DNA from: Gautieria morchelliformis
Taxonomy: Eukaryota > Basidiomycota > Agaricomycetes > Gomphales > Gomphaceae
Assembly (NCBI GenBank): GCA_015179125.1
Contig: WHVA01000293.1
Span: 1-64,000, forward strand
Length of the DNA: 64,000 nt
Direction: 5' to 3'
Below, one piece after another: positions 1 to 64,000 of the stretch. The position numbers and the translations under genes were made by a program. Positions within the stretch are counted from its first letter, which is position 1. Every line of letters starts with the position of its first letter. The notes beneath the pieces were generated by a model that made no database searches, was not told the origin of the DNA, and worked only from the letters and a program-made list of their open reading frames with translations.

Positions 1-137
1 GTTGACACGTCCCGTTGTATGCGTCATTGCCGTTTATTGGTAACGTTCGTGCTCTGCCCAGTCCCCGTCAGCTACCCTCACCCTCGCCTGGCGGACTCAC
101 CTGGCTGGTCGTGGAAGCCTCACAGGTCAAGGAGTGC

Positions 138-580
138 TTAGCAGCAGCTAAACTGTAAGAAAACAGGTTGTTCGTATATTCAGGTGAGCGTTTTCCCCAG
201 CATATTGTCGTGCTGAGATTTATCGCATTCCTTACCTTGTAGAAGACGAAGAGCTTATTGGAACTCTTCTCGAGCCCAATGAGGGCATCATTCAAGTGTT
301 GAGTAGTGTACTCTTGGGAAAGAGGAGGGGCACAGGAGGCTGATGAAGAGGAGGGCGGGTAGGCGCAGACAGGGGAAGGGCACCGGAAGCAAAAATTATG
401 TCATCCCGAAGGATGAAAAAGGTGGTCGACCTCCCGCGGTCCTCCCACAATTTGCACCAAGCCTTTTTCACTACCTCTGAACCGTCCCGACGCAGCCAAG
501 TCAAATAGTCGCGGTCTGCTACATGGCGGCTGTGTATCATGCGCAGCCTCTCTGTAGCACACCGCGTCTGTTCGACTTGG
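138..580 (-). CDS. Hypothetical protein, 3' exons (5' end not resolved)
   Basis: Not recognised. Three exons read well on the minus strand. Exon 580-384 begins after a likely acceptor (AACACAG) and encodes a basic, tryptophan-containing stretch with HVADRDYLTWLRRDGSE and KKAWCKLWEDRGRSTTFF. A 44-nt intron (383-340, GTGCCC to CATCAG) leads in frame to exon 339-236 (LNDALIGLEKSSNKLFVFYK). An 83-nt intron (235-153, GTAAGG to TTACAG, with CTGAAT as a possible branch site) leads to a short last exon ending in TAA at 140-138. The clean splice signals and the restored frame argue for a real basidiomycete gene. The start and upstream exons, probably between 590 and 850, were not found. It may be a full gene or the tail of one cut by repeats. 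Confidence 0.45.
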
Positions 581-847
581 CTGTGTTAGGCCGGTTCCAA
601 CACGGAGGCTCTAAAATGGGAGGAGCCATTATGTTCGTACAGAAGATACCCATGTTGGCTCTGATGGGTTGACTTGCAGGTAGTTGTTACACGACGATAC
701 AATAGTGGCGCTGGAAAAAAAAATATAAACTTGATCATGACAGCGGATGTCTATGCTTGCCCTCCGCCCTCACTTTCTGTTTTTGTCTTGTAGATTTATG
801 TCTGACCTGGACCGAGGACTCATATAAACCGTTCTCCTAATGATTAT

Positions 848-1106
848 TTATTCTCTCTTATTTTTCGTATACTGGCCGACGCATATGTCTAGATCCAGTG
901 CACCGGTTCGTAAGGACAACCCCTGCACATTCTGACATTGGTCTTCAAAGATCTCCGCTGTCGTATTATTCGGTGGCTTCCACTCACAAAGCTCACGGTT
1001 GAAGCTGTCGATCCAAAAGTCTTCCAATGGTACATCCAGAATCACGGGGTCGCCGTGAACCGATTTATCGACCACTCCCAAGCGATGCAGCTTGCGTGTC
1101 TTGGAG
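848..1106 (-). CDS. Hypothetical protein, last exon
   Basis: Not recognised. An open minus-strand stretch of about 85 codons follows a likely acceptor (AAATTTCAG at about 1107) and ends in TAA at 850-848. It is acidic and of normal protein composition, with HGDPVILDVPLEDFWIDSFN, CEWKPPNNTTAEIFEDQCQN and a basic tail TKNKRE. Start and upstream exons are not resolved; the sequence above 1107 has short open stretches only. It lies on the same strand as the 138-580 gene but has its own stop, so it is probably a separate gene or relic next to the repeat array. Confidence 0.35.
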
Positions 1107-1683
1107 CTGAAATTTGTGCAAATGAACGAAACATTTTAACTTCCTGGACTGAAAGGGTAAATGAGCGTTGAGCAGCATGAATTATGGCGAGGTATACCAC
1201 GCTAGCAGCAGCGTTAAGTGGTCGGTGCAAGCAAAAATATAAACACTACTCACAATGTCTGACCTGAAATAAATCGACACAATTTAGAGTAAGCTACCTC
1301 TTCCTGCTCGCGCTGCACGGATTTGGGTCTACGCGAACGAGACCCTCTTGTGAACTGACCGCAATTAAAGTCCCTGACTGAGAATAAATCTGTACTAAAG
1401 AAGGGAGTGCATTAAACGGGGGGAGATAACTGGGGAATGGTTATGAACCCACTCGCACAAATGCAACCGCCCCCTTACCATAGACACTGACTGGCGATGT
1501 CATCTGTACGTGACACCTGCGAGAGGCGAAAGGAGAAACACAAAGAAGATACCACAATGAGTAGCCACTCAGAGCAGTCAATATCCTTGCTATATTGGAA
1601 AATAGAGTGATGTAAAGAGCTTGACATGGTTAGTCGACCACTTACCTCCCTCTTCCTGGGTCACGTGAGAGGATCGGTGGTGG
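1107..1683. other. No recognised feature
   Basis: No long reading frame, splice-consistent exon chain or repeat was recognised here. It may hold upstream exons of the minus-strand gene ending at 848. Confidence 0.3.
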
Positions 1684-1943
1684 GCGCATTAACCGCGAGC
1701 AGCGAAAACGACGGCTGGGCCAGCGGTGAGGGGCAGACCGTCGGGTACGCTGTTTATTTCGGCAGGATATTTCCAGGATTTTCATTGACGACTGCACGGT
1801 AGTGTGCGTCATGTGATGTAGGCGGATTAACTGCCAGCAGCGACGGTTGGGCCAGCGTTGAGGGGGAGACCGACGGGTACGCTGTTTATTTTGGCAAGAG
1901 ATTTGCAGGGTTTTGGTTCGCAACAGCATGGTAGTGTGAATGA
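1684..1943. repeat. Direct duplication, ~125-bp copies
   Basis: Two diverged direct copies, about 1684-1812 and 1822-1943, share the blocks GGTACGCTGTTTATTT and GGTAGTGTG in the same order. The offset is about 138 bp. Function unknown; likely a local tandem duplication. Confidence 0.7.
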
Positions 1944-1989
1944 CGATGAACCAACAGCGAGAGAAATTGAGAAGTTGCAAGAAGGGTTG

Positions 1990-2230
1990 ACAGCAAAAAT
2001 GAAGAAGGTATGGTGAGACAAACGGTGAAGGCTGGTCACGAGTCAACGTTGGCAATAACGATGAACCAACAGCACGGCTAAAATGAAGAAGCTACGGTGA
2101 GACAAACGGTGACGATGCGCGGAAAGGTTTCATGGCAAAAATGATGAAGCGACAGTGAGACAAATGGACCTGTAGCTCAAAAAGGTTTAATGACAAAAAA
2201 GAAGAACGAAGAGTGAGACAAATGGAGCCG
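1990..2230. repeat. Degenerate tandem repeat, ~58-bp period
   Basis: The phrase AAAATGAAGAAG..GGTGAGACAAA recurs in changed form near 1990, 2076, 2134 and 2192. Spacing is about 86, 58 and 58 bp. It directly precedes the first piece of the large repeat unit. Confidence 0.65.
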
Positions 2231-2309
2231 ATGCTCCCAAAAAAACAGAGAAAGCAGAGACAAACAGGGGCAAAGGAGCACAAACTTTCACACATTGTAT
2301 GCTTAATAG

Positions 2310-3110
2310 AAGAGTAATATATGCTGTGAAGCTTTAAAATTCTTTGTTTGTAATCTGTTATTACTTTGCTTCATGAATGCACCACTACTCCATTGATGTG
2401 TGTGCATGTGCGTGCACGTGCCTGAGATCCTGATCTGGTCTGAAAGTGTGTTCAGTTATGTTATTTATAAACACTATGAGGTATACCATACCATCATCAC
2501 ACCCTTATGCACCAGACCATCTTATGTCAGGGCTCAGGATGCATCAGTGCCAACTAATACCCCAACATGCACATTTGCAAATATAGAATCAATAATAATA
2601 GTCGCTGTTCATCACAGGCAGCAGCCTGTCCTGTGGTCCAGGATATGGGTGTCAGTGTGTGAGATGCTATTCTGTTTAGCAGAAGTATACTCCCAATTGC
2701 GGTTCCTGGATCCAATATAAAAGTGCCTGGCCTACGCAATGCCATCATTGAGAAACGTAATTCGTTCCTCCGGTGGAGTGCTGTCACAGCACTTGAAGAG
2801 AAGTATGATGAGGAAGGCTCTCCTGCCCACACCTGGGCTGTGCGCTGACTCGGCCCATGCATTGGCCCCATAGCACGAAGGTCATAAGCCCATGACTACA
2901 TCGAGCACCCTGCCAGACGGGAGTAGGCAAGGCCCTATTGTAATGCGCACGTATATCAGCAGTATTTGGCCTGGATGGAGTCTGGCATCACATTAAAATG
3001 AGTGTAAACTGAGGGAGATCAGGACGTACCCGATCCACATGATGGACACTGATATTCCAGTAGAGTGTATTTTAAACTCCACGCGAGCGCGGTAGTGAGT
3101 GAGTGAGTTA
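2310..3110 (+). repeat. Repeat unit 0: head block only
   Basis: This matches, in order, the head block of the ~6-kb units seen at 20.6-21.5, 52.4-53.3 and 58.6-59.4 kb. Shared landmarks include GTTATGTTATTTGTAAACAC-like and CATCAGTGCCAACTAA phrases and TAAACTCCACGCGAGC near the end. Only the head is present; the GC-rich and gene parts are missing because the copy stops before the LINE. Confidence 0.75.
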
Positions 3111-3204
3111 GTCAATTAGAGTGCTCGAAGCGCTTGGCGCTTATGGTGCACTGTAGCCAGTCATACAAACAAAGGACTAGTCTAATCATGTGATGCCACT
3201 TTTA

Positions 3205-5320
3205 ACCCTTCAGTCACTCCGACTCAGCATTGACACTGGTCGTGCCCTTACACAGCGTCGGCTTCGTAGACGATACGATGCTGTTCACAGAAGGGGCAAG
3301 CCTGGATGAAGTGTTTGATAAACTGACACGCATCATGAGCAGGCGTGGAGGAGTGCAAGAATGGGCGCAAAAGCACGACTGCACCTTCGCAGTCGACAAG
3401 TTCGGACTCATGGGTCTAACAAGGAGATGAGAAGCTGACCCCACGGGAACCAAAAAGACCAGACCGATGGCACGACCCACCATAAAGATAGGGCAGCACG
3501 TCGTCAAACCCACATCGTCAAACCCACGTCCTCCCACAGGTTCCTCGGGGTCATAATCGACCAGGAGCTCCAGTTCAAAGAGCAGGTCAACTTCGCGCTG
3601 CAAAAAGGGAGCAAGTTCGTGGAACAATATCGCAGACTAGCCAAGCCGTCGAGAGGGGTACCAGCTAAGTACATGAGACAATATTACATAGCGGTAGCCG
3701 TCCCAAAGCTATTGTATGCAGCTGACGTATACCTGGTGCCAGGCACAGCACAAAACAAAGGGACTAAAGGGTACATCAACAAGCTTGCTAGAGTTCAAAG
3801 ACAGGCCGCGCTGGCAATAATGGGTGCCATGAACACAACGGCGAGTGATTTATTAGATGCACATGCGAATCTACTGCCGTTCCACCTGCTAGTGGACAAA
3901 ATAGTGCACAGAGCCGCCGCCCGTATAGCCTGCCTCCCCGAAGCTCACCGCTTATCCCCCAGAGCTCATCGCGCCGCCTCCAGATACGTCAAGAGACACC
4001 GAACGCCACTGCACGAGATATTGCACACGTATAAGCTCCAGCCACACAAGATGGAGAAGATACACACGGTGATCAGAGAACCCAAGTGGACCCCCACCTT
4101 CCAAATAGTGATCCCACCGGACGAGGAGACGGCAATAGCAGAGATAAGTCACGAAACAGCGCGGATACAAGTCTTCTGCGATGGGTAGTGCATAGACGGC
4201 GGCGTAGGAGCAGCAGCAGTCCTCTATAGAGACGGAAGGGAGGAGATGACAGTGAAGCTCCATCTGGGAGCGGAAACAGAGCACACTGTATTCGAAGCCG
4301 AGTTAGTGGGAGCGGCGATGGGAGCGAAATTGTTGAACGCAGAACGCAGTGAAAGATACGTGATAGGGTTGGATAGTCAGGCAGCCATACTGACGACCAG
4401 AAGAGAAAAGCAGATCCCGGCGCAATACCTGGTTGACGCCATACACGGACAGCTCGAGAATGTCGCAAGGGCACAACCGAACGCAACAGTGGTCATGAGA
4501 TGGATGCCAGGACACAAGGGGGTCAAGGGAAACGAAAGGGCAGACGAAGAGGCTAAGAAGGCAGCGAGGGAGGAGAGCAGCGAAGAGAGGTACATCCCAA
4601 TGGAATGTCGAGGCATGCTGCCGAGAAGCAAGGCAGCCGAGCTCCAGAGGCACAAGAAGGAACTCAGAACAAGAGCAAAAGAGGCATTCGCAAGATCACC
4701 GAGATCCGAATACGCGCACAGAATAGACAAGACAATGCCATCCCCAGCATACGCCAAATTGACCGAAGGCATGGCCCGCAGACAAGCAGCAATTCTCATA
4801 CAAATCAGAACGGGCCACATTGCACTCAACAAGCACCTTTACAAAATAGGAAAGGTCGACACGTCTATTTGCGCAGCGTGCAAAAGAGCGGAAGAAACGG
4901 TCCACCACTTTTTATATATGCCCCGCATACAAGGAACAGCGCAAGGAACTGAAGTGGACACTAAGAAGGGCCGCCAGTGCCATCAGCACCCTACTAGCCA
5001 AGCCAAAAGCGATGAAGGCTCTGTTCAAGTATATCAGTGCCACAGGGAGGTTCGAGAGAATATACGGGAACCTGGAGATCGGGGAAAAAGGGAGAAAATA
5101 GGGAGGAAGAAGAGAAGGAGTAGGGACGAACCGCGCGAGAAGTGCAACCAAACCTCGCCAACGGAGGCACGGACAAGCCCAGGGCGTCACCCATGGAGCA
5201 GAAGCAGAGATAGAGATATAAGGGCTAGACAGAAGAAAATTGTCGACCGGGTATTTGTAGAAGCATCTTACATAGGGCCATGCCCCAAAAGACAATAAAT
5301 TGGATTTTAAAAAAAAAAAA
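3205..5320 (+). mobile_element. LINE, 3' part (RT end, RNase H, poly-A)
   Basis: A 5'-truncated non-LTR retrotransposon. It holds the end of a reverse transcriptase, an RNase H domain and a short cysteine/histidine motif, and ends in a run of ten A at about 5309-5320. It is followed directly by head-block repeat sequence. RNase H plus the ORF1 type seen at 26.6-28.0 kb fits a Tad1/I-like fungal clade, but the clade is inferred. The left border near 3110-3205 is uncertain, and no target duplication was identified. Confidence 0.85.
3230..5298 (+). pseudogene. LINE ORF2 remnant: reverse transcriptase end and RNase H
   Basis: The polymerase catalytic motif FVDD is at about 3271 (GFVDDTMLFTEG). 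The frame then shifts near 3430-3620 and continues as 3619-4188 (thumb/connection region: QYYIAVAVPKLLYAADVYLV). A TAG at 4186 splits the RNase H start, CDG and then IDGGVGAAAV. The frame from 4246 carries the remaining RNase H residues: glutamate in FEAELVGAAMG, aspartate in VIGLDSQAAI and the MPGHKGVKGNERADEEA block. A C-x2-C...H-H motif (CAACKRAEETVHHF) follows near 4870. One frameshift and one stop at least make this copy inactive. It ends before AATAAA-like sequence and the poly-A. Confidence 0.85.
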
Positions 5321-5627
5321 TGTACCACTCATCTATTGATGCTGGGAGTCAGTCCACTGTGTGCCAATTGGAGAATTGCACCCTGAGGAATATGGAGGGA
5401 TGGGCTCAGCTGAGTTCTCAGAAAGGGACTGTGTGGGGTGCCTGTGCCTGTGCATGCCTGGGATCCTGACCTCATCTGAAGGATATGATCAGTTATGTTA
5501 TTTGTAAACGCTATGAGTCATACCATACCATAATCACATTCTTATGTGCCAGGCCATCTTACATCAGGGCTCAGGATGCATCAGTGCCAACACTCCAACA
5601 TGCACATTAACAAATATTCACTGTCTC
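5321..5627 (+). repeat. Repeat unit 1: first part of head block
   Basis: The sequence directly after the LINE poly-A matches head blocks elsewhere (TGATGCTGGGAGTCAGTC, CATCAGTGCCAACACTCCAA). The match breaks at about 5627 and resumes at about 8376, so the 2.7 kb between is an insertion in this copy. Confidence 0.75.
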
Positions 5628-8375
5628 CTTACCCAAACCTCCCTCTGAGATTTGGCGCCCTTTGCCTTTGTGGGTGGCTGTGGCCTGTGCCTGACATTTG
5701 GACCACTTATCCTTTTTCCACCAACCATTTTACCCGGCCCTCCCCTGAACTGTTGTCCGATCGTCCCTCCCACCCATACCGCCACTTTCTCCTGCACCTC
5801 CATCTTCCTTTCAATATCCAGGTAATCATTTTCCCCCTGCCGTCTGCTACTTGGAGCAGAAAGGATCGGGTGGACCTGTGAGCATCGGCAGGAGCTGCCA
5901 GGATGTTGTGTCTTCTCAATCAAACTCTCCAGACTTCCGTCTCCATTCCTCTCCTCCAATGTTTTCTTATGACTTTCCCTGCATGTCCTCTGGATTGCCC
6001 TCGCCTTCACAGACTACGGTGGTTATGGAAGTAAGCACACTGTTCTCATCCCTGCCTCGCACCCCTTATCCCTTTTCAGGTTGTCTGCCCCTTTACCAGA
6101 CCCTTTGCTCTCCTGTTCTCAGACACAGACCTCCCTCCCCTTTCCCCTTTCCGGCTAAGCGACCCCTTCCCTCTGCGCTGTCTCCATAGCCTGTGCCTTC
6201 GCTCGCTGGTCGGTGCTGGATGAGCCCTATCGACACCTGGTCTTCGCGTTGACGTACATTCATGACTCCTCATTCAGTATGACCTCCTTAATCTCCTGGT
6301 AACCCATCTAGCAAATAGGCATCTGGCACATGACCTCATGAGCCTCAAGTTTCACCTCACCCTGGCTGGACAGTGTCGCCTCATTCGCAGTGTGCACCAG
6401 ATGCGGGCCTCAAGTCTCACCTCATGCTGGCTGGACGTTGTGCCACCATTCACACCAAAGGTGATATGGCCGTGGACTTTCTAATGACTAACTTATGAGT
6501 GATGCCCATGGGTTCAGGTGAGATCTCTATACTTTTATAACATACCCCCCAGTAATGCCAATGCCTTCAGGTGAGATCTCTGTACTTTTAATGTGCCCAT
6601 GTCCCGTCCTTTCTGCCCCCACCATCCAGCCTCTGATGTTTCATGGCCACATTACCCGCAAACATCTGCCAGATACGCCTCTGCCCCCCTTTGGCATTTG
6701 AGCTGTCTCTTCACATGCTGCATCCTCCATGTCTTTGCCTGTGGCCCATGTCTCTGATTGACTTTGTCCTCTGCACAGTGCTTCATACCGGGAGCGGACA
6801 ACTGACCTATGACCAATCTGGTTCTGTTGACGATTCTGAGAAGGACGCAAGAATTGCCCACAGAAGGTCAAGGTCCACTGTTTCTCTCGGAAGAGCCCAT
6901 GTAACCTCCCAACATTACATAAATTGGGCGAAGACAATTCTTTCTATTTTGTGCTGATCTTCCACCGCCCCTCAACATCTATCACGCAGCTAAGGGAGCT
7001 CACTACTGAGAATGCAACCGTCATGTCTACACTGCATGTGTACCCTTAGATCTTTCTGTGCTTCCGATGTCAAATTTGCTGACACCGATATGCCAGCGTC
7101 CATGCCTTTCAGCGATCGCAGAAACTACCTTCCCGTGAGCTTGGTCATGGAACCCCCACACTTGAGGAGCTGAGCCCCAACAGTAAGGGCCCGAAGAAAG
7201 AAGATAAACGCGAGCCAAACCAGTTCCAATGTAGGACGACTGTCGTGATACTAAATCCAAGTCCAAGACTCATAAGAGGCCAAACAACTCCAGAGGGAAG
7301 CGGAAGGCAGGTTAATACTAGAATATAGCTATCATACCTGCCAATGAGTGCTACACATCAGTTGTAGAAGGTTAGTGCTAATGTTGACCATCTCGTGTTG
7401 AACACTTGCCTATTATCTTAGTCGTGATGCAATGCAGCTTTGTCGTCCTCTGTCTACTGTGACTATGAAGAACCTGTTAAGGGTACTTAAGGTGAAGTTA
7501 TTGCTTCATGATGAAAGTATTATCGCCTTGCTCACAGTGCATCAGTGGAAGGAAGAATCACGCTATGGCAACAAAGAATGGATTGATGAAGAAATCAGTA
7601 CCTTTGAAAGCACTATCCTTGATTTTGGCCCCGAGCTAAGGACCAAGGCACCATGAGGACTTTACCTGAGGTTGTCCGCCACATTCGAAACCCTCAAGGC
7701 GGCCTTCACTACCGCTGCGCTGGCTGAAACATATCACCCATATGACAGCCAGTTCTGGAATCACCAAGGATGCAAAGGAGGTGGGAAGAATGAAAGTTGT
7801 CACCATCAGTGGTCAATATGTGGCTTTTGGGAGGACACAGCCTAGATAGTAAGCCAGACTGTCTTTGTTTATGGACCAATTTCTAACACGCGGGCTCATG
7901 CCCAAAACCACTGTGCTAAAATCATAATGATAATACTGGGAAATGGTTTTCTCTGCAATAAAGAATCACTGTTTGCTTTACATTTTGTCCCCAGGGAAAA
8001 GCTGGGTAATACCATGTATTTATTTATAAATATTATCATTTTGCTAAGATGTTGCAGGTCAGCAAAATCCATTTTGAACCTGATGTTTTTACCCAGTCTT
8101 GCCATGACAAACAACCTACTCATAAGACTACATTTTCTCAAGCTTTTATTTAGAGTTTTACCTGTCTGAATCTGATGATTTGGCTTGGATTTTCATGCGA
8201 GGCCAAATTATTGGAGAATTCACAGGTTTGTTGTGGTTTTCCCTGCCCAAAATATTATAATATAATCCAACCACTTTTTCCAGTTTTATTAAGGGTTTTT
8301 CCAGTGGGAAAACTTTCCTATGCCCCCAGTGTGGAACAAGAAGAAGCCGGCGTGAAGGGCCGGCACCTCTTGTAG
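5628..8375. mobile_element. Unidentified insertion in unit 1 head block
   Basis: About 2.75 kb with no counterpart in the other head blocks, so it is likely inserted. It is pyrimidine-rich on the plus strand at 5640-6700 and AT-rich at 7900-8300. Two near-repeats of CAGGTGAGATCTCT occur near 6517 and 6570. An open stretch at 7432-7656 (74 codons, LLLHDESIIALLTVHQWKEE) matches no family I recognise. The segment just before 8333, read on the minus strand, begins CACTGGGGGCATAGGAAAG, like the 398-bp foldback elements at 45.6 and 46.9 kb, so a CACTA-type end may lie there. No clean target duplication was found. Confidence 0.4.
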
Positions 8376-9559
8376 CATCAAGAATAATGGTCACCGTTCT
8401 CGCAGGCTGTCCTATGGTCCAGGATACAGGTGTCGACCAAGATGCAATTTGGCAGAAGTATACTCCCAATGCCAGTTCCTGATCCAATATGAAAGCGTCT
8501 GGCCCATGCCGCACCGGCATTGAGAAATGCACTTCGTTCTTCCGGTGGAGTGCTGTCACAGCGCGCGAAGAGAAGTATGACAATGAAGGCTCTCCCGCCC
8601 ACACCTGGGCTGTGGTCTGACTCAGCCTATGCATATCCCCCATAGTGGTAAGGTCATAAGCCCATGACTGCCTTGAACACCCTGTCAGACGGGAGTAGGC
8701 ACGACCCTATTGTAATGTGCATGCATGGAGTCTGGCATCACATTAAAATGAGTTTAAACTGAGGGAGACCACGACGTATCCGATCCACATGATTGACACT
8801 GATATTCCAGTCGCACGAGCAGAGTGTATTTGAACTTCACGCGAGCACCGTACAGTGTCGATGGGCATAAGTATACACGGATATGCCAAAGCGATAGGCT
8901 CGCTGCGTGTCCGCGTGTCTGCAAGCCTGAACTGATACTTGAAGCCATCGTGACGACCGCGGGATGCGATTTGCTGCCTGCTGTGCCTCCGGCACTCGAC
9001 TCATGAGTCATCCCGTGGTCCTGGTCCGACGCCAGCCGAGCAGGCGGTTCACAGAATGGCTTATGGGCGTCACCTTTTGCTCGCGCCGCCGTGCGGCAGG
9101 GGTTGCGGGTTGGGCCGGAGAACGTGCGCGGTTTCGTTTCCGCGGGGAGGATAGGTGGTGGTGGGTGGTGGGTTCACGAAGATGCGTTGCATGTATTTTC
9201 CCGCGACGCGGCGCGGGGTTAAGGCGGTGCGGCGGTGCGGGACGGACGATGTGGCGAGTGTGGGGGCGGGGAAGCTTGCAGGTGCAACGTTGGGTGCGGG
9301 CGGGGTGGAGCGAGGGGTAGGTGCGGGCGCGTGTGAGGCGCTCGTGGCGATGGAACTGATGTGGGAGCGGTTGTTGCTTTCGTCGTCGGCGGTGGTGTGT
9401 GTGTGCTGGGGTGGGTAGATGTGCGACGTGGCATGCCAGGGCCGGGCAGGGGTGGTGTACTGTTGCCCACAGCCGTGCCAAGCCCCCGCGAGCCGGACCA
9501 CCCCAGTGGGGGCGATGCCCGCACATGGCTCACCTCCATGCGCCCGCGACGCATCCACG

Positions 9560-10060
9560 TCACCCACAGGGGCAGTGCTCTCCAGACCCCAGTGCCGCTT
9601 CACGGAGGATCGTCCACCGCCACGTTAATCGCACGTACCCGCTCCCAGCCGACATAAAACTCGTGATCGCCCGGTACGCTAAACCCCCTTGCCAGGCCCG
9701 TCTTGAACTACTCACGTCGTCTGGGGTGTCTTCGCGCCCGCCTGTCAGCATGCCCCGTCCCCGCCTCCAAACCGCGCCCTGCTCAGGCCCCGCACGCGCC
9801 CCCTACCCTCAGAAATGCGCGCTCCTGCACGCGGAACCATGCGGATGTGCCGCGCCATGCGCCCCAGCTGCACATTCCTCTCCAGCTCTCTCGCGCACAT
9901 GGCTCGCACCGGCACGGCGTGCCCTCCGCGGCGAACCGCGTGCGGATCACGCGGGAAGGGGCCACTGCTTGGTAGAAAACGTCTTCATGAGCTCGTGCTC
10001 GTGGGAGGGGCGGGGAGGGCCCGGGGAGTGCGATGGGGGACGTGAGGGGCGTGAAGGCTG
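9560..10060 (-). pseudogene. GC-rich block 1 reading-frame relic, unit 1
   Basis: Not recognised. Minus-strand translations hold pieces shared with GC-rich block 2: WRGTSAWFRVQERAF, an ELERN-like stretch, and a downstream LAREF..GAGDR..FYV motif split across frames. The same pieces recur at 15.6-16.0, 54.0-54.4 and 60.1-60.6 kb. Recurrence in two diverged blocks suggests an old coding sequence that decayed after duplication. High GC makes many chance open frames here, so coding status is inference. Confidence 0.35.
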
Positions 10061-10214
10061 AGGCCGAGTCTAAGGAGACAAGGGGCGTTGGGTAAAATGG
10101 AGGCGGCACTGGCGAATGGGACGTACCGTGAAGTGGGGCGCGGTAGAATACAACTAGCCACATAAACGTACTCAGAATTTTAGTTCGGCGTTGCATCTCA
10201 AATTATGTGCCCAC

Positions 10215-10278
10215 TCACGAGCCCTGACAAAAATCGGGTAAAGCCCGGGTGAGCCGAGCCGGGCTTTGCAAAACACTA
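10215..10278 (+). repeat. Relic end of hAT-type MITE
   Basis: The sequence GAGCCGGGCTTTGCAAAACA followed by CTA resembles the right end of the full MITE at 48572-49010. The left part is missing or unrecognisable. The same relic occurs at the matching place in units 6 and 7. Confidence 0.5.
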
Positions 10279-10559
10279 GTTAGAAGTAGCATTGATCAGG
10301 ATGGCCAGCATTGGCAATGGAGGAAGACCGGGAACCTGCGACTCGATGACGTTCCGTCAAAATCCTAACTCCTTTCCTCGGAAAAGCAAGCCGGGGACAG
10401 GGAAGCACATTATGTAAAGCTCCGCCCGATCCTCGTCCATCGCCTTTCTAGCCATAATCAACGTCTATAACTGACAGGTCTGACAGCTGGCATCACATCC
10501 CGCCCAATCTGGACATCAACACCCTCTACAGCTGCTGGCCCAGGAAGGCGAGAGCGCGC

Positions 10560-11154
10560 TCCAGCCCATGCGCCGCTTCGCCGGAGGCTCATCCCCGGGC
10601 CCCGCGTCGCCAATCGCGCTGCCCGCCGACATGCAAGTCGGACTCGGCCGCGACGCTGAACTCCGGTGCCGGCGCCATCTTGAAGAACTCCCGCCATCTG
10701 GAGGCGTCGGTGTCATTGTGGGCGTGCCCGCCTTTGAGCATGTGCCCGGCCCTGTCTCCGCCCCCGCCCCCGAAAAACGTGCGCTCCTGCACGCCGAACC
10801 ACGCGGACGTCCCGCGCCATGCGCCGCGGCCGCACTCCAGCTGCCTATTCCTCTGGAGCTCTCCGGGCACACATCTAGCACGGGTAGCGCGCGTCCTCCA
10901 CGGGGAAGCGCGTCGCCGTGGGCGTGTGGGTCGTGGGGGAAGGAGCCGCCGCTCGGGGTACGGGTTCGGAAGAACTTCATGAGCTCGTGGCCGGTGGACG
11001 GGGGCGAGAAGGGCCGGCCGCAGGGCGGGAGGGTGGAGTCTAGGGAGCAGCGAGTGACGTTCGGTACGAGACACGCGGGACTGGGCAACAGGGCGTCCCA
11101 TCGGCTGGGTGGGGTTGTGTCTCCAGCGCCCGTGCTTGTGTCGGTGTCTGGGTC
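10560..11154 (-). pseudogene. GC-rich block 2 reading-frame relic, unit 1
   Basis: Not recognised. The minus strand starts with an ATG near 11154 about 80 bp downstream of a TATA-like box (11227-11236). It runs through a leader rich in T, Q and P, then HELMKFF, GSFPHDPHAHGD, WRGTSAWFGVQERTFF and REFFKMAPAPEFS. The order is conserved in units 2 and 6, with frameshifts between segments. A CPC motif next to GSFPHDPH in the unit 6 copy is compatible with metal or disulfide binding, but this is a guess. It is transcribed away from the DUF6533 gene. Confidence 0.4.
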
Positions 11155-11226
11155 ATGCTGGCGGATGGACGGATGGCGAGACGTGGTGGAGAGGGCAGCA
11201 AACGCGTCATGCAGGATGGACGAGCT

Positions 11227-11236
11227 GTTTATATGC
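11227..11236 (-). promoter_or_regulatory. TATA-like box upstream of the minus-strand relic
   Basis: GCATATAAA on the minus strand, about 75 bp upstream of the first ATG of the relic. The same box stands in all units that keep this region (for example near 17210, 32400 on the plus strand, and 55475). Confidence 0.45.
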
Positions 11237-12466
11237 GAAGGGAGATACCGGATACTCCGCGCGTTCCCCTTGCTGTCCAACCAGCACATACACACCCGCC
11301 GTCCCCTCCACCGGAAGGCATACCGGAAACATCATACAGGTTCATGGCCGTGGGCGGGAGAAGGTGGTGAGAGAGATGAAGCCTGGGAGGGAAGGCTGGT
11401 AGCAGTGTAGACCGGTAAAATGCGTGGTAATGACATCAAAGATGAGGTCCCTATCCGTGTCTGTGTCACGCTACTCTGAGTCGGGCGTCGGCGTGCATGT
11501 TTGTCTTTGTTTGGTGGGTGAGTGCCCACTGCCCACACGCGACGAAAGCTCTCTTGGCTCAGAATTATCAGTATCCGGTCGATAAGTGTTTATGAAATTC
11601 GATGGCAATGCGTCGTGTATCTAGGTGACGTCGTTTATGTTTTACTCTGGATCCCACCAGTTACCGGTGTTCCAAGGGAGCTGACATGATTCACGACAGC
11701 TACAATTTTTTCCAATCTGAATAATCGAATGACTGCAAAGACATGCCAGGTAGCGTTTGTGCTCGCTATTCTAATAATATCACACTAGACAAAACTGCAA
11801 ACAGATCGCAATAGCTTCCCGAGCTTTCCTGAGACACAAGGCACAGCACTACATCGCCGTCACAGCCGATACACCGACTGCACAATATCTCGGTTACCAT
11901 GTCGTTGTTCCCCATGTCGATATTTGATGGTCTCTTTATACGACCTCTTCCCACGTCGTACAGGACATGCTGCCAAATGAGAAATTTCTCAGGTCGCTAT
12001 GTCCACCACCATTGACACGAGCTGATATGTCTGCAGGGACCATCCAACGTCGCTACAGAATTACAGATACATGAAGTCTGACGATTGAGCTAGATCTGTC
12101 ATACCGTCTCACTTCCTCGTGTTCCCATCGTAACCCATTGGAGATGCGTGATCTTAATGCACAACAGTGAGCTTTGCCGGAGTTGGTTTTCATGTGTCGT
12201 TATGCTGACACTGCACAACGAGTCCATAATGAGTGCCAAGTGTCCTTACAGGACAACAAGTTTTAAATGCATCAGGCAAATCCAGGGTAGTAACTAACTC
12301 CTGACGAGAAGCCAAGTACTCGTTGGGTGATGCTTCTTGTTGTATTACTAACTTTAATTCTTTTATATGATGTTCTTCTATCAGCCCCATCCGCATTGCA
12401 AATTGTGGCATGCTTCAGCGATGGCGTGAATATCTGTTGGTCTGGCAGCACCCATAGACAGAATCT

Positions 12467-12474
12467 TATATATA
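12467..12474 (+). promoter_or_regulatory. TATA box of DUF6533-like copy A
   Basis: TATATATA lies 74 bp upstream of the ATG at 12548, after the conserved phrase CAGCACCCATAGACAGAATC. Matching boxes occur in copies D (about 50289) and E (56693), and on the minus strand for copy C (about 30970). Confidence 0.6.
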
Positions 12475-12547
12475 GACACCCTCCGCGGTTTCCACATCGC
12501 TACGCAAAACTTAGTCCCTCCTCTGCATCCCAGCTCTTTCTTGTATC

Positions 12548-14304
12548 ATGTCTCAGGTGGACGCCTCGGCTGTTATCCAGGTGATATCAGACAGGTCCGT
12601 ACTTACTACATTGAGTGCGATGCAAAACAACTTACCTGAACTAGCTTTGCGATCAACTCTGCCAGCTTCGCAGGGCTTAGTAAGTGTAAATGTCCCTTCT
12701 AATTCCACAAGTTCCATACCTTGTTACACAGCACTACTCTTCTTCGACACGCTTCTCACACTGCCATCTGAGATCAGCCACATTTGGTGCAAGACCGTCA
12801 GGCTCGGCACCATTCTGTATTTACTTGCTCGTTACATGCCCTTGGTTTCGTTTCTTGTTTGGATATATGTCCACTTGTCTAACATTTCCGCTGAGGTGAA
12901 TTACATCTATGGTTCTCATATGTAAACCCCCTGCTGATTTGAATGAGTATCTAGTATGACTTTCATTCCCCATGCAAAAGCAACCTAGAGACTCACATGT
13001 TTGGAGGAAATGTAATGCTATCATTCACCTCAGTTATGCTTTTGCTGTTCTTTCTCTCATTGGAGTACAGGGTGAGTGATTATACCCATATATTTCTCAA
13101 GTAGAAAGATCAACACAATTTACTTGTCTAGGCCTACTGCTAGCTCGCACCTATGCTATTTCCCTTCAGAATCAAAAGGTTTTGGGTGTTATTGGGCTGC
13201 TTCTTCTTGGTGCTATTATCAGTGAAGTGGTATGTCCCTGTGTAGACTTTGTATAAATAGCATAAATTGATTTCACGGGATATAGTATATCACTGGGTGG
13301 GACAACTGCAATATGACTAGTTCACAATTGAATAGATTGGCTTTGTCAGTACTGACTAGGGCTTTCTGCTAAAATTTATACTAACAATTTCTTCAGGGGT
13401 AAGATCTAGGGGTCTGTATTTGCCTGATTTGTCTCTCAATCCCTTTGACAGTGGTCACCATCAGTGGTGTTACTGTAATCATTTTTGACACTGGAGTTGT
13501 GATAGTAACCATTCTGAGCTCAATTAAAACCCTGAGCCTTTGGCGGAAAGGTGATATTTGGGATAAGAAATCACTCATTAGTCTAATTATTTACCAAGGT
13601 GAGCATACAACATATTGTGTATATATATAGACATATCACTAATCTCAGGTAAGGCTTTGTCAGATATGGGTATGGAATATTATTCCCATGATATTTCATA
13701 TGTCTGATTCATATTCAGATTCGTGCTTACCATTACTGTAGCTAATACTGTCACATATGAGGTCTGGTTACTTATAAACCTGTTAAGCTTTGAGAGCTTA
13801 CTCTGTCTTCTTTTACATTTCAGGTATTGAGAGTACGTAAGACATTGATCTTGATAATAAAAATGGTTAATTTTAGCGCCTTTAATTTGTTGTATAAAGC
13901 CAAGTCTTTATGGCATCTTAACCCCTCTTCAGTACAGGTATATTTCCGGTGAAAAATACATGTGATTGTGCTAACAGTGCATGTACAGCTTGTCAACAAT
14001 TATCATCTGCCGTTTTCACCTAGCTCTCAAAGAGAGACACACTCAACTTATTAGCCCCTCATTACCCACTCTTTCATTCTCCACCTTCAAATCAGCCAGA
14101 CAAAGTGTTCACAATGCCTTAGTGGCTGAATTTGGGAATCCACAGGCTTTTCATGCCCAGACCTTGCAAAACAATGAGGCTGATCAGGAGTTCTATCTGT
14201 CTGAAGAAGCTAGGTCAGCTGGGATAGAGTTAGAGGAGTGCCCTTGGGCAATTGGATATTCTGGAGATGTAGAACTGGTGGGCCCTGTTGTGTCCAGTGA
14301 GTGA
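12548..14304 (+). CDS. DUF6533-like multipass membrane protein, copy A
   Basis: Multi-exon gene. The first exon begins MSQVDASAVIQ. After an intron of about 52 nt, the core exon reads ALLFFDTLLTLPSEISHIW then LARYMPLVSF. This fits the DUF6533 pattern (D-x3-T-x2-E-x3-IW, then RY) of uncharacterised Agaricomycete membrane proteins. Later exons give a hydrophobic segment around RTYAISLQNQKVLGVIGLL (about 13145-13220), another around VIIFDTGVVIVTILSSI (about 13480), and a final cytosolic-type exon with ICRFHLALKERHTQL, FGNPQAF and GIELEECPWAIGYSGD. Length and segment order suggest about six or seven membrane spans. No catalytic motif was seen and the function is unknown. Exon borders are only partly resolved. 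The last exon ends earlier than in copy B. Confidence 0.65.
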
Positions 14305-15639
14305 TTTGGGTCTCCATCAGGCACTGATTAATAGCTTGGTAGGATCTGGAAGAACAGCAGAGGCTTAAGGATAGCATGCAAACTAATGCATCATAGACAC
14401 AATTCAAATCCAAACCCCACAGCAATCAAGATGCAGCAACTTACCGTAACCATCCCATTCTCCCCTTTCCAATCTATTGCAGCACTTTGCAATTGGTCGC
14501 CTTAGAAGTCACGATGATCTGCTCACTCTGGCCACTCCATACTGTCAAAAAGAGTAGATACATATGCATATATATATATATGCTGCGGCGCTTCAAATTT
14601 GCCTTTGTTCGTAATTTGTTATTACTTTCCTTTATGTATGTACCGCTTGTCCACTAAGCCCATGACTGCGCCGAACACCCTGCCAAACGAGAGTATGCAA
14701 AACCCCATTGTAATACGCACGAATATCAGCAGCGCTTGGCCCAGGTGAAGTCTGGCATCACATTAAGATGAGTTTAAACTGTGGGAGACCACGACGTACC
14801 CGATCCATATGATGGACGCTGATAGTGCAGTGGCACGAGCAAGAGTGTATTTAAACTCCACGCGAGCACCGTACGGTGTTGATGCGGCATAAGTATACAC
14901 GGATATGCCAAAAGCGATAGGCTTGCTGCGTGTCCGCGTGTCTGTCTTCAAGTCTCAAGGCATGATACTTGAAGCCATCGTCACCTTGACTGCGCAATGT
15001 GATTTGGTGACTGCTGCTGTACCTCCGGCACTCGCCTCATGAGTGATCCCGTGGCTCCACCACCAGCCAAGCAGGCAGTTCACAAAGTGGCTTAGGAGTG
15101 TCACTTTTACTTGTGCCGCTGTGCGGCAGGGGTTACGCGTTGAGCGGGAGAGCGGGCGCGGTTTCGTTTCCTCGGGGGAGGGCCGGGAGGAATGGTCGTG
15201 GTGGGTGGTGCGCCGTGGGTGGTGGGTTCACGAACCCGCCTTGCGTCATGTGTGTATTTTCCCCGGCGGGGGAGTTAAGGGGGTGCGGCGGTGCGGGACG
15301 GGCGATGTGGCGAGTGCAGCGGCGGGGAAGCTTGTAGGGGCAGCGTTGAGTGCAGGCGCGGCGGAGTGAGGGGGAGGTGCAGGCAGCGTGTGAGGCCCTG
15401 GGGGCGCTGAAGCTGATGTGGGTGCCGGTGTTGCTTTCGTCGACGGCGGTGGCGTGTGTGCTGGGGTGGGTGGATGTGCGCCGTGGCAGCATGCCAGGAG
15501 AGGGCGAGTGTGGTGTGCTGTTACCCACCGCCATTCCCAGCCGCGGCGAGCCGGATAGCCCCGGTGGGGGCGACGCCCGCACAATGGCTCACCTCCACGC
15601 GCCAGCCGCGGGGGGCAGCGCTCTCCAGACCCCTTCCCG

Positions 15640-16030
15640 CTTCACGGAGGATCGTCCACCGCCACATCAATCGCACGTATCTCTTCCCAGCCGACATAAA
15701 ACTCGCGGTCGCCCGCGCCGCTAAACTCCCTTTCCAGGCCATCTTGAAGTACTAATGTCGTCGGGGGTAGCCTCGCGCCAGCCTTCCAGCGTGCCCCGTC
15801 CCTGCCCCAAACTGCTCCCTGTTCAGTCCTTGCACGCGCCCCCTGCCCTCAGAAACACACGCTCCCGCACACGGAACCACGCGGACATCCCGTGCCACGC
15901 GCTTCAGCTGCGCATTCCTCTCCAGCTCTCCCGCGCACACGCCTCGCACAGGCACGGCGCGTCCTCCGGGTGCGAATCGTCTGGGAAGGAGCCGCTGCTG
16001 GGGGGACAGGTAGGACACATCCTCATGGCT
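15640..16030 (-). pseudogene. GC-rich block 1 relic, unit 2
   Basis: Holds the shared minus-strand pieces in broken frames: GELERNAQLK near 15920 and the FMSAGKRYVRLMWRWTILRE stretch near 15680. It is the weakest of the block 1 copies. No start was identified and no function can be given. Confidence 0.3.
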
Positions 16031-16549
16031 CATGCTCGTGGGCGTGGGACATGATGGGCGTAGAGTTTGAGTCTAAGGAGAAGAAGGGCGTTGGGTAAAA
16101 GGGAGGAGGCACTGGCGAATGCGACGTACCATGAACTGGGGCGCGGTAGAATACAACTAACTACATAAAATACAATTATGTGAGGCCCGGGTGAGCCGCT
16201 GCAGAACAAGTTAGAAGTAGCATTTGATCAGGATGTGCGCGTGGGCAAGGCCAGCATTGGAACAATGATCGAATCGAGGAAGACCGGGAACCTGCGACTC
16301 GATAACTTCCGTCAAAATCCCAATGCCTTTCCTCGGAACATCGAGCTGGGGACAGGGAAGCACATTGAAGCTAAAAGCTCCGCCCGATCCTCGTCCATCG
16401 CCTTTCTAGCCATAATCAAAGTTCATAACTGACAGGTCTGACAGCGGGCATCACATCCTGCCCAATCTGGACATCAACACCCTCTACAACTGCTGGCCCA
16501 GGAAGGCGAGAGCGCGCTCCAGCCCCAGCCCCAGCCCCCAGCGCCGCTT

Positions 16550-17141
16550 CCCGGGGGGTTCGTCCCCGGGCCTCGCGTCGCCAATCGCGGCGCGCTCCCT
16601 GCCGACATGAAAGTCGGGCTCGGCCGCGCCGCTGAACTCCGGTGCCGGCGCCGTCTTGACGAACTCCGGCTGTCTGGGCGTCGATGTTGTCACGGGCGCG
16701 CCCGCCTTTGAGCATGCCCCCGCCCGCATCTCTGCCCCCGCCGCCCCGAAAAACGCGCGCTCCTGCGTGCCAAACCACGCGGACGTCCCGCGCCACGCGC
16801 CGCTGCCGCACTCCAGCTACCTATTCTGCTGGAGCTCGTCCCGGGCATCATACGTCTCCCACAGGCAGCGTGCGTCCTGCGCGAGGAAGCCCCTCGCGTC
16901 GCGATGGGTGTGGGTCGTGGGGGAAGGAGCGGCCCCTCGGGGACTGGTTGGGAAGAGCGTCATGAGCTCGTGGCCGGTGGCCGGTGCTGGGAAGGGCCGG
17001 GCGCGGGGCGGCAGGGTAGGGTCTTAGGGAGCAGCGAGTGGCGTTTGGTACGAGACGCGCGGGACTGGGCGACGGGACGTACCATTGCCTAAGGTGGGGT
17101 TGTGTCTCCAGAGCCTGTGCTTGTGCCTGTGTCTGGGTCAT
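16550..17141 (-). pseudogene. GC-rich block 2 relic, unit 2
   Basis: An ATG at 17141 opens a leader MTQTQAQAQALETQPH, downstream of a TATA-like box near 17210. The conserved HDALPN and GRSFPHDPH segments follow. The later segments lie in other frames. CAGCCCCAGCCCCAGCCCCC repeats near 16520 are a small local expansion not seen in unit 1. Confidence 0.35.
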
Positions 17142-18598
17142 GCTGGCGGATGGATGGATGGCGATGTGGTGAAGGCAGCAAACGCGTCATGCAGGATGGA
17201 CGGGCTCTTTATATGCAAAGGGAAATAGCGTAAACTGCGCTCGTTCCCCTTCCTTGCCTTATCTACACCTGGCACATACACACCCACCCCACCGTCCCCT
17301 CCACTGCAAGGCATACCGGAATCATCACCATAAGTTCATGGCCGTGGGGAGGAGAGGGCGGTGGGAGATATGAAGCCTGGGAGGGAAGGCTGGTAGCGTT
17401 GTGTAAGCGGAGGGTAAAATACGTGGTAATGCTATGAAAGAAGAGTTTGTCTGTGTCCGTATCCGTGTCGGTGTCTGTGTCACGCTGCACGTTGTAACTG
17501 CAGCCGAGTCGGGCGTTGGTGTGCATGTTTGTCTTTGTTTGGTGCATGGGGGGCCCGCACACGACGAAAGCTCAGAATTATCAGTATCCGGTCGATAAGT
17601 GAAATTCGATGGGAATGCCGTTTATATCTAGATAATGTAGTTTATGTTTGACTCTGGATCCAACCAGGTTAGCTTGTTACTGGTGTTCCAAGGGAGCCGA
17701 CATCATTCACGACAGCGACAAATTTTTCCAATCTGAATTATCGAATGACTCCGAAAACATGCCAGGCGTCCAATACCTTTTATTCTCTCTAGGTCGCACG
17801 TTCCTCGTTATAATAATATCATACTCAACAAAACTTCAAACACGTCGCAGATCACCTCAATAGCTTCCTGAGCTCTACATCACCGATACGCCTAATGCAC
17901 AATGTCGCGGTGGCATTGTGCTCCCAGTTTAATTCGATAGTCTGTTCAGAAGACCTCTTCTCACGTCGTACAGCACATGCCACCAAAATGAGAAACGTCT
18001 CGTGTCCCAATATCCAGCAACATTGACACGAGCTGGTGTCTCTGCGGAGATTATCCAGCATCGCGATAGAAATACAAACACCTGCCAACTCTGGGCATTG
18101 AACTCGACAGCCTAGATCTCATATCATCTCGCTTCCTCGTGTTCTCATCTTCATGAGTAACACGTTGAAGATGCGACATCTTGATACACATCAGTGAGCT
18201 GTGTCGCAGTTGGTTTCTGTAGTGTTACGCTAACATTGCACTGTGAATCGTCAATGAGTGCCCAGCGTGCCTACATGACAAGTTTATGCGGACCTTGAGG
18301 GCCGTTCCGCCCAGGGAAATCGGATGTAATGACCAATTCCGGGCAAGAACCCAAGCGTCAATTACTCGCCCGCGCCCGTCTGATGCCATCATGCCTCGAC
18401 GCTGCATTGCTAACGTTAATACTTCTACATAGAATGTTCGTTCATCAGACTACCCACCTTCCAAATTGTGCCTTGCTTCGGCACTGATATCGGATGCTGT
18501 GAATATCTGTTGACCCGGCAGCACCTACTACTCCATCGCCCACATCGCTACGCAGAACTTGGTCCCTCGTCTGCATCCTAGTTTTTCTTTCTTATATC

Positions 18599-20413
18599 AT
18601 GTCTCAGCCGGACACCTCGGCTGTTATCCAGGTACTATCAGACAGGTCCGTACTTACTACATTGAGTGCGATGCAAAGCAACTTACCTCAACTAGCTTTG
18701 CGATCAACTCTGCCGTCTTCGCAGGGCTTGGTATGTGTACATCTCCCGTCTAATTCCACGAGTTCCATACCTTGTTACACAGCACTACTCTTCTTCGACA
18801 CGCTTCTCACACTGCCATCTGAGATCAGCCACATTTGGTGCAAGACCGTCAGGCTCGGCACCATTCTGTATTTACTTGCTCGTTACATGCCTTTGGTTTT
18901 ATATCTTGTTGAGATATATGTTGACTTATCTAACTTTTCTGCTAAGGTGCATTACATCTATGGTTTTCATGTGGAATGCTCCTACTGATTTGAATGAGCA
19001 TCTAGTATGACTTTTATTCCCCATGCAAAAGCAACCTATAGACTCATATATTTGGAGGAAATGTAATGCTCTCACTCACCTCAGTGGTACTTGTGCTGTT
19101 CTTTCTGTCATTGGAATACAGGGTGAGGGATTATACCCATATATTTCTCAAGTAGAAAGATCAACACACTTTACTTGTCTAGGCCTACTGCTAGCTCGCA
19201 CCTATGCTATTTCCCTTCAGAATCAAAGAGTTTTGGGAGTTCTTGGGCTGCTTATTCTTGGTGCTATTATTAATCAAGTGGTATGTCCCTGTGTAGACTT
19301 TGTACAAATAGCCTAAACTCATTCCATTGTATATAGTACCAGTCTGTTTTGGACAACTGCAATATCACTAGTTCACAATCACAACTTCATAGATTCACTT
19401 GTCAGTACTGACTAGGACTTTCTGCCTAGAGTTATACTAACAATTTCTTCAGGTGTAAGACCTAGGCCAGCATTTTCCAAACCACCCCTGAATACCTTTG
19501 ACAGCGTCCACTATCAATAATGTCATTGTAATCCTTTTTGACACTGGAGTTGTGATAGTCACCATTCTGAGCTCAATTCAAACCCTGAGGCATCGGTGGA
19601 AAGGTGAGATTTGGGACAAGAAATCTCTCATTAGTCTAGCGATTTACCAAGGTGAGCATACAACATATTGCATATATATGGTCATATCACTAATCTCAGA
19701 TAAGGCTTTGTCAGATATGGGTATGGAATATTATTCCTATTATATTTCCTATGTCTGATTTATATTCAGATTCGTGCTTACCATTACTGTAGCTAATGCT
19801 ATCATATCTAAGGTCTTGTTACCAAATGTGTTAAGCTTTGAGAGCTTACTCTGTCTCCTTTTTCATTTCAGGTATTGAGGGTATGTAAGACATTGATCTT
19901 GATAATAAAAATGGCTAATTTCAGTTCCTTTGTTGTATAAAGCCAAGCCTGTGTGGCATCTTAACCCCTCTTCAGAACAGGCATATTTTCATTGAGAAAA
20001 CCCTGTTATTGTACTAACAGTGCACATACAGCTTGTCAGCAATTATCATCTGCCATTTTCACCTAGCTCTGAGAAAGAGACACGCTCAACTTAATGCCCC
20101 CTCATCATCCACTCTTTTATTCTCTACCATCCAAGTGGTCAGACAAAGTGTTCACAATGCCATAGTGGCCGAATTTGGCAACCTACAGGCCTTTAGTGCT
20201 GAGACCTTGCAACACAATGTGGCTGATCAGGAAAGCCAGCAGTTGGAAGAGGCTAGGTCTGCTGGCATAGAGTTGGAGGGGTTTCCCTGGGTGACTGGAT
20301 ATTCTGGAGATGCAGGACTGGTGGGGCCTGTTATGTCCAGTGTGAGTGATTTGAGTCTCCATGAGGTGCTGATTAATAGCTCAGTAGGATCTGTGAGAAC
20401 AGCAGAGGCTTAA
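18599..20413 (+). CDS. DUF6533-like multipass membrane protein, copy B
   Basis: Same exon series as copy A: MSQPDTSAVIQ, ALLFFDTLLTLPSEISHIW, LARYMPLVLYLVEIYVDLS, RTYAISLQNQRVLGVLGLL (about 19205), VIVILFDTGVVIVTILSSIQ (about 19520), then GMEYYSYYISYV (about 19725) and a last exon with ICHFHLALRKRHAQL. Here the final exon continues through SVSDLSLHEVLINSSVGS to a TAA at 20413, so it may show the original C-terminus. Unlike the other copies it has no TATATATA upstream: the region around 18520-18560 is shortened. It may therefore be poorly expressed. Function unknown. Confidence 0.65.
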
Positions 20414-21986
20414 GGATACCATCCAAGCTGATGCATCATAGCTGCAATTATCAAACCCCACAGCAATCAAGATACAGCGACTTACATTAACCATCCAATT
20501 CCCAACCTTTCCAATCTATTGCAGTGCTTTGCAGTTGGACACCATAGAGGTTGTGGCTATATGCTCACTCTGGCCATCCTATACCCTCAAAAATAGTAAA
20601 CATAGACATAGATATATGCTGCGAGGCTTTGAATTTGCCTTTGTTTGTAATTTTTCATTACTTTGCTTCATGAATGTACTGCTCATCCATTGATGCTGGG
20701 CGTCAGTCTACTGTGTACTGATCAGAGAATTGCATCTTGAGAAATATGGTGGCATGGGCTTGGCTGGGCACATGGAAAGGAACTGCATATGGTGTGTGTG
20801 CATACACATGCCTGGGATCCTGACCATTTCTGAAGGTTATGTTATTTGTAAAGCTATGAGGCATGCCATACCATCATCACATTCTTACACAACTGGCCAT
20901 CTTACACCAGGGTTCAGGATGCATCAGTGCCAACTAACAGTCTAACATGCACATTCACAACCATAGCATTGATAATAATGGTCACTGTTCATCCTGGGCA
21001 GCAGCCTGTTTGATGGTCAATATAGGTGTCGGTGTCTGAGATGCTATTCTGTTCGGCAGAAGTATACTCCCAATCCCAGTTCCCTGATCCGATATGAAAG
21101 TGCCTGGCACACGCCACACCATCATTGAGGAACGTACTTTGTTCCTCCAGTGGAGGGCTGTCACAAGAAGCATGATGAGAAAGGCTCTCATGCCAACATC
21201 TGGGCTGTGTGCTGACTTAGCGCATGCATGGGCCCCATAGTATGAAGGCTATAAGCCCATGACTGCATTGAACACCCTGCCACACATGAGTATGCAAGAC
21301 CCTATTGTAATGGGCATGAATATCAGCAGCGTTTGGCCTGGGTGGAGCACATTAAAATGAGATTAAGCTTATGGAGATTGCGACGTACCCAATCCACCTG
21401 ATGGATGCTGATATTCCAGTTGCACAAGCAGAGCATATTTAAACTCCATGCAACCACCGTACAGTGTTGATGCGCATAAGTATACATGGATATGCAAAAG
21501 TGATTGGCTTGCTGAGTGTCTGTGCATCAGTCTTTAAGTCCCAAGTTGTGATACTTATAGCCATCATCACCATGACTGCCTGATGTGATTTGCTGCCTGC
21601 TGCTGTACTTCCGGCACTCAACTCATGGGTCATCCCATGGTCTCGGTCTGATGCCCCCAAGCAGGCAGTTTATAACTTATGGGCATCACTTTTTGCTGGC
21701 ACCGCCATGCCACAGGGGTAACACATTGGGTGGGAGAAGGTGCATGGTGTCGTTTCCATGGGGGAGGGCGGGAGGAATGGTGGTGGTGGGTGTTGTGTGT
21801 ATTTTCTGGTTCCATCGCAGGGGGGTGGGCAGGGTTAAGGGGGTGTGGCAGTGCAGGATGGGCAATGTGGCAAGTGAAGGGGAGGGGACGCTTGTAGGTC
21901 CATGGTTGGGTGTGGGTGAAGTGGAGTGAGTGGGGGATGCAGGCAGCATATGGGGGGCTTGGGGCACTGGAGCTGGTGTGGGTGCG

Positions 21987-22675
21987 TGTTACGTATCGAG
22001 ATTTCCGCTAAGTCAGAACTGGAAAGGACGGCAGCTTCAACTTATAGGTTGCGCCCCCAATGAACTATCGTCCTAAGTATTTCGGAAACGAGTCGGAAGT
22101 CAGAAAGTACTGAGTCAAAGGTTTGGTCGGAACCTGAGTCGGAACTGAGGCGGAAGGCGGAAGACGGAAGGCGGAGAGACTGAGATCTTGCTAGACTCGC
22201 TGTGCTAAGAACAGGAGATGGAGCGAAGGAAATCAAGTATCAAAGGCGATTATCTGATTGCAGAATAACAGACATACATGAGGGGGTTTTATACAAAGCG
22301 CAGAACAACAAGTAATGGTATTGTACTAAGCAAATTCTGGAGGAAGCGGAAGTCGAGTAGACAATGTGTGGGAACTAACTATTGGGAACAATGGGACTAC
22401 AAGGGGGGTTAAGGGTAAGGTAGAACAATGGCAAAGAACAAGGGGTTGGGAAAACATATCTGACAACAAACTACAAGGGTGACCGGATATGTGGTTTTGA
22501 TGAACGATGAAATGGGTCCGGTGGGTCCGAGTAATAGAGTCGAAAGAACAAGGGAATAGAACAATGGGCGGAATGTCGGAAATATCGGAGGGGCGGAAAG
22601 TGTTGCGGAAATATCGGAGGGGCGGAATGTGTGGCGGAACTGAGGGTCAGAAGTCGGAAATGAACGGTCGTAACA
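21987..22675. mobile_element. Solo LTR with 5-bp target duplication
   Basis: A 689-bp TG...CA sequence (TGTTACGTATC to GGTCGTAACA) flanked by GTGCG on both sides (21982-21986 and 22676-22680). It interrupts GC-rich block 1. The uninterrupted block in other units shows the empty site. The interior is rich in CGGAA words, with a ~36-bp near-duplication at 22570-22640. Family probably gypsy, not proven. Confidence 0.85.
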
Positions 22676-22716
22676 GTGCGGTTGTTGCTTTCATCATCTG
22701 CAGTGGGGTGTGTGTG

Positions 22717-24210
22717 CAGATTATTCTATTTGGAAACCCCTCGAAACCCCCATGGGAATAGAAACCCTACCTCCAAAATAGTTGGCCCTTTGGAAATGTG
22801 GGTTGCAAGGATTCTCAACTGTTGTCAGGATTCAGCCAAATTCCTGGTCCTACCTAACTATCATGTGTTCTCACCCTCCACAGGTTTTCTGGACTCATGC
22901 TAAGCTGCATCATGTGACAACCAGTGGCCTGTGGGGTGCTAGTGGAGAATAATGTATCTGGCAATTAGGTATGTTTCTGGAGGCCCTTTGTGTGCTACCA
23001 CTGCATACTATTTCAAGCTAACACTGGTGGTGACTCTGCCATCACTGCAGGAAGTGCTGGCACCTAAGTGTCAGGCTGACTATGCGTTCTTACCTCTATC
23101 TTCAGCTCCTGTATTCTCTGCTCACTGTTTACCACCTTGTCTCACCTACCTATGAGTCCTCACTTCTATCTTCCTAGTGTGTGTCATCAGCTCTCTCTGT
23201 AAGCACCTTGTCTCCACCTCCAGTGCCCCTCACTCACCCCCTGTCAGCTCACAGCTCTTGTGGCAGTTGGAGTCTCTCTTCGCCATGCTGCTGCATGTGA
23301 TGTTAGCCTGGAAGTGGGCTCTGAGGTGTTCGCTGGCCATCGACTTGATCCTCCCATTGGGCTGACACTAGCCATTTACCAAGGCCACCTGCTATTTAGT
23401 GGATGACCCAATATCTACCCAGAGCTGATGCACATGCTTGCTGTGTGTCAGAGGGGATGGACACTGATAGACTAGAAGTTGGTTGGAGCACATACATGGC
23501 CCGGTAGGACAGGGTTCATGGCACCAAGCCAGTGGGTCCTGCACTTAGGGACAGGTGTGGGGGTGGGTGTGTGGTGATGTTGACATGACAGTCTCCAGGC
23601 AGTGGATGTGGGTAAAAGACAGATGCCAAGATGGGAGAGTTACAACACAAACTAGCTCTGCGCTACCCCTGCCCTGTGTCGCCAGTCCTGCGTTGTGTTG
23701 TCTGCACCGGGGTCTCTGGGAGAGACCCCTCAACTAGTCCCAGTTTGACTTGAAGAAGCACCGGACTTGACTCCTACCTCAGCCTAAAACCTGAGTCATG
23801 GCAACACTAGTCTCTACATCTGCCACGCAATCTTACTGCTGCTCTTGATCTGTGCTCTGTGTTCTGTGTGTTTCTCTGCACTTTTTCTCAGCTCAAAGTC
23901 AGCTCAAACCTGTTTGAATAGCCAATGCATGTTTGATATTAATGAGTGCAAAGCATAGCTGCAGTAGCTGAGAAAAAGCTTAGGACATAGTTACATCTGG
24001 TGAGTTGTGAAAGATAATTACTCCAGATCTGAGATGTGGCGGCACCAACTCCCTGGAATTGTAGGCGGCACTTGGCTAGATGCCAGTGCTTCGGACTCTT
24101 AGAGGACGTTAGAAAACAACTGCACTGGGTTTCCGGTGATGTCACTGAAACCCAGGGCGGTTTGGAGGGTTTCATAGGGTTTTGAGTGGTTTCCAAATAG
24201 AATAATCCTG
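22717..24210. mobile_element. Non-autonomous hAT-like DNA transposon
   Basis: Terminal inverted repeats of about 20 bp or more: left CAGATTATTCTATTTGGAAA, right end the complement of CAGGATTATTCTATTTGGAA. GTTTC/GAAAC words cluster just inside both ends. The flanks are GT-rich copies of the target (TGTGTGTG left, TGTGGGCT right), consistent with a blurred 8-bp duplication in a GT run. No transposase frame was found in the 1494 bp, so it is probably a non-autonomous or decayed hAT element. Confidence 0.7.
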
Positions 24211-24280
24211 TGTGGGCTGGGGTGGGTGGATGTGCACCGTGGCAGTGTGCCAGGATCGTGCGGGGATGGTGTGCTGTTAC

Positions 24281-26335
24281 TGTTACAATCTGTTCCCGAC
24301 TCCAGTCCCGAAGCCTCAGCTTCGGTATTCATTTGGGAACCTCAGGTTTCACTCGGCTTCCTTCAGGTTTCTCTTCGTACCTTCCATCACCCTTGACTTC
24401 CTTTTCTAGTTAGTTCCCCGTTTGCCTGACCCTTTGTTCCCCTGTCCATTGATCTGATCATTGACCCCTCTCGACCCTGCATGCTACTTTACTATATAGA
24501 CCCCCAGTCAATGTATCATAGCTCCTCAGTTCAGATATCGAATCAGCTTCTTGTACATTAGACCCTCTGCTTGATATTAAATCCAATCCTCGGCTTATAA
24601 CCGAGACCACTCCCGAAATTAGGGTGGAACACTGAGTGGGTGCAACCCACGAGGTTGAATCCAAGCCCTCTGACCTGAGACCTGAGTCTGGCCTTGGTAA
24701 AGCTGAACTACAGTACAAATAATAGTCTTAACAGTATATCTGAACTCTCTACACTCATTGTTCAGAATGCCAATCACCCATTCTTACACCCATGCCAAAG
24801 GCAGCTGCATAACACCGATGATCGAAGCTTGGCGTGCACGAGGTGCTTCGAGGGTTCCAGAAAGCCCCCCATTCTGTCACTGGTATTCCAACCCCCCATC
24901 AGTCCAACCCACACCCTGGCACCGAGTTATTGGTACTGGTGTCAAGATTGGTTTTCAGGCGTTAATATCGTGTATTAGTGAACACAGCGAATGCCTGAAT
25001 AACTTGTGCGAATAAGTATGCCGTTCGGCAAATAGGTGAACCAATGAATGTTCACAAGGTAAGAGGGTTTGCCTAAACGGGGCTCACCCTATCTACAGTC
25101 GTAGCGAAATAGCCTGTGGCTCTTGATGATGTAACGTGCAAGGTCTCACGGAAGGGCTGTCTAAGTCGTGACAATCCCTTCGCTGGCAAAGGTGCTCCTT
25201 CAGAGCCCTTCGCCAACAGCACAGAAAATGGTTTGAAGGCTAAGGTAACGAAGGTGAAGTGTGAGAACTCACCAGTGGCGCCTAAGTCCTCTGCTAGTCA
25301 AAGATGGAAATCTCCAAGAGAAGGCTTAAGACGATGGCCACAGTGAGGTCAAATTTGCACAAGATGGATGACGTATGATAATTGAACTGGGGAATATACA
25401 TGCGAATGTAAACTACTTATATCGAATGCTCGTAGGGTGTCAGCAAATAGGAAAGAGGCCGTCACGAGTCAGGGTTGGATAGGGGTGTGCAGTCATGATA
25501 CAACATAGATGAAATAAACATACAATAGAATGAGAGAAGAGGGAGAACATGAAACAACGGAGAGTGAAGGTGGCGAAGACACCTGTGTACAAAACCATGT
25601 CTTGGGGCCCGCATATACACTGCCCTGCACGGGTTCTTCACCTACTGGGTTGATCCCACACGACCCATGGGTAGGACGTCCCGCGAACGCACCCTGCTCA
25701 TATGAACACCAAAAGGGGGTTGGATCGAGAAGCTGATGGAGTTACTGACGAGCCATTATGCCGGATAGGGATGTCGATCATGATTTGATGGTGTGCCTGC
25801 TGGTGAATGATGCGAGCAGTGAACGGTCGTTCGGCAAAATACGAGGAAGGGTGAACAGAGGTGACATAGAGGAGGAGAGGTCGAGGTGGAGGGCGAAGCC
25901 GAGCAAACACTGGGGAGGAGTAGCGAAAGGGGAAATGGGGGTAACAAGGTGCAGGAAATACACAGGTCATGACAATCCAATTACCAGAACACCATCGGAA
26001 GAGGGTCGCGCAGAGGAGGTGGTAGACCCAGGGATGACTGCCAAGTCAGTCCCAAGACGTCGATCGTGCGTTTGACAGCGTGGCTATGGTAATTGGTGCG
26101 AACAGCGAGAATTGGTTGCCGAGCATGACAATGGTGATCGGAACGAACATGAAGGTGGAGTGAGAAAATAGGAGAACTGAGCTCCTGAGTATGGGAAATA
26201 AACGTGTCATGACAACTGGCCGAGTGTAAATACATATATTTACCTGTATTGCCTCACGGCAATACATAATGGCTGGTAGCTTACATAGCACCAGTGGGTC
26301 CGTGAGGACCCACTGTATAGTTCTTGCATGGGAAT
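24281..26335. mobile_element. LTR-retroelement fossils (patchwork)
   Basis: It begins TGTTACAATCTG next to GTTAC and replaces the rest of unit 3. The part at 25500-25979, read on the minus strand, begins TGTCATGACCTGTG and is similar to 37352-37790 in inverted orientation. A third, shorter relative starts at about 26218 (minus, TGTCATGACACG). These look like LTRs or LTR pieces of one family. Frames in between are broken in several places. Family uncertain, possibly gypsy. No complete element is visible. Confidence 0.55.
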
Positions 26336-26339
26336 CCTC

Positions 26340-26601
26340 CAGGATTCACTCCTGACCTCGTCTGAAGGATATGTTCAGTTGTGTTATTTGTAAACACTAT
26401 GAGGCATACCATACCATCATCACATTCTTATGTGCCAGGCCATCTTACATCAGGGCTCAAGATGCATCAGTGCCAACACTCCAACATGCACATTCACAAA
26501 TATAGCATCAATAATAATGGTCACCATTCATCACAGGCTGTGCTATGGTCCAGGATACGGGTGTCAGTGGCTGCCGGAATCATCACTATTAAGTTCATGG
26601 C
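26340..26601 (+). repeat. Repeat unit fragment joined to block 2 fragment
   Basis: 26340-26566 matches the head block (GACCTCGTCTGAAGGATATG, GGATACGGGTGTCAGTG). It jumps directly to about 35 bp of GC-rich block 2 (GCCGGAATCATCACTATTAA, GTTCATGGCCG) before the LINE. The jump implies a deletion or template switch within a unit. Confidence 0.65.
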
Positions 26602-28045
26602 CGAGAGAACATTTCTCACGCTTACCACCACCACCAAAATACCCAAAATCGCTTCTCCCACACACACACTAGCCAAACTGCACACTAGTGCACCGCTGGC
26701 TACAGCCAGCGCTGAAACCGAGCTTCCCTGAAAAAGAAGCCGTCAAAACGATGCCACATAGCGTCGAACCCCAGGCGCCTGCCACGTCACAAGCTCGCAC
26801 GAGGGCAGGCACCACACAACAAGCCAGCAACAAAACCAGGACAGATTTGTTGTTGGAGCCAAACACGTCGGTGAGAACCAGAGAGCAAGCGAGGCAGTTC
26901 CTAGACAAACACGGGTATTACACGAAAGATGATCCGTTGTCGACAGAACAGTTAAGTTACGCACTATTATCACTCGCACACAATGTTAGTGGCAAAACCC
27001 TGCAGGAGGGAGTTCGGGCCGTGGCTATTCTAATGATGGAGGATGCCGAGAGAGCAGCAGGAGCAGCAGTATTGCGACACATCAAAAAGCACCTTGAAAT
27101 GACCCTGACCAAGATAGAAGCAGCCGCTGACAGGGCCAAAGAGGCAACTGAGGTCGCAGAAGAGGCCACAGAAGGAGCCAGAAATGTCATAGAACATTTG
27201 AACAGCATGGGAGGACAGAGGGAACGGCAAGGGGGAAGCGACACAAGAGGGACGACATACGCAGCCACATTGAAAGGTAATGTCCCTTTGTCACACTTGA
27301 ACAACCTAGCGAAAGCAAAAATGAAAGCGAGACAAATACTAATTGATGGAGACATGCCACGAGAACAGGACGAGCTAAACAAACTCATGGAGCAGGAGCT
27401 GGTAGCAAAAGCTAACGAGGCAATAAGCAACCTCGAGCCAGACCCAGAATGAATAGACATAAGCTTCGTGGGAGCCAAGAAGCTAGCGAATGGGGGAGTA
27501 GTGCTAGACATGGAAACAGAGGAGGCAGCGAAGTGGGTGCAGATGAACAAAAGGACATTCTTGAGCAATTCAGCGGGACAGCCACAATAAAAGAAAGAAC
27601 GCTATCAGTAATAGTGGAGTACGTGCCGCTGAATCACGCACCCGACGCCATGGCGGAGATTAGAAAGATTGAGAGGGACTCGAAACTCCCCGATGGATCC
27701 CTGCTCTCAACCGGGTGGATAAAACCTGTTCACAGGAGGACGGCAGGACAGAGATCGGCCCACATTATCGCCAAGTTCACATCCACAGAAGCAGCGAACC
27801 AGAGCATAAGAGACGGGATAATAATAGCAGGAAAGAGAACCTGGGCCAGAAGAATGAAAAAAGAACCATGAAGATGTCTAAAATGCCAGCGATACAGCGC
27901 GCGGCACATGGCAGCAGAGTGTAACGGTCGAGACACGTGTGGAACATGCGGAGAAGAACACAGGATGGCCGAATGCCAGGAAAACGACCCAAGCAAATTC
28001 AAATGCATGAACTGCGACGCAAAAGGTCATGCATCATGGGATAGG
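26602..28045 (+). mobile_element. LINE, 5' part with ORF1 only
   Basis: Carries a gag-like ORF1 with three zinc knuckles and no reverse transcriptase. It is joined near 28045 to an LTR-type polypurine tract. This is the reverse of the usual LINE truncation, which loses the 5' side. It may be the same family as the 3' part at 3205-5320, but they share no overlap to test this. Confidence 0.75.
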
Positions 28046-28058
28046 ACATGTTCTTCCA
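26688..28058 (+). pseudogene. LINE ORF1 (gag-like, three CCHC knuckles), broken
   Basis: The first frame (to 27452) has an alpha-helical, charge-rich middle (KHLEMTLTKIEAAADRAKEA) likely to form a coiled coil, as in LINE ORF1 proteins. An in-frame TGA at about 27450 is followed by continuing sense sequence (DISFVGAKKLANGGVVLDME). A frameshift near 27570 leads to a second frame (VEYVPLNHAPDAMAEIRKIE). A TGA at 27869 precedes the knuckles: CLKCQRYSARHMAAEC, CGTCGEEHRMAEC and CMNCDAKGHASWDRTC. Both stops could come from CGA by C-to-T change. The true start may lie upstream of the ATG at 26688. Confidence 0.8.
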
Positions 28059-28059
28059 T

Positions 28060-28195
28060 TGAGGGGGAGTGTTAGATTTTGATGTCACACCTTACCCACA
28101 TCGACCCACATTGTTTCCATCCATATATTTTAGACCCTGCTTCTCCGCTCCTTTCCTCAGCCGTTTATGTACTGTGAACATCTGAGCTCATTACA
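28060..28195 (+). mobile_element. Polypurine tract and short LTR (copia-like fossil)
   Basis: GAGGGGGAG at 28060-28068 is followed at once by a 127-bp TG...CA sequence (TGTTAGATTTTG to GCTCATTACA). This is the classic 3' polypurine tract plus LTR arrangement of copia elements. Only this end is present; the body is absent or replaced by LINE sequence. Confidence 0.65.
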
Positions 28196-28214
28196 GTGCA
28201 GCTTCCAATAATGC

Positions 28215-31200
28215 CAGACTTCATGTGTGCACATTACAATATGGTCTTGCCTACTCCCATCTGGCAGGGTGTTCAAGGCAGTCATGGGCTTATGATCTTT
28301 GCACTATGTGGCCTATGCATGGGCTGGGTCAGCGCACAGCCCAGGTGTGGGGGGGAGAGGCTTCCTCATCATGCTTCTCTTTGCACACTGTTGCAGCACT
28401 CCATGTGAGAAATGAAGTACTTTTCCTCAATGATGGTGTGGTGTAGGCCAGACGCTTTCATATTGGATCAGGGAACTGGCATTTGGAGTATACTTCTGCT
28501 GAGGAGATTTTGCAAATGTGCATGTTGGAGGTTTAGTTGGCACTAATGCATCCTGAGCCCTGATTTAAGATGGCCAGGTGTGTAAGAAAGTGATGACGGT
28601 ATAGTATGCCTCATAGTGTTTACAAATAACATAACTGAACATATACTTCAGACTGAGCCAGGATTCCAGGCACACACATCCCATGCAGTTCCTTACCATG
28701 CACTCAGCCAAGCCCAACCCACCATATTCCTCAAGATGCAATTCTCCAATCAGGACACAGGGGACCGACTCCCAGCATTAATGGATGAGTGGTACATTCA
28801 TGAAGCAAAGTAACCACAAATTACAAGCAAAGGCAAGTCTGAAGCATCACAGCATACATATATATGCATATCTCTACTATTTTTACAACTTCTATGGCAA
28901 CCAATTGCAAGGTGCTGCAATATATTGGACAGTTGAGGATAGGGTGGATGGGGTGCTTATGGGGTGCTTAATGTAGTCACTGCATCTTGAATGCTGTGGT
29001 GTTCATATTGGAATTTCTGCTAGATGCATTAGCTTGCATGCTATCCTTAAGCCTCTACTGTTCTTCCAGATCCTACCAAGCTATTAATAAGTGCCTGATA
29101 GAGACTCAGATCACTCACTGGACACAACAGGCCCTGCCAGTGCTACATCTCCAGAATATCCAGTTGCCCAAGGGAACTACTCTATCTCTATCCCAGCTGA
29201 CCTAGCCTGTTCCAACTGTTGGCTTTCCTGATCAGCCACATGGTTTTGCAAGGTCTCAGCACTAAAAGCCTGTGGGTTCCCAAATTCAGCCACTATGGCA
29301 TTGTGGACACTTTGTCTGGCTGCTTGGAAGGTGGAGAGTGACAGAGTGGGTAATGAGGGCTTGCTAAGTTGAGAGTGTCTCTCTTTGAGAGCTAGGTGAA
29401 AATGGCAGATCATAATTGTTGACAAGCTGTACATGCACTGTTAGTAAAATCACAGGTCTTTCTCACTGGAAATATACCTGTTCTGAAGGGGGTTTAAGAT
29501 GGCACCAAGGCTTGACTTTATACAACAAAGAGCTGAAATTAGCCATTTTTATTATCAAATATCATACATACCCTCAATACCTGAAATGTAAAAGAAGACA
29601 GTAAGCTTTCAAAGCTTAACAGGTTTATAAGTAACAAGACCTTAGATGTGATAGTATTAGCCACACCAATGGTAAGCACAAATCTGAATATAAGTCAGAT
29701 GTATGAAATATCAAAGGAATAATACTCCATACCCATATCTAGCACAGCCTTGCCTGTGGATTTGTGATATGTCCACACGTATAAGCAATATAGTGTATAC
29801 TCACCTTGGTAAATCAGTAGACTAAGGAGTGAGCTCTGATACTGAGGTTCAGCTCTCTGCCACAGGCTCCAGGTTTCAACTGAGATTAGTGTAGTTACTA
29901 TCATGACTCCAGTCTCAAAAAGGATTACAGTAACATCACTGATGGTAACCACTGTCAAAGGTACTCAGAGGCAGATTGGCAAATGCAGGCCTAGGTCTTA
30001 CACCTGAAGAAATTGTTAGTATAACTCTAGGCAGAAAGTTCTAATCAGTACTAACAAGGTTACTCTATTAAATTGTAAAGAAGTGAGATTGCAGTTGGCC
30101 AAAATAGAGCTGTACTATATCCAGTGAAATGAAATTATGGTATTTATACAAAGTCTGGACAGGGACATACCACTTCAGTGATAATAGCACCAGTAATAAG
30201 CAGCCCAAGAGCCCCCACGGAAACTCTCTGGTTCTGAGAGCAAATAGCATAGGTGCGGGCTAGCTGTAGGCCTAGACAAGTAAATTGTGTGGATATGTCT
30301 AGTTGAGAAATATATGGATATAATCCCTCACCTTGTACTCCAATGAGAGAAAGAGCAATGCAAGTACTACTGAGGTGACCGATAGCATTACATTTCCTCC
30401 AAATACAGTATATGAGTGTCTAGGTTGCTTTGCGTGAGGAATGAAAGTCATACTAGATGTTCATTCAAACCAGTAAGGGCGTTACACAGGAGAGTCATAG
30501 TAGTAATGTAATGCACCTCAGCGGAAATGTTAGATAAGTTAATATATGTCTCAACAAGAAATGAAACCAAGGGCATGTAGCGAGCAAGTAAATAGAGAAT
30601 GGTGCCGAGCCTGACGGTCTTGCACCAAATGTGGCTGATCTCAGCTGGCAGTGTGAGAAGCGTGTCGAAGCAGAGTAATGCTGTGTAACAAGGTATGGAA
30701 CTCGTGGAATTAGACGGGAGATGTACACATACCAAGCCCTGCGAAGACGGCACAGTTGATCGCAAAGCTAGTTCAGGTAAGTTGTTTTGCATCACACTCA
30801 ATGTAGTAAGTACGGACCTGTCTGATAGTACCTGGAATTCAGCCGGGGAGTCCGCCTGAGACATGATATAAGAAAGAAAAACTGGATGCAAACGGGGGAC
30901 TGAGTTTTGCGTAGCGATGTGGGGTTTGAGTAGTGATGTGGGGGTTGGGTAGCAGATCGCGAAGGTATACATATAAGATTCTGGCCATGGGTGGTGCCAG
31001 GTCAATAGATATTCACAGCATCCTATATCAGCGCTGAAGCATGGCACAATTTGCAAGGTGGGTGGTCTGATGAACGAACATTCTATGTAAAAGAATTAAC
31101 ATTACCAATACAACGTCGAGGTATGATGGCATCAGATAGAGTTATCCGGGCACGGGCGAGTAATTGACGCTTGGGTTCTTGCCAGGAATTGATTATTAAA

Positions 31201-33015
31201 TTCAATTTGCCTGGGCGGAATGGCCCCCAAGGTCCATATAAACTTGTCTTGTAGGCACACTGGGCACTCATTTAAGACTCACAATGCAGTGTCAGCGTAA
31301 CACCACATGAACACCAACTGCGACACAGCTCACCGATGTGTATCAAGATGTCGCGTCTGCGGCGTGTTACTTATCAAGGTGAGAACAAGAGGAAACGAGA
31401 TGATATGAGAGATCTAGGTTGTCTAGCTCAATGCCCACAGTTGGCACGTGGCTGTGATTCTATAGCAATGCTGGATAATCTCATCAGAGATATCAGCTCG
31501 TGTCGATGTAGCTGGATATGGGGACACGAGACGTTTCTCATTTTGGCGGCATGTGGCTGCCAAGGAAAACCCAAGGGAAAGTCGACGATACACTCACCGG
31601 CGGGTTGATACGGAGTCGACAGCGAACGGACTTCAATTAGGTCTCAAAGCCAACCGTGTGTGATACCACAGCATAGTACCTTATCCGTGTCGCCCTCATA
31701 TGATCTACGGATGGTTACTTTTGGTATCGCGTTTCGCCAGCTGTCCCTCGTGACTTTCAAGATCGACAGGGCATTGTAGATAGTACGAATCACCGAGGAA
31801 GTGAAGCGGCGAAGCCCAAGAAGCTACTGAGGTGATCTGCTCCGTGCTTACTGTTTTGTTTTGTTTAATATTAGTAGAATGGGAACCGTGAGACCTATCG
31901 AGAATAAACGGTATTTGAGGTCTGGCGTGTTTTTGGAGTCATTCGATAACTCAGATTGGAAAATTTGTAGCTGTCGTGAATCATGTCAGCTCCCTTGGAA
32001 CACCGGTAACAAGCTGACCTGGTTCGATCTAGAGTCAAACATTATCTTGATACGCAACGGATTCCCATCGAATTTCATGAACATTTATCGACAGGATAAG
32101 TACTGATAATTCTGAGCGAAGAGAGTTTTCGCGCGCCGTGTATCTACTCCCACACACCAAACAAAACAAAACATGCACCCCGACTCGGCAGTTACGAGCA
32201 GCGTGACACAGACACGGACACGGACACGGACACAGACAACGTTATCTTTCATGGATTACCACGCATTGTAACCCTCCCATGCTTCATATCTCCCACCGCC
32301 TTCTCTCGCCCACGGCCATGAACTTCTAATGATGTTACCGGTGTGGTGTGTCTTCCAGTGGTGGAGGGTACGGTGGGGTGGGAGTGTATTTGCCTTTGCA
32401 TATAAACAGCCCGTCCATCCTGCATGACGAGTTTTCTGCCTTCTCCACCACGTCTCGCCATATCCATCCATCCGCGCAGGACCCAGACACGGACACAAAC
32501 ACAGACCCTGGAGACACAACCCCACCCAGCCGATGGTACGCCCCGCTGGTTGCCCAGTCCCGCGCGTGTCGTATCGAACGCCATTCGCTGCTCCCTGTCT
32601 CCACCCTCCCGCCCGCATCTCCCCCTCACTCCACCGCACCTGCACCCAACGCTGAACTTATAAGCTTCCCCACCCTCACTCGCCACATCGCCCGTCCCGC
32701 ACCGCCGCACCCCCTTAACCCCCCGCACCGCCGCACGGGAAAAAACACGCAACGCGTCTTCTTGAATGCACCACCAACCACCACCATTCCTCCCCGCCCT
32801 CCCCTGCAGAAATGAAAACGTGCACGTTCTGAAAACATGCAAGTTCTCCCACCCAACGCGTAACCCTGCCGCACAGCAGCGCAAGTGAAACATGACACCT
32901 GTAAGTTACTTTGTGAACCAGCTGGACCAGGAGCATTGGATCGCATCAGGCAGTCACCGTGACGATGGCTTCAAGCATCACAACTTGAGACTTGAAGACA
33001 GACACACGGACATGC
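28215..33015 (-). repeat. Repeat unit 4: inverted copy
   Basis: Read on the minus strand from 33015 it gives part of GC-rich block 1 (to about 32640), a direct jump into block 2 (32600-32250), promoter region, the DUF6533-like gene (30864-29177) and the head block of the next unit (28800-28215). It is the only inverted unit in the window. The block 1 to block 2 jump removes roughly 1 kb present in unit 1. Confidence 0.8.
29177..30864 (-). CDS. DUF6533-like multipass membrane protein, copy C
   Basis: Minus-strand copy starting at the ATG 30864 (MSQADSPAEFQ). Core exon: ALLCFDTLLTLPAEISHIW and LARYMPLVSFLVETYINLS. The third segment is altered (TREFPWGLLGCLLLVLLSLK, about 30230). The fourth is VTVILFETGVMIVTTLISVE and the last ICHFHLALKERHSQL with FGNPQAFSAE. 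This copy and copy D share specific changes (FETGVMIV, SLWQRAEPQYQSSLLSLLIY), so they form a sub-group apart from A, B and E. A TATA-like box (TATATGTATA) sits near 30970. The last exon stops slightly early, at 29177. Function unknown. Confidence 0.6.
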
Positions 33016-33268
33016 AGCAAGCCTATCACTTTTAAAGACAATCGTAAACTACAAGCTAGTTAGCTTTGAACGTGTTATACAGGTTAGGTACTTACTTCCA
33101 AGTGGCAGTGAAAGACACTGGGAAGACTACACTATTGTACATGCGCTCATACATATATGCGTGTCTCAGAATGAGTAAGAAGGAGCACGAACCATTTCCT
33201 AACTGAGCACCTGACTCAGCCGAACTATGCAATGCTCGTCTTCCTAACAACTTTTAAGTAGCATGTCC

Positions 33269-34361
33269 TGTTGCGATTCTCGGGGAGAGAGGACGCAAGC
33301 GAGGGGGACAGCACCGACTTGGTGTTGTGGCAGGTTACAAACGGATAAGTAAATACATGTAAACTACTGCGTATTTGTAAGCTATGCGTTATGGCTGTCA
33401 CTCGATGCCGCTCGCAAATCCGGAATATCAACACACCTCCTCGAGCAGGAGAGAGTCCGAGGCACCTCCTGAAGCCTAGAACGCAAAGCCCTCATCATCC
33501 TCTACTCCAGCATCTGCTACATTGGCCGTGCCACGCCTCCCAGAAGGACAGTCGGACTGGTAGTGGCCCTTACCGTCGCAGTTGTAGCAGGTAATGTCCT
33601 CTACGGGCCTCTTCTTCTTGGCAACAGCAGCGAGTGCACCCTCCATTCGCTCGGTCTCCGACTTGGCTACTTGGACCTGGCGCACCTCCTCGTTCAATAG
33701 GCGAGTGATAATGATGTCGAGGGTGAGATCGTCGGCCGGAATGCTGTCGAGTGCAACAATGAAGGTGGAGAACGATTCTGGGAGCCCTTCGGTGAGTGCA
33801 AGAATGACATCCTCATCTATGATGCTAACTCCAGCAGCTTCAAGCTGGAAGGCAGTGTTCTTGACGTCAGAGATCCATGAGACCATTGGCTGGTCGTCGC
33901 GCTTGCACATGTAAAGGAAACGGCGGCGGAGTGAAAGGCATGTGGCAAATCCTTTCGAAGTGCAGGTCGGGCATGGTGGACAAAATAGGGTGGGTACACT
34001 TTCGGTAGGTGTGGGCAGAGCTTTCGGTAGGCTCAGATTCAGTGCGCTTTCAGTATGCGCAGTCGACGTGCTTTCACTAGGCATGGGTACGGTTACGGTC
34101 AACGGTCGGTTCAGCACGCTTTCGTTACACGTGGCGCACTTCCAGTAGGTGCGACTTTTGGCGGGCAGCGCCTAGACAGATGTTGTGATCCATTTGTGTT
34201 GCGATTTTCGGGGAGAGAGGACGCAGGCGAGGGGGACAGCACCGACTTGGTGTTGTGGCAGGTTACAAACGGATAAGTAAATACATGTAAACTACTGCGT
34301 ATTTGTAAGCTACGCGTTATGGCGGTCACTCAATGCCGCTCACAAATCCGGAATATCAACA
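33269..34361 (-). mobile_element. Short gag-only LTR retroelement (copia-like)
   Basis: Two 165-bp LTRs (33269-33433 and 34197-34361), each beginning TGTTGCGATT and ending AATATCAACA on the plus strand, flanked by TGTCC on both sides (33264-33268, 34362-34366). They differ at about 6 positions (near 4%), so the insertion is not very recent. The 0.76-kb interior has one minus-strand frame of about 213 codons (34117-33476) with a copia-type gag middle (DEDVILALTEGLPESFSTFI) and a CCHC knuckle (CYNCDGKGHYQSDC). No protease, integrase or polymerase sequence is present. A purine-rich tract adjoins the LTR at 33434-33445 on the minus strand. It looks structurally whole as a non-autonomous element. 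Confidence 0.85.
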
Positions 34362-35085
34362 TGTCCATGTATGCTTATGTGCGCACATCAATGCTGTACG
34401 TAGTGTTGCCATGGCGCAGCTTTGGCTTAGCACTGAGCCACGCTTACGAAAGCCAGTTATTATAATTATAGCTCTAAGCCAAGCCGAGGAACCACAGCTT
34501 GGCTTCAAAAATATGCTGATGCGGGGAAACTGGCCATGGCCGTTCAATTTGTAATATGATCATGTGACAGTCGGACTGAATAGTTACCGAGCACCCACAC
34601 CCAACATACACACCTCATGTACCATGAGACTAAAATATTACATCACTTGTGAGTCACAGTACCTCCATAACATGTCCACAATCACTTCGAGGCGGCTGTA
34701 GGGCTTGGCGCTGTACTCATATGGGCCATATCTACGGCTGCTGTACGGATCCGTACAGATACTGTAGCTAGTTTGGCAACATCCGACCGCCGTATGGTGA
34801 TGGTACATATGACCTCCATATGATGCCATATGATACTAGAGGCCCACTTTGCCAGCAAGGCCCTTGGTCGAGGACACTGGAATAGAACACATTGCTTTGG
34901 GATAGTTCATTGTGCAATACAGGAAATCGAGAGAACTTGGTTTGGGAAATAGCCTTATAACATTCATAGGAAGAGTCACACAATATATTAGTTCTAACTA
35001 GTTAATTAGTAGGGAGGATGTGAATGTATCCAGTTAAATTTTATCTGTAAACATTGACATAGTGGTTTTCAAGATAATAATCCAC
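34362..35085. other. No recognised gene; 18-bp perfect palindrome
   Basis: AT-rich sequence without a long frame. CTGTACGGATCCGTACAG at 34741-34758 is a perfect palindrome. Short near-inverted words (CATATGATGCCATATGATAC) follow near 34815. Confidence 0.4.
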
Positions 35086-35089
35086 ATAT

Positions 35090-35760
35090 TTCCATACTAG
35101 AGGACATTGGGCCGTGTGATATGGAACGAACACAGTACAAATCGTACATCAAATGTGACAGCAACTTTTACCTCTAACATACAACTTCACTAACACAAGG
35201 CATGCCGTAGGTAGAAAACGAAGGCACAGGAAATGGCTATCATGTAAGATGCGAATGTGACAGGCAGAAGATGCGAGCTAAACAAAACAAGGGCAATCAA
35301 GACGCATTGGAGGCTGAAATCGACAAGGTATCATACCACCTAAGGGCCCCTTCCATTGTTGTGCATTTTCAATAAACAGTGTGAGGATTTTTGAAGTTAA
35401 TAATCTACATCTTTCTTTACTGCAGGATTTTGGTGAGTACCATGGAGATATAGAATGAAGGACGTACAAGTACACTGCTCAGAATAGTCACAGGCGATCA
35501 AATTAGATGGTCCCTTTTATACAAGGTACAGCTTCACTGGCACAAGGTGTGGTGTAGGGAACAACACCTGAGGAAAAAAATGACATATCGCACATGATTC
35601 AAAGGGGCTAGGTGGAAGATGTGAACCTAAATGAAACATGGACAAGTAAGATGTGTTTGTAGTAAAATTTGACAAGACATCCTACCATATCAGGGCCCCT
35701 ACGTTGTTACCCTACTACCAGAATATGTCACATATCATGTCTGATTTTCCATAGACACCC
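35090..35760. repeat. Diverged tandem repeat, ~345-bp period
   Basis: Two copies, about 35090-35405 and 35407-35740, share in order: TATTTCCATACTAGAGGA / TCTTTCTTTACTGCAGGA; CTTCACTAACACAAGGCATG / CTTCACTGGCACAAGGTGTG; GACAAGGTATCATACCACC / GACAAGACATCCTACCATA; and GGGCCCCT. Not coding in any visible frame. Confidence 0.6.
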
Positions 35761-36640
35761 AGAGGCAGCATGCTGTCTTCATGGATACTAATTGTATGTG
35801 AAGTTTTCGGTGCACAAAACAGGCATCCAAAAGGGTAAGAAAGTCATCATATATGTGTGAGGATGAACATTGCTATGCAGAAGATGAAGGTCAAGGAAGC
35901 TATCACAGTGGAGTGATCCAAGGTGGTTGCGGAGGTTGTCAGCATGGAGTTATCAAAGGAGCATCAGGAGGTGTCACAAAGGTGTGATATAAAGTACTAT
36001 TTAGTCATGGGGGACCGTCTAGCAGCTCTGAGAATACACAACATGAGTTATAGATGTGTGCTAGAGACATCTGGCATGGATGCTATGTTTGAAAGCATTA
36101 GCTAATAGAGGCCATAAGGACCTACAATGGCCATGGCCATTTTCCCCATAGCTGGGTATTCCTCCTTGGCTTGGTTAAAAACCAGCTTTTAGCCCGTAGC
36201 TGAATATAGTTAAGGGGATATACCGGATTATAATATAAATACATTATTTTATCGATTCTCTAAACCTTTGGTATATACATGATAGTCTCATGTTCTATGC
36301 TATCAGTATGGTGGTTTTTCTAGAGCATTTCTGTGAGTGTTTGCAATTGCCATATCTTTACCAATTATTTAACTAATATTAATAATATAACTTTACGTTC
36401 ATTGCCTGAGTCATTCATTTCGGGAGGACAATGCTGCCTGTGAAAGCCCATGATAAATTTGAAATGGAAGGTAACTGTCATCATTGCTGTTACCATACGG
36501 TATTTCACAGCTGTATATGTCAAGCTCATTGCTGTACATAATCTCATTTGGAGTTACATTATTCTTAAGGAGGTCATCTGTGACAGTTAAAATATTGCCC
36601 AGGCCTCCAATTTAGTATATCCTCAAGGTGAAAATGCCAT
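35761..36640. other. No recognised feature
   Basis: AT-rich sequence with short open stretches only. No exon chain, terminal repeat or known domain was seen. Confidence 0.3.
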
Positions 36641-36687
36641 CACTCACTGGTAGCGAGATTGCTTCCAAATGGCTGCGAGGGAGAATG

Positions 36688-36855
36688 ACAATAGGAAGAA
36701 TGAGGGTGGGATGGGGTGGGTCGTTCAAGGATGATGGGGTGGGGGTGAGTTTGATGGGAAGAACGAGACTGGGATCAGGTGGGTCTTTCAAGGATGAGGG
36801 GATGGGTATGACTTTGATGGGAAGAACGAGAGTGGGTTTGGGCAGGTTGTTTGAG
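36688..36855 (+). repeat. 63-bp minisatellite, 2.7 copies
   Basis: Tandem units of 63 bp, a multiple of three, so one frame stays open and repeats 21 residues: RVGWGGSFKDDGVGV, RLGSGGSFKDEGMGM, then a partial third. The surrounding frame (36628-36867) has no recognisable protein features, so I treat it as a minisatellite rather than a gene. Confidence 0.65.
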
Positions 36856-37092
36856 GAGCGGTTATAGCATGCTTACATCCCCCCCAGACACCCTTCAGGT
36901 TGATCAACATGGTGAGATTGGAGGAGAATCAAAAGGTCATGTGATACAGCATATATGAGTATATAATATCTATTACAAGAGTATCAAGAACAACATATAG
37001 GAATATATAGTAGTATTTATAAGGAGAATAATAGATGTTATTAGAAGATATTGTATATATTTAAACATCTCGGAGATATATATACATATGAG

Positions 37093-37285
37093 AGAGTATT
37101 AGACTACAAGATAGAGTAATAGATACTTGGACAGATACTTCTAACATATATGAGTAGGAGTATTGGTATGAATAGTTACAATAAGAGAGTATTGGAGTAC
37201 AATATAAAGTAATAGTAGTTGGATAGATATTTGTAATATACATGATCATGAGTATTAATATGAATAGTTGTAATGATATAGTGGA
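37093..37285 (+). repeat. AT-rich tandem repeat, ~97-bp period
   Basis: Two copies start at GAGAGAGTATTAGACTAC (37091) and AAGAGAGTATTGGAGTAC (about 37183). They share AGTAATAG, GGA(C)AGATA and ATGAATAGTT in order. The flanks from 36940 onward are similar in composition (AGTAT/ATATA words). Confidence 0.6.
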
Positions 37286-37349
37286 TTAAAAGTTGGTAGA
37301 AGAAAATAAGAAGATGCATAAAAAGCAAAACGAGGTGTTCTCATCAGTG

Positions 37350-38220
37350 GAGTGTCATGACTCATTTATTCCTGTATCCAGTTACCTCCATGTTCCCTTT
37401 CGTCACTCCACCTCTATGTTCGCTCCATTCACTCTTCGCCGAATTCGCCAAACGGTTATTTGCTGCTTACATCATTCACCAGCAGGCATGCCATCAAACA
37501 TGATCAACATCCTTTACATGGCATGATGGTTCATCACTGACCCCATCATCTTCCTAATTATTCCTATGACCAGAATGCATTCATGGAATGTCCTACCTGT
37601 AGATTGTGTGGGATCAACCCAGCAGATGAAGAGTCCATGCAGGGTAACATGTATGCAGGTCTGAAGGTGTGTTTTCTTACATATGTACCTTTATCCTCTT
37701 TCCTCCCCGCCGTTTCATGTTCGCACTCCTCTTTCATTCTATTGTATATGTGTTTCAAACCCTGGCTAGTTGTGGAGATCACACTACCACACAATTGACT
37801 GACAAGGGGAAATCCAAAGTATGTATAAATGAACAGAGTATACAAGAGAGGGGATTCTCACCTGACAAGGGGAAATCCAAAAAGAAAAGTCTAAGGACCC
37901 CCAATGTCAGCGAGCCTGTATTATACTATGCTGCGCAGCCAGGGACAACACTTGGCACCTGCCATCAACCCTGCATCCCCTTGACCTCCCTGACCCTTTA
38001 TCGACCCTTGATGCCACCCATTACATGAGTTGCTTGATTTCCGACACTGTTCCGAGAGTGGAAGTCGGAAATTGAAGTGGAACTGGCAAGGCAAACAGAA
38101 CTGGTGGAAGTTCTCCCAGGAGCAGAATCATTTCCGAAAGCGGAGGCGGAGATGGAATCGGAACCGGAGTCAGAAATGGAGTCGGAACTGCATCAGGAAA
38201 AAAAGAGGGTGTTACTTAGC
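37350..38220 (+). mobile_element. LTR-retroelement fragment (same family as 25.5-26.0 kb)
   Basis: 37352 begins TGTCATGACTC. The sequence to about 37790 is similar, in inverted orientation, to 25979-25500, including the shared phrase GTGTGGGATCAACCCAG. Beyond it lies a glutamate-rich coding-like stretch at 38030-38210. It is a broken fragment with several disruptions; family probably gypsy. Confidence 0.5.
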
Positions 38221-38640
38221 TTTACGTAGCGCATGTAGCACCTTTAGTGTCATAGCAACCCCCCTGTCATGTAGCCTTCCGTAGCCGACCGCCTGCCATC
38301 GTAGCGTGACATAGTGTGCTTTAGCATGCCACCAAGCTCCATAGGGATTTGTAGTCCGCTGAGGCCAGCCGCTACGGGGCACTAGAGAGGCGGCGTAGGG
38401 GGCAGTAGCATTTCCCCATGGCTGAATATTGTGTGTAGCTATGCCCATACGGCGTGTATAGTTGCATAGAACGGCGGCGCAGCCTTTGGATTCCGGTGTA
38501 GGCAGGCAGATAGGGGATAATACAGTCATTGGGATTGGACAAATGGAAGAATTACATATATCTATACGCGCTCTGCACGGGAACAAGGATGCAGCTAGTG
38601 CCCTCTAACTATCCAAGTGCTCGTCGTCATCGAGTGCCTG
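38221..38640. other. No gene; enriched in GTAGC words
   Basis: The word GTAGC or CATAGC occurs roughly every 15-30 bp between 38220 and 38470. No frame or terminal repeat was recognised. Confidence 0.35.
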
Positions 38641-39300
38641 GGCGGCACAAGCGAATTTGGCGGCATTGAACACCGGCTTTCGAGGGTTTGTGACGATGTT
38701 TGGGAATCCAGCATGTGCACCGTAACAAGATACAGGAAGTAAGACAATGGTTCAGATATAAACAGGTGGAAAAAAACGCACCGTCCGTGATCATGCAGGC
38801 GCTGCTGGTGACGCGCCAGGGCCTGGCCAGACCTTTCGCTGTACGTGCGCCACGCCTCAAGGCCGCTGAGGTGTCGTCGGTAAACCTCGGCATATCCGAC
38901 CTTGGTAAAGTTGCTACCCTTGACGTGGATGCCAGACGTCTACTGGGATACGGCATACTCAACCGGGTCGCAATCTGAGTGACCCAAGCAAAAATTGCAA
39001 CGTTGGCATCCAAGGCTTCATGGATGGGTTACCGAATACAGCATGGACCCTGCAGGGTACAGGAAGTGAGACAATGGAGGAGATCGACATAGGGTACAAG
39101 AACGCACCGCCGGCCCATGATCATGCAGACACTGCTGGGACTGTGCCAGTGCTTGCCCGTCCTTCACTGTATGTGCGACAGGACTTGAGCCAGTCCACGT
39201 ATCGTCAGTATAGCTATCTCCAGTACATACCCCAGCATAAGCAAAATCTCCGGGACTCAACACCTCCTTACCATATCTACATCGGCCAATGACCGAGGTC
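38640..39300 (-). pseudogene. Duplicated exon of an unknown gene
   Basis: Two related segments, about 38705-38960 and 39040-39250, align: TACAGGAAGT(A/G)AGACAATGG, AACGCACCG and CATGATCATGCAG in the same order. On the minus strand both end in a LHDHG-like stretch followed by a possible splice donor (GTGCG). The better copy contains GYAEVYRRHLSGLEAWRTYS in one frame. Not recognised. It lies on the same strand as the methyltransferase relic upstream and could belong to it, but no motif links them. Confidence 0.35.
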
Positions 39301-39689
39301 ACTGTCTAGGACAATTTGCAATCTAGTAGAGTGTTTGACATGCCATGAGACTGACAACCACGCATCCACAGAGCATTTGTAATGTAAATGATATTCTAAG
39401 TTTGAAACTTGTCAAGTTCTGACAAGCTCAAACAAAGAGATGTGACAAATGACCGAGTATTAAAGAACGCAAACAACAAAAAAAAACAAAAGAAGAGCCA
39501 GAATTATGTTTTAGCAAGAGGAATGCACCAGAAAGATAAGGCGAAGTGGCATGCATCGCAACTCAAAGATCAACGAGGGGTACCGGTGCTGGTGGTGCGA
39601 AGTGAACATTGGTTGTTTGTTTGCATTTGTTCGATGGGTCACGTGCCTTCAGTGTCTCCCTTTGAACATCGGAGATTGAAGGACTCAAA

Positions 39690-40200
39690 GCTTCGACGTA
39701 CCAGTGCAGTGCATTGCCGATTATCGTGTGAACCTAAAGCCAGTACATGGGCACGGTCAGCTTGAGCGTGTACAGCATGCAACCAGCATCAGCATTGGCT
39801 TCACCTCCTTGGACCGTGTAACACGATGGTGTAAAGCCAATCATTCAGATAATCCTTTGCTTTAGAGACACCAGGTCATGGCTGCAACATCGGCATCGCG
39901 GGCATTGACAAATCCACCTGTTTGGTGGTGTGGAACATCTCACGCAGATCACCGACGTACTGAAGCACCTGGTGGGCGTGAACGGCATCGAAGTCACAGT
40001 CAAGAACATCGACTCCATTCACATTGCCAACAAGAATTTCAATATTTGTCAAGGCCTGTACGGGATCCCCGACGTGCACGAGGACCTTGTGAACACATCG
40101 AAGACACCATCAGGGCAGAAGAGGCCATTCAAATCGCCGCCATGCTCCGAGCCTGCTCAAGAACTTCTAGGGAATATTCGATGCCCGTGACATGTTGCTT
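39690..40200 (-). pseudogene. UbiE-like SAM-dependent methyltransferase relic
   Basis: Minus-strand pieces match the class I methyltransferase fold of the UbiE/COQ5 type. HVTGIEYSLEVLEQARSMAA (about 40185-40130) is the strand-beta2 region that follows the SAM-binding glycine loop. TNIEILVGNVNGVDVLDCDF and DAVHAHQVLQYVGDLREMF (40045-39940) are the later motifs. GGFVNARDADVAAMTW (about 39915-39870) is the piece after motif III. The family would transfer a methyl group from SAM to a small molecule in the cytosol. A stop follows SMAA-I and another follows AMTW-CL. Between 40125 and 40060 an extra stretch (GVFDVF then VLVHVGDPVQAL in a shifted frame) looks like a second copy of the FDAVHAHQVL region. 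The gene is dead. Confidence 0.75.
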
Positions 40201-41699
40201 GGGGATGGGAGAGGCGAGGTCGTGATGTGGTAGTATAGGTTTGTCAGGCTCCATGAATACAGAAAATGGATGATTTTACCCTTGTCCGTAAACCAAAATA
40301 TCCATGCTGCCAGCACGTTTATTGAAAATTGACAATAATCCATATTCCCAAACCTCCCTGGGACATGTCTCCAGCCTCGAAAGATTGGCCACCGGCGGGA
40401 TGTGGATGGGCATGGTTCTTGCGTCCCTGCCAGTGTGTAGCTGCACCGTGGATGGATGTGTAGATAGGTGGTTGCACTCTAGTAGGTGATGGTAGCGAGC
40501 AGATGTCTATGGTAGAAAGTGGTCAGTTATGAATGTAACTTATGATACATAGGGATGGTTGAGAATGGAGCACTACGTGAACTTCTGTAGCCATGCCCGA
40601 AACTATGTGGCTACAGTAAACTACATCACGCGACGTGCTGGTAGGCACTGCTACCAGCATTTCGGGTTTTTCCTGATGTCGGTGTGGTGTCGGAACTGGA
40701 AATGGAAATGGAAAACAGGGTGTCCCCTGACACCCACCAGTACCAAACATCACATTTGGTACTGGTGGGCTTGGAATGCTCATGCACCGTTGAGCGAGGA
40801 TCCATAACGACGATTCTGCAGTTCAGCTGCTTCATAGACATCCTTTTTCTGATTCTTCCACACTTGTACACAGTCAAGGGAAAGCGGCCTCATCCTTCTG
40901 CATCTTATCCGTGTCCCTCCCTCACCCTGTTGCCTCTGCTATCTCCAACGGATGAAGTGCCATCTTCTACAATACACCCTCACACCCTGATTGAATCGCT
41001 AAGTGAGCAATTTATGTCTCGTGCACCCATTCCTCATCTTATAGAGATTCCCTGCAGCTATAGTCCCTCACCATCTGAACATCCACTTCCAGAACGTCCT
41101 CACCTCAGCCAGCCTTGAATACCTGTTCCCGTCACCCCCATCTGACATGACAGCCCAAGCCATGTGCAAGTGCGCAAACAAGCTGGTGTCATCTGTTTCC
41201 ATGTTGACTCTACCCCCACGCCCGATAGGCCGCAGCAGCAGCAGACACCCTCAATGGCCAGGCTCTCTAGCAAATGTATATCTACAGGGCAATACAGGCC
41301 TTTGAACCACATTATTTAGTCCGGTGGTTTAGTTGATACAGTGGCTCTAGAAAAGCTCCCAGAGTAGCTTAGTTCCATTTTTCCTATTGGCTAATCTGAA
41401 CACTCTGCGAAGCTATGTACCAACTACCCAATCCCCTCCCACAAGATGCATAAGGCTCCTGGACATGACAGACTCAACTGCCGTGGTGAACATTCTCCAA
41501 AGGTTGACATGTGGCATATGATATCACAATGCAACCTTAGCTTGTATGTAGCTACAACATGTGTGCGACAGGTTTAAAAAAGGCAGTGCATTTGAAAAGG
41601 CCCAGCTAACTTTATTACAAACCTTACTGAGAGGTTCTACATGTGGCGCCTACAGACCGGTGTTGACTCCTCCAAAGATACTCAGTAACAGGCCATCAA
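40201..41699. other. No recognised gene; hairpins
   Basis: There is an open frame on the plus strand (40684-41118) with a proline/serine-rich second half (SPTDEVPSSTIHPHT), but no domain. The part near 41560-41700 may already belong to the copia gag region. Confidence 0.3.
40733..40769. repeat. Perfect 15-bp hairpin
   Basis: CCCACCAGTACCAAA, a 7-nt loop (CATCACA), then TTTGGTACTGGTGGG. A shorter hairpin (GGTGTC/GACACC) lies directly upstream at about 40719-40735. No U-tract or gene end is nearby. Confidence 0.7.
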
Positions 41700-41972
41700 A
41701 ACCTCAATTTCAAACAGCAGTGTAAGGTGCAACAACATCATAGGCTCAGGAAAGACAATTCAGGGGCAACAAAGGGCAAGTGCCAAAACTGCGGCAAGAA
41801 AGGTCATTACATAAAAGACTGCTGGGCGAAAGGTGGCAGCAACGAAGGCCAGGCACCGAAATGGTTCAAATCAGGGAAGAAAGAAACAGTCAAACAGGCA
41901 GAAGAGAAAGAGACTTCGCATTTGTATCTAAGGAGGTAGGATACAGCGCCATCTCTGCATCCGACTGGTTAG

Positions 41973-42895
41973 TTTTAGGAATAATATCAGAAATATCAGG
42001 ATAGATATATTCTGATGACTCAGGGAGTGGGAATCCTTCATGCACCCCTGTGCACGGTATATGTGTGAGCTGACTAAGCTCTGTGGAGCGAGCGCGTCAC
42101 TGTTTGATGTAGGTCACGTGACCAAGTTGAGGAAGAAACAGGTGAGAACAGAGGAAAAAGGGGTTCGAAGCTTTCGCTTTCGGAGCAGTATAGTGTACCC
42201 AGTTATAATAGACTCTCAACAAAGAATTAGAGAAAAATATCAAGAATTAAGCTCTGTAGCTATCAAACAAGACTACAGTGACTTCAGGGGTGAAACAGCA
42301 ATTTCTGGATTGTTCTGGATGTTTTGTTCATACATTTATGGTAGCTACTTATACTAAGATAGTAGTGACTACCAGTGTTCAATATAGTGAGTGAATGGGT
42401 CAGGATAATATGGAAAGTGCTCCACAGGCTGCATACAGCTGTGGGGCAGGAACAATGATGGGGATACTTGTCCTACTGACAAGTATCTAAGATGGGACAT
42501 TGGAGCAGTATACAAAGCCCCTTTCAATATGTAATACAGCTCGTAATCAGTGGAGCTGGTCAGGGGAATAGAATAGAAAAGAATCTTGTGTGTCCTGTGC
42601 TGTGTGCCTACAGCAGCCTTGGCAAGGCATCTGCCATCTCTGTACCTCTCTTCTGAGGTAGCTATTCAGTATGTCGATAGATAGGACAATATACTGTGAT
42701 CTCCATTGTGTCCAATGTCCCTGTATGGCACTATTATTCCCATAGCAATATTTCTTCTGACCAGGGCCCAGGTGCCTGCCTTCCAGGGCAGGCACTGCTA
42801 CTGGTGCATGGATTATTTCTCCCAGGCAGTTAGCTCAATTAGACGTTGTTTAGACCTTAGAATAGTATGTGATAACTATCCCATTTATTCTAACA
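41973..42895 (-). mobile_element. ~0.9-kb TGTTA...TAAAA element, copy A
   Basis: Inserted in the copia protease region with GTTAG on both sides (41968-41972, 42896-42900). On the minus strand it starts TGTTAGAATA and ends ATTCCTAAAA. It is similar along its length, inverted, to copy B at 45221-47640 (for example GTAGCTATCAAACAAGACTA near 42258). It has no coding frame. A TATA-like sequence and the 5-bp duplication suit a solo LTR, but the ends are not the usual TG...CA. Confidence 0.7.
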
Positions 42896-45478
42896 GTTAG
42901 CTGACTCAGCAACAATGACGCACATAGCTTGAAGTCAAAATGACTTTGCTAGCTATGCTGAGGAGCCATCAGAAATTGAGGGGATTTCACCCGGTGCAGT
43001 ACTCCACACACAAGGTTGACACAATCTACATGGAATTCAGGATTGGTGCCAAGTCAAACACAATTGAGCACATGACGTCAAGCACATGCCAGATGTGCCA
43101 AACTACCTTATCAGCATTGGGTGTTTAACTGATAAGGGCAACATGGCCACATTCACAGGCACCAGCATTGAATTCAAATCACACACTGGAGTTATTTTTG
43201 CACAGGGACAGAAGTGCAGGCAGCTGTTCTGCATGAAGGCATAGGTTACCAAATCAACTGAGGCACAGGACTTTGTCGCAGCGGCAAAAGGATGGTCATG
43301 GGATAAATGGCACAGAATACTTGGGCACATCAATATAAATTCTATAAAGATGTTGAAATCTAACAACCTAGTTACTGGACTCAAAATTGACGAGTCAAAG
43401 GAGCCAAGTCAGTGCAAGGCATGCATACAGGGCAAGCGGCACGTGGAGCCGTTCCCCAAAAGAGCCAAGGACGCTGTTGATGAAGTCGATGATCTAACAG
43501 TATCCAATGTATCGGGGCCTTCCCAGACCAAGGAACCGTTACGTGAAAGGTACTTCTATTCTTTCATGGACATCAAGTCCAGGTATATGGGCATCTATTT
43601 TGGGAGCACCAAGGATGAAGCGCTCAGGCACTTCAAAACATACAAAGCATTTCTCGAGACTCAAATGGGTCAGAAGCTAAAACATTTTCACTCAGATAAC
43701 AGTGGGGAATATATAACAAGAACTTTAAAGAATTTTGTCCGAAGTATGGCATAATTATGGAGACCACGGCCCCATACTCCACAGCCCAAAATGGAATTGC
43801 CCAGCGACTCAACCAAACCTTACTCGAGCACACACAGGCAATGATGTTTGCCAAGAACCTCCCAAAAATACTTTGGCCTGAGACCATGGCTTATGCATGT
43901 TATATCAAAAATCAATCACCCACATGAACACTTGGAGATGACACAACACCATTCCAGTCACTATTTGGCAAGAAGCCAAATATAGTGCGTCTAGAGGAAT
44001 TTGGGACAAACTGCTGGATCATGGTGCTGGATCAACGCTGAGCTAAACTTGATCCAAAAACAGAGCAGCATATATTCATTGGAGTAGCTGAACATGCAAA
44101 AGCTTGGAAATATCACAATAAAGCTTTGAAGCACATTCAAATTTCAAGAAACATCACATTTGACAAAAACAACAATAAACTCTATACTATCCTGGAGAAT
44201 GACGATGGTGACACCAATGACACGGCACCGCTTGAGGGGGAGCAGTCACCATGCAAGCATGTCCCAGAACCAATCCCATATACCCCACAGACGCCATCGC
44301 CCCAGATGACACCTGTTGCTGATCCACCTGAACAAGCACCAGCTCCACAGATTCAACGGAGCGTGTGTATTACCCAAAGGCCAGATTACCGGAAGCTGAA
44401 TGACTCAGGCTGTACTGAGCAGGCTTATGTAACACAAGAAATCATCACCGAGCCGGAGAATTACAGAGCGGTGGCATCACATGATGACACACCAATCTGG
44501 GAAAAAGCAATGGAAGTTGAAATGGACCAACATAAGACACTTGGAACATGGGAGTTGACAGAATTACCACCCAGTCGAGTAGCCATTGGTTGTTGATAGG
44601 TATATGCTGCTAAAACACAGCCAGGTGGACAATTTGACAAAGCCAAAGCAAGGGTTGTAGCTCAAGGGTTCACACAAAGGCCATGGATGGATTGCTATGA
44701 AATAACATCACCCATGGTCAAATTGGACTCTCTACGTGTTTTACTAGCCATCACAAACATGCTCGATTGGGAAATTGAGATGATGGATGTCAAAGGCACT
44801 TATCTCAATTCAACTATAGAAGAAGAAATCTATATGCACCAGCCTGATGGTTTTGATGATGGATCTGGATGCAGAATACACAGGGCACTAGTGCTATGGA
44901 CTCAAACAATCAGGGTGGCTTGGCATCAGCATCTACAAGGATTACTACTCACTCTCAGCTTTCATCAAAGCACAGCCAATGAATGTGTCTATATCAGACA
45001 AGATAAAGACTCAATTGAAGTCATATCAGTGTATGTGGACAACTTCGGCTTATTTGGTGATTCCAAGGAAGGGATGATCAAGCTCAAGGGGGAGCTTCAT
45101 GAAAAATTCCCTATGACATATTTAGGAGAAATGAAGAAATTTTTGGGAATTAGAATTGAGAGGAATAAAAAGGCGGGAATGCTAACTATGTCTCAAGGAC
45201 ATTATATCGACATCATACTCTGTTATGATATATGCAACTATGTTATTTAAATCATCCTTATATATAGAAACTAACAAAGAAACAAAAGAAGAATCTATTA
45301 AAGAATGGAAACAACACTCATGACATCATAGACATCGATAAGCGCAAGCGGCACATGACATCACGATCGGTAGCTATCTTATCTATCGATTAGATAAGAT
45401 ACAGGAACGAAGGCATCGGCCATGTGTGGCCGATCAGAGACAGCGCAGCGCGCCTGTCAGCAGATGGCATTGGCCATG

Positions 45479-46424
45479 TGTTATGATACAAGCCTTTGTA
45501 AGGTTGACCGAGCCCGGGGGCGAAACCCGAGGTACGGTCCAAGGTTACAGGGCGAGGTTCTGATAGGGAAGTTGGAGAGGGACTAGCACTGGAAGCATAT
45601 AAAAATTTTCTGGTCTGAAAGACTGTTCAAAAAACTGTAAAGATATTCCAAATTTTTTTAGTGTTTTTAATATAAAAAAACTTTGACAAAATTTTGTGTT
45701 TTTGTTAGAATTTGTTGAGCAAAAAAATGGTAAAAAAGTTTAAAGTTTTTTTCAGGGTTTTTTATGTCTTTTTATAAGTTTCTTTGTGAAAACACAAAGA
45801 AACCCATAAAAAACACTGAAAAAATTTTTGAATTTTTTTACAATTTTCTTGCTCAACAAATTCTAATAAAAACACAAAATTTTATTATAGTTTTTTTTAC
45901 ATAAAAACACTAAAAATATTTGGAAAATATTTACAGTTTTTTCAACAGTTTTTCAGACAAGAAAACTTTTATATGCCTGCAGTGTAGGCTTCAGCTTATG
46001 TGCTGCGCCAACCCTACGCACGAGTCCCAACTTCGGAGGCAAACGAATAAGAGGCGAGGTTTGGCTTAAGAGGTGAGGCTTAGAAACTAACTAGGGATCA
46101 AAGTATACAATAGTTGATTTTCAGACTGAGGAGTAGGAATGCATACAAGGGGGTTTATATACGAGCGAGGGTACGAGTCAGGGGCAAGCAAATGCGGGGG
46201 AAGGTCAGGGCGAGGTCAGGGCGAGGTAATATACGAATGATGTGTGATGGAGTGGAATCAGTAACTAAGGGGATTCGGGCACGGGGTCAAGGTTGGATAT
46301 GAGCTCTAGCTCGGGCTCGGGCACAGGATTAGAATCACCAGTACTCAGGCACGAGTATCACAAGGCTCAGGCTCGGAAGAAAGGTTATACCGGTAAGTAA
46401 CCAGCCAAAGGCCGGGTTCTTACA
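45479..46424 (+). mobile_element. Solo LTR nested in copy B, itself interrupted
   Basis: TGTTATGATACAAG to GGGTTCTTACA, flanked by CCATG on both sides (45474-45478, 46425-46429). It contains the first 398-bp foldback element, so the LTR itself is about 545 bp. GGCGAGG and CGGGCTCGGG words are frequent. Probably gypsy-type. Confidence 0.8.
45587..45984. mobile_element. 398-bp foldback MITE, CACTA-type, copy 1
   Basis: A nearly complete palindrome. The left arm starts CACTGGAAGCATATAAA and the right arm ends TTTATATGCCTGCAGTG, with the centre at GTTTCTTTGTG-AAAA-CACAAAGAAAC. It is flanked by TAG on both sides (45584-45586, 45985-45987). CACTG ends and a 3-bp duplication are the marks of the CACTA/EnSpm superfamily. 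No coding content; AT-rich. It should form a very strong hairpin. Confidence 0.85.
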
Positions 46425-46894
46425 CCATGACGTCAACAGGCACCAGGCCACAGGCACCGAGGAGGTGTGGGCACCAAATGCTGCAGAGGTACATTGACTG
46501 CGCAGGAGCACCGGATGTTACGGAATGATGACAGAACATCATCCCAAGCATGTATCTTCGATCAGCTGCCCCATAGAAGAGGCACAGAGATGGTGGCCCC
46601 ATCACCAAGAGCAGCATTTATGTTGCACAAGAGAAATTTAATTTCCATTTCCTATTGGACTCCATGACATGACCAGCTGATTACTATCCTAACATCATGT
46701 AGACAGGAGCTTTGTATAGTAGGTACAAGACTCTATTCCAAAGCCTATCATCCCTGTTATTATCCCCATCTTTTTCATGGCTTTATGACTACAAATAGTC
46801 ATCCCTTTATTTACACATAGTTTTTCGACCCATTTACTCATTATCCTGAACACTGGTAGTTATCACTATTATAGTATAAATAGCTACCACAAAT

Positions 46895-47292
46895 CACTGG
46901 AGGCATATAAAGATTTTCTGGTCTGAAAAACTGTTCAAAAAACTGTAAAGATATTCCAAGTTTTTTTAGTGTTTTTAATGTAAAAAAACTTTAATAAAAT
47001 TTTGTGTTTTTGTAAGAATTTGTTGAGCAAGAAATTTGTAAAAAAGTTTAAAGTTTTTTGCAGGGTTTTTTATGTCTTTTTATAAGTTTCTTTGTGAAAA
47101 CACAAAGAAACCCATAGAAAACCCTGAAAAAAACTTTGAATTTTTTTACAATTTTCTTGCTCAAATTCTAATAAAAAAAAACAAAATTTTATTATAGTTT
47201 TTTTTACATAAAAAATACTAAAAATATTTGGAAAATTTTTACAGTTTTTTCTACAGTTTTTCAGACAAGAAAACCTTTATATGCCTGCAGTG
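46895..47292. mobile_element. 398-bp foldback MITE, CACTA-type, copy 2
   Basis: Same length and structure as copy 1 with scattered differences. Target duplication AAT (46892-46894, 47293-47295). The inverted paralogue at about 42325-42350 lacks the element and reads straight across (CATACATTTATGGTAGC), an empty site that confirms the borders and the 3-bp duplication. Confidence 0.9.
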
Positions 47293-48571
47293 AATGTACA
47301 AACCGATCATCCAGAATTTACTGTTTCACACCCTGAAGTGACTGTAGTCTTGTTTGATAGCTACAGAACTTAATCCTTGATAGTTTTCTTCAAATCTTCG
47401 TTGAGAGTCTACTATTACTGCCTACTCTAAACTATCTCAAAAGCGAAGCCTTTTGAGACAGCCGTTCTCTAGATCAAACCCGTTTCTCCATCAATGTGGT
47501 CACGTGATCAGCATCCATCAGTGATGGATGCACCTCGCAGAGCTTAGTCAGCACACAGTGAAAGACAAATATAGCGGTCCCAGCCACTAAGCAATAGAAG
47601 TCATTTATCAAAACATTTTAATCTGATATATATCATAAAATACTCAATCAATTCTGTATCCACGCCCCCACACAAAATGATCAAACTCATAGCCCCCATG
47701 GACTTGACAGGTCCAACTACCGAAGTACCATACGCCAAAGTGATCAGCTCACTGATGTATGCGGCACTCAGTACAAGGCCCAATCTGGCTTTTACTGCAC
47801 AACACCTTAGCCAATTTACTACTACTTATGAAACCGAGCATTGGATGGTGATCAAACACATACTCAGGTACCTCAAGGGATTGTGTGACGATGGAATAAT
47901 TTTCAGCCGAGACCCCGGTCTCGAGCTCAAAATATTCATCAATTCAGACTATGCCAATAGAACCGATGCATTATCTATTAGTGGCTACATGGCTATACTA
48001 GGGGGAGGAGCTATCGCATGGAGCTCGAAGAAGCAGCGGACAATCGCATTATCCACTACAGAAGCTGAATACATGGCACTTACCGAAGGCGCCAAAGAAC
48101 TGATTTGGTTAAGACGCTTCATAAGCCCCCACAAAACACGCGCTCCTGCATGCCGAACCACGCGGACGTCCCGCGCCACGGGCATGGGTCGTGGGGGAAG
48201 GAGCAGCCGCTCGGGGACTGGTTGGGGAGAGCTTCATGGGCTCGTGACTGGTGGGTGGGGGTGGGAACGGTCAGCCGCGGGGAGGGAGGGCGGTGTGGGA
48301 CGGGAGGGACGGGAGGGTGGAGTCTGGGGAGTGGCGAGTGGCATTCAGTACGAGACACGTGGGACTGGGCAACGGGACGTACAGGTGTGTAGGTGGGGTT
48401 GTGTCTCCAGGGCCTGTGCTGGTGCCTGGGTCTGGGTCATGCTGGTGGATGGATGGATGGCGAGACGTGGTGGAGAAGGCAGCAAACGTGTCATGCAGGA
48501 TGGATGGGCTGTTTATAGGAAAAGAGAGATACCGGATTCGCTCGTGCCCCTTGCTGGCCACCCGGCACAAA

Positions 48572-49010
48572 TAGTGTTTTCCCGGCCCGGCTTGGGCTCA
48601 AAAGCCCCGGTCACGGCTTGGCCTGAGACGGCTCGGGCTTCACAAAACCCAGGCCGGGCTTTTTTTTACGGCTCAGGCCCGGCTCCGGCTCGGCTCGGCT
48701 TTGGCCCCGGCTCGCTGGAGCATGGCCGCAGGGTGAAAAACACCTTTTTCGTCCCTCATTTGAATATTAAACGCCTTATCTAATTTTCCCACGCATGATG
48801 CCGGCGCGCTGTGCCTGGCCGCCCAGGATGGCTTCACCCATACCATCTAGGCGCTCAAGAGCCGCGGCTTCACGGCTCGGCTCAGGCTTGTCAAATCCTG
48901 AGCCGGGCTTTTTGGGACGGCCTGGAGACGGCTACGGCCCGGCTCGGCTCGGCCTGTAAGGGCTCGGCTCCGGCTTTGTCGCGGCCTAAGCCGGGCCCGG
49001 GAAAACACTA
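48572..49010. mobile_element. 439-bp hAT-type MITE
   Basis: Inverted termini TAGTGTTTTCCCGGCCCGGC and, at the other end, GGGCCCGGGAAAACACTA. It is flanked by exact 8-bp duplications GGCACAAA (48564-48571, 49011-49018). Many GGCTCGG words line both arms. The empty site is seen in the other units (GGCACATACACA). No coding content. 8-bp duplications plus short TIRs indicate the hAT superfamily. Confidence 0.9.
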
Positions 49011-50381
49011 GGCACAAACACCCCCGCCCCACCGTCCCTCCACTGGAAGGCATACCGGAAACATCATTATAAGTTCATGGCCCTGGGCGGGAGAGGGCGG
49101 TGGGAAATATGAAGCCTGGGAGGGAATGTTGGTAGCGTTGTGTAAGGGGAGGTGAACTGACGTTTGGAGTAGACGGGTACAATACGTGGTAATCCATGAA
49201 AGATGAGACGGTCGGTGTCCGTGTCCGTGTCTGTCACGCTCGTAATCGCCGTTCGTGGGTGGGAGTAGCCCACAAAGCTCTCTTCACTCATAATTATCAG
49301 TATCCGGTGGATAAGTGTTTACGAAATTCGATGGGAATACGTTGCGTATCAAGATAATGTCATTTATGTTTGACTCTCGATCCAACCAGGTTAGCTTGTT
49401 ACCGGTGTTCCAGGGGAGCTGACATGATTCACGACAGCTACAAATTCTTTCCAATCTGAATTATCAAATGACTGCAAAAACATGCCAGGCGTCCAATACC
49501 GTTTATTCTCGCTAGGTCGCACGGTCCCATTCTAATGATATCATATAAATCAAACTGCAAACACGTCGCAGATCACCTCAATAGCTTCCTGAGCTCTACA
49601 TCGCCGTCACATCCGATATACCGAATGCGCAATATCGCGGCTACCATATCATTGTGCGCCAAGTTTATGTAAATCTGATAGTCTCTTCATACGACCTCTT
49701 CTCACGTCGTACAGGACATGCCGCCAAAATCTCGTATCCCCACATCCAGCTACATCGACGCGAGCTGATATCTCTGCTGAGATTATCCAGCATCGCTATA
49801 GAATTACAGCCACGTGTCAACTCTGGCATTGAGCTGGAACCTATATCTCTCGTGTCATCTCGCTTTCCTCGTGTTCTCCCATTCATAAGTAACACGTACG
49901 CTGAAGATGCAACATCTTGATACACATCAGTGAGCTGAGTCGCAGTTGGTCTTCATGTGGTGTTACGCTGACACTGCACTGTGAGTCGACGATGAGCGTC
50001 CAGTGTGCATACATGACAAGTTTATATGGACCTTGGGGGCCATTCTGCTAAGGCAAATCGGATGTAATGACCAATTCCTGGCAAGAACCCAAGCGTCAAT
50101 TACTCGCCCGTGCCCGGATAACTCTATCTGATGCCATCATGCCTCGATATTGTATTGCAAATGTTAATCCTTTTACATAGAATGTTCGTTCATCAGACTA
50201 CCCACCTTGCAAATTGTGCCATGCTTCGGCACTGATATAGGATGCTGTGAATATCTGTTGATCTGTCAGCACCCACGGCCAGAATCTGATATATATACGC
50301 CTTCGCGATCTGCTACTCAAACTCCACATCGCTACGCAAAACTTAGCCCCCCGTCTGTATCCAGTTTTGCTTTCTTATATT

Positions 50382-52132
50382 ATGTCTCAGGCGGACGCCT
50401 CGGCTGAAATCCAGGTACTATCAGACAGGTCCGTACTTACTACATTGAGTGCGATGTAAAACAACTTACCTGAACCAGCTTTGCGGTCATTTCTGCCATT
50501 TTCGCAGCGCTTAGTATGCGTACATGTCTCGTCTAATTCCACGAGTTTCATACCTTGTTACACAGCACTACTCTTCTTCGACACGCTTCTCACACTGCCA
50601 TCTGAGATCAGCCACATTTGGTGCAAGACCGTCAGGCTGGGCACCGTTCTCTATTTACTTGCCCGTTACATGCCCTTGGTTTTCCTTCTTTTTGATATAT
50701 ATGTTAACTTATCCAACATTTCCGCTGAGGTGCATTACATTACGTCTATGACTCTCCTGTGGGCGTTCCCTTACTGATTTGAATGAACATCTAGTATGAC
50801 TTTCATTCCTCACGCAAAGCAACCTAGACACTCATATACTGTATTTGGAGGAAATGTAATGCTATCGGTCACCTCAGTAGTACTTGCATTGCTCTCTCTC
50901 TCATTGGAGTACAAGGTGAGGGGTTATATCCGTATATTTCTCAACTAGAAAGATCAACACAATTTACTTGTCTAGGCCTACTGCTAGCCCGCACCTATGC
51001 TATTTGCTCTCAGAACCAGAGAGTTTTCGTGGGGGCTCTTGGGCTGCTTATTACTGGTGCTATTATCACTGAAGTGGTATGTCCCTGTCCAGACTTTGTA
51101 TAAATACCATAATTTCATTTCACTGGATATAGTACAGCTCTATTTTGGCCAACTGCAATCTCACTTCTTTACAATTTAATAGAGTAACCTTGTTAGTACT
51201 GATTAGAACTTTCTGCCTAGAGTTATACTAACAATTTCTTCAGGTGTAAGACCTAGGCCTGCATTTGCCAATCTGCCTCTGAGTACCTTTGACAGTGGTT
51301 ACCATCAGTGATGTTACTGTAATCCTTTTTGAGACTGGAGTCATGATAGTAGCTACACTAATCTCAGTTGAAACCTGGAGCCTGTGGCAGAGAGCTGAAC
51401 CTCAGTATCAGAGCTCACTCCTTAGTCTACTGATTTACCAAGGTGAGTATACACTATATTGCTTATACGTGTGGACATATCACAAATCCACAGGCAAGGC
51501 TGTGCTAGATATGGGTATGGAGTATTATTCCTTTGATATTTCATACATCTGACTTATATTCAGATTTGTGCTTACCATTGGTGTGGCTAATACTATCACA
51601 TCTAAGGTCTTGTTACTTATAAACCTGTTAAGCTTGAGAGCTTACTGTCTTCTTTTACATTTCAGGTATTGAAGGTACGTATGATATTTGATAATAAAAA
51701 TGGCTAATTTCAGCTCTTTGTATAAAGTCAAGCCTTGGTGCCATCTTAAACCCCCTTCAGAACAGGTATATTTCCAGTGAGAAAGACCTGTGATTTTACT
51801 AACAGTGCACATACAGCTTGTCAACAATTATGATCTGCCATTTTCACCTAGCTCTCAGAGAGAGACACTCTCAACTTGACAACCCCTCATCCTCCACGCT
51901 TTTATTCTCTACCATCCAAGCAGCCAGACAAAGTGTTCACAATGCTATAGTGGCTGAATTTGGGAACCCACAGGCTTCTAGTGCCGAGACCATGCAAAAT
52001 GATATGGCTGATGAGGAAAGCCAGCAGTCAGAAACGGCTCAGTCACCTGGGATAGAGTTAGAGGAGTTCCCTTGGGCAACTGGATATTCTGGAGATGTAG
52101 CACTGGCAGGGCCTGTTGTGTCTAGTGAGTGA
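50382..52132 (+). CDS. DUF6533-like multipass membrane protein, copy D
   Basis: ATG at 50382 (MSQADASAEIQ), about 85 bp after a TATATATA-like box (50289). Core exon ALLFFDTLLTLPSEISHIW with RLGTVLYLLARYMPLVFLLF. The next segments match copy C almost exactly (TREFSWGLLGCLLLVLLSLK near 51010; VTVILFETGVMIVATLISVE near 51320; GMEYYSFDISYI). The last exon has ICHFHLALRERHSQL, EFGNPQASSAE and GIELEEFPWATGYSGD. A stop codon at 50456 lies between the first ATG and the core, in a stretch that may be intronic. If that stretch is exonic, this copy is broken. Function unknown. Confidence 0.6.
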
Positions 52133-54009
52133 CTTAGTCTCCATCAGGCGCTGCTTAATAGCTTGGTAGGATCTGCTGGGAGCACAGCAGGGGCTTAAGG
52201 ATAGCATGCAAGCTAATGCATCATAGATGCAATTCCAGTACAAAACCCACAGCAATCGAGATGCAGCAACTTACCTTGACCATCCCATTCTCACCTTTTC
52301 AAACTATTGCAGCACTGTGCAATTGGTCACCATTGAAGATGTGGCACATCTGCTCACTCTGGCCAACCCATACCATCAAAAATAGTAGATACATAGATAT
52401 ATATATATATGCTGTGAAGCTTCAAATTTGCCTTGTTCATACTCTGTTATTACTTTGATTCATGAATGAATGCACAACCACTCCATTGATGCTGGGAGTC
52501 AGTCTACTGTGTGCCGGTTGGAGAATCGCATCTTGAGGGATGGGCCTGGCTGAGCCCATAGAAGGAACTGGGTGGAGTGTGTGCATGTGTGTGCGCATTC
52601 CTAAGATCCTGACCTGGTCTGAAAATGTGTTCAGTTATGTTATTTGTAAACCCTATGAGGCATACCATACCATCATCACAATCTTATGCGCCGGACCATC
52701 TTACATCAGGCATCAGGATGCATCAGTGCCAACTAACACCCTAACATGCACATTTGCAAATATAGAATCAATAATAATAGTCACCATTCATCACAGGCAG
52801 CAGCCTGTCCTGTGGTCCAGGATACGGGTGTCGGTGTCTGAGATGCTATTCTGTTTGGTAGAAGTATACTCCCAATTGCGGTTCCTGGATCCAATATAAA
52901 TGTATCTGGCCTATGCCACGCCATCATTGACAAACGTAATTCATTCCTCCGGTGGAGTGCTGTCACAGCGCGTGAAGAGAAGTATGATGAGGAAGGCTCT
53001 CCCACCCACACCTGAGCTGTGCGCTGACTCGGCCCATGCATTGGCCCCATAGCGCGAAGGTCATAAGCCCATGACTACATCGAACACCCTGCCACACGCG
53101 AGTACGCAAGACCCTATTGTAATGCGCACGAATATCAGCAGCATTTGGCCTGGGTGGAGTCTGGCATCACATTAAAATCAGTTTAAACTGAGGGAGACCA
53201 CGACGTACCCGATCCACATGATGGACGCTGATATTCCAGTAGAGTGTATTTTAAACTCCACACGAGCGCGGTACAGTGTCGATGCGCATAAGTATACACG
53301 AATATGCCAAAAGCCATAGGCTCGCTGCATGTCCGCGTGTCTGTCTTCAAGGCTCAAGTCGTGATACTTGAAGCCATAGCCACCGTGAGTGCGTGATGCG
53401 ATTTGCTGCCTGCCGCTGTACTTCCGGCACTCGACTCATGAGTCATCCGCTGGTCGTGGTCCGACGCCAGCCCAGCAGCGGTTCACAAAGTAACTTACGG
53501 GCGTCACTTTTCGCTCGCGCCGTGCGACAGGGGTTACTGTATGCGTTGGGCGGGAGAAGGTGCGCGGTTTCGTTTCGGCGGGGGGGTGGGCGGGGAGGAA
53601 TGGTGGTGGTGGATGGTGGGTCCACGAAGACGCGTTGCATGTATTTGCCAGCGCGGCTGCGCGGGGGTGCGGCGGTGCGGGACGGGCGATGTGGCGAGTG
53701 CGGGGGTGGGGAAACTTGTAGGTGCAGCATTGCGCGGTGGAGTGAAGGGAGGTGCGATTGGCGTGTGAGGCGCTGGGGGCGGGTATTGCTTTCGTCGGCG
53801 GCGGTGGCGTGTGTGTGCTGGGGTGGGTGGATGTACGACGTGGCAGTGTTCCAGGGCCAGGCGGGGGTGGTGTGCTGTTACCCACGGCCGCGCCCAGCCG
53901 CGGCGAGTCGGACAGCCCGGTGAGGGCGACGCCCGCACATGCTCACCTCCACGCGCCAGCGACGCATAGACGTCACCCGCGGGGAAGCACTCTCCAGACC
54001 CCTGCGCCG

Positions 54010-54440
54010 CTCCATCGAGGATCGTCCACCACGTCAATCGCACGTACCCGCCTGAGCGGACATAAAACTGGCGGTCGCCCGCGCCGCGAAACTCCCTTGC
54101 CAGGCCATCCTGTCTTGAAGTACGTCGTTTGGGGTGTTTCGCGCCCACCTTTCAGCGTGCCCCGTCCCCACCCCCAAAAACCGCTCCCTGTTCAGCCCCC
54201 GCACGCACCCCCTGCCCTCGGAAACGCGCGCTCCTGCACGCGGAACCACGCGGACGTCCTGCGCCACGCGCTCCAGTTGCACCTTCCTCCCCAGAGCTCT
54301 CGCGGCGTCGCGTACATGCCTTGCACGGGCACGGCGCGTCCGACGCGGCGAACCGCATGCCGCTCCCCGAGGCGTCGCGGTTGTGCGGATCGTGCGGGAA
54401 GGAGCCGCTGCTTGGGGGACAGGAGGAAACACATTCATAA
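54010..54440 (-). pseudogene. GC-rich block 1 relic, unit 6
   Basis: Best preserved block 1 copy. The minus strand shows GSFPHDPHNRDASGSG, MRFAASDAPCPCKACTRR, then WRRTSAWFRVQERAFPRAGG and, in another frame, LAREFRGAGDRQFYVRSGGY. The order equals that in block 2. The GSFPHDPH and CPC motifs shared by both blocks are the strongest sign of past coding. Not recognised. Confidence 0.4.
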
Positions 54441-54664
54441 GCTTGTGCCCGTGGGTGGGGGCGGGAAGGGCACGGGGAGGGCGATGGAGGACGTGAGGGC
54501 GTGAAGGCTGAGTCTAAGGAGAAGAGGGGCGTTGGGTGAAAGGGAGGAGGCACTGGCGAATGGGAGGTACCATGAAGTGGGGTGCGGTAGAATACAACTA
54601 ACCACATAATAGTACATAGAATTTTAGTTCGGCGTTGCCTCTCAAACGATGTGCCCACTCACAA

Positions 54665-54743
54665 GCCCCGACCACAGGCGGGGCCGAGGCCAGGTCTCAG
54701 GGCTCGGCCCTGAATTGTGACCCCGAGCCCGGGTGGAACACTA
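54665..54743 (+). repeat. Relic of hAT-type MITE, unit 6
   Basis: GGGGCCGAGGCC...GAGCCCGGGTGGAACACTA resembles the right part of the MITE at 48572-49010 and ends with the same AACACTA. Confidence 0.45.
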
Positions 54744-54769
54744 GCCAGCCCCCCAGGCCCCTCGCCGCT

Positions 54770-55398
54770 TCGTGGGGGACTCGTCCCCGGGCCCCGCATC
54801 GCGAATCGCGCCCACGCGCTCCCCGCTGACATGAAAGTCGCGCTCAGACCCGCCGCTGAACTCCCGTGCCAGCGCCGTCTTGAAGAACTCCCGACGTCTG
54901 GGGGCTCGGTGTCGTCGCGGGCGCGCCCGCCTTGGAGCATGCGCCCGGCCCCGCCTCCGCCCCAACTCCCACACCCGCCCCAGAAAAACCCGCGCTCCTG
55001 CACGCCGAACCACGCGGACGTCCCGCGCCACGCGCCGCGGCCGCACTCCAGCTGCCTATTCTTCTGGAGCTCGCCCCGGGTATACGTCTCGCACGGGCAG
55101 CGTGCGTCCTCTGCGGGGAAGCCCCCCGCGTCGCGGTGGGCGTGTGGGTCGTGGGGGAAGGAGCCGCCGCTCGGCGGACAGGGTGGGAAGAGCTTCATGA
55201 GCTCGTGGCCGGGGGGCGGTGGCGAGAAGGGCGGGCAGCAGGGCGGGAGGGCGGTGCGGGACGTGAGGGGCGGGAGGGTGGAGTTTAGGGAGCAGCGAGT
55301 AGCGTTCGGTACGAGATACACGGGACTGGGCAACAGGACGTACCACCGGCTGGGTGGGGTTATGTCTCCAGCGCCCGTGCTTCTGTCTGTGTCTGAGT
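54770..55398 (-). pseudogene. GC-rich block 2 relic, unit 6
   Basis: The longest open version: one minus-strand frame (55333-54659) contains HELMKLFPPCPPSGGSFPHD, AEDARCPCETYTRGELQKN and WRGTSAWFGVQERGFF. REFFKTALAREFSGGSERDF follows in the neighbouring frame (about 54890). A TATA-like box lies near 55475. The repeated motif order across units 1, 2 and 6 suggests a gene of about 150-200 codons that once formed a divergent pair with the DUF6533 gene. Function unknown; I cannot name a family. Confidence 0.45.
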
Positions 55399-56692
55399 CA
55401 TGCTAGCGGATGGATGGATGGCGAGACGAGGTGGAGAAGGCAACAAAAGCGTCATGGAGGGTGGATGGGCTGTTTATATGCAAAGGGAAATACCGGTGAC
55501 TCCGCTCGTTCCCCTTGCTGGCCACCAGGCACATACACATTCACCCCACCGTCCCCTCCACTGGAAGGCATACCGGAAACATCACTATAAGTGCATGGCC
55601 GTGGGCGGGAGAGGGCGGTGGGAGATATGAAGCCTGGAAGGGAAGGCTGGTAGCAGTGTAGACGGGTAAAATGCGTGGTAATGCCAAGAAAGATGAGGTT
55701 GTCGGTGTCCGTATCAGTGTCTGTGTCTGTGTCACGCTGCTCGTAACTACCGAGTCGGGCGTCGGCGTGCATGATTGTCTTTGTTTGGTGGGTGGGAGTG
55801 GCCCGTGAATTATCAGGATCCGGTCGATAAGTGTTTATGAAATTCGATGGAAATGCATTGTGTATCTAGATGATGTCGTTTATGTTTGACTCTGGATCTC
55901 ACCAGTTACCGGTGTTCCAAGGGAGCTGACATGATTCACGACAGCTACATTTTTTCCAATCAGAATAATCGAATGACTGCAAAAACATGCCAGGCGTCCA
56001 ATACCGTTTATGCTCGCTAGGTCGCACTGTCCCCATTCTAATGATATCACACTAAACAAAATTGCAAACATGTCCCAGATCACCTCAGTAGCTTCCTGGG
56101 CTCTCCCGGGCCACCGGGCACAGCTCTACATCGCCGTCACCGCAGATACGCCGAATGCACAATATCTCGTTACCATGTCGTTGTTCTCCATGTCGAAATT
56201 TGATGGTATCTTTATACGACCGCTTCCCACGTCGTACAGGACATGCCGCCAAATGAGAAATTTCTCGTGTCGCTATATCCAGCAACATCGACACTAGCTG
56301 GTATGTCTGCAGAGACCATCCAAGATCGCTTCAGAATTACAGATACGTGAAAACTCTGGGGATTGAGCTAGATCTCTCATATCACCTCGCTTCCTCATGT
56401 TCCCCTCTTTATAAGGAACACACCGGATACTGATACACATCGGTGTTGGTTTTCATGTGGTGTTACGCCGACACTGCACTGTGAGTCGTCAATGAGTGCC
56501 CAGTGTGACTACATGACAAGTTTATATGGACACAGGCAAATCGGAGGCGATGACCAATTTCAGGCAAGAACCCAAACATCAATTACTCGCCCCTGCCGGG
56601 CTACCCCTGTCTGATGCGTTGACGTTGTATTGTTAACTGATATAGGATGCTGTGAATATCTGTTGACCTGGCAGCACCCATGGCCAGAATCT

Positions 56693-56700
56693 TATATATA
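56693..56700 (+). promoter_or_regulatory. TATA box of DUF6533-like copy E
   Basis: TATATATA 86 bp upstream of the ATG at 56786, preceded by the conserved CAGCACCCATGGCCAGAATC. Confidence 0.6.
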
Positions 56701-56785
56701 CACCTTCGCGATCCGCTACTCCAACCCCACATCGTTACTCAAAACTTAGTCCATCGTCCGCATCCCAGTTTCTCTGTCTTATATC

Positions 56786-58597
56786 ATGTCTCAGGCGGAC
56801 GCCTCGGCTGTTATCCAGGTGATATCAGACAGGTCCGTACTTACTACATTGAGTGCGATGCAAAACAGCTTACCTGAACTAGCTTTGCGATCAACTCTGC
56901 CATCTTCGCAGCGCTTGGTATGTGTCCATTTCCCGCGTAATTCCACGAGTTCCATACCTTGTTACACAGCACTACTCTTCTTCGACGTGCTTCTCACACT
57001 GCCATCTGAGATCAGCCACATTTGGTGCAAGGCCGTCAGGCTCGGCACCATTCTCTATTTACTTGCTCGTTACATGCCCTTGGTTTGGTTTCTTGCTGAG
57101 ATATATGTTAACTTATCTAACATTTCCACTGAGGTGCATTACGTCCATTGTTCTCATGAGTAACCCCCCTACTGATTTGAATGAGCATCTAGTAAGACTT
57201 TCATTCTTCATGCAAAAGCAACCTAGAGACTCATATATTTGGAGGAAATGTAATGCTATCAATCACCTCAGTGATCCTTGTGGCGTTCTTTCTCTCATTG
57301 GAATACAGGGTGAGGGATTATACCCCTATATTTCTCAGGTAGAAAGATCAACACAATTTACTTGTCTAGGCCTACTGCTAGCTCGCACCTATGTGATTTC
57401 CCTTCAGAATCAAAGAGTTTTGGGTGTTCTTGCGCTGCTTATCCTTGGTGCTATTATCACTCAAGTGGTATGTCCCTGTGTAGACTTCATATAAATAGCA
57501 TAAATTCATTTCACTGGATATAGTACCTGTCTGTTTGGAACAACTGCAATATCACTATATCACAACTTAATAGAGTGATTTTGTCAGTACTGACTAGGAC
57601 TTTCTGCATAGATTTATACTAACAACTTCTGCAGGGGTAAGATATAGGGGTCTGTATTTGCCTGATTTGTCACTGAATACCTTTGGCAGTGGACACCATC
57701 AATAATGTTACTGTAATCCTGTTTGACACTGGAGTTGTGATAGTAACCATTCTGAGCTCAATTCAAACCCTGAGGTTTTGGCAGAAAGGTGATATTTGGG
57801 ATAAGAAATCTCTCATTAGTCTAGTGATTTACCAAGGTGAGCATACAACATATTGCATATATATATGGTCATATCACTAATCTCAGATAAGGCTTTGTCA
57901 GATATGGGTATGGAATATTATTCCTATTATATTTCATGTCTGATTCATATTCAGATTTGTGCTCACCATTACTGTAGCTAATGCTATCATATCTAAGGTC
58001 TTGTTACTTATAAATGTGTTAAGCTTTGAGAGCTTACTCTGTTTTCTTTTACATTTCAGGTATTGAGGGTACGTAAGACATTGATCTTGATAATCAAAAT
58101 GGTTAATTTCAGCTCCTTTGTTGTATAAAGCCAAGCCTGGGTGGCATCTTAACCCCTCTTCAGAACAGGTATATTTTCATTGAGAAGACCTGTGATTGTA
58201 CTAACAATGCACATACAGCTTGTCAGCAATTATCATCTGCCATTTTCACCTAGCTCTCAGAGAGAGGCACTCTCTTGACAGCCCCTCATCATCCACTCTT
58301 TTATTCTCCACCATCCAAGCAGGCAGAGAAAGTGTTCACAATGCCATAGTGGCTGAATTTGGGAACCCACAGGCTTTTAGTGCTGAGACTTTGCAAAACG
58401 ATGTGGACGATCAGGAAAGTCAGCAGTCAGAAGAGACTGTTAGGTTATCTGGGATAGAGTTAGAGGAGTTCCTTTGGGCAACTGGATATTCTGGAGATGT
58501 AGAACTGGCAGGGCCTGTGTGTCCAGTGAGTGGTTTGAGTCTCCATCAGGCACTTATTAATAGCTTGGTAGGATCTGGAAGAATGGCAAAGGCTTAA
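56786..58597 (+). CDS. DUF6533-like multipass membrane protein, copy E
   Basis: First exon MSQADASAVIQ. A 52-nt intron (56918-56969, GTATGT to TTACACAG) precedes the core exon ALLFFDVLLTLPSEISHIW, KAVRLGTILYLLARYMPLVW. Later exons: LGLLLARTYVISLQNQRVLG then VLALLILGAIITQVV (about 57365-57465), VTVILFDTGVVIVTILSSIQ (about 57710), GMEYYSYYI (about 57905), FVLTITVANAIISKVLLL-like (about 57955) and the last exon ICHFHLALRERH, FGNPQAFSAE, GIELEEFLWATGYSGD. Hydrophobic segments suggest six or seven spans with an acidic C-terminal tail. All exons are open, so this copy could be functional. The role of DUF6533 proteins is unknown. Most exon borders remain approximate. Confidence 0.7.
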
Positions 58598-60059
58598 GGA
58601 TAGCATGCGAGCTAATGCATCATAGCCGCAATTCCAATACGAACAGCACACAGAAAGGCACTGCGTGGGGCGCATGTGCATGCGCATGCCTAGGATCCTG
58701 ACCTTGTCTGAATGATATGTTTGCTTATGTTATTGTAGATGCTCTGAGCCATACCATACCATCATCACATCCTTATGCCCTGGGCCATCTTACATCAGGG
58801 CTCATGATGCATCAGTGCCAACTAACATTCCAACATCCAAGTTCACAAAAATACCATCCATAATAATGGTCACCGTTCATCGGAGGCAGCAGCCTATCCT
58901 ATGGTCCAGGATACGGGTGTCAGTCACTGTGATAATACTCTGTTCGACAGAAATATACTGCCAATGCCAGTTCCCTGATCCAATGAAAGTGTCTGGCCCA
59001 CACGGCACCATCATTGAGGAAACATACTTCGTTTCTCTGGTGGAATGCTGTCACAGTGTGCGAAGAGAAGTTTGATGAGGAAGGCTCTCCCGCCCCTACC
59101 TGGGCTGTGTGCCGAGTCGGCCCATGCATAGGATAGTGTGAAGGTCATAAGCCCATGACTGCCTCAAACACCCTGCCAGACGTGAGTACGCAAGACCATA
59201 CTGTAATGCATACGGATATCAGCAGTCTTTCGCCTGGGTGGAGTCTGGCATCACATTAAGCGAGTTGAAACTGAGGGAGACCACGATATACCCGATCCAC
59301 ATGATAGACGCTGATATCCAGTCGCACGAGCAGAGTGTAGAACTCTACGCGAGCACCGTACAGTGTCGATGCGCATAAGTATACACGGATATACCAAAAG
59401 CGATAGGCTCGCTGCGTGTCCGCGTGTCTGTCTTCAAGCCTGAACTGATACTTGAAGCCATCGTGACGACTGCTGGATGCGATTTGCTGCCTGCTGTGCC
59501 CCCGGCACTCGACTCATGAGTCATCCCGTGGACCTGGTCCGACGCCAGCCGAGCAGGCGGTTCACAGAATGACTTATGGGCGTCACTTTTTGCTTGCGCC
59601 GCCATGCGGCAGGGGTTGCGCGTTGGGCGGGAGAACGTGCGCGGTTTCGTTTCTGCGGGGAGGAAAGGTGGTGGTGGGTGGTGGGTTCACGAAGATGCGT
59701 TGCATGTAATTTCCCGCGCGGCAGGGGTTAACGCGGTGCGGCGGTGCGGGACGGACGATGTGGCGAGTGTGGGGGCGGGGAAGCTTGTAGGTGCAACGTT
59801 GGGTGCGGGCGGGGTGGAGCGAGGGGTAGGTGCGGGCGCGTGTGAGGCGCTCGTGGCGATGGAGCTGATGTGGGAGCGGTTGTTGCTTTCGTCGGCGGTG
59901 GCGTGTGTGCTGCGGTGGGTGGATGTGCGACGTGGCAGCGTGCCAGGGCCGGGCGGGGGTGGTCTGTTGCCCATAGCCGTGCCAAGCCCCCGCGAGCCGG
60001 ACCGCCCCAGTGGGGGAGACGCACGCACATGGCTCACCTCCACGCGCCCGCGACGCATC

Positions 60060-60560
60060 GATGTCACCCGCGGGGGCAGCGCTCTCCAGACCCCTGCGCC
60101 GCTTCACGGAGGATCGTCCACCGCCACGTCAATCGCACGTACCCGCTCCTGGCCGACATAAAACTCGCGATCGCCCGCCCCGCTAAGCTCCCTTTCCAGG
60201 CCGTCTTGAAGTACTCACGTCGTCTGGGGTGTCTTCGCGCCGGCCTTTCAGCGTGCCCGCCCTCAAACCGCTCCCTTTTCAGGCCCCGCACGCGCACCCT
60301 GCCCTCAGAAATGCGCGCTGCTGCACGCGGAACCACGCACTCCAGCTGCACGTTCCTCTCCAGATCTCTCGCGCACATGCCTCGCACGGGCACGGCTCGT
60401 CCTCCGCGGCGAACCGCATGCGCATCGTGCTGGAAGCAGCCACTGCTTGGGGGACAGGTAGAAAACATCTTCATGAGCTCGTGCTCGTGGGCGGGGCGGG
60501 GAGGGTCCGGGGAGGGCGATGGGGACGTGAGGGGCGTGAAGGCTGAATCTAAGGAGAAGG
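60060..60560 (-). pseudogene. GC-rich block 1 relic, unit 7
   Basis: HELMKMFSTCPPSSGCFQHD at about 60480-60420 links block 1 to the HELMKLF...GSFPHD motif of block 2. ARDLERNVQLEC and REYFKTAWKGSLAGRAI follow. The frame is the longest open one for block 1 (60621-60064) but the GC-rich context makes that weak evidence. Not recognised. Confidence 0.35.
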
Positions 60561-60694
60561 GGCGTTGGGTAAAAGGGAGGCGGCACTGGCGAATGGGACG
60601 TACCATGAAGTTGGATGACAACTAGCCACATAAAAGTATGTAGAATTTTTAGTTCGGCGTTGCATCTCAAACGATGTGCCCACTCACGAGCCCT

Positions 60695-60747
60695 GACAAA
60701 AGGCGTGCACAGCCCGGGTGAGCCGAGCCGGGCTTTGCAAAACACTA
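60695..60747 (+). repeat. Relic end of hAT-type MITE, unit 7
   Basis: Same GAGCCGGGCTTTGCAAAACA-CTA end as at 10278, at the same place in the unit, so the relic predates the duplication of these units. Confidence 0.5.
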
Positions 60748-61089
60748 GTTAGAAGTAGCATTGATCAGGATGTGCGGTGGGATGGACAAGGCCAGCATTG
60801 GCAACAATGATTGAATCGAGGAAGACCGGTAAGACATATTTTCAGACTTAACCGAAAACATGCAGGAAATGGTAAGTAATCTAAGCGGATTGTTTACACT
60901 GCACGTCGGAAATCTCCGTCGAAATGGAAGACCCACAACTCGGAATTTCCGAGTCACGTGTCAGTGTTGCTGTGGCGTCGACTTCTTGAAAATCTTCGCG
61001 GCGTCAAATGGGCGAGCCTGGCACTAAAGCGTCAATCCACATAATACATTTCTAGGCCCCTAAGTCTTGTTCCACACCCACCAGCCAAA

Positions 61090-61094
61090 CCAAT
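61090..61094 (+). promoter_or_regulatory. CCAAT-like motif upstream of the PP2C gene
   Basis: CCAAT lies 40 bp upstream of the ATG at 61134. No TATA box is obvious between the array edge (60829) and the start codon. Confidence 0.3.
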
Positions 61095-61133
61095 CTAGGT
61101 GCTGAAGTAGCCTCGCATTCCATACCCGGCATC

Positions 61134-62577
61134 ATGTCAGCCAACGGACCACCAGACTACAAATGGACATACCTGGGCTTGGGTGCCGACTCGGGTTACG
61201 GACCCTGGCGCTACCAGGTTTTTCCTTCACAGGAGGAATTAGTAAAGAAATTCTGTCTTTTTGCCAACGTCGAGAAGGACGCCACCGCGAGGGTAACCAG
61301 CGTTGCCTTTCAACCCTGCCTTGATGAAGATTCTCGCTCTCAAGATAGACGTGTTGCTCAGAGCTGGAATCTGCGGAATGGGAGATGGACGTTTGTCGGT
61401 GTGTTTGACGGTAAGCTGGAGGACCCCGTGTGGACTTCCTATGCACCGTGGTATATCACGACGTCTGTATCTTTGTAGGACACGCAGGACACGAGACTGT
61501 TGATTACGCCATGACAAATCTTCCCCTCAAGGTCAAATCAAAGCTAGAAGCGTTACTGGAGGAGACGGAAGGAGCTACTGAGCCCCCTTCTTCAGACATG
61601 GTGTCGTCCCTGCTTGGAGACACGATTTCAGATTTCGACGATTCCCTTCTGGAAGACTTATTAGCTCTGTTCCCGGGTGGCTTTGAAGGAGCATTGAAAC
61701 TTTCCAGTGAAGAGGTAGAAGATATAATCAATGACGCTGATCGAGGCGGCCATAATATTAAGAAAGTGCATAGGTGTATGCGAGGTTCTACAGCTTTGAT
61801 ATCTCTCCTTGACCCGCCGGGTGAAAATCTGTGGGTTGCTAATCTGGGTGATTGCGAAGCTGGTCAGCAAATTTATATTTCCTCTCGGTACCCATTTTTA
61901 GACGGCCTATTTTCCCGCCCTTATAGTACTAGGAACAAAGTCACCCGATGGGACATGGAAGGCCACGTCATTATCTTCTAACCACAATGGTGACAACGAC
62001 GCCGAAGTGAAGCGTGTTAGGGACGAGCACCCTGGTGAAAACGAGTGCATTTTGAGAGACCGCGTGTTGGGCGCGATCGCGGTGACGAGAGGTCCGTCGC
62101 ATCGGTTCTGGTTTAGCTAAAACTGAGACATATCTAGCACTGGGCGATTACGTCTTCAAACTCCCGGCAATTTTCACCACTTCGGTCTTCGCAAGGGCAC
62201 AGCCGGGATTCTCCTTCAGGGTGGGCCGGCTCGACGACTGGCTACCTCGGAACATAACGCCTCCATATCTATCTAATCGTCCTGATGTCCGCCATTGTCG
62301 TCTTGATGGGGAAAAGGACGAAGACGGAGATGCACCTCCCGGCGCGTTTCTCATTCTATGTTCCGACGGCTTGACGGCAGTCTATCCAAAAGAGAGGAAC
62401 GATGTGACTAACTGGGTGCAAGTCGTGGGGTCGGCCGTAGACAGCGGGGTGTCGCCGGCACTGGCGCTGCTGTGGGAGGCGCTGGGAGGCGATGCCGACA
62501 CCGTTTCACAGTACATGACTTTGGAAAGTACCGAGATATGGATGGACGATACTACAATCTCCGTGTTGACGCTCTGA
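61134..62577 (+). CDS. PP2C-type protein serine/threonine phosphatase
   Basis: Complete gene. Exons 61134-61410, 61479-61862, 61933-62091 and 62138-62577 total 1260 bp (419 aa). The introns are 68, 70 and 46 nt, and each junction restores a PP2C motif. FVGVFDG before intron 1 continues as HAGHET (metal-binding DGH). GSTALISLL and LWVANLGDCEA precede intron 2. LSSNHNGDNDAEVKRVRDEH and RVLGAIAVTR precede intron 3, which continues as ALGDYVFKLPAIF. The last exon has LPRNITPPYLSNRPDV, FLILCSDGL and a final DDTTISVLTL, which supplies the last metal-binding aspartate. The enzyme removes phosphate from Ser/Thr using Mg/Mn. The NHNGDN and LPRN-TPPYLS motifs resemble the pyruvate dehydrogenase phosphatase-like branch. 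No clear mitochondrial presequence was seen. It is a host gene next to the array edge. Confidence 0.93.
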
Positions 62578-62595
62578 ACAAGTTTGGTCGTTTTC

Positions 62596-62601
62596 AATAA
62601 A
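62596..62601 (+). terminator. Polyadenylation signal of the PP2C gene
   Basis: AATAAA 19 bp after the stop codon. Confidence 0.6.
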
Positions 62602-62874
62602 AAGGTTTAACTTCCAGGGCTGTTCGTGGCTAGTACACACTTGGGTTTCCACGTGGAGGAAGTTGAGGGAAAGTTGAAAATTATACAATAGTAGTCAGAT
62701 TCTAAGAGCAGCGGAGAGGCTACATTATGTAAGTACCAGCCAGATGTCTATCCTACGTCCGGATAGGGCCACATATGAACGTATTTTCTTTTAAACCCCG
62801 AAAGGGTGTGACTTATAGATCGCACCTGCAAGTGACACCGTCACATGCGCGCCACAGAGCTGAGCACCTCAAGC

Positions 62875-64000
62875 ATGGTGCACTCTGCAATATCAAGCGA
62901 ACCGCTAACTTCACCTACGCCATCTCCACCGCCAAACAGCCCTCCGGCAAAGCCCTCCAGCACGGCTTCAGCTCGCGCTACAGGATTCGAGTCCGGCTCA
63001 GAGTTGTCAGAGCTCTCAGAAGACGAGCAACTTGCCAATGGGGTGAACGACAACGAGGTGAAGACCAGGTCGAATAGAACGCGATCGCGGAGGAAGAGGG
63101 GTGGCGTCGTTCCTGGAGACATGTGGGATTGGGCTTACAAGACCAAGAAAGCTGCACCCGAGGAGCACGTAATCCTTGAACAAGAACAAGACAACGACGA
63201 GCAGGAGCCGGAGATCGATGCACAGGCGCCAGAAGCCCGTGCACATGAGCCAGCAGCTCATGACCAGGAGCGAGACATCGACGAACCTGTTCAGGGGTAC
63301 GCGGAAAAGGAAGAGTGTGGGCTGGGGCCGGTACAGAATCAGGAGCACGACGACGAGGAAGAGGAGGGCCAGGATCAGGAGCACGATGAGTACCACGAGA
63401 GATATCAGGACCAGGAGCACGATGATGATGAACAGCACCCTGTCGAGGACGGAATGCAAGTGGTGCCGGTGCCAGCAGCTGTCGCGGAGGGTGATCAGGG
63501 CAAGGGTGAAGATGACATGGAAATCGACTCTTCGGTGGAAAACCCGGAGATTTTACCACCAGCTTCTCCCCAGTCCGTTACCAGCGATCCTCCGCCTCCA
63601 ATAACCGATGGCGACGGGCATAGTGACACCGACTTAGAACACGCCGCCGAGGACTCGGCTTCGCCTCCTCGACACGACGACGACGATGAGGACGACGATA
63701 TTGCATCGTCTCGGCCTGATTCACCCACTACAGACATTGGTATAGACGATGCTCCCCCTGCCATGTCAAGACCAGCCTCGAGCTCGTCTCTCGCAGCGCC
63801 GATGACTGTTCCTGTCCCTGTAATGCATCCTGAGGAGGGATCCCCTGAACCCTCTCCTTCACCTGAGCCCGAAGACGCGCCTCCCGAGGCAGATCAGGAT
63901 GTCGAGCAGGACGACGAGGGTGGCGAAAATGAGGACCAGGAGCTAAAAGGCGACGTAGACGGTGACATGGACGCGGAACCCGACGGTGAAGCGACTTCTC
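62875..64000 (+). CDS. Acidic low-complexity protein, 5' part (runs off window)
   Basis: One open frame from the ATG at 62875 to the window end (at least 375 codons, no stop). Residues 1-45 are Ser/Pro-rich, followed by SELSELSEDEQ, a basic patch RTRSRRKRGG (about 68-77) that may be a nuclear signal, and a short hydrophobic motif GDMWDWAYKTKK. The rest is Asp/Glu/Pro/Ser-rich and probably disordered. It has three Q-x-QEHD repeats (NQEHDD, DQEHDE, DQEHDD) at about residues 158-190, and runs of Asp near 265. This suggests a nuclear chromatin- or transcription-associated protein; I suspect an Sds3-like co-repressor subunit, but the diagnostic domain would lie beyond the window. The start is the first ATG with open sequence. 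It lies 0.3 kb downstream of the PP2C gene on the same strand. Confidence 0.75.
   Translation, partial: MVHSAISSEPLTSPTPSPPPNSPPAKPSSTASARATGFESGSELSELSEDEQLANGVNDNEVKTRSNRTRSRRKRGGVVPGDMWDWAYKTKKAAPEEHVILEQEQDNDEQEPEIDAQAPEARAHEPAAHDQERDIDEPVQGYAEKEECGLGPVQNQEHDDEEEEGQDQEHDEYHERYQDQEHDDDEQHPVEDGMQVVPVPAAVAEGDQGKGEDDMEIDSSVENPEILPPASPQSVTSDPPPPITDGDGHSDTDLEHAAEDSASPPRHDDDDEDDDIASSRPDSPTTDIGIDDAPPAMSRPASSSSLAAPMTVPVPVMHPEEGSPEPSPSPEPEDAPPEADQDVEQDDEGGENEDQELKGDVDGDMDAEPDGEATS

Follow-up and report, generated by a model that had tools for sequence, protein, structure and literature searches.

DUF6533 is a protein family without known function; in the literature cited here one member has been studied, SNB1 (Snowball) of Coprinopsis cinerea, which mushrooms require for their shape. 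In the sections of the paper cited here, SNB1 is described as a membrane protein with seven predicted helices that its authors place outside the GPCR classification, and the snb1 family is said to have 1-3 copies in the majority of Agaricomycetes, to number 4-5 in Psathyrellaceae, and to show no major expansion (PMC10949477). DUF6534 proteins, which belong to another Pfam family, are proposed in the cited part of a second paper as a new class of fungal GPCRs with seven helices that are numerous in mushroom-forming fungi (PMC12842992). The locus described here, a window of 64,000 nucleotides from Gautieria morchelliformis, carries an array of genes whose product, like SNB1, has a DUF6533 domain and may be a membrane protein with seven helices. 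In contrast to the 1-5 copies of the snb1 family given in those sections (PMC10949477), the signature of the array gene is found at 225 sites. The array protein would share a seven-helix layout, and shares its occurrence in high numbers in a mushroom-forming fungus, with the DUF6534 proteins as presented in the cited part (PMC12842992), but it matches DUF6533 and not DUF6534.

The array is real and of an evolutionarily familiar kind, i.e., part of a very large family with copies that swap pieces. Families of the chemoreceptor type evolve by birth and death: their genes lie in tandem clusters, intact copies are mixed with damaged ones, and copies exchange sequence. All of these features are seen in the array. 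Satellite higher-order repeats consist of multi-unit blocks that recur in constant internal order, and multi-unit blocks with the same internal order also recur here; unlike satellites, however, the array has few, diverged, and gene-bearing units that are broken by retroelements. In our view, the locus is probably a tandem array that evolves by birth and death and belongs to a fungal multigene family of DUF6533 membrane proteins. Its units would have been generated and removed by unequal crossing-over, ectopic gene conversion would have produced mosaic copies, and selection would have preserved the gene architecture (splice sites and frame) while leaving amino-acid changes almost unrestricted, as would fit redundancy among many copies or a benefit from change as such.

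Layout of the broken array

An earlier note on this DNA had described a broken tandem array of ~6-kb units, five of them with a DUF6533-like gene, that is split by transposons. The proposed self-comparison bears out this layout with diagonal matches at ~6-kb offsets. From 2.4 to 60.8 kb it resolves nine stretches, namely whole units, part units, and a single fragment, of which five contain the gene; a whole unit comprises the gene and a GC-rich flank of ~4 kb for a total of ~6 kb. Direct matches are offset by 5.96-6.05 kb (8.4-14.6 kb versus 14.7-20.7 kb), 6.09 kb (52.6/58.7 kb), and 6.4-6.5 kb (49.3-52.2 versus 55.8-58.6 kb) with 77-86% identity along 0.9-2.2 kb (E at most 9e-119), while single unit-to-unit matches reach offsets of 5.8 and 7.0 kb. 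The window array therefore contains the tandem duplicates that mark a birth-and-death multigene family.

On the forward strand, the array starts with a part unit (2398-3094), the beginning of a GC-rich block that is cut by a retroelement and 92% identical to 52577-53273. Unit 1 spans 5319-14647; its first part (5319-5617) matches 52469-52763 and is followed by an insert without assigned strand (5618-8372), which interrupts a match that runs on unbroken at 52.76 and 58.85 kb, before the unit resumes with an apparently non-coding GC-rich block (8373-12256). Unit 2 (14655-20683, with its GC-rich block at 14655-18390) is followed by a part unit of GC-rich block (20673-21990) and a unit fragment (26350-26573). 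One unit is inverted and lies on the reverse strand (28211-32797). Back on the forward strand, the unit with gene copy 4 (48185-52456) has a partial GC-rich block before the gene (48185-50149, from block comparison), the unit with copy 5 (52463-58640) has the GC-rich block of a whole unit (52463-56565), and a last part unit of GC-rich block occupies 58646-60772.

Retroelement domains detected with Pfam between the units confirm that the array has been split. They comprise a piece with RNase H (3095-5318, forward strand; PF00075, E=4.7e-8 in the frame 4189-5295) with an A-run at its 5.3-kb edge, which is probably a non-LTR element, as well as Copia-type remnants of gag (33479-34171, reverse strand; PF14223, E=1.5e-11, and PF00098) and polymerase (44042-45247, forward strand; PF25597, E=2.5e-9, and PF07727, E=1.7e-42). 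A second gene inside the GC-rich block was rejected because none of ten ORFs from the flank of unit 1 matched a Pfam family at E 1 or below and codon-phase (three-base) periodicity of variable sites in the block was absent in 27 of 27 windows tested.

The array gene and the state of its copies

The array gene is predicted to encode a DUF6533 membrane protein of ~340 residues in many exons. Our gene model rests on the genomic copies, with splice sites selected in part by conservation, and is given here for copy 1 on the forward strand. Exons 1 (12548-12594) and 2 (12645-12679) precede exon 3 (12732-12895), which holds the bulk of the DUF6533 match and is followed by a GT that all 17 copies examined carry; the intron 3 region (12896-13006) does not close in phase and may contain a microexon, and exon 4 (13007-13071) begins after an AG found in 16 of 17 copies and likewise in the paralogues shown. 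Exons 5 (13132-13229), 6 (13286-13348), and 7 (13452-13598) are followed by a 16-base microexon 8 (13654-13669), whose product GFVRYG is found in paralogues, exon 9 (13719-13761), two proposed microexons of nine bases (exon 10, 13824-13832) and five bases (exon 11, 13933-13937), and exon 12 (13989-14302), which encodes the last membrane segment and the tail and is also backed by paralogues. Two of the 11 splice junctions (3/4 and 6/7) break phase. The first boundaries of exons 3 and 4 (12921 and 12989) were rejected because paralogues have a stop inside that stretch and GT at 12896 and AG at 13005 are common to the copies; similarly, a read-through exon 1 was replaced by a model with two introns.

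Comparison with more distantly related copies of this genome, made with the first exon boundaries, backs the gene model. Six of eight paralogue loci (L001-L008) match most of the protein, at 50-72% in HSPs within a single exon, though these correspond to about four independent loci because L006 has the same alignments as L007 and L005 almost the same as L008; the match of L001 is weak, and L004 did not match the gene-model protein. Spliced copies 1 and 5, the two searched, both match PF20151 (DUF6533; E 2.5e-11 and 1.4e-10, 43.9 and 41.5 bits versus a curated cut-off of 24.1) over residues 23-66, clear of the doubtful junctions, and neither matches DUF6534 in Pfam. Seven hydropathy maxima were counted by eye in the first exon model, the last two of them weak, and the best match in a search of solved structures was an unrelated protein (E 0.54). 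Based on the predicted seven-helix layout and the published relatives, the array proteins would most likely be seven-helix cell-surface receptors or sensors. The near-copies of the array, whether clean, damaged, or mosaic, could serve as natural material for testing this receptor role and the side of the protein that varies.

All five gene copies expected in the window were located. Copy 1 (12340-14640, forward) is clean, with no stop, no frameshift, and GT/AG at all listed sites, while copy 2 (18388-20676, forward) has no in-frame stop but an exon 6 frameshift (five-base net gain) and two extra bases near its end. Copy 3 (28777-31074, reverse) has one in-frame stop, located in the tail, copy 4 (50150-52468, forward) is clean with three extra bases in exon 5, and copy 5 (56566-58869, forward) is open and lacks a single base close to its last codons. 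Copies 3 and 4 owe this status to the mended exon 3/4 boundaries, with copy 4 shifting from frameshifted to clean. The claim that the copies keep open exons thus holds for the absence of in-frame stops (four of five copies) and fully for copies 1 and 4, whereas copies 2, 3, and 5 carry lesions.

Of 18 aligned rows, 17 entered the run test, sliding identity, and copy status and 16 all other counts: C415:26238 is homologous in its 3' half only and was left out of all gene counts, and L010 (99% like copy 1) was left out of the variant, splice, indel, w, and outer/inner counts. Under the mended model, four of the 17 copies are clean throughout and 13 have a frameshift, a stop, or a lost splice base, i.e., damaged copies lie beside intact ones as in birth-and-death families.

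A large gene family across the genome

The gene signature was found at 225 genome sites (signature matches, a minority of which were read as sequence); that of the flank occurs at 35 sites, which are spread over 11 contigs, and neither reversed-pattern control gave a site. Because the gene signature is so much more widespread, the gene family is the larger entity and capture of a gene by a repeat, one of two origins suggested earlier, is not supported; the other, gene amplification, which may or may not have been adaptive, is upheld by the array being part of this very large family. Spread of the 6-kb unit as a mobile element or macrosatellite with the gene as cargo could explain why the flank signature is found on 11 contigs, but this is very improbable given that the gene signature is six times commoner, that block edges vary between units, and that, among the matches listed, many copies sit several per contig with a common block order (some contigs have one copy). 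In addition, no transposition protein was detected with Pfam in the ten ORFs of the unit 1 flank, though a non-autonomous element would be compatible with this result.

Larger pieces that share one block order are found repeatedly on the contig of the window, C330 (partly inverted), and on C415: A-gene-B-gene-C lies at C330:8.4-22.0 kb, in inverted form at C330:108.8-89.7 kb, and again at C415:106.7-120.3 kb. With a divergence of 12-14%, neighbouring units are not freshly made, so a recent amplification, as hinted at earlier, applies only to some distant copies with 99% identity and to 7 kb of the window that match C415 at 98.3%. This latter stretch may be allelic, and 912 bp at the end of C330 are 99.2% identical to the start of C415, as might be seen if the array were an assembly artefact or an uncollapsed second haplotype. 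We regard this explanation as extremely improbable since the divergence of neighbours is too high for duplicated reads and RPB2-type polymerase genes, of which three are expected per haploid set and six in two, are present at four main loci plus a remnant. No telomere repeats were found on the parts of C330 and C415 examined.

Selection and exchange between copies

The view that the surrounding blocks decay while the genes are kept holds mainly for indels, with 0.3-1.7 gap openings per 100 bp in the gene (six comparisons) and, across six flank comparisons, 3.5-4.6 in all but one, which had 1.3. Substitutions, determined for alignable flank parts only, are equally dense in u1-u2 (gene 0.121 versus flank 0.135), u1-u5 (0.102 versus 0.120), and u4-u5 (0.133 versus 0.131 and 0.134), and faster flank decay by substitution is thus not borne out in three of the four pairs with both measured.

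The gene architecture and the protein sequence differ in their signs of selection. Variable bases are rare at splice sites compared to other intronic GT/AG (6/44 versus 72/129, p 6e-7; mended model), and indel events, counted per base, are 2.7-fold rarer in exons than in introns (14 in 1006 versus 39 in 749, p 6e-6). Just five in-frame stops are spread over four of the 17 copies, and nine stop-making variants were observed versus 16.7 expected (p 0.028). These counts indicate protection of splice sites and reading frame and, to a weak degree, against stops. For amino-acid changes, no constraint was evident in variant counts (364 distinct non-synonymous variants versus 365.2 expected; mended model, 16 copies) or in pairwise w (median 0.80 in 120 pairs; mended model) compared to a neutral simulation with the same measure (medians 0.74-0.85; run, like the codon permutation, with the first exon boundaries only). 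dN/dS between the copies, a check proposed in the earlier note, is therefore indistinguishable from neutral and was dropped as proof of function; this agrees with the dN/dS half of the outcome that the note had named as refuting. Retained function, as hinted at in the note, has mixed support, from the architecture but not from amino-acid constraint.

The neutral variant spectrum and w, the equal substitution rates of gene and flank in three pairs, and the lesions in 13 of 17 copies would all suit a decaying junk array that lost its function before or soon after amplification and has drifted neutrally, its splice and frame protection reflecting a short past or annotation bias. This scenario is at odds with the low variability of splice bases, the rarity of exon indels, the small number of in-frame stops, and the deficit of stop-making variants; we consider it unlikely and lowered our estimate slightly because copy 4 is clean and copy 3 has one tail stop under the mended boundaries.

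Alternatively, outward parts of the protein could be selected for change and reshuffled among copies by conversion, as in chemoreceptor or recognition families. Mosaic tracts across the middle exons and a higher w in outer than in inner segments (1.12-1.15 versus 0.56-0.60; permutation p 0.01 for 16 and 0.03 for eight copies) favour this idea, but the contrast comes from the first exon model with its doubtful 3/4 join, is driven by dS (dN alone p 0.11 and 0.27), and was sought post hoc in data already seen with a hand-set topology. Moreover, distinct variants match expectation in both classes with the first boundaries (outer ratio 1.30, p 0.26; inner 0.78, p 0.09) and the mended model (1.45, p 0.13; 0.79, p 0.13). 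We consider such a repertoire unlikely. Selection for change would imply a role in recognition, while its absence would make the array a clear case of an amplified family with its structure kept and its protein sequence unconstrained. We also find it unlikely that seven-helix DUF6533 surface receptors form a large repertoire in this genome and that segmental gene conversion diversifies it inside broken arrays, with the architecture kept and outward parts free or pushed to change; if true, it would be a fungal equivalent of chemoreceptor or recognition repertoires, perhaps for distinguishing self, partners, or hosts.

Exchange between copies, the remaining mark of the birth-and-death family that we favour, was found by run test and sliding identity. 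The run test gave p<=0.002 in 13 of 136 pairs of 17 copies, uncorrected and open to inflation by regional conservation. Along copies C330:18388 and C330:90988, identity drops from 97-99% to 84-91% and then recovers; a donor for the tract in copy 90988 was not found among the 16 other copies (best 92.4%). The strongest mosaic tract extends over 657 bp and 276 polymorphic sites with no mismatch, compared to 50 mismatches elsewhere in the pair, and such mosaics point to ectopic conversion or recombination. Similarly, copy 4 and inverted copy 3 differ by 0.050 in the gene versus 0.098 and 0.162 in the alignable parts of their flanks, a low gene difference that we read as conversion.

Layout of the array and its wider family

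The earlier note had described a broken tandem array of a roughly 6-kb unit carrying a DUF6533-like gene, and self-comparison of the window bears this out with offsets between successive units of ca. 6.0, 6.1, and 6.4-6.5 kb. Together with a map of a single unit along the contig (C330; 142,552 bases, the window being its first 64,000), it delineates nine unit stretches within 2398-60772, some whole, some partial, and one a mere fragment, with five occurrences of the gene (copies 1-5 at 12340-14640, 18388-20676, 28777-31074 on the minus strand, 50150-52468, and 56566-58869). Unit mapping places one unit in reversed orientation (32797-28211), and a 2.75-kb insert lies within another at 5618-8372. 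The window also contains Copia-type remnants, one of which adjoins a 400-bp repeat pair (45587-45984 and 46895-47292; direct match 93%, inverted match 83%). Just beyond the array, 61415-61978 weakly matches protein phosphatase 2C (E 0.0016, below the curated cut-off).

Outside the window, the mapped unit recurs inverted at 87-127 kb of C330 and also on another contig, C415. The order of flank blocks and genes A - gene - B - gene - C is found at C330:8.4-22.0 kb, inverted at C330:108.8-89.7 kb, and at C415:106.7-120.3 kb, while C415:246-236 kb presents gene - B - gene - C. Because these block orders recur, we conclude that larger pieces were copied after tandem duplication.

Across the genome (122,073,039 bases in 1,113 contigs), our DUF6533 search gave 637 first-look candidates, of which 150 were scored, all 150 listed lying over the cut-off; none was found in 14 prokaryote control genomes. 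Together with the introns, the Copia-type remnants, and the reported restriction of DUF6533 to basidiomycetes (PMC10949477), these hits suggest a basidiomycete, probably a fungus of the mushroom type. A 26-base gene signature occurs at 225 sites with up to 3 mismatches; one for the flank, likewise 26 bases long, occurs at 35 sites spread over 11 contigs. Both counts are rough because gene and flank were each probed with a single signature; neither reversed pattern occurs at all. The array in the window is genuine but broken, one gene-bearing cluster within a far larger family, and its evolutionary kind is a known one. The 7 kb at 11373-18373 match C415:240001-247000 at 98.3% identity and may be either a recent segmental duplicate or a second allele, though RPB2-type polymerase genes in this genome (four main loci and a remnant) fall short of the six expected from two haploid sets. 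The end of C330 (141646-142552) matches the start of C415 (1-910) over 912 bp at 99.2%, and part of this match recurs at C330:136492-136852; the two contigs may be adjacent in the genome or may share a common repeat at their ends.

Gene model and known relatives

From an alignment of 18 copies on C330, C415, and two further contigs (C449 and C219), we built a 12-exon model at 12548-14302 on conserved GT and AG sites, including microexons of 16, 9, and 5 bases. An earlier exon 3/4 join (12921 to 12989) was dropped because a stretch inside it has a stop in paralogues; the mended boundaries, 12895 and 13007, show GT in 17/17 copies and AG in 16/17. Phase is not kept at junctions 3/4 (12896-13006) and 6/7 (13349-13451) under any simple GT-AG choice tried, so one microexon may be missing from the model at each, or splicing may be unusual there; the paralogues resemble the window gene at both. 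The spliced product scores 43.9 bits for DUF6533 (cut-off 24.1) and has seven hydropathy maxima as judged by eye, the last two weak. Of eight further genomic loci, six (about four independent ones) align with the greater part of the protein. The best hit in a solved-structure search was an unrelated protein (E 0.54).

One report states that DUF6533 is basidiomycete-specific and describes the Coprinopsis cinerea gene snb1, a DUF6533 member required for fruiting-body shaping; it gives copy numbers of 1-3 for most Agaricomycetes and of 4-5 for Psathyrellaceae, with no major expansion (PMC10949477). The product of snb1 is predicted to have seven helices with the N-terminus outside; the authors there consider a transporter, a channel, or a receptor conceivable and note that it stands outside the GPCR classification (PMC10949477). 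Two other papers propose DUF6534 proteins via machine learning as a possible new fungal GPCR class (PMC12842992) and list DUF6533 among the domains of some Ganoderma genomes (PMC8955403). Among the papers listed from a limited literature collection, no title or displayed abstract describes an array of DUF6533 genes. A receptor role of the array is a fair inference rather than a result.

Integrity and selection of the gene copies

Under the mended boundaries, 13 of 17 copies lack an in-frame stop, the remaining four holding five stops in all. Four of the 17 are clean throughout, i.e., free of stops and frameshifts and with GT/AG wherever the model lists a splice site: copies 1 and 4 of the window plus one copy each on C449 and C415. 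The claim of open exons applies to most copies as regards stops, but copies 2 (frameshift in exon 6), 3 (a single stop, in the tail), and 5 (one base lost near the end) carry lesions.

The suggestion of retained function has mixed support, with the structure of the gene protected and no constraint on amino acids detected. With mended boundaries, median dN/dS was 0.80 both across 16 copies (0.32-1.34, n = 120 pairs) and among the five window copies (0.56-1.01, n = 10); with the earlier exon 3/4 boundaries, comparison with distant paralogues at six loci gave 0.61-0.67 over all codons. None of these values shows constraint, because neutral simulation by the same method (earlier boundaries) yields comparable values, its medians spanning 0.74-0.85 and its 95% limits lying between 0.52 and 1.32. 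Distinct variants over 334 codons likewise look neutral (364 non-synonymous vs 365.2 expected; 160 synonymous vs 151.1), whereas stop-making variants are depleted (9 vs 16.7 expected, p 0.028), as are variable splice bases (6/44 vs 72/129 for GT/AG bases elsewhere in the introns, p 6e-7) and exonic indel events (14 over 1006 bases vs 39 over 749 bases of intron, p 6e-6). These deficits, set against the neutral variant counts, indicate that the structure of the gene is protected and its average protein sequence is not. The outer and inner parts of the protein differ significantly in one test out of three; this contrast was sought once the data were already known, and it is only a lead.

Exchange between copies and state of the flanks

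Applied to 735 polymorphic sites, a run test of 136 copy pairs gave uncorrected p<=0.002 in 13 pairs and p<=0.01 in 22, though regionally conserved sequence can make weaker signals look stronger than they are. In copy-1 coordinates, the strongest tract covers 657 bp at 12749-13405; over it, the copies at C330:56.6 and C330:100.5 kb are alike at 276/276 polymorphic sites. The copies at C330:18388 and 90988 show 97-99% identity flanking a tract of 84-91%, for which a search of the other aligned copies gave no donor (best 92.4%). Between inverted copy 3 and copy 4, the difference is 0.050 for the gene, against 0.098 and 0.162 for the two flanks. These data do not distinguish conversion from recombination.

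The picture of a gene preserved amid decaying surroundings applies mainly to gaps, whose openings are commoner in the flank than in the gene, and mostly not to substitutions, whose density is similar in gene and alignable flank in 3/4 pairs. A Pfam search of 10 flank ORFs returned no match, and variable sites in the flank showed no codon phase. Sites in CpG context account for 3-4% of the gene and for 7-23% of those stretches of flank that were compared, and in comparisons of gene copies, transitions at CpG reach 0.13-0.30 per site vs 0.03-0.08 at other sites.
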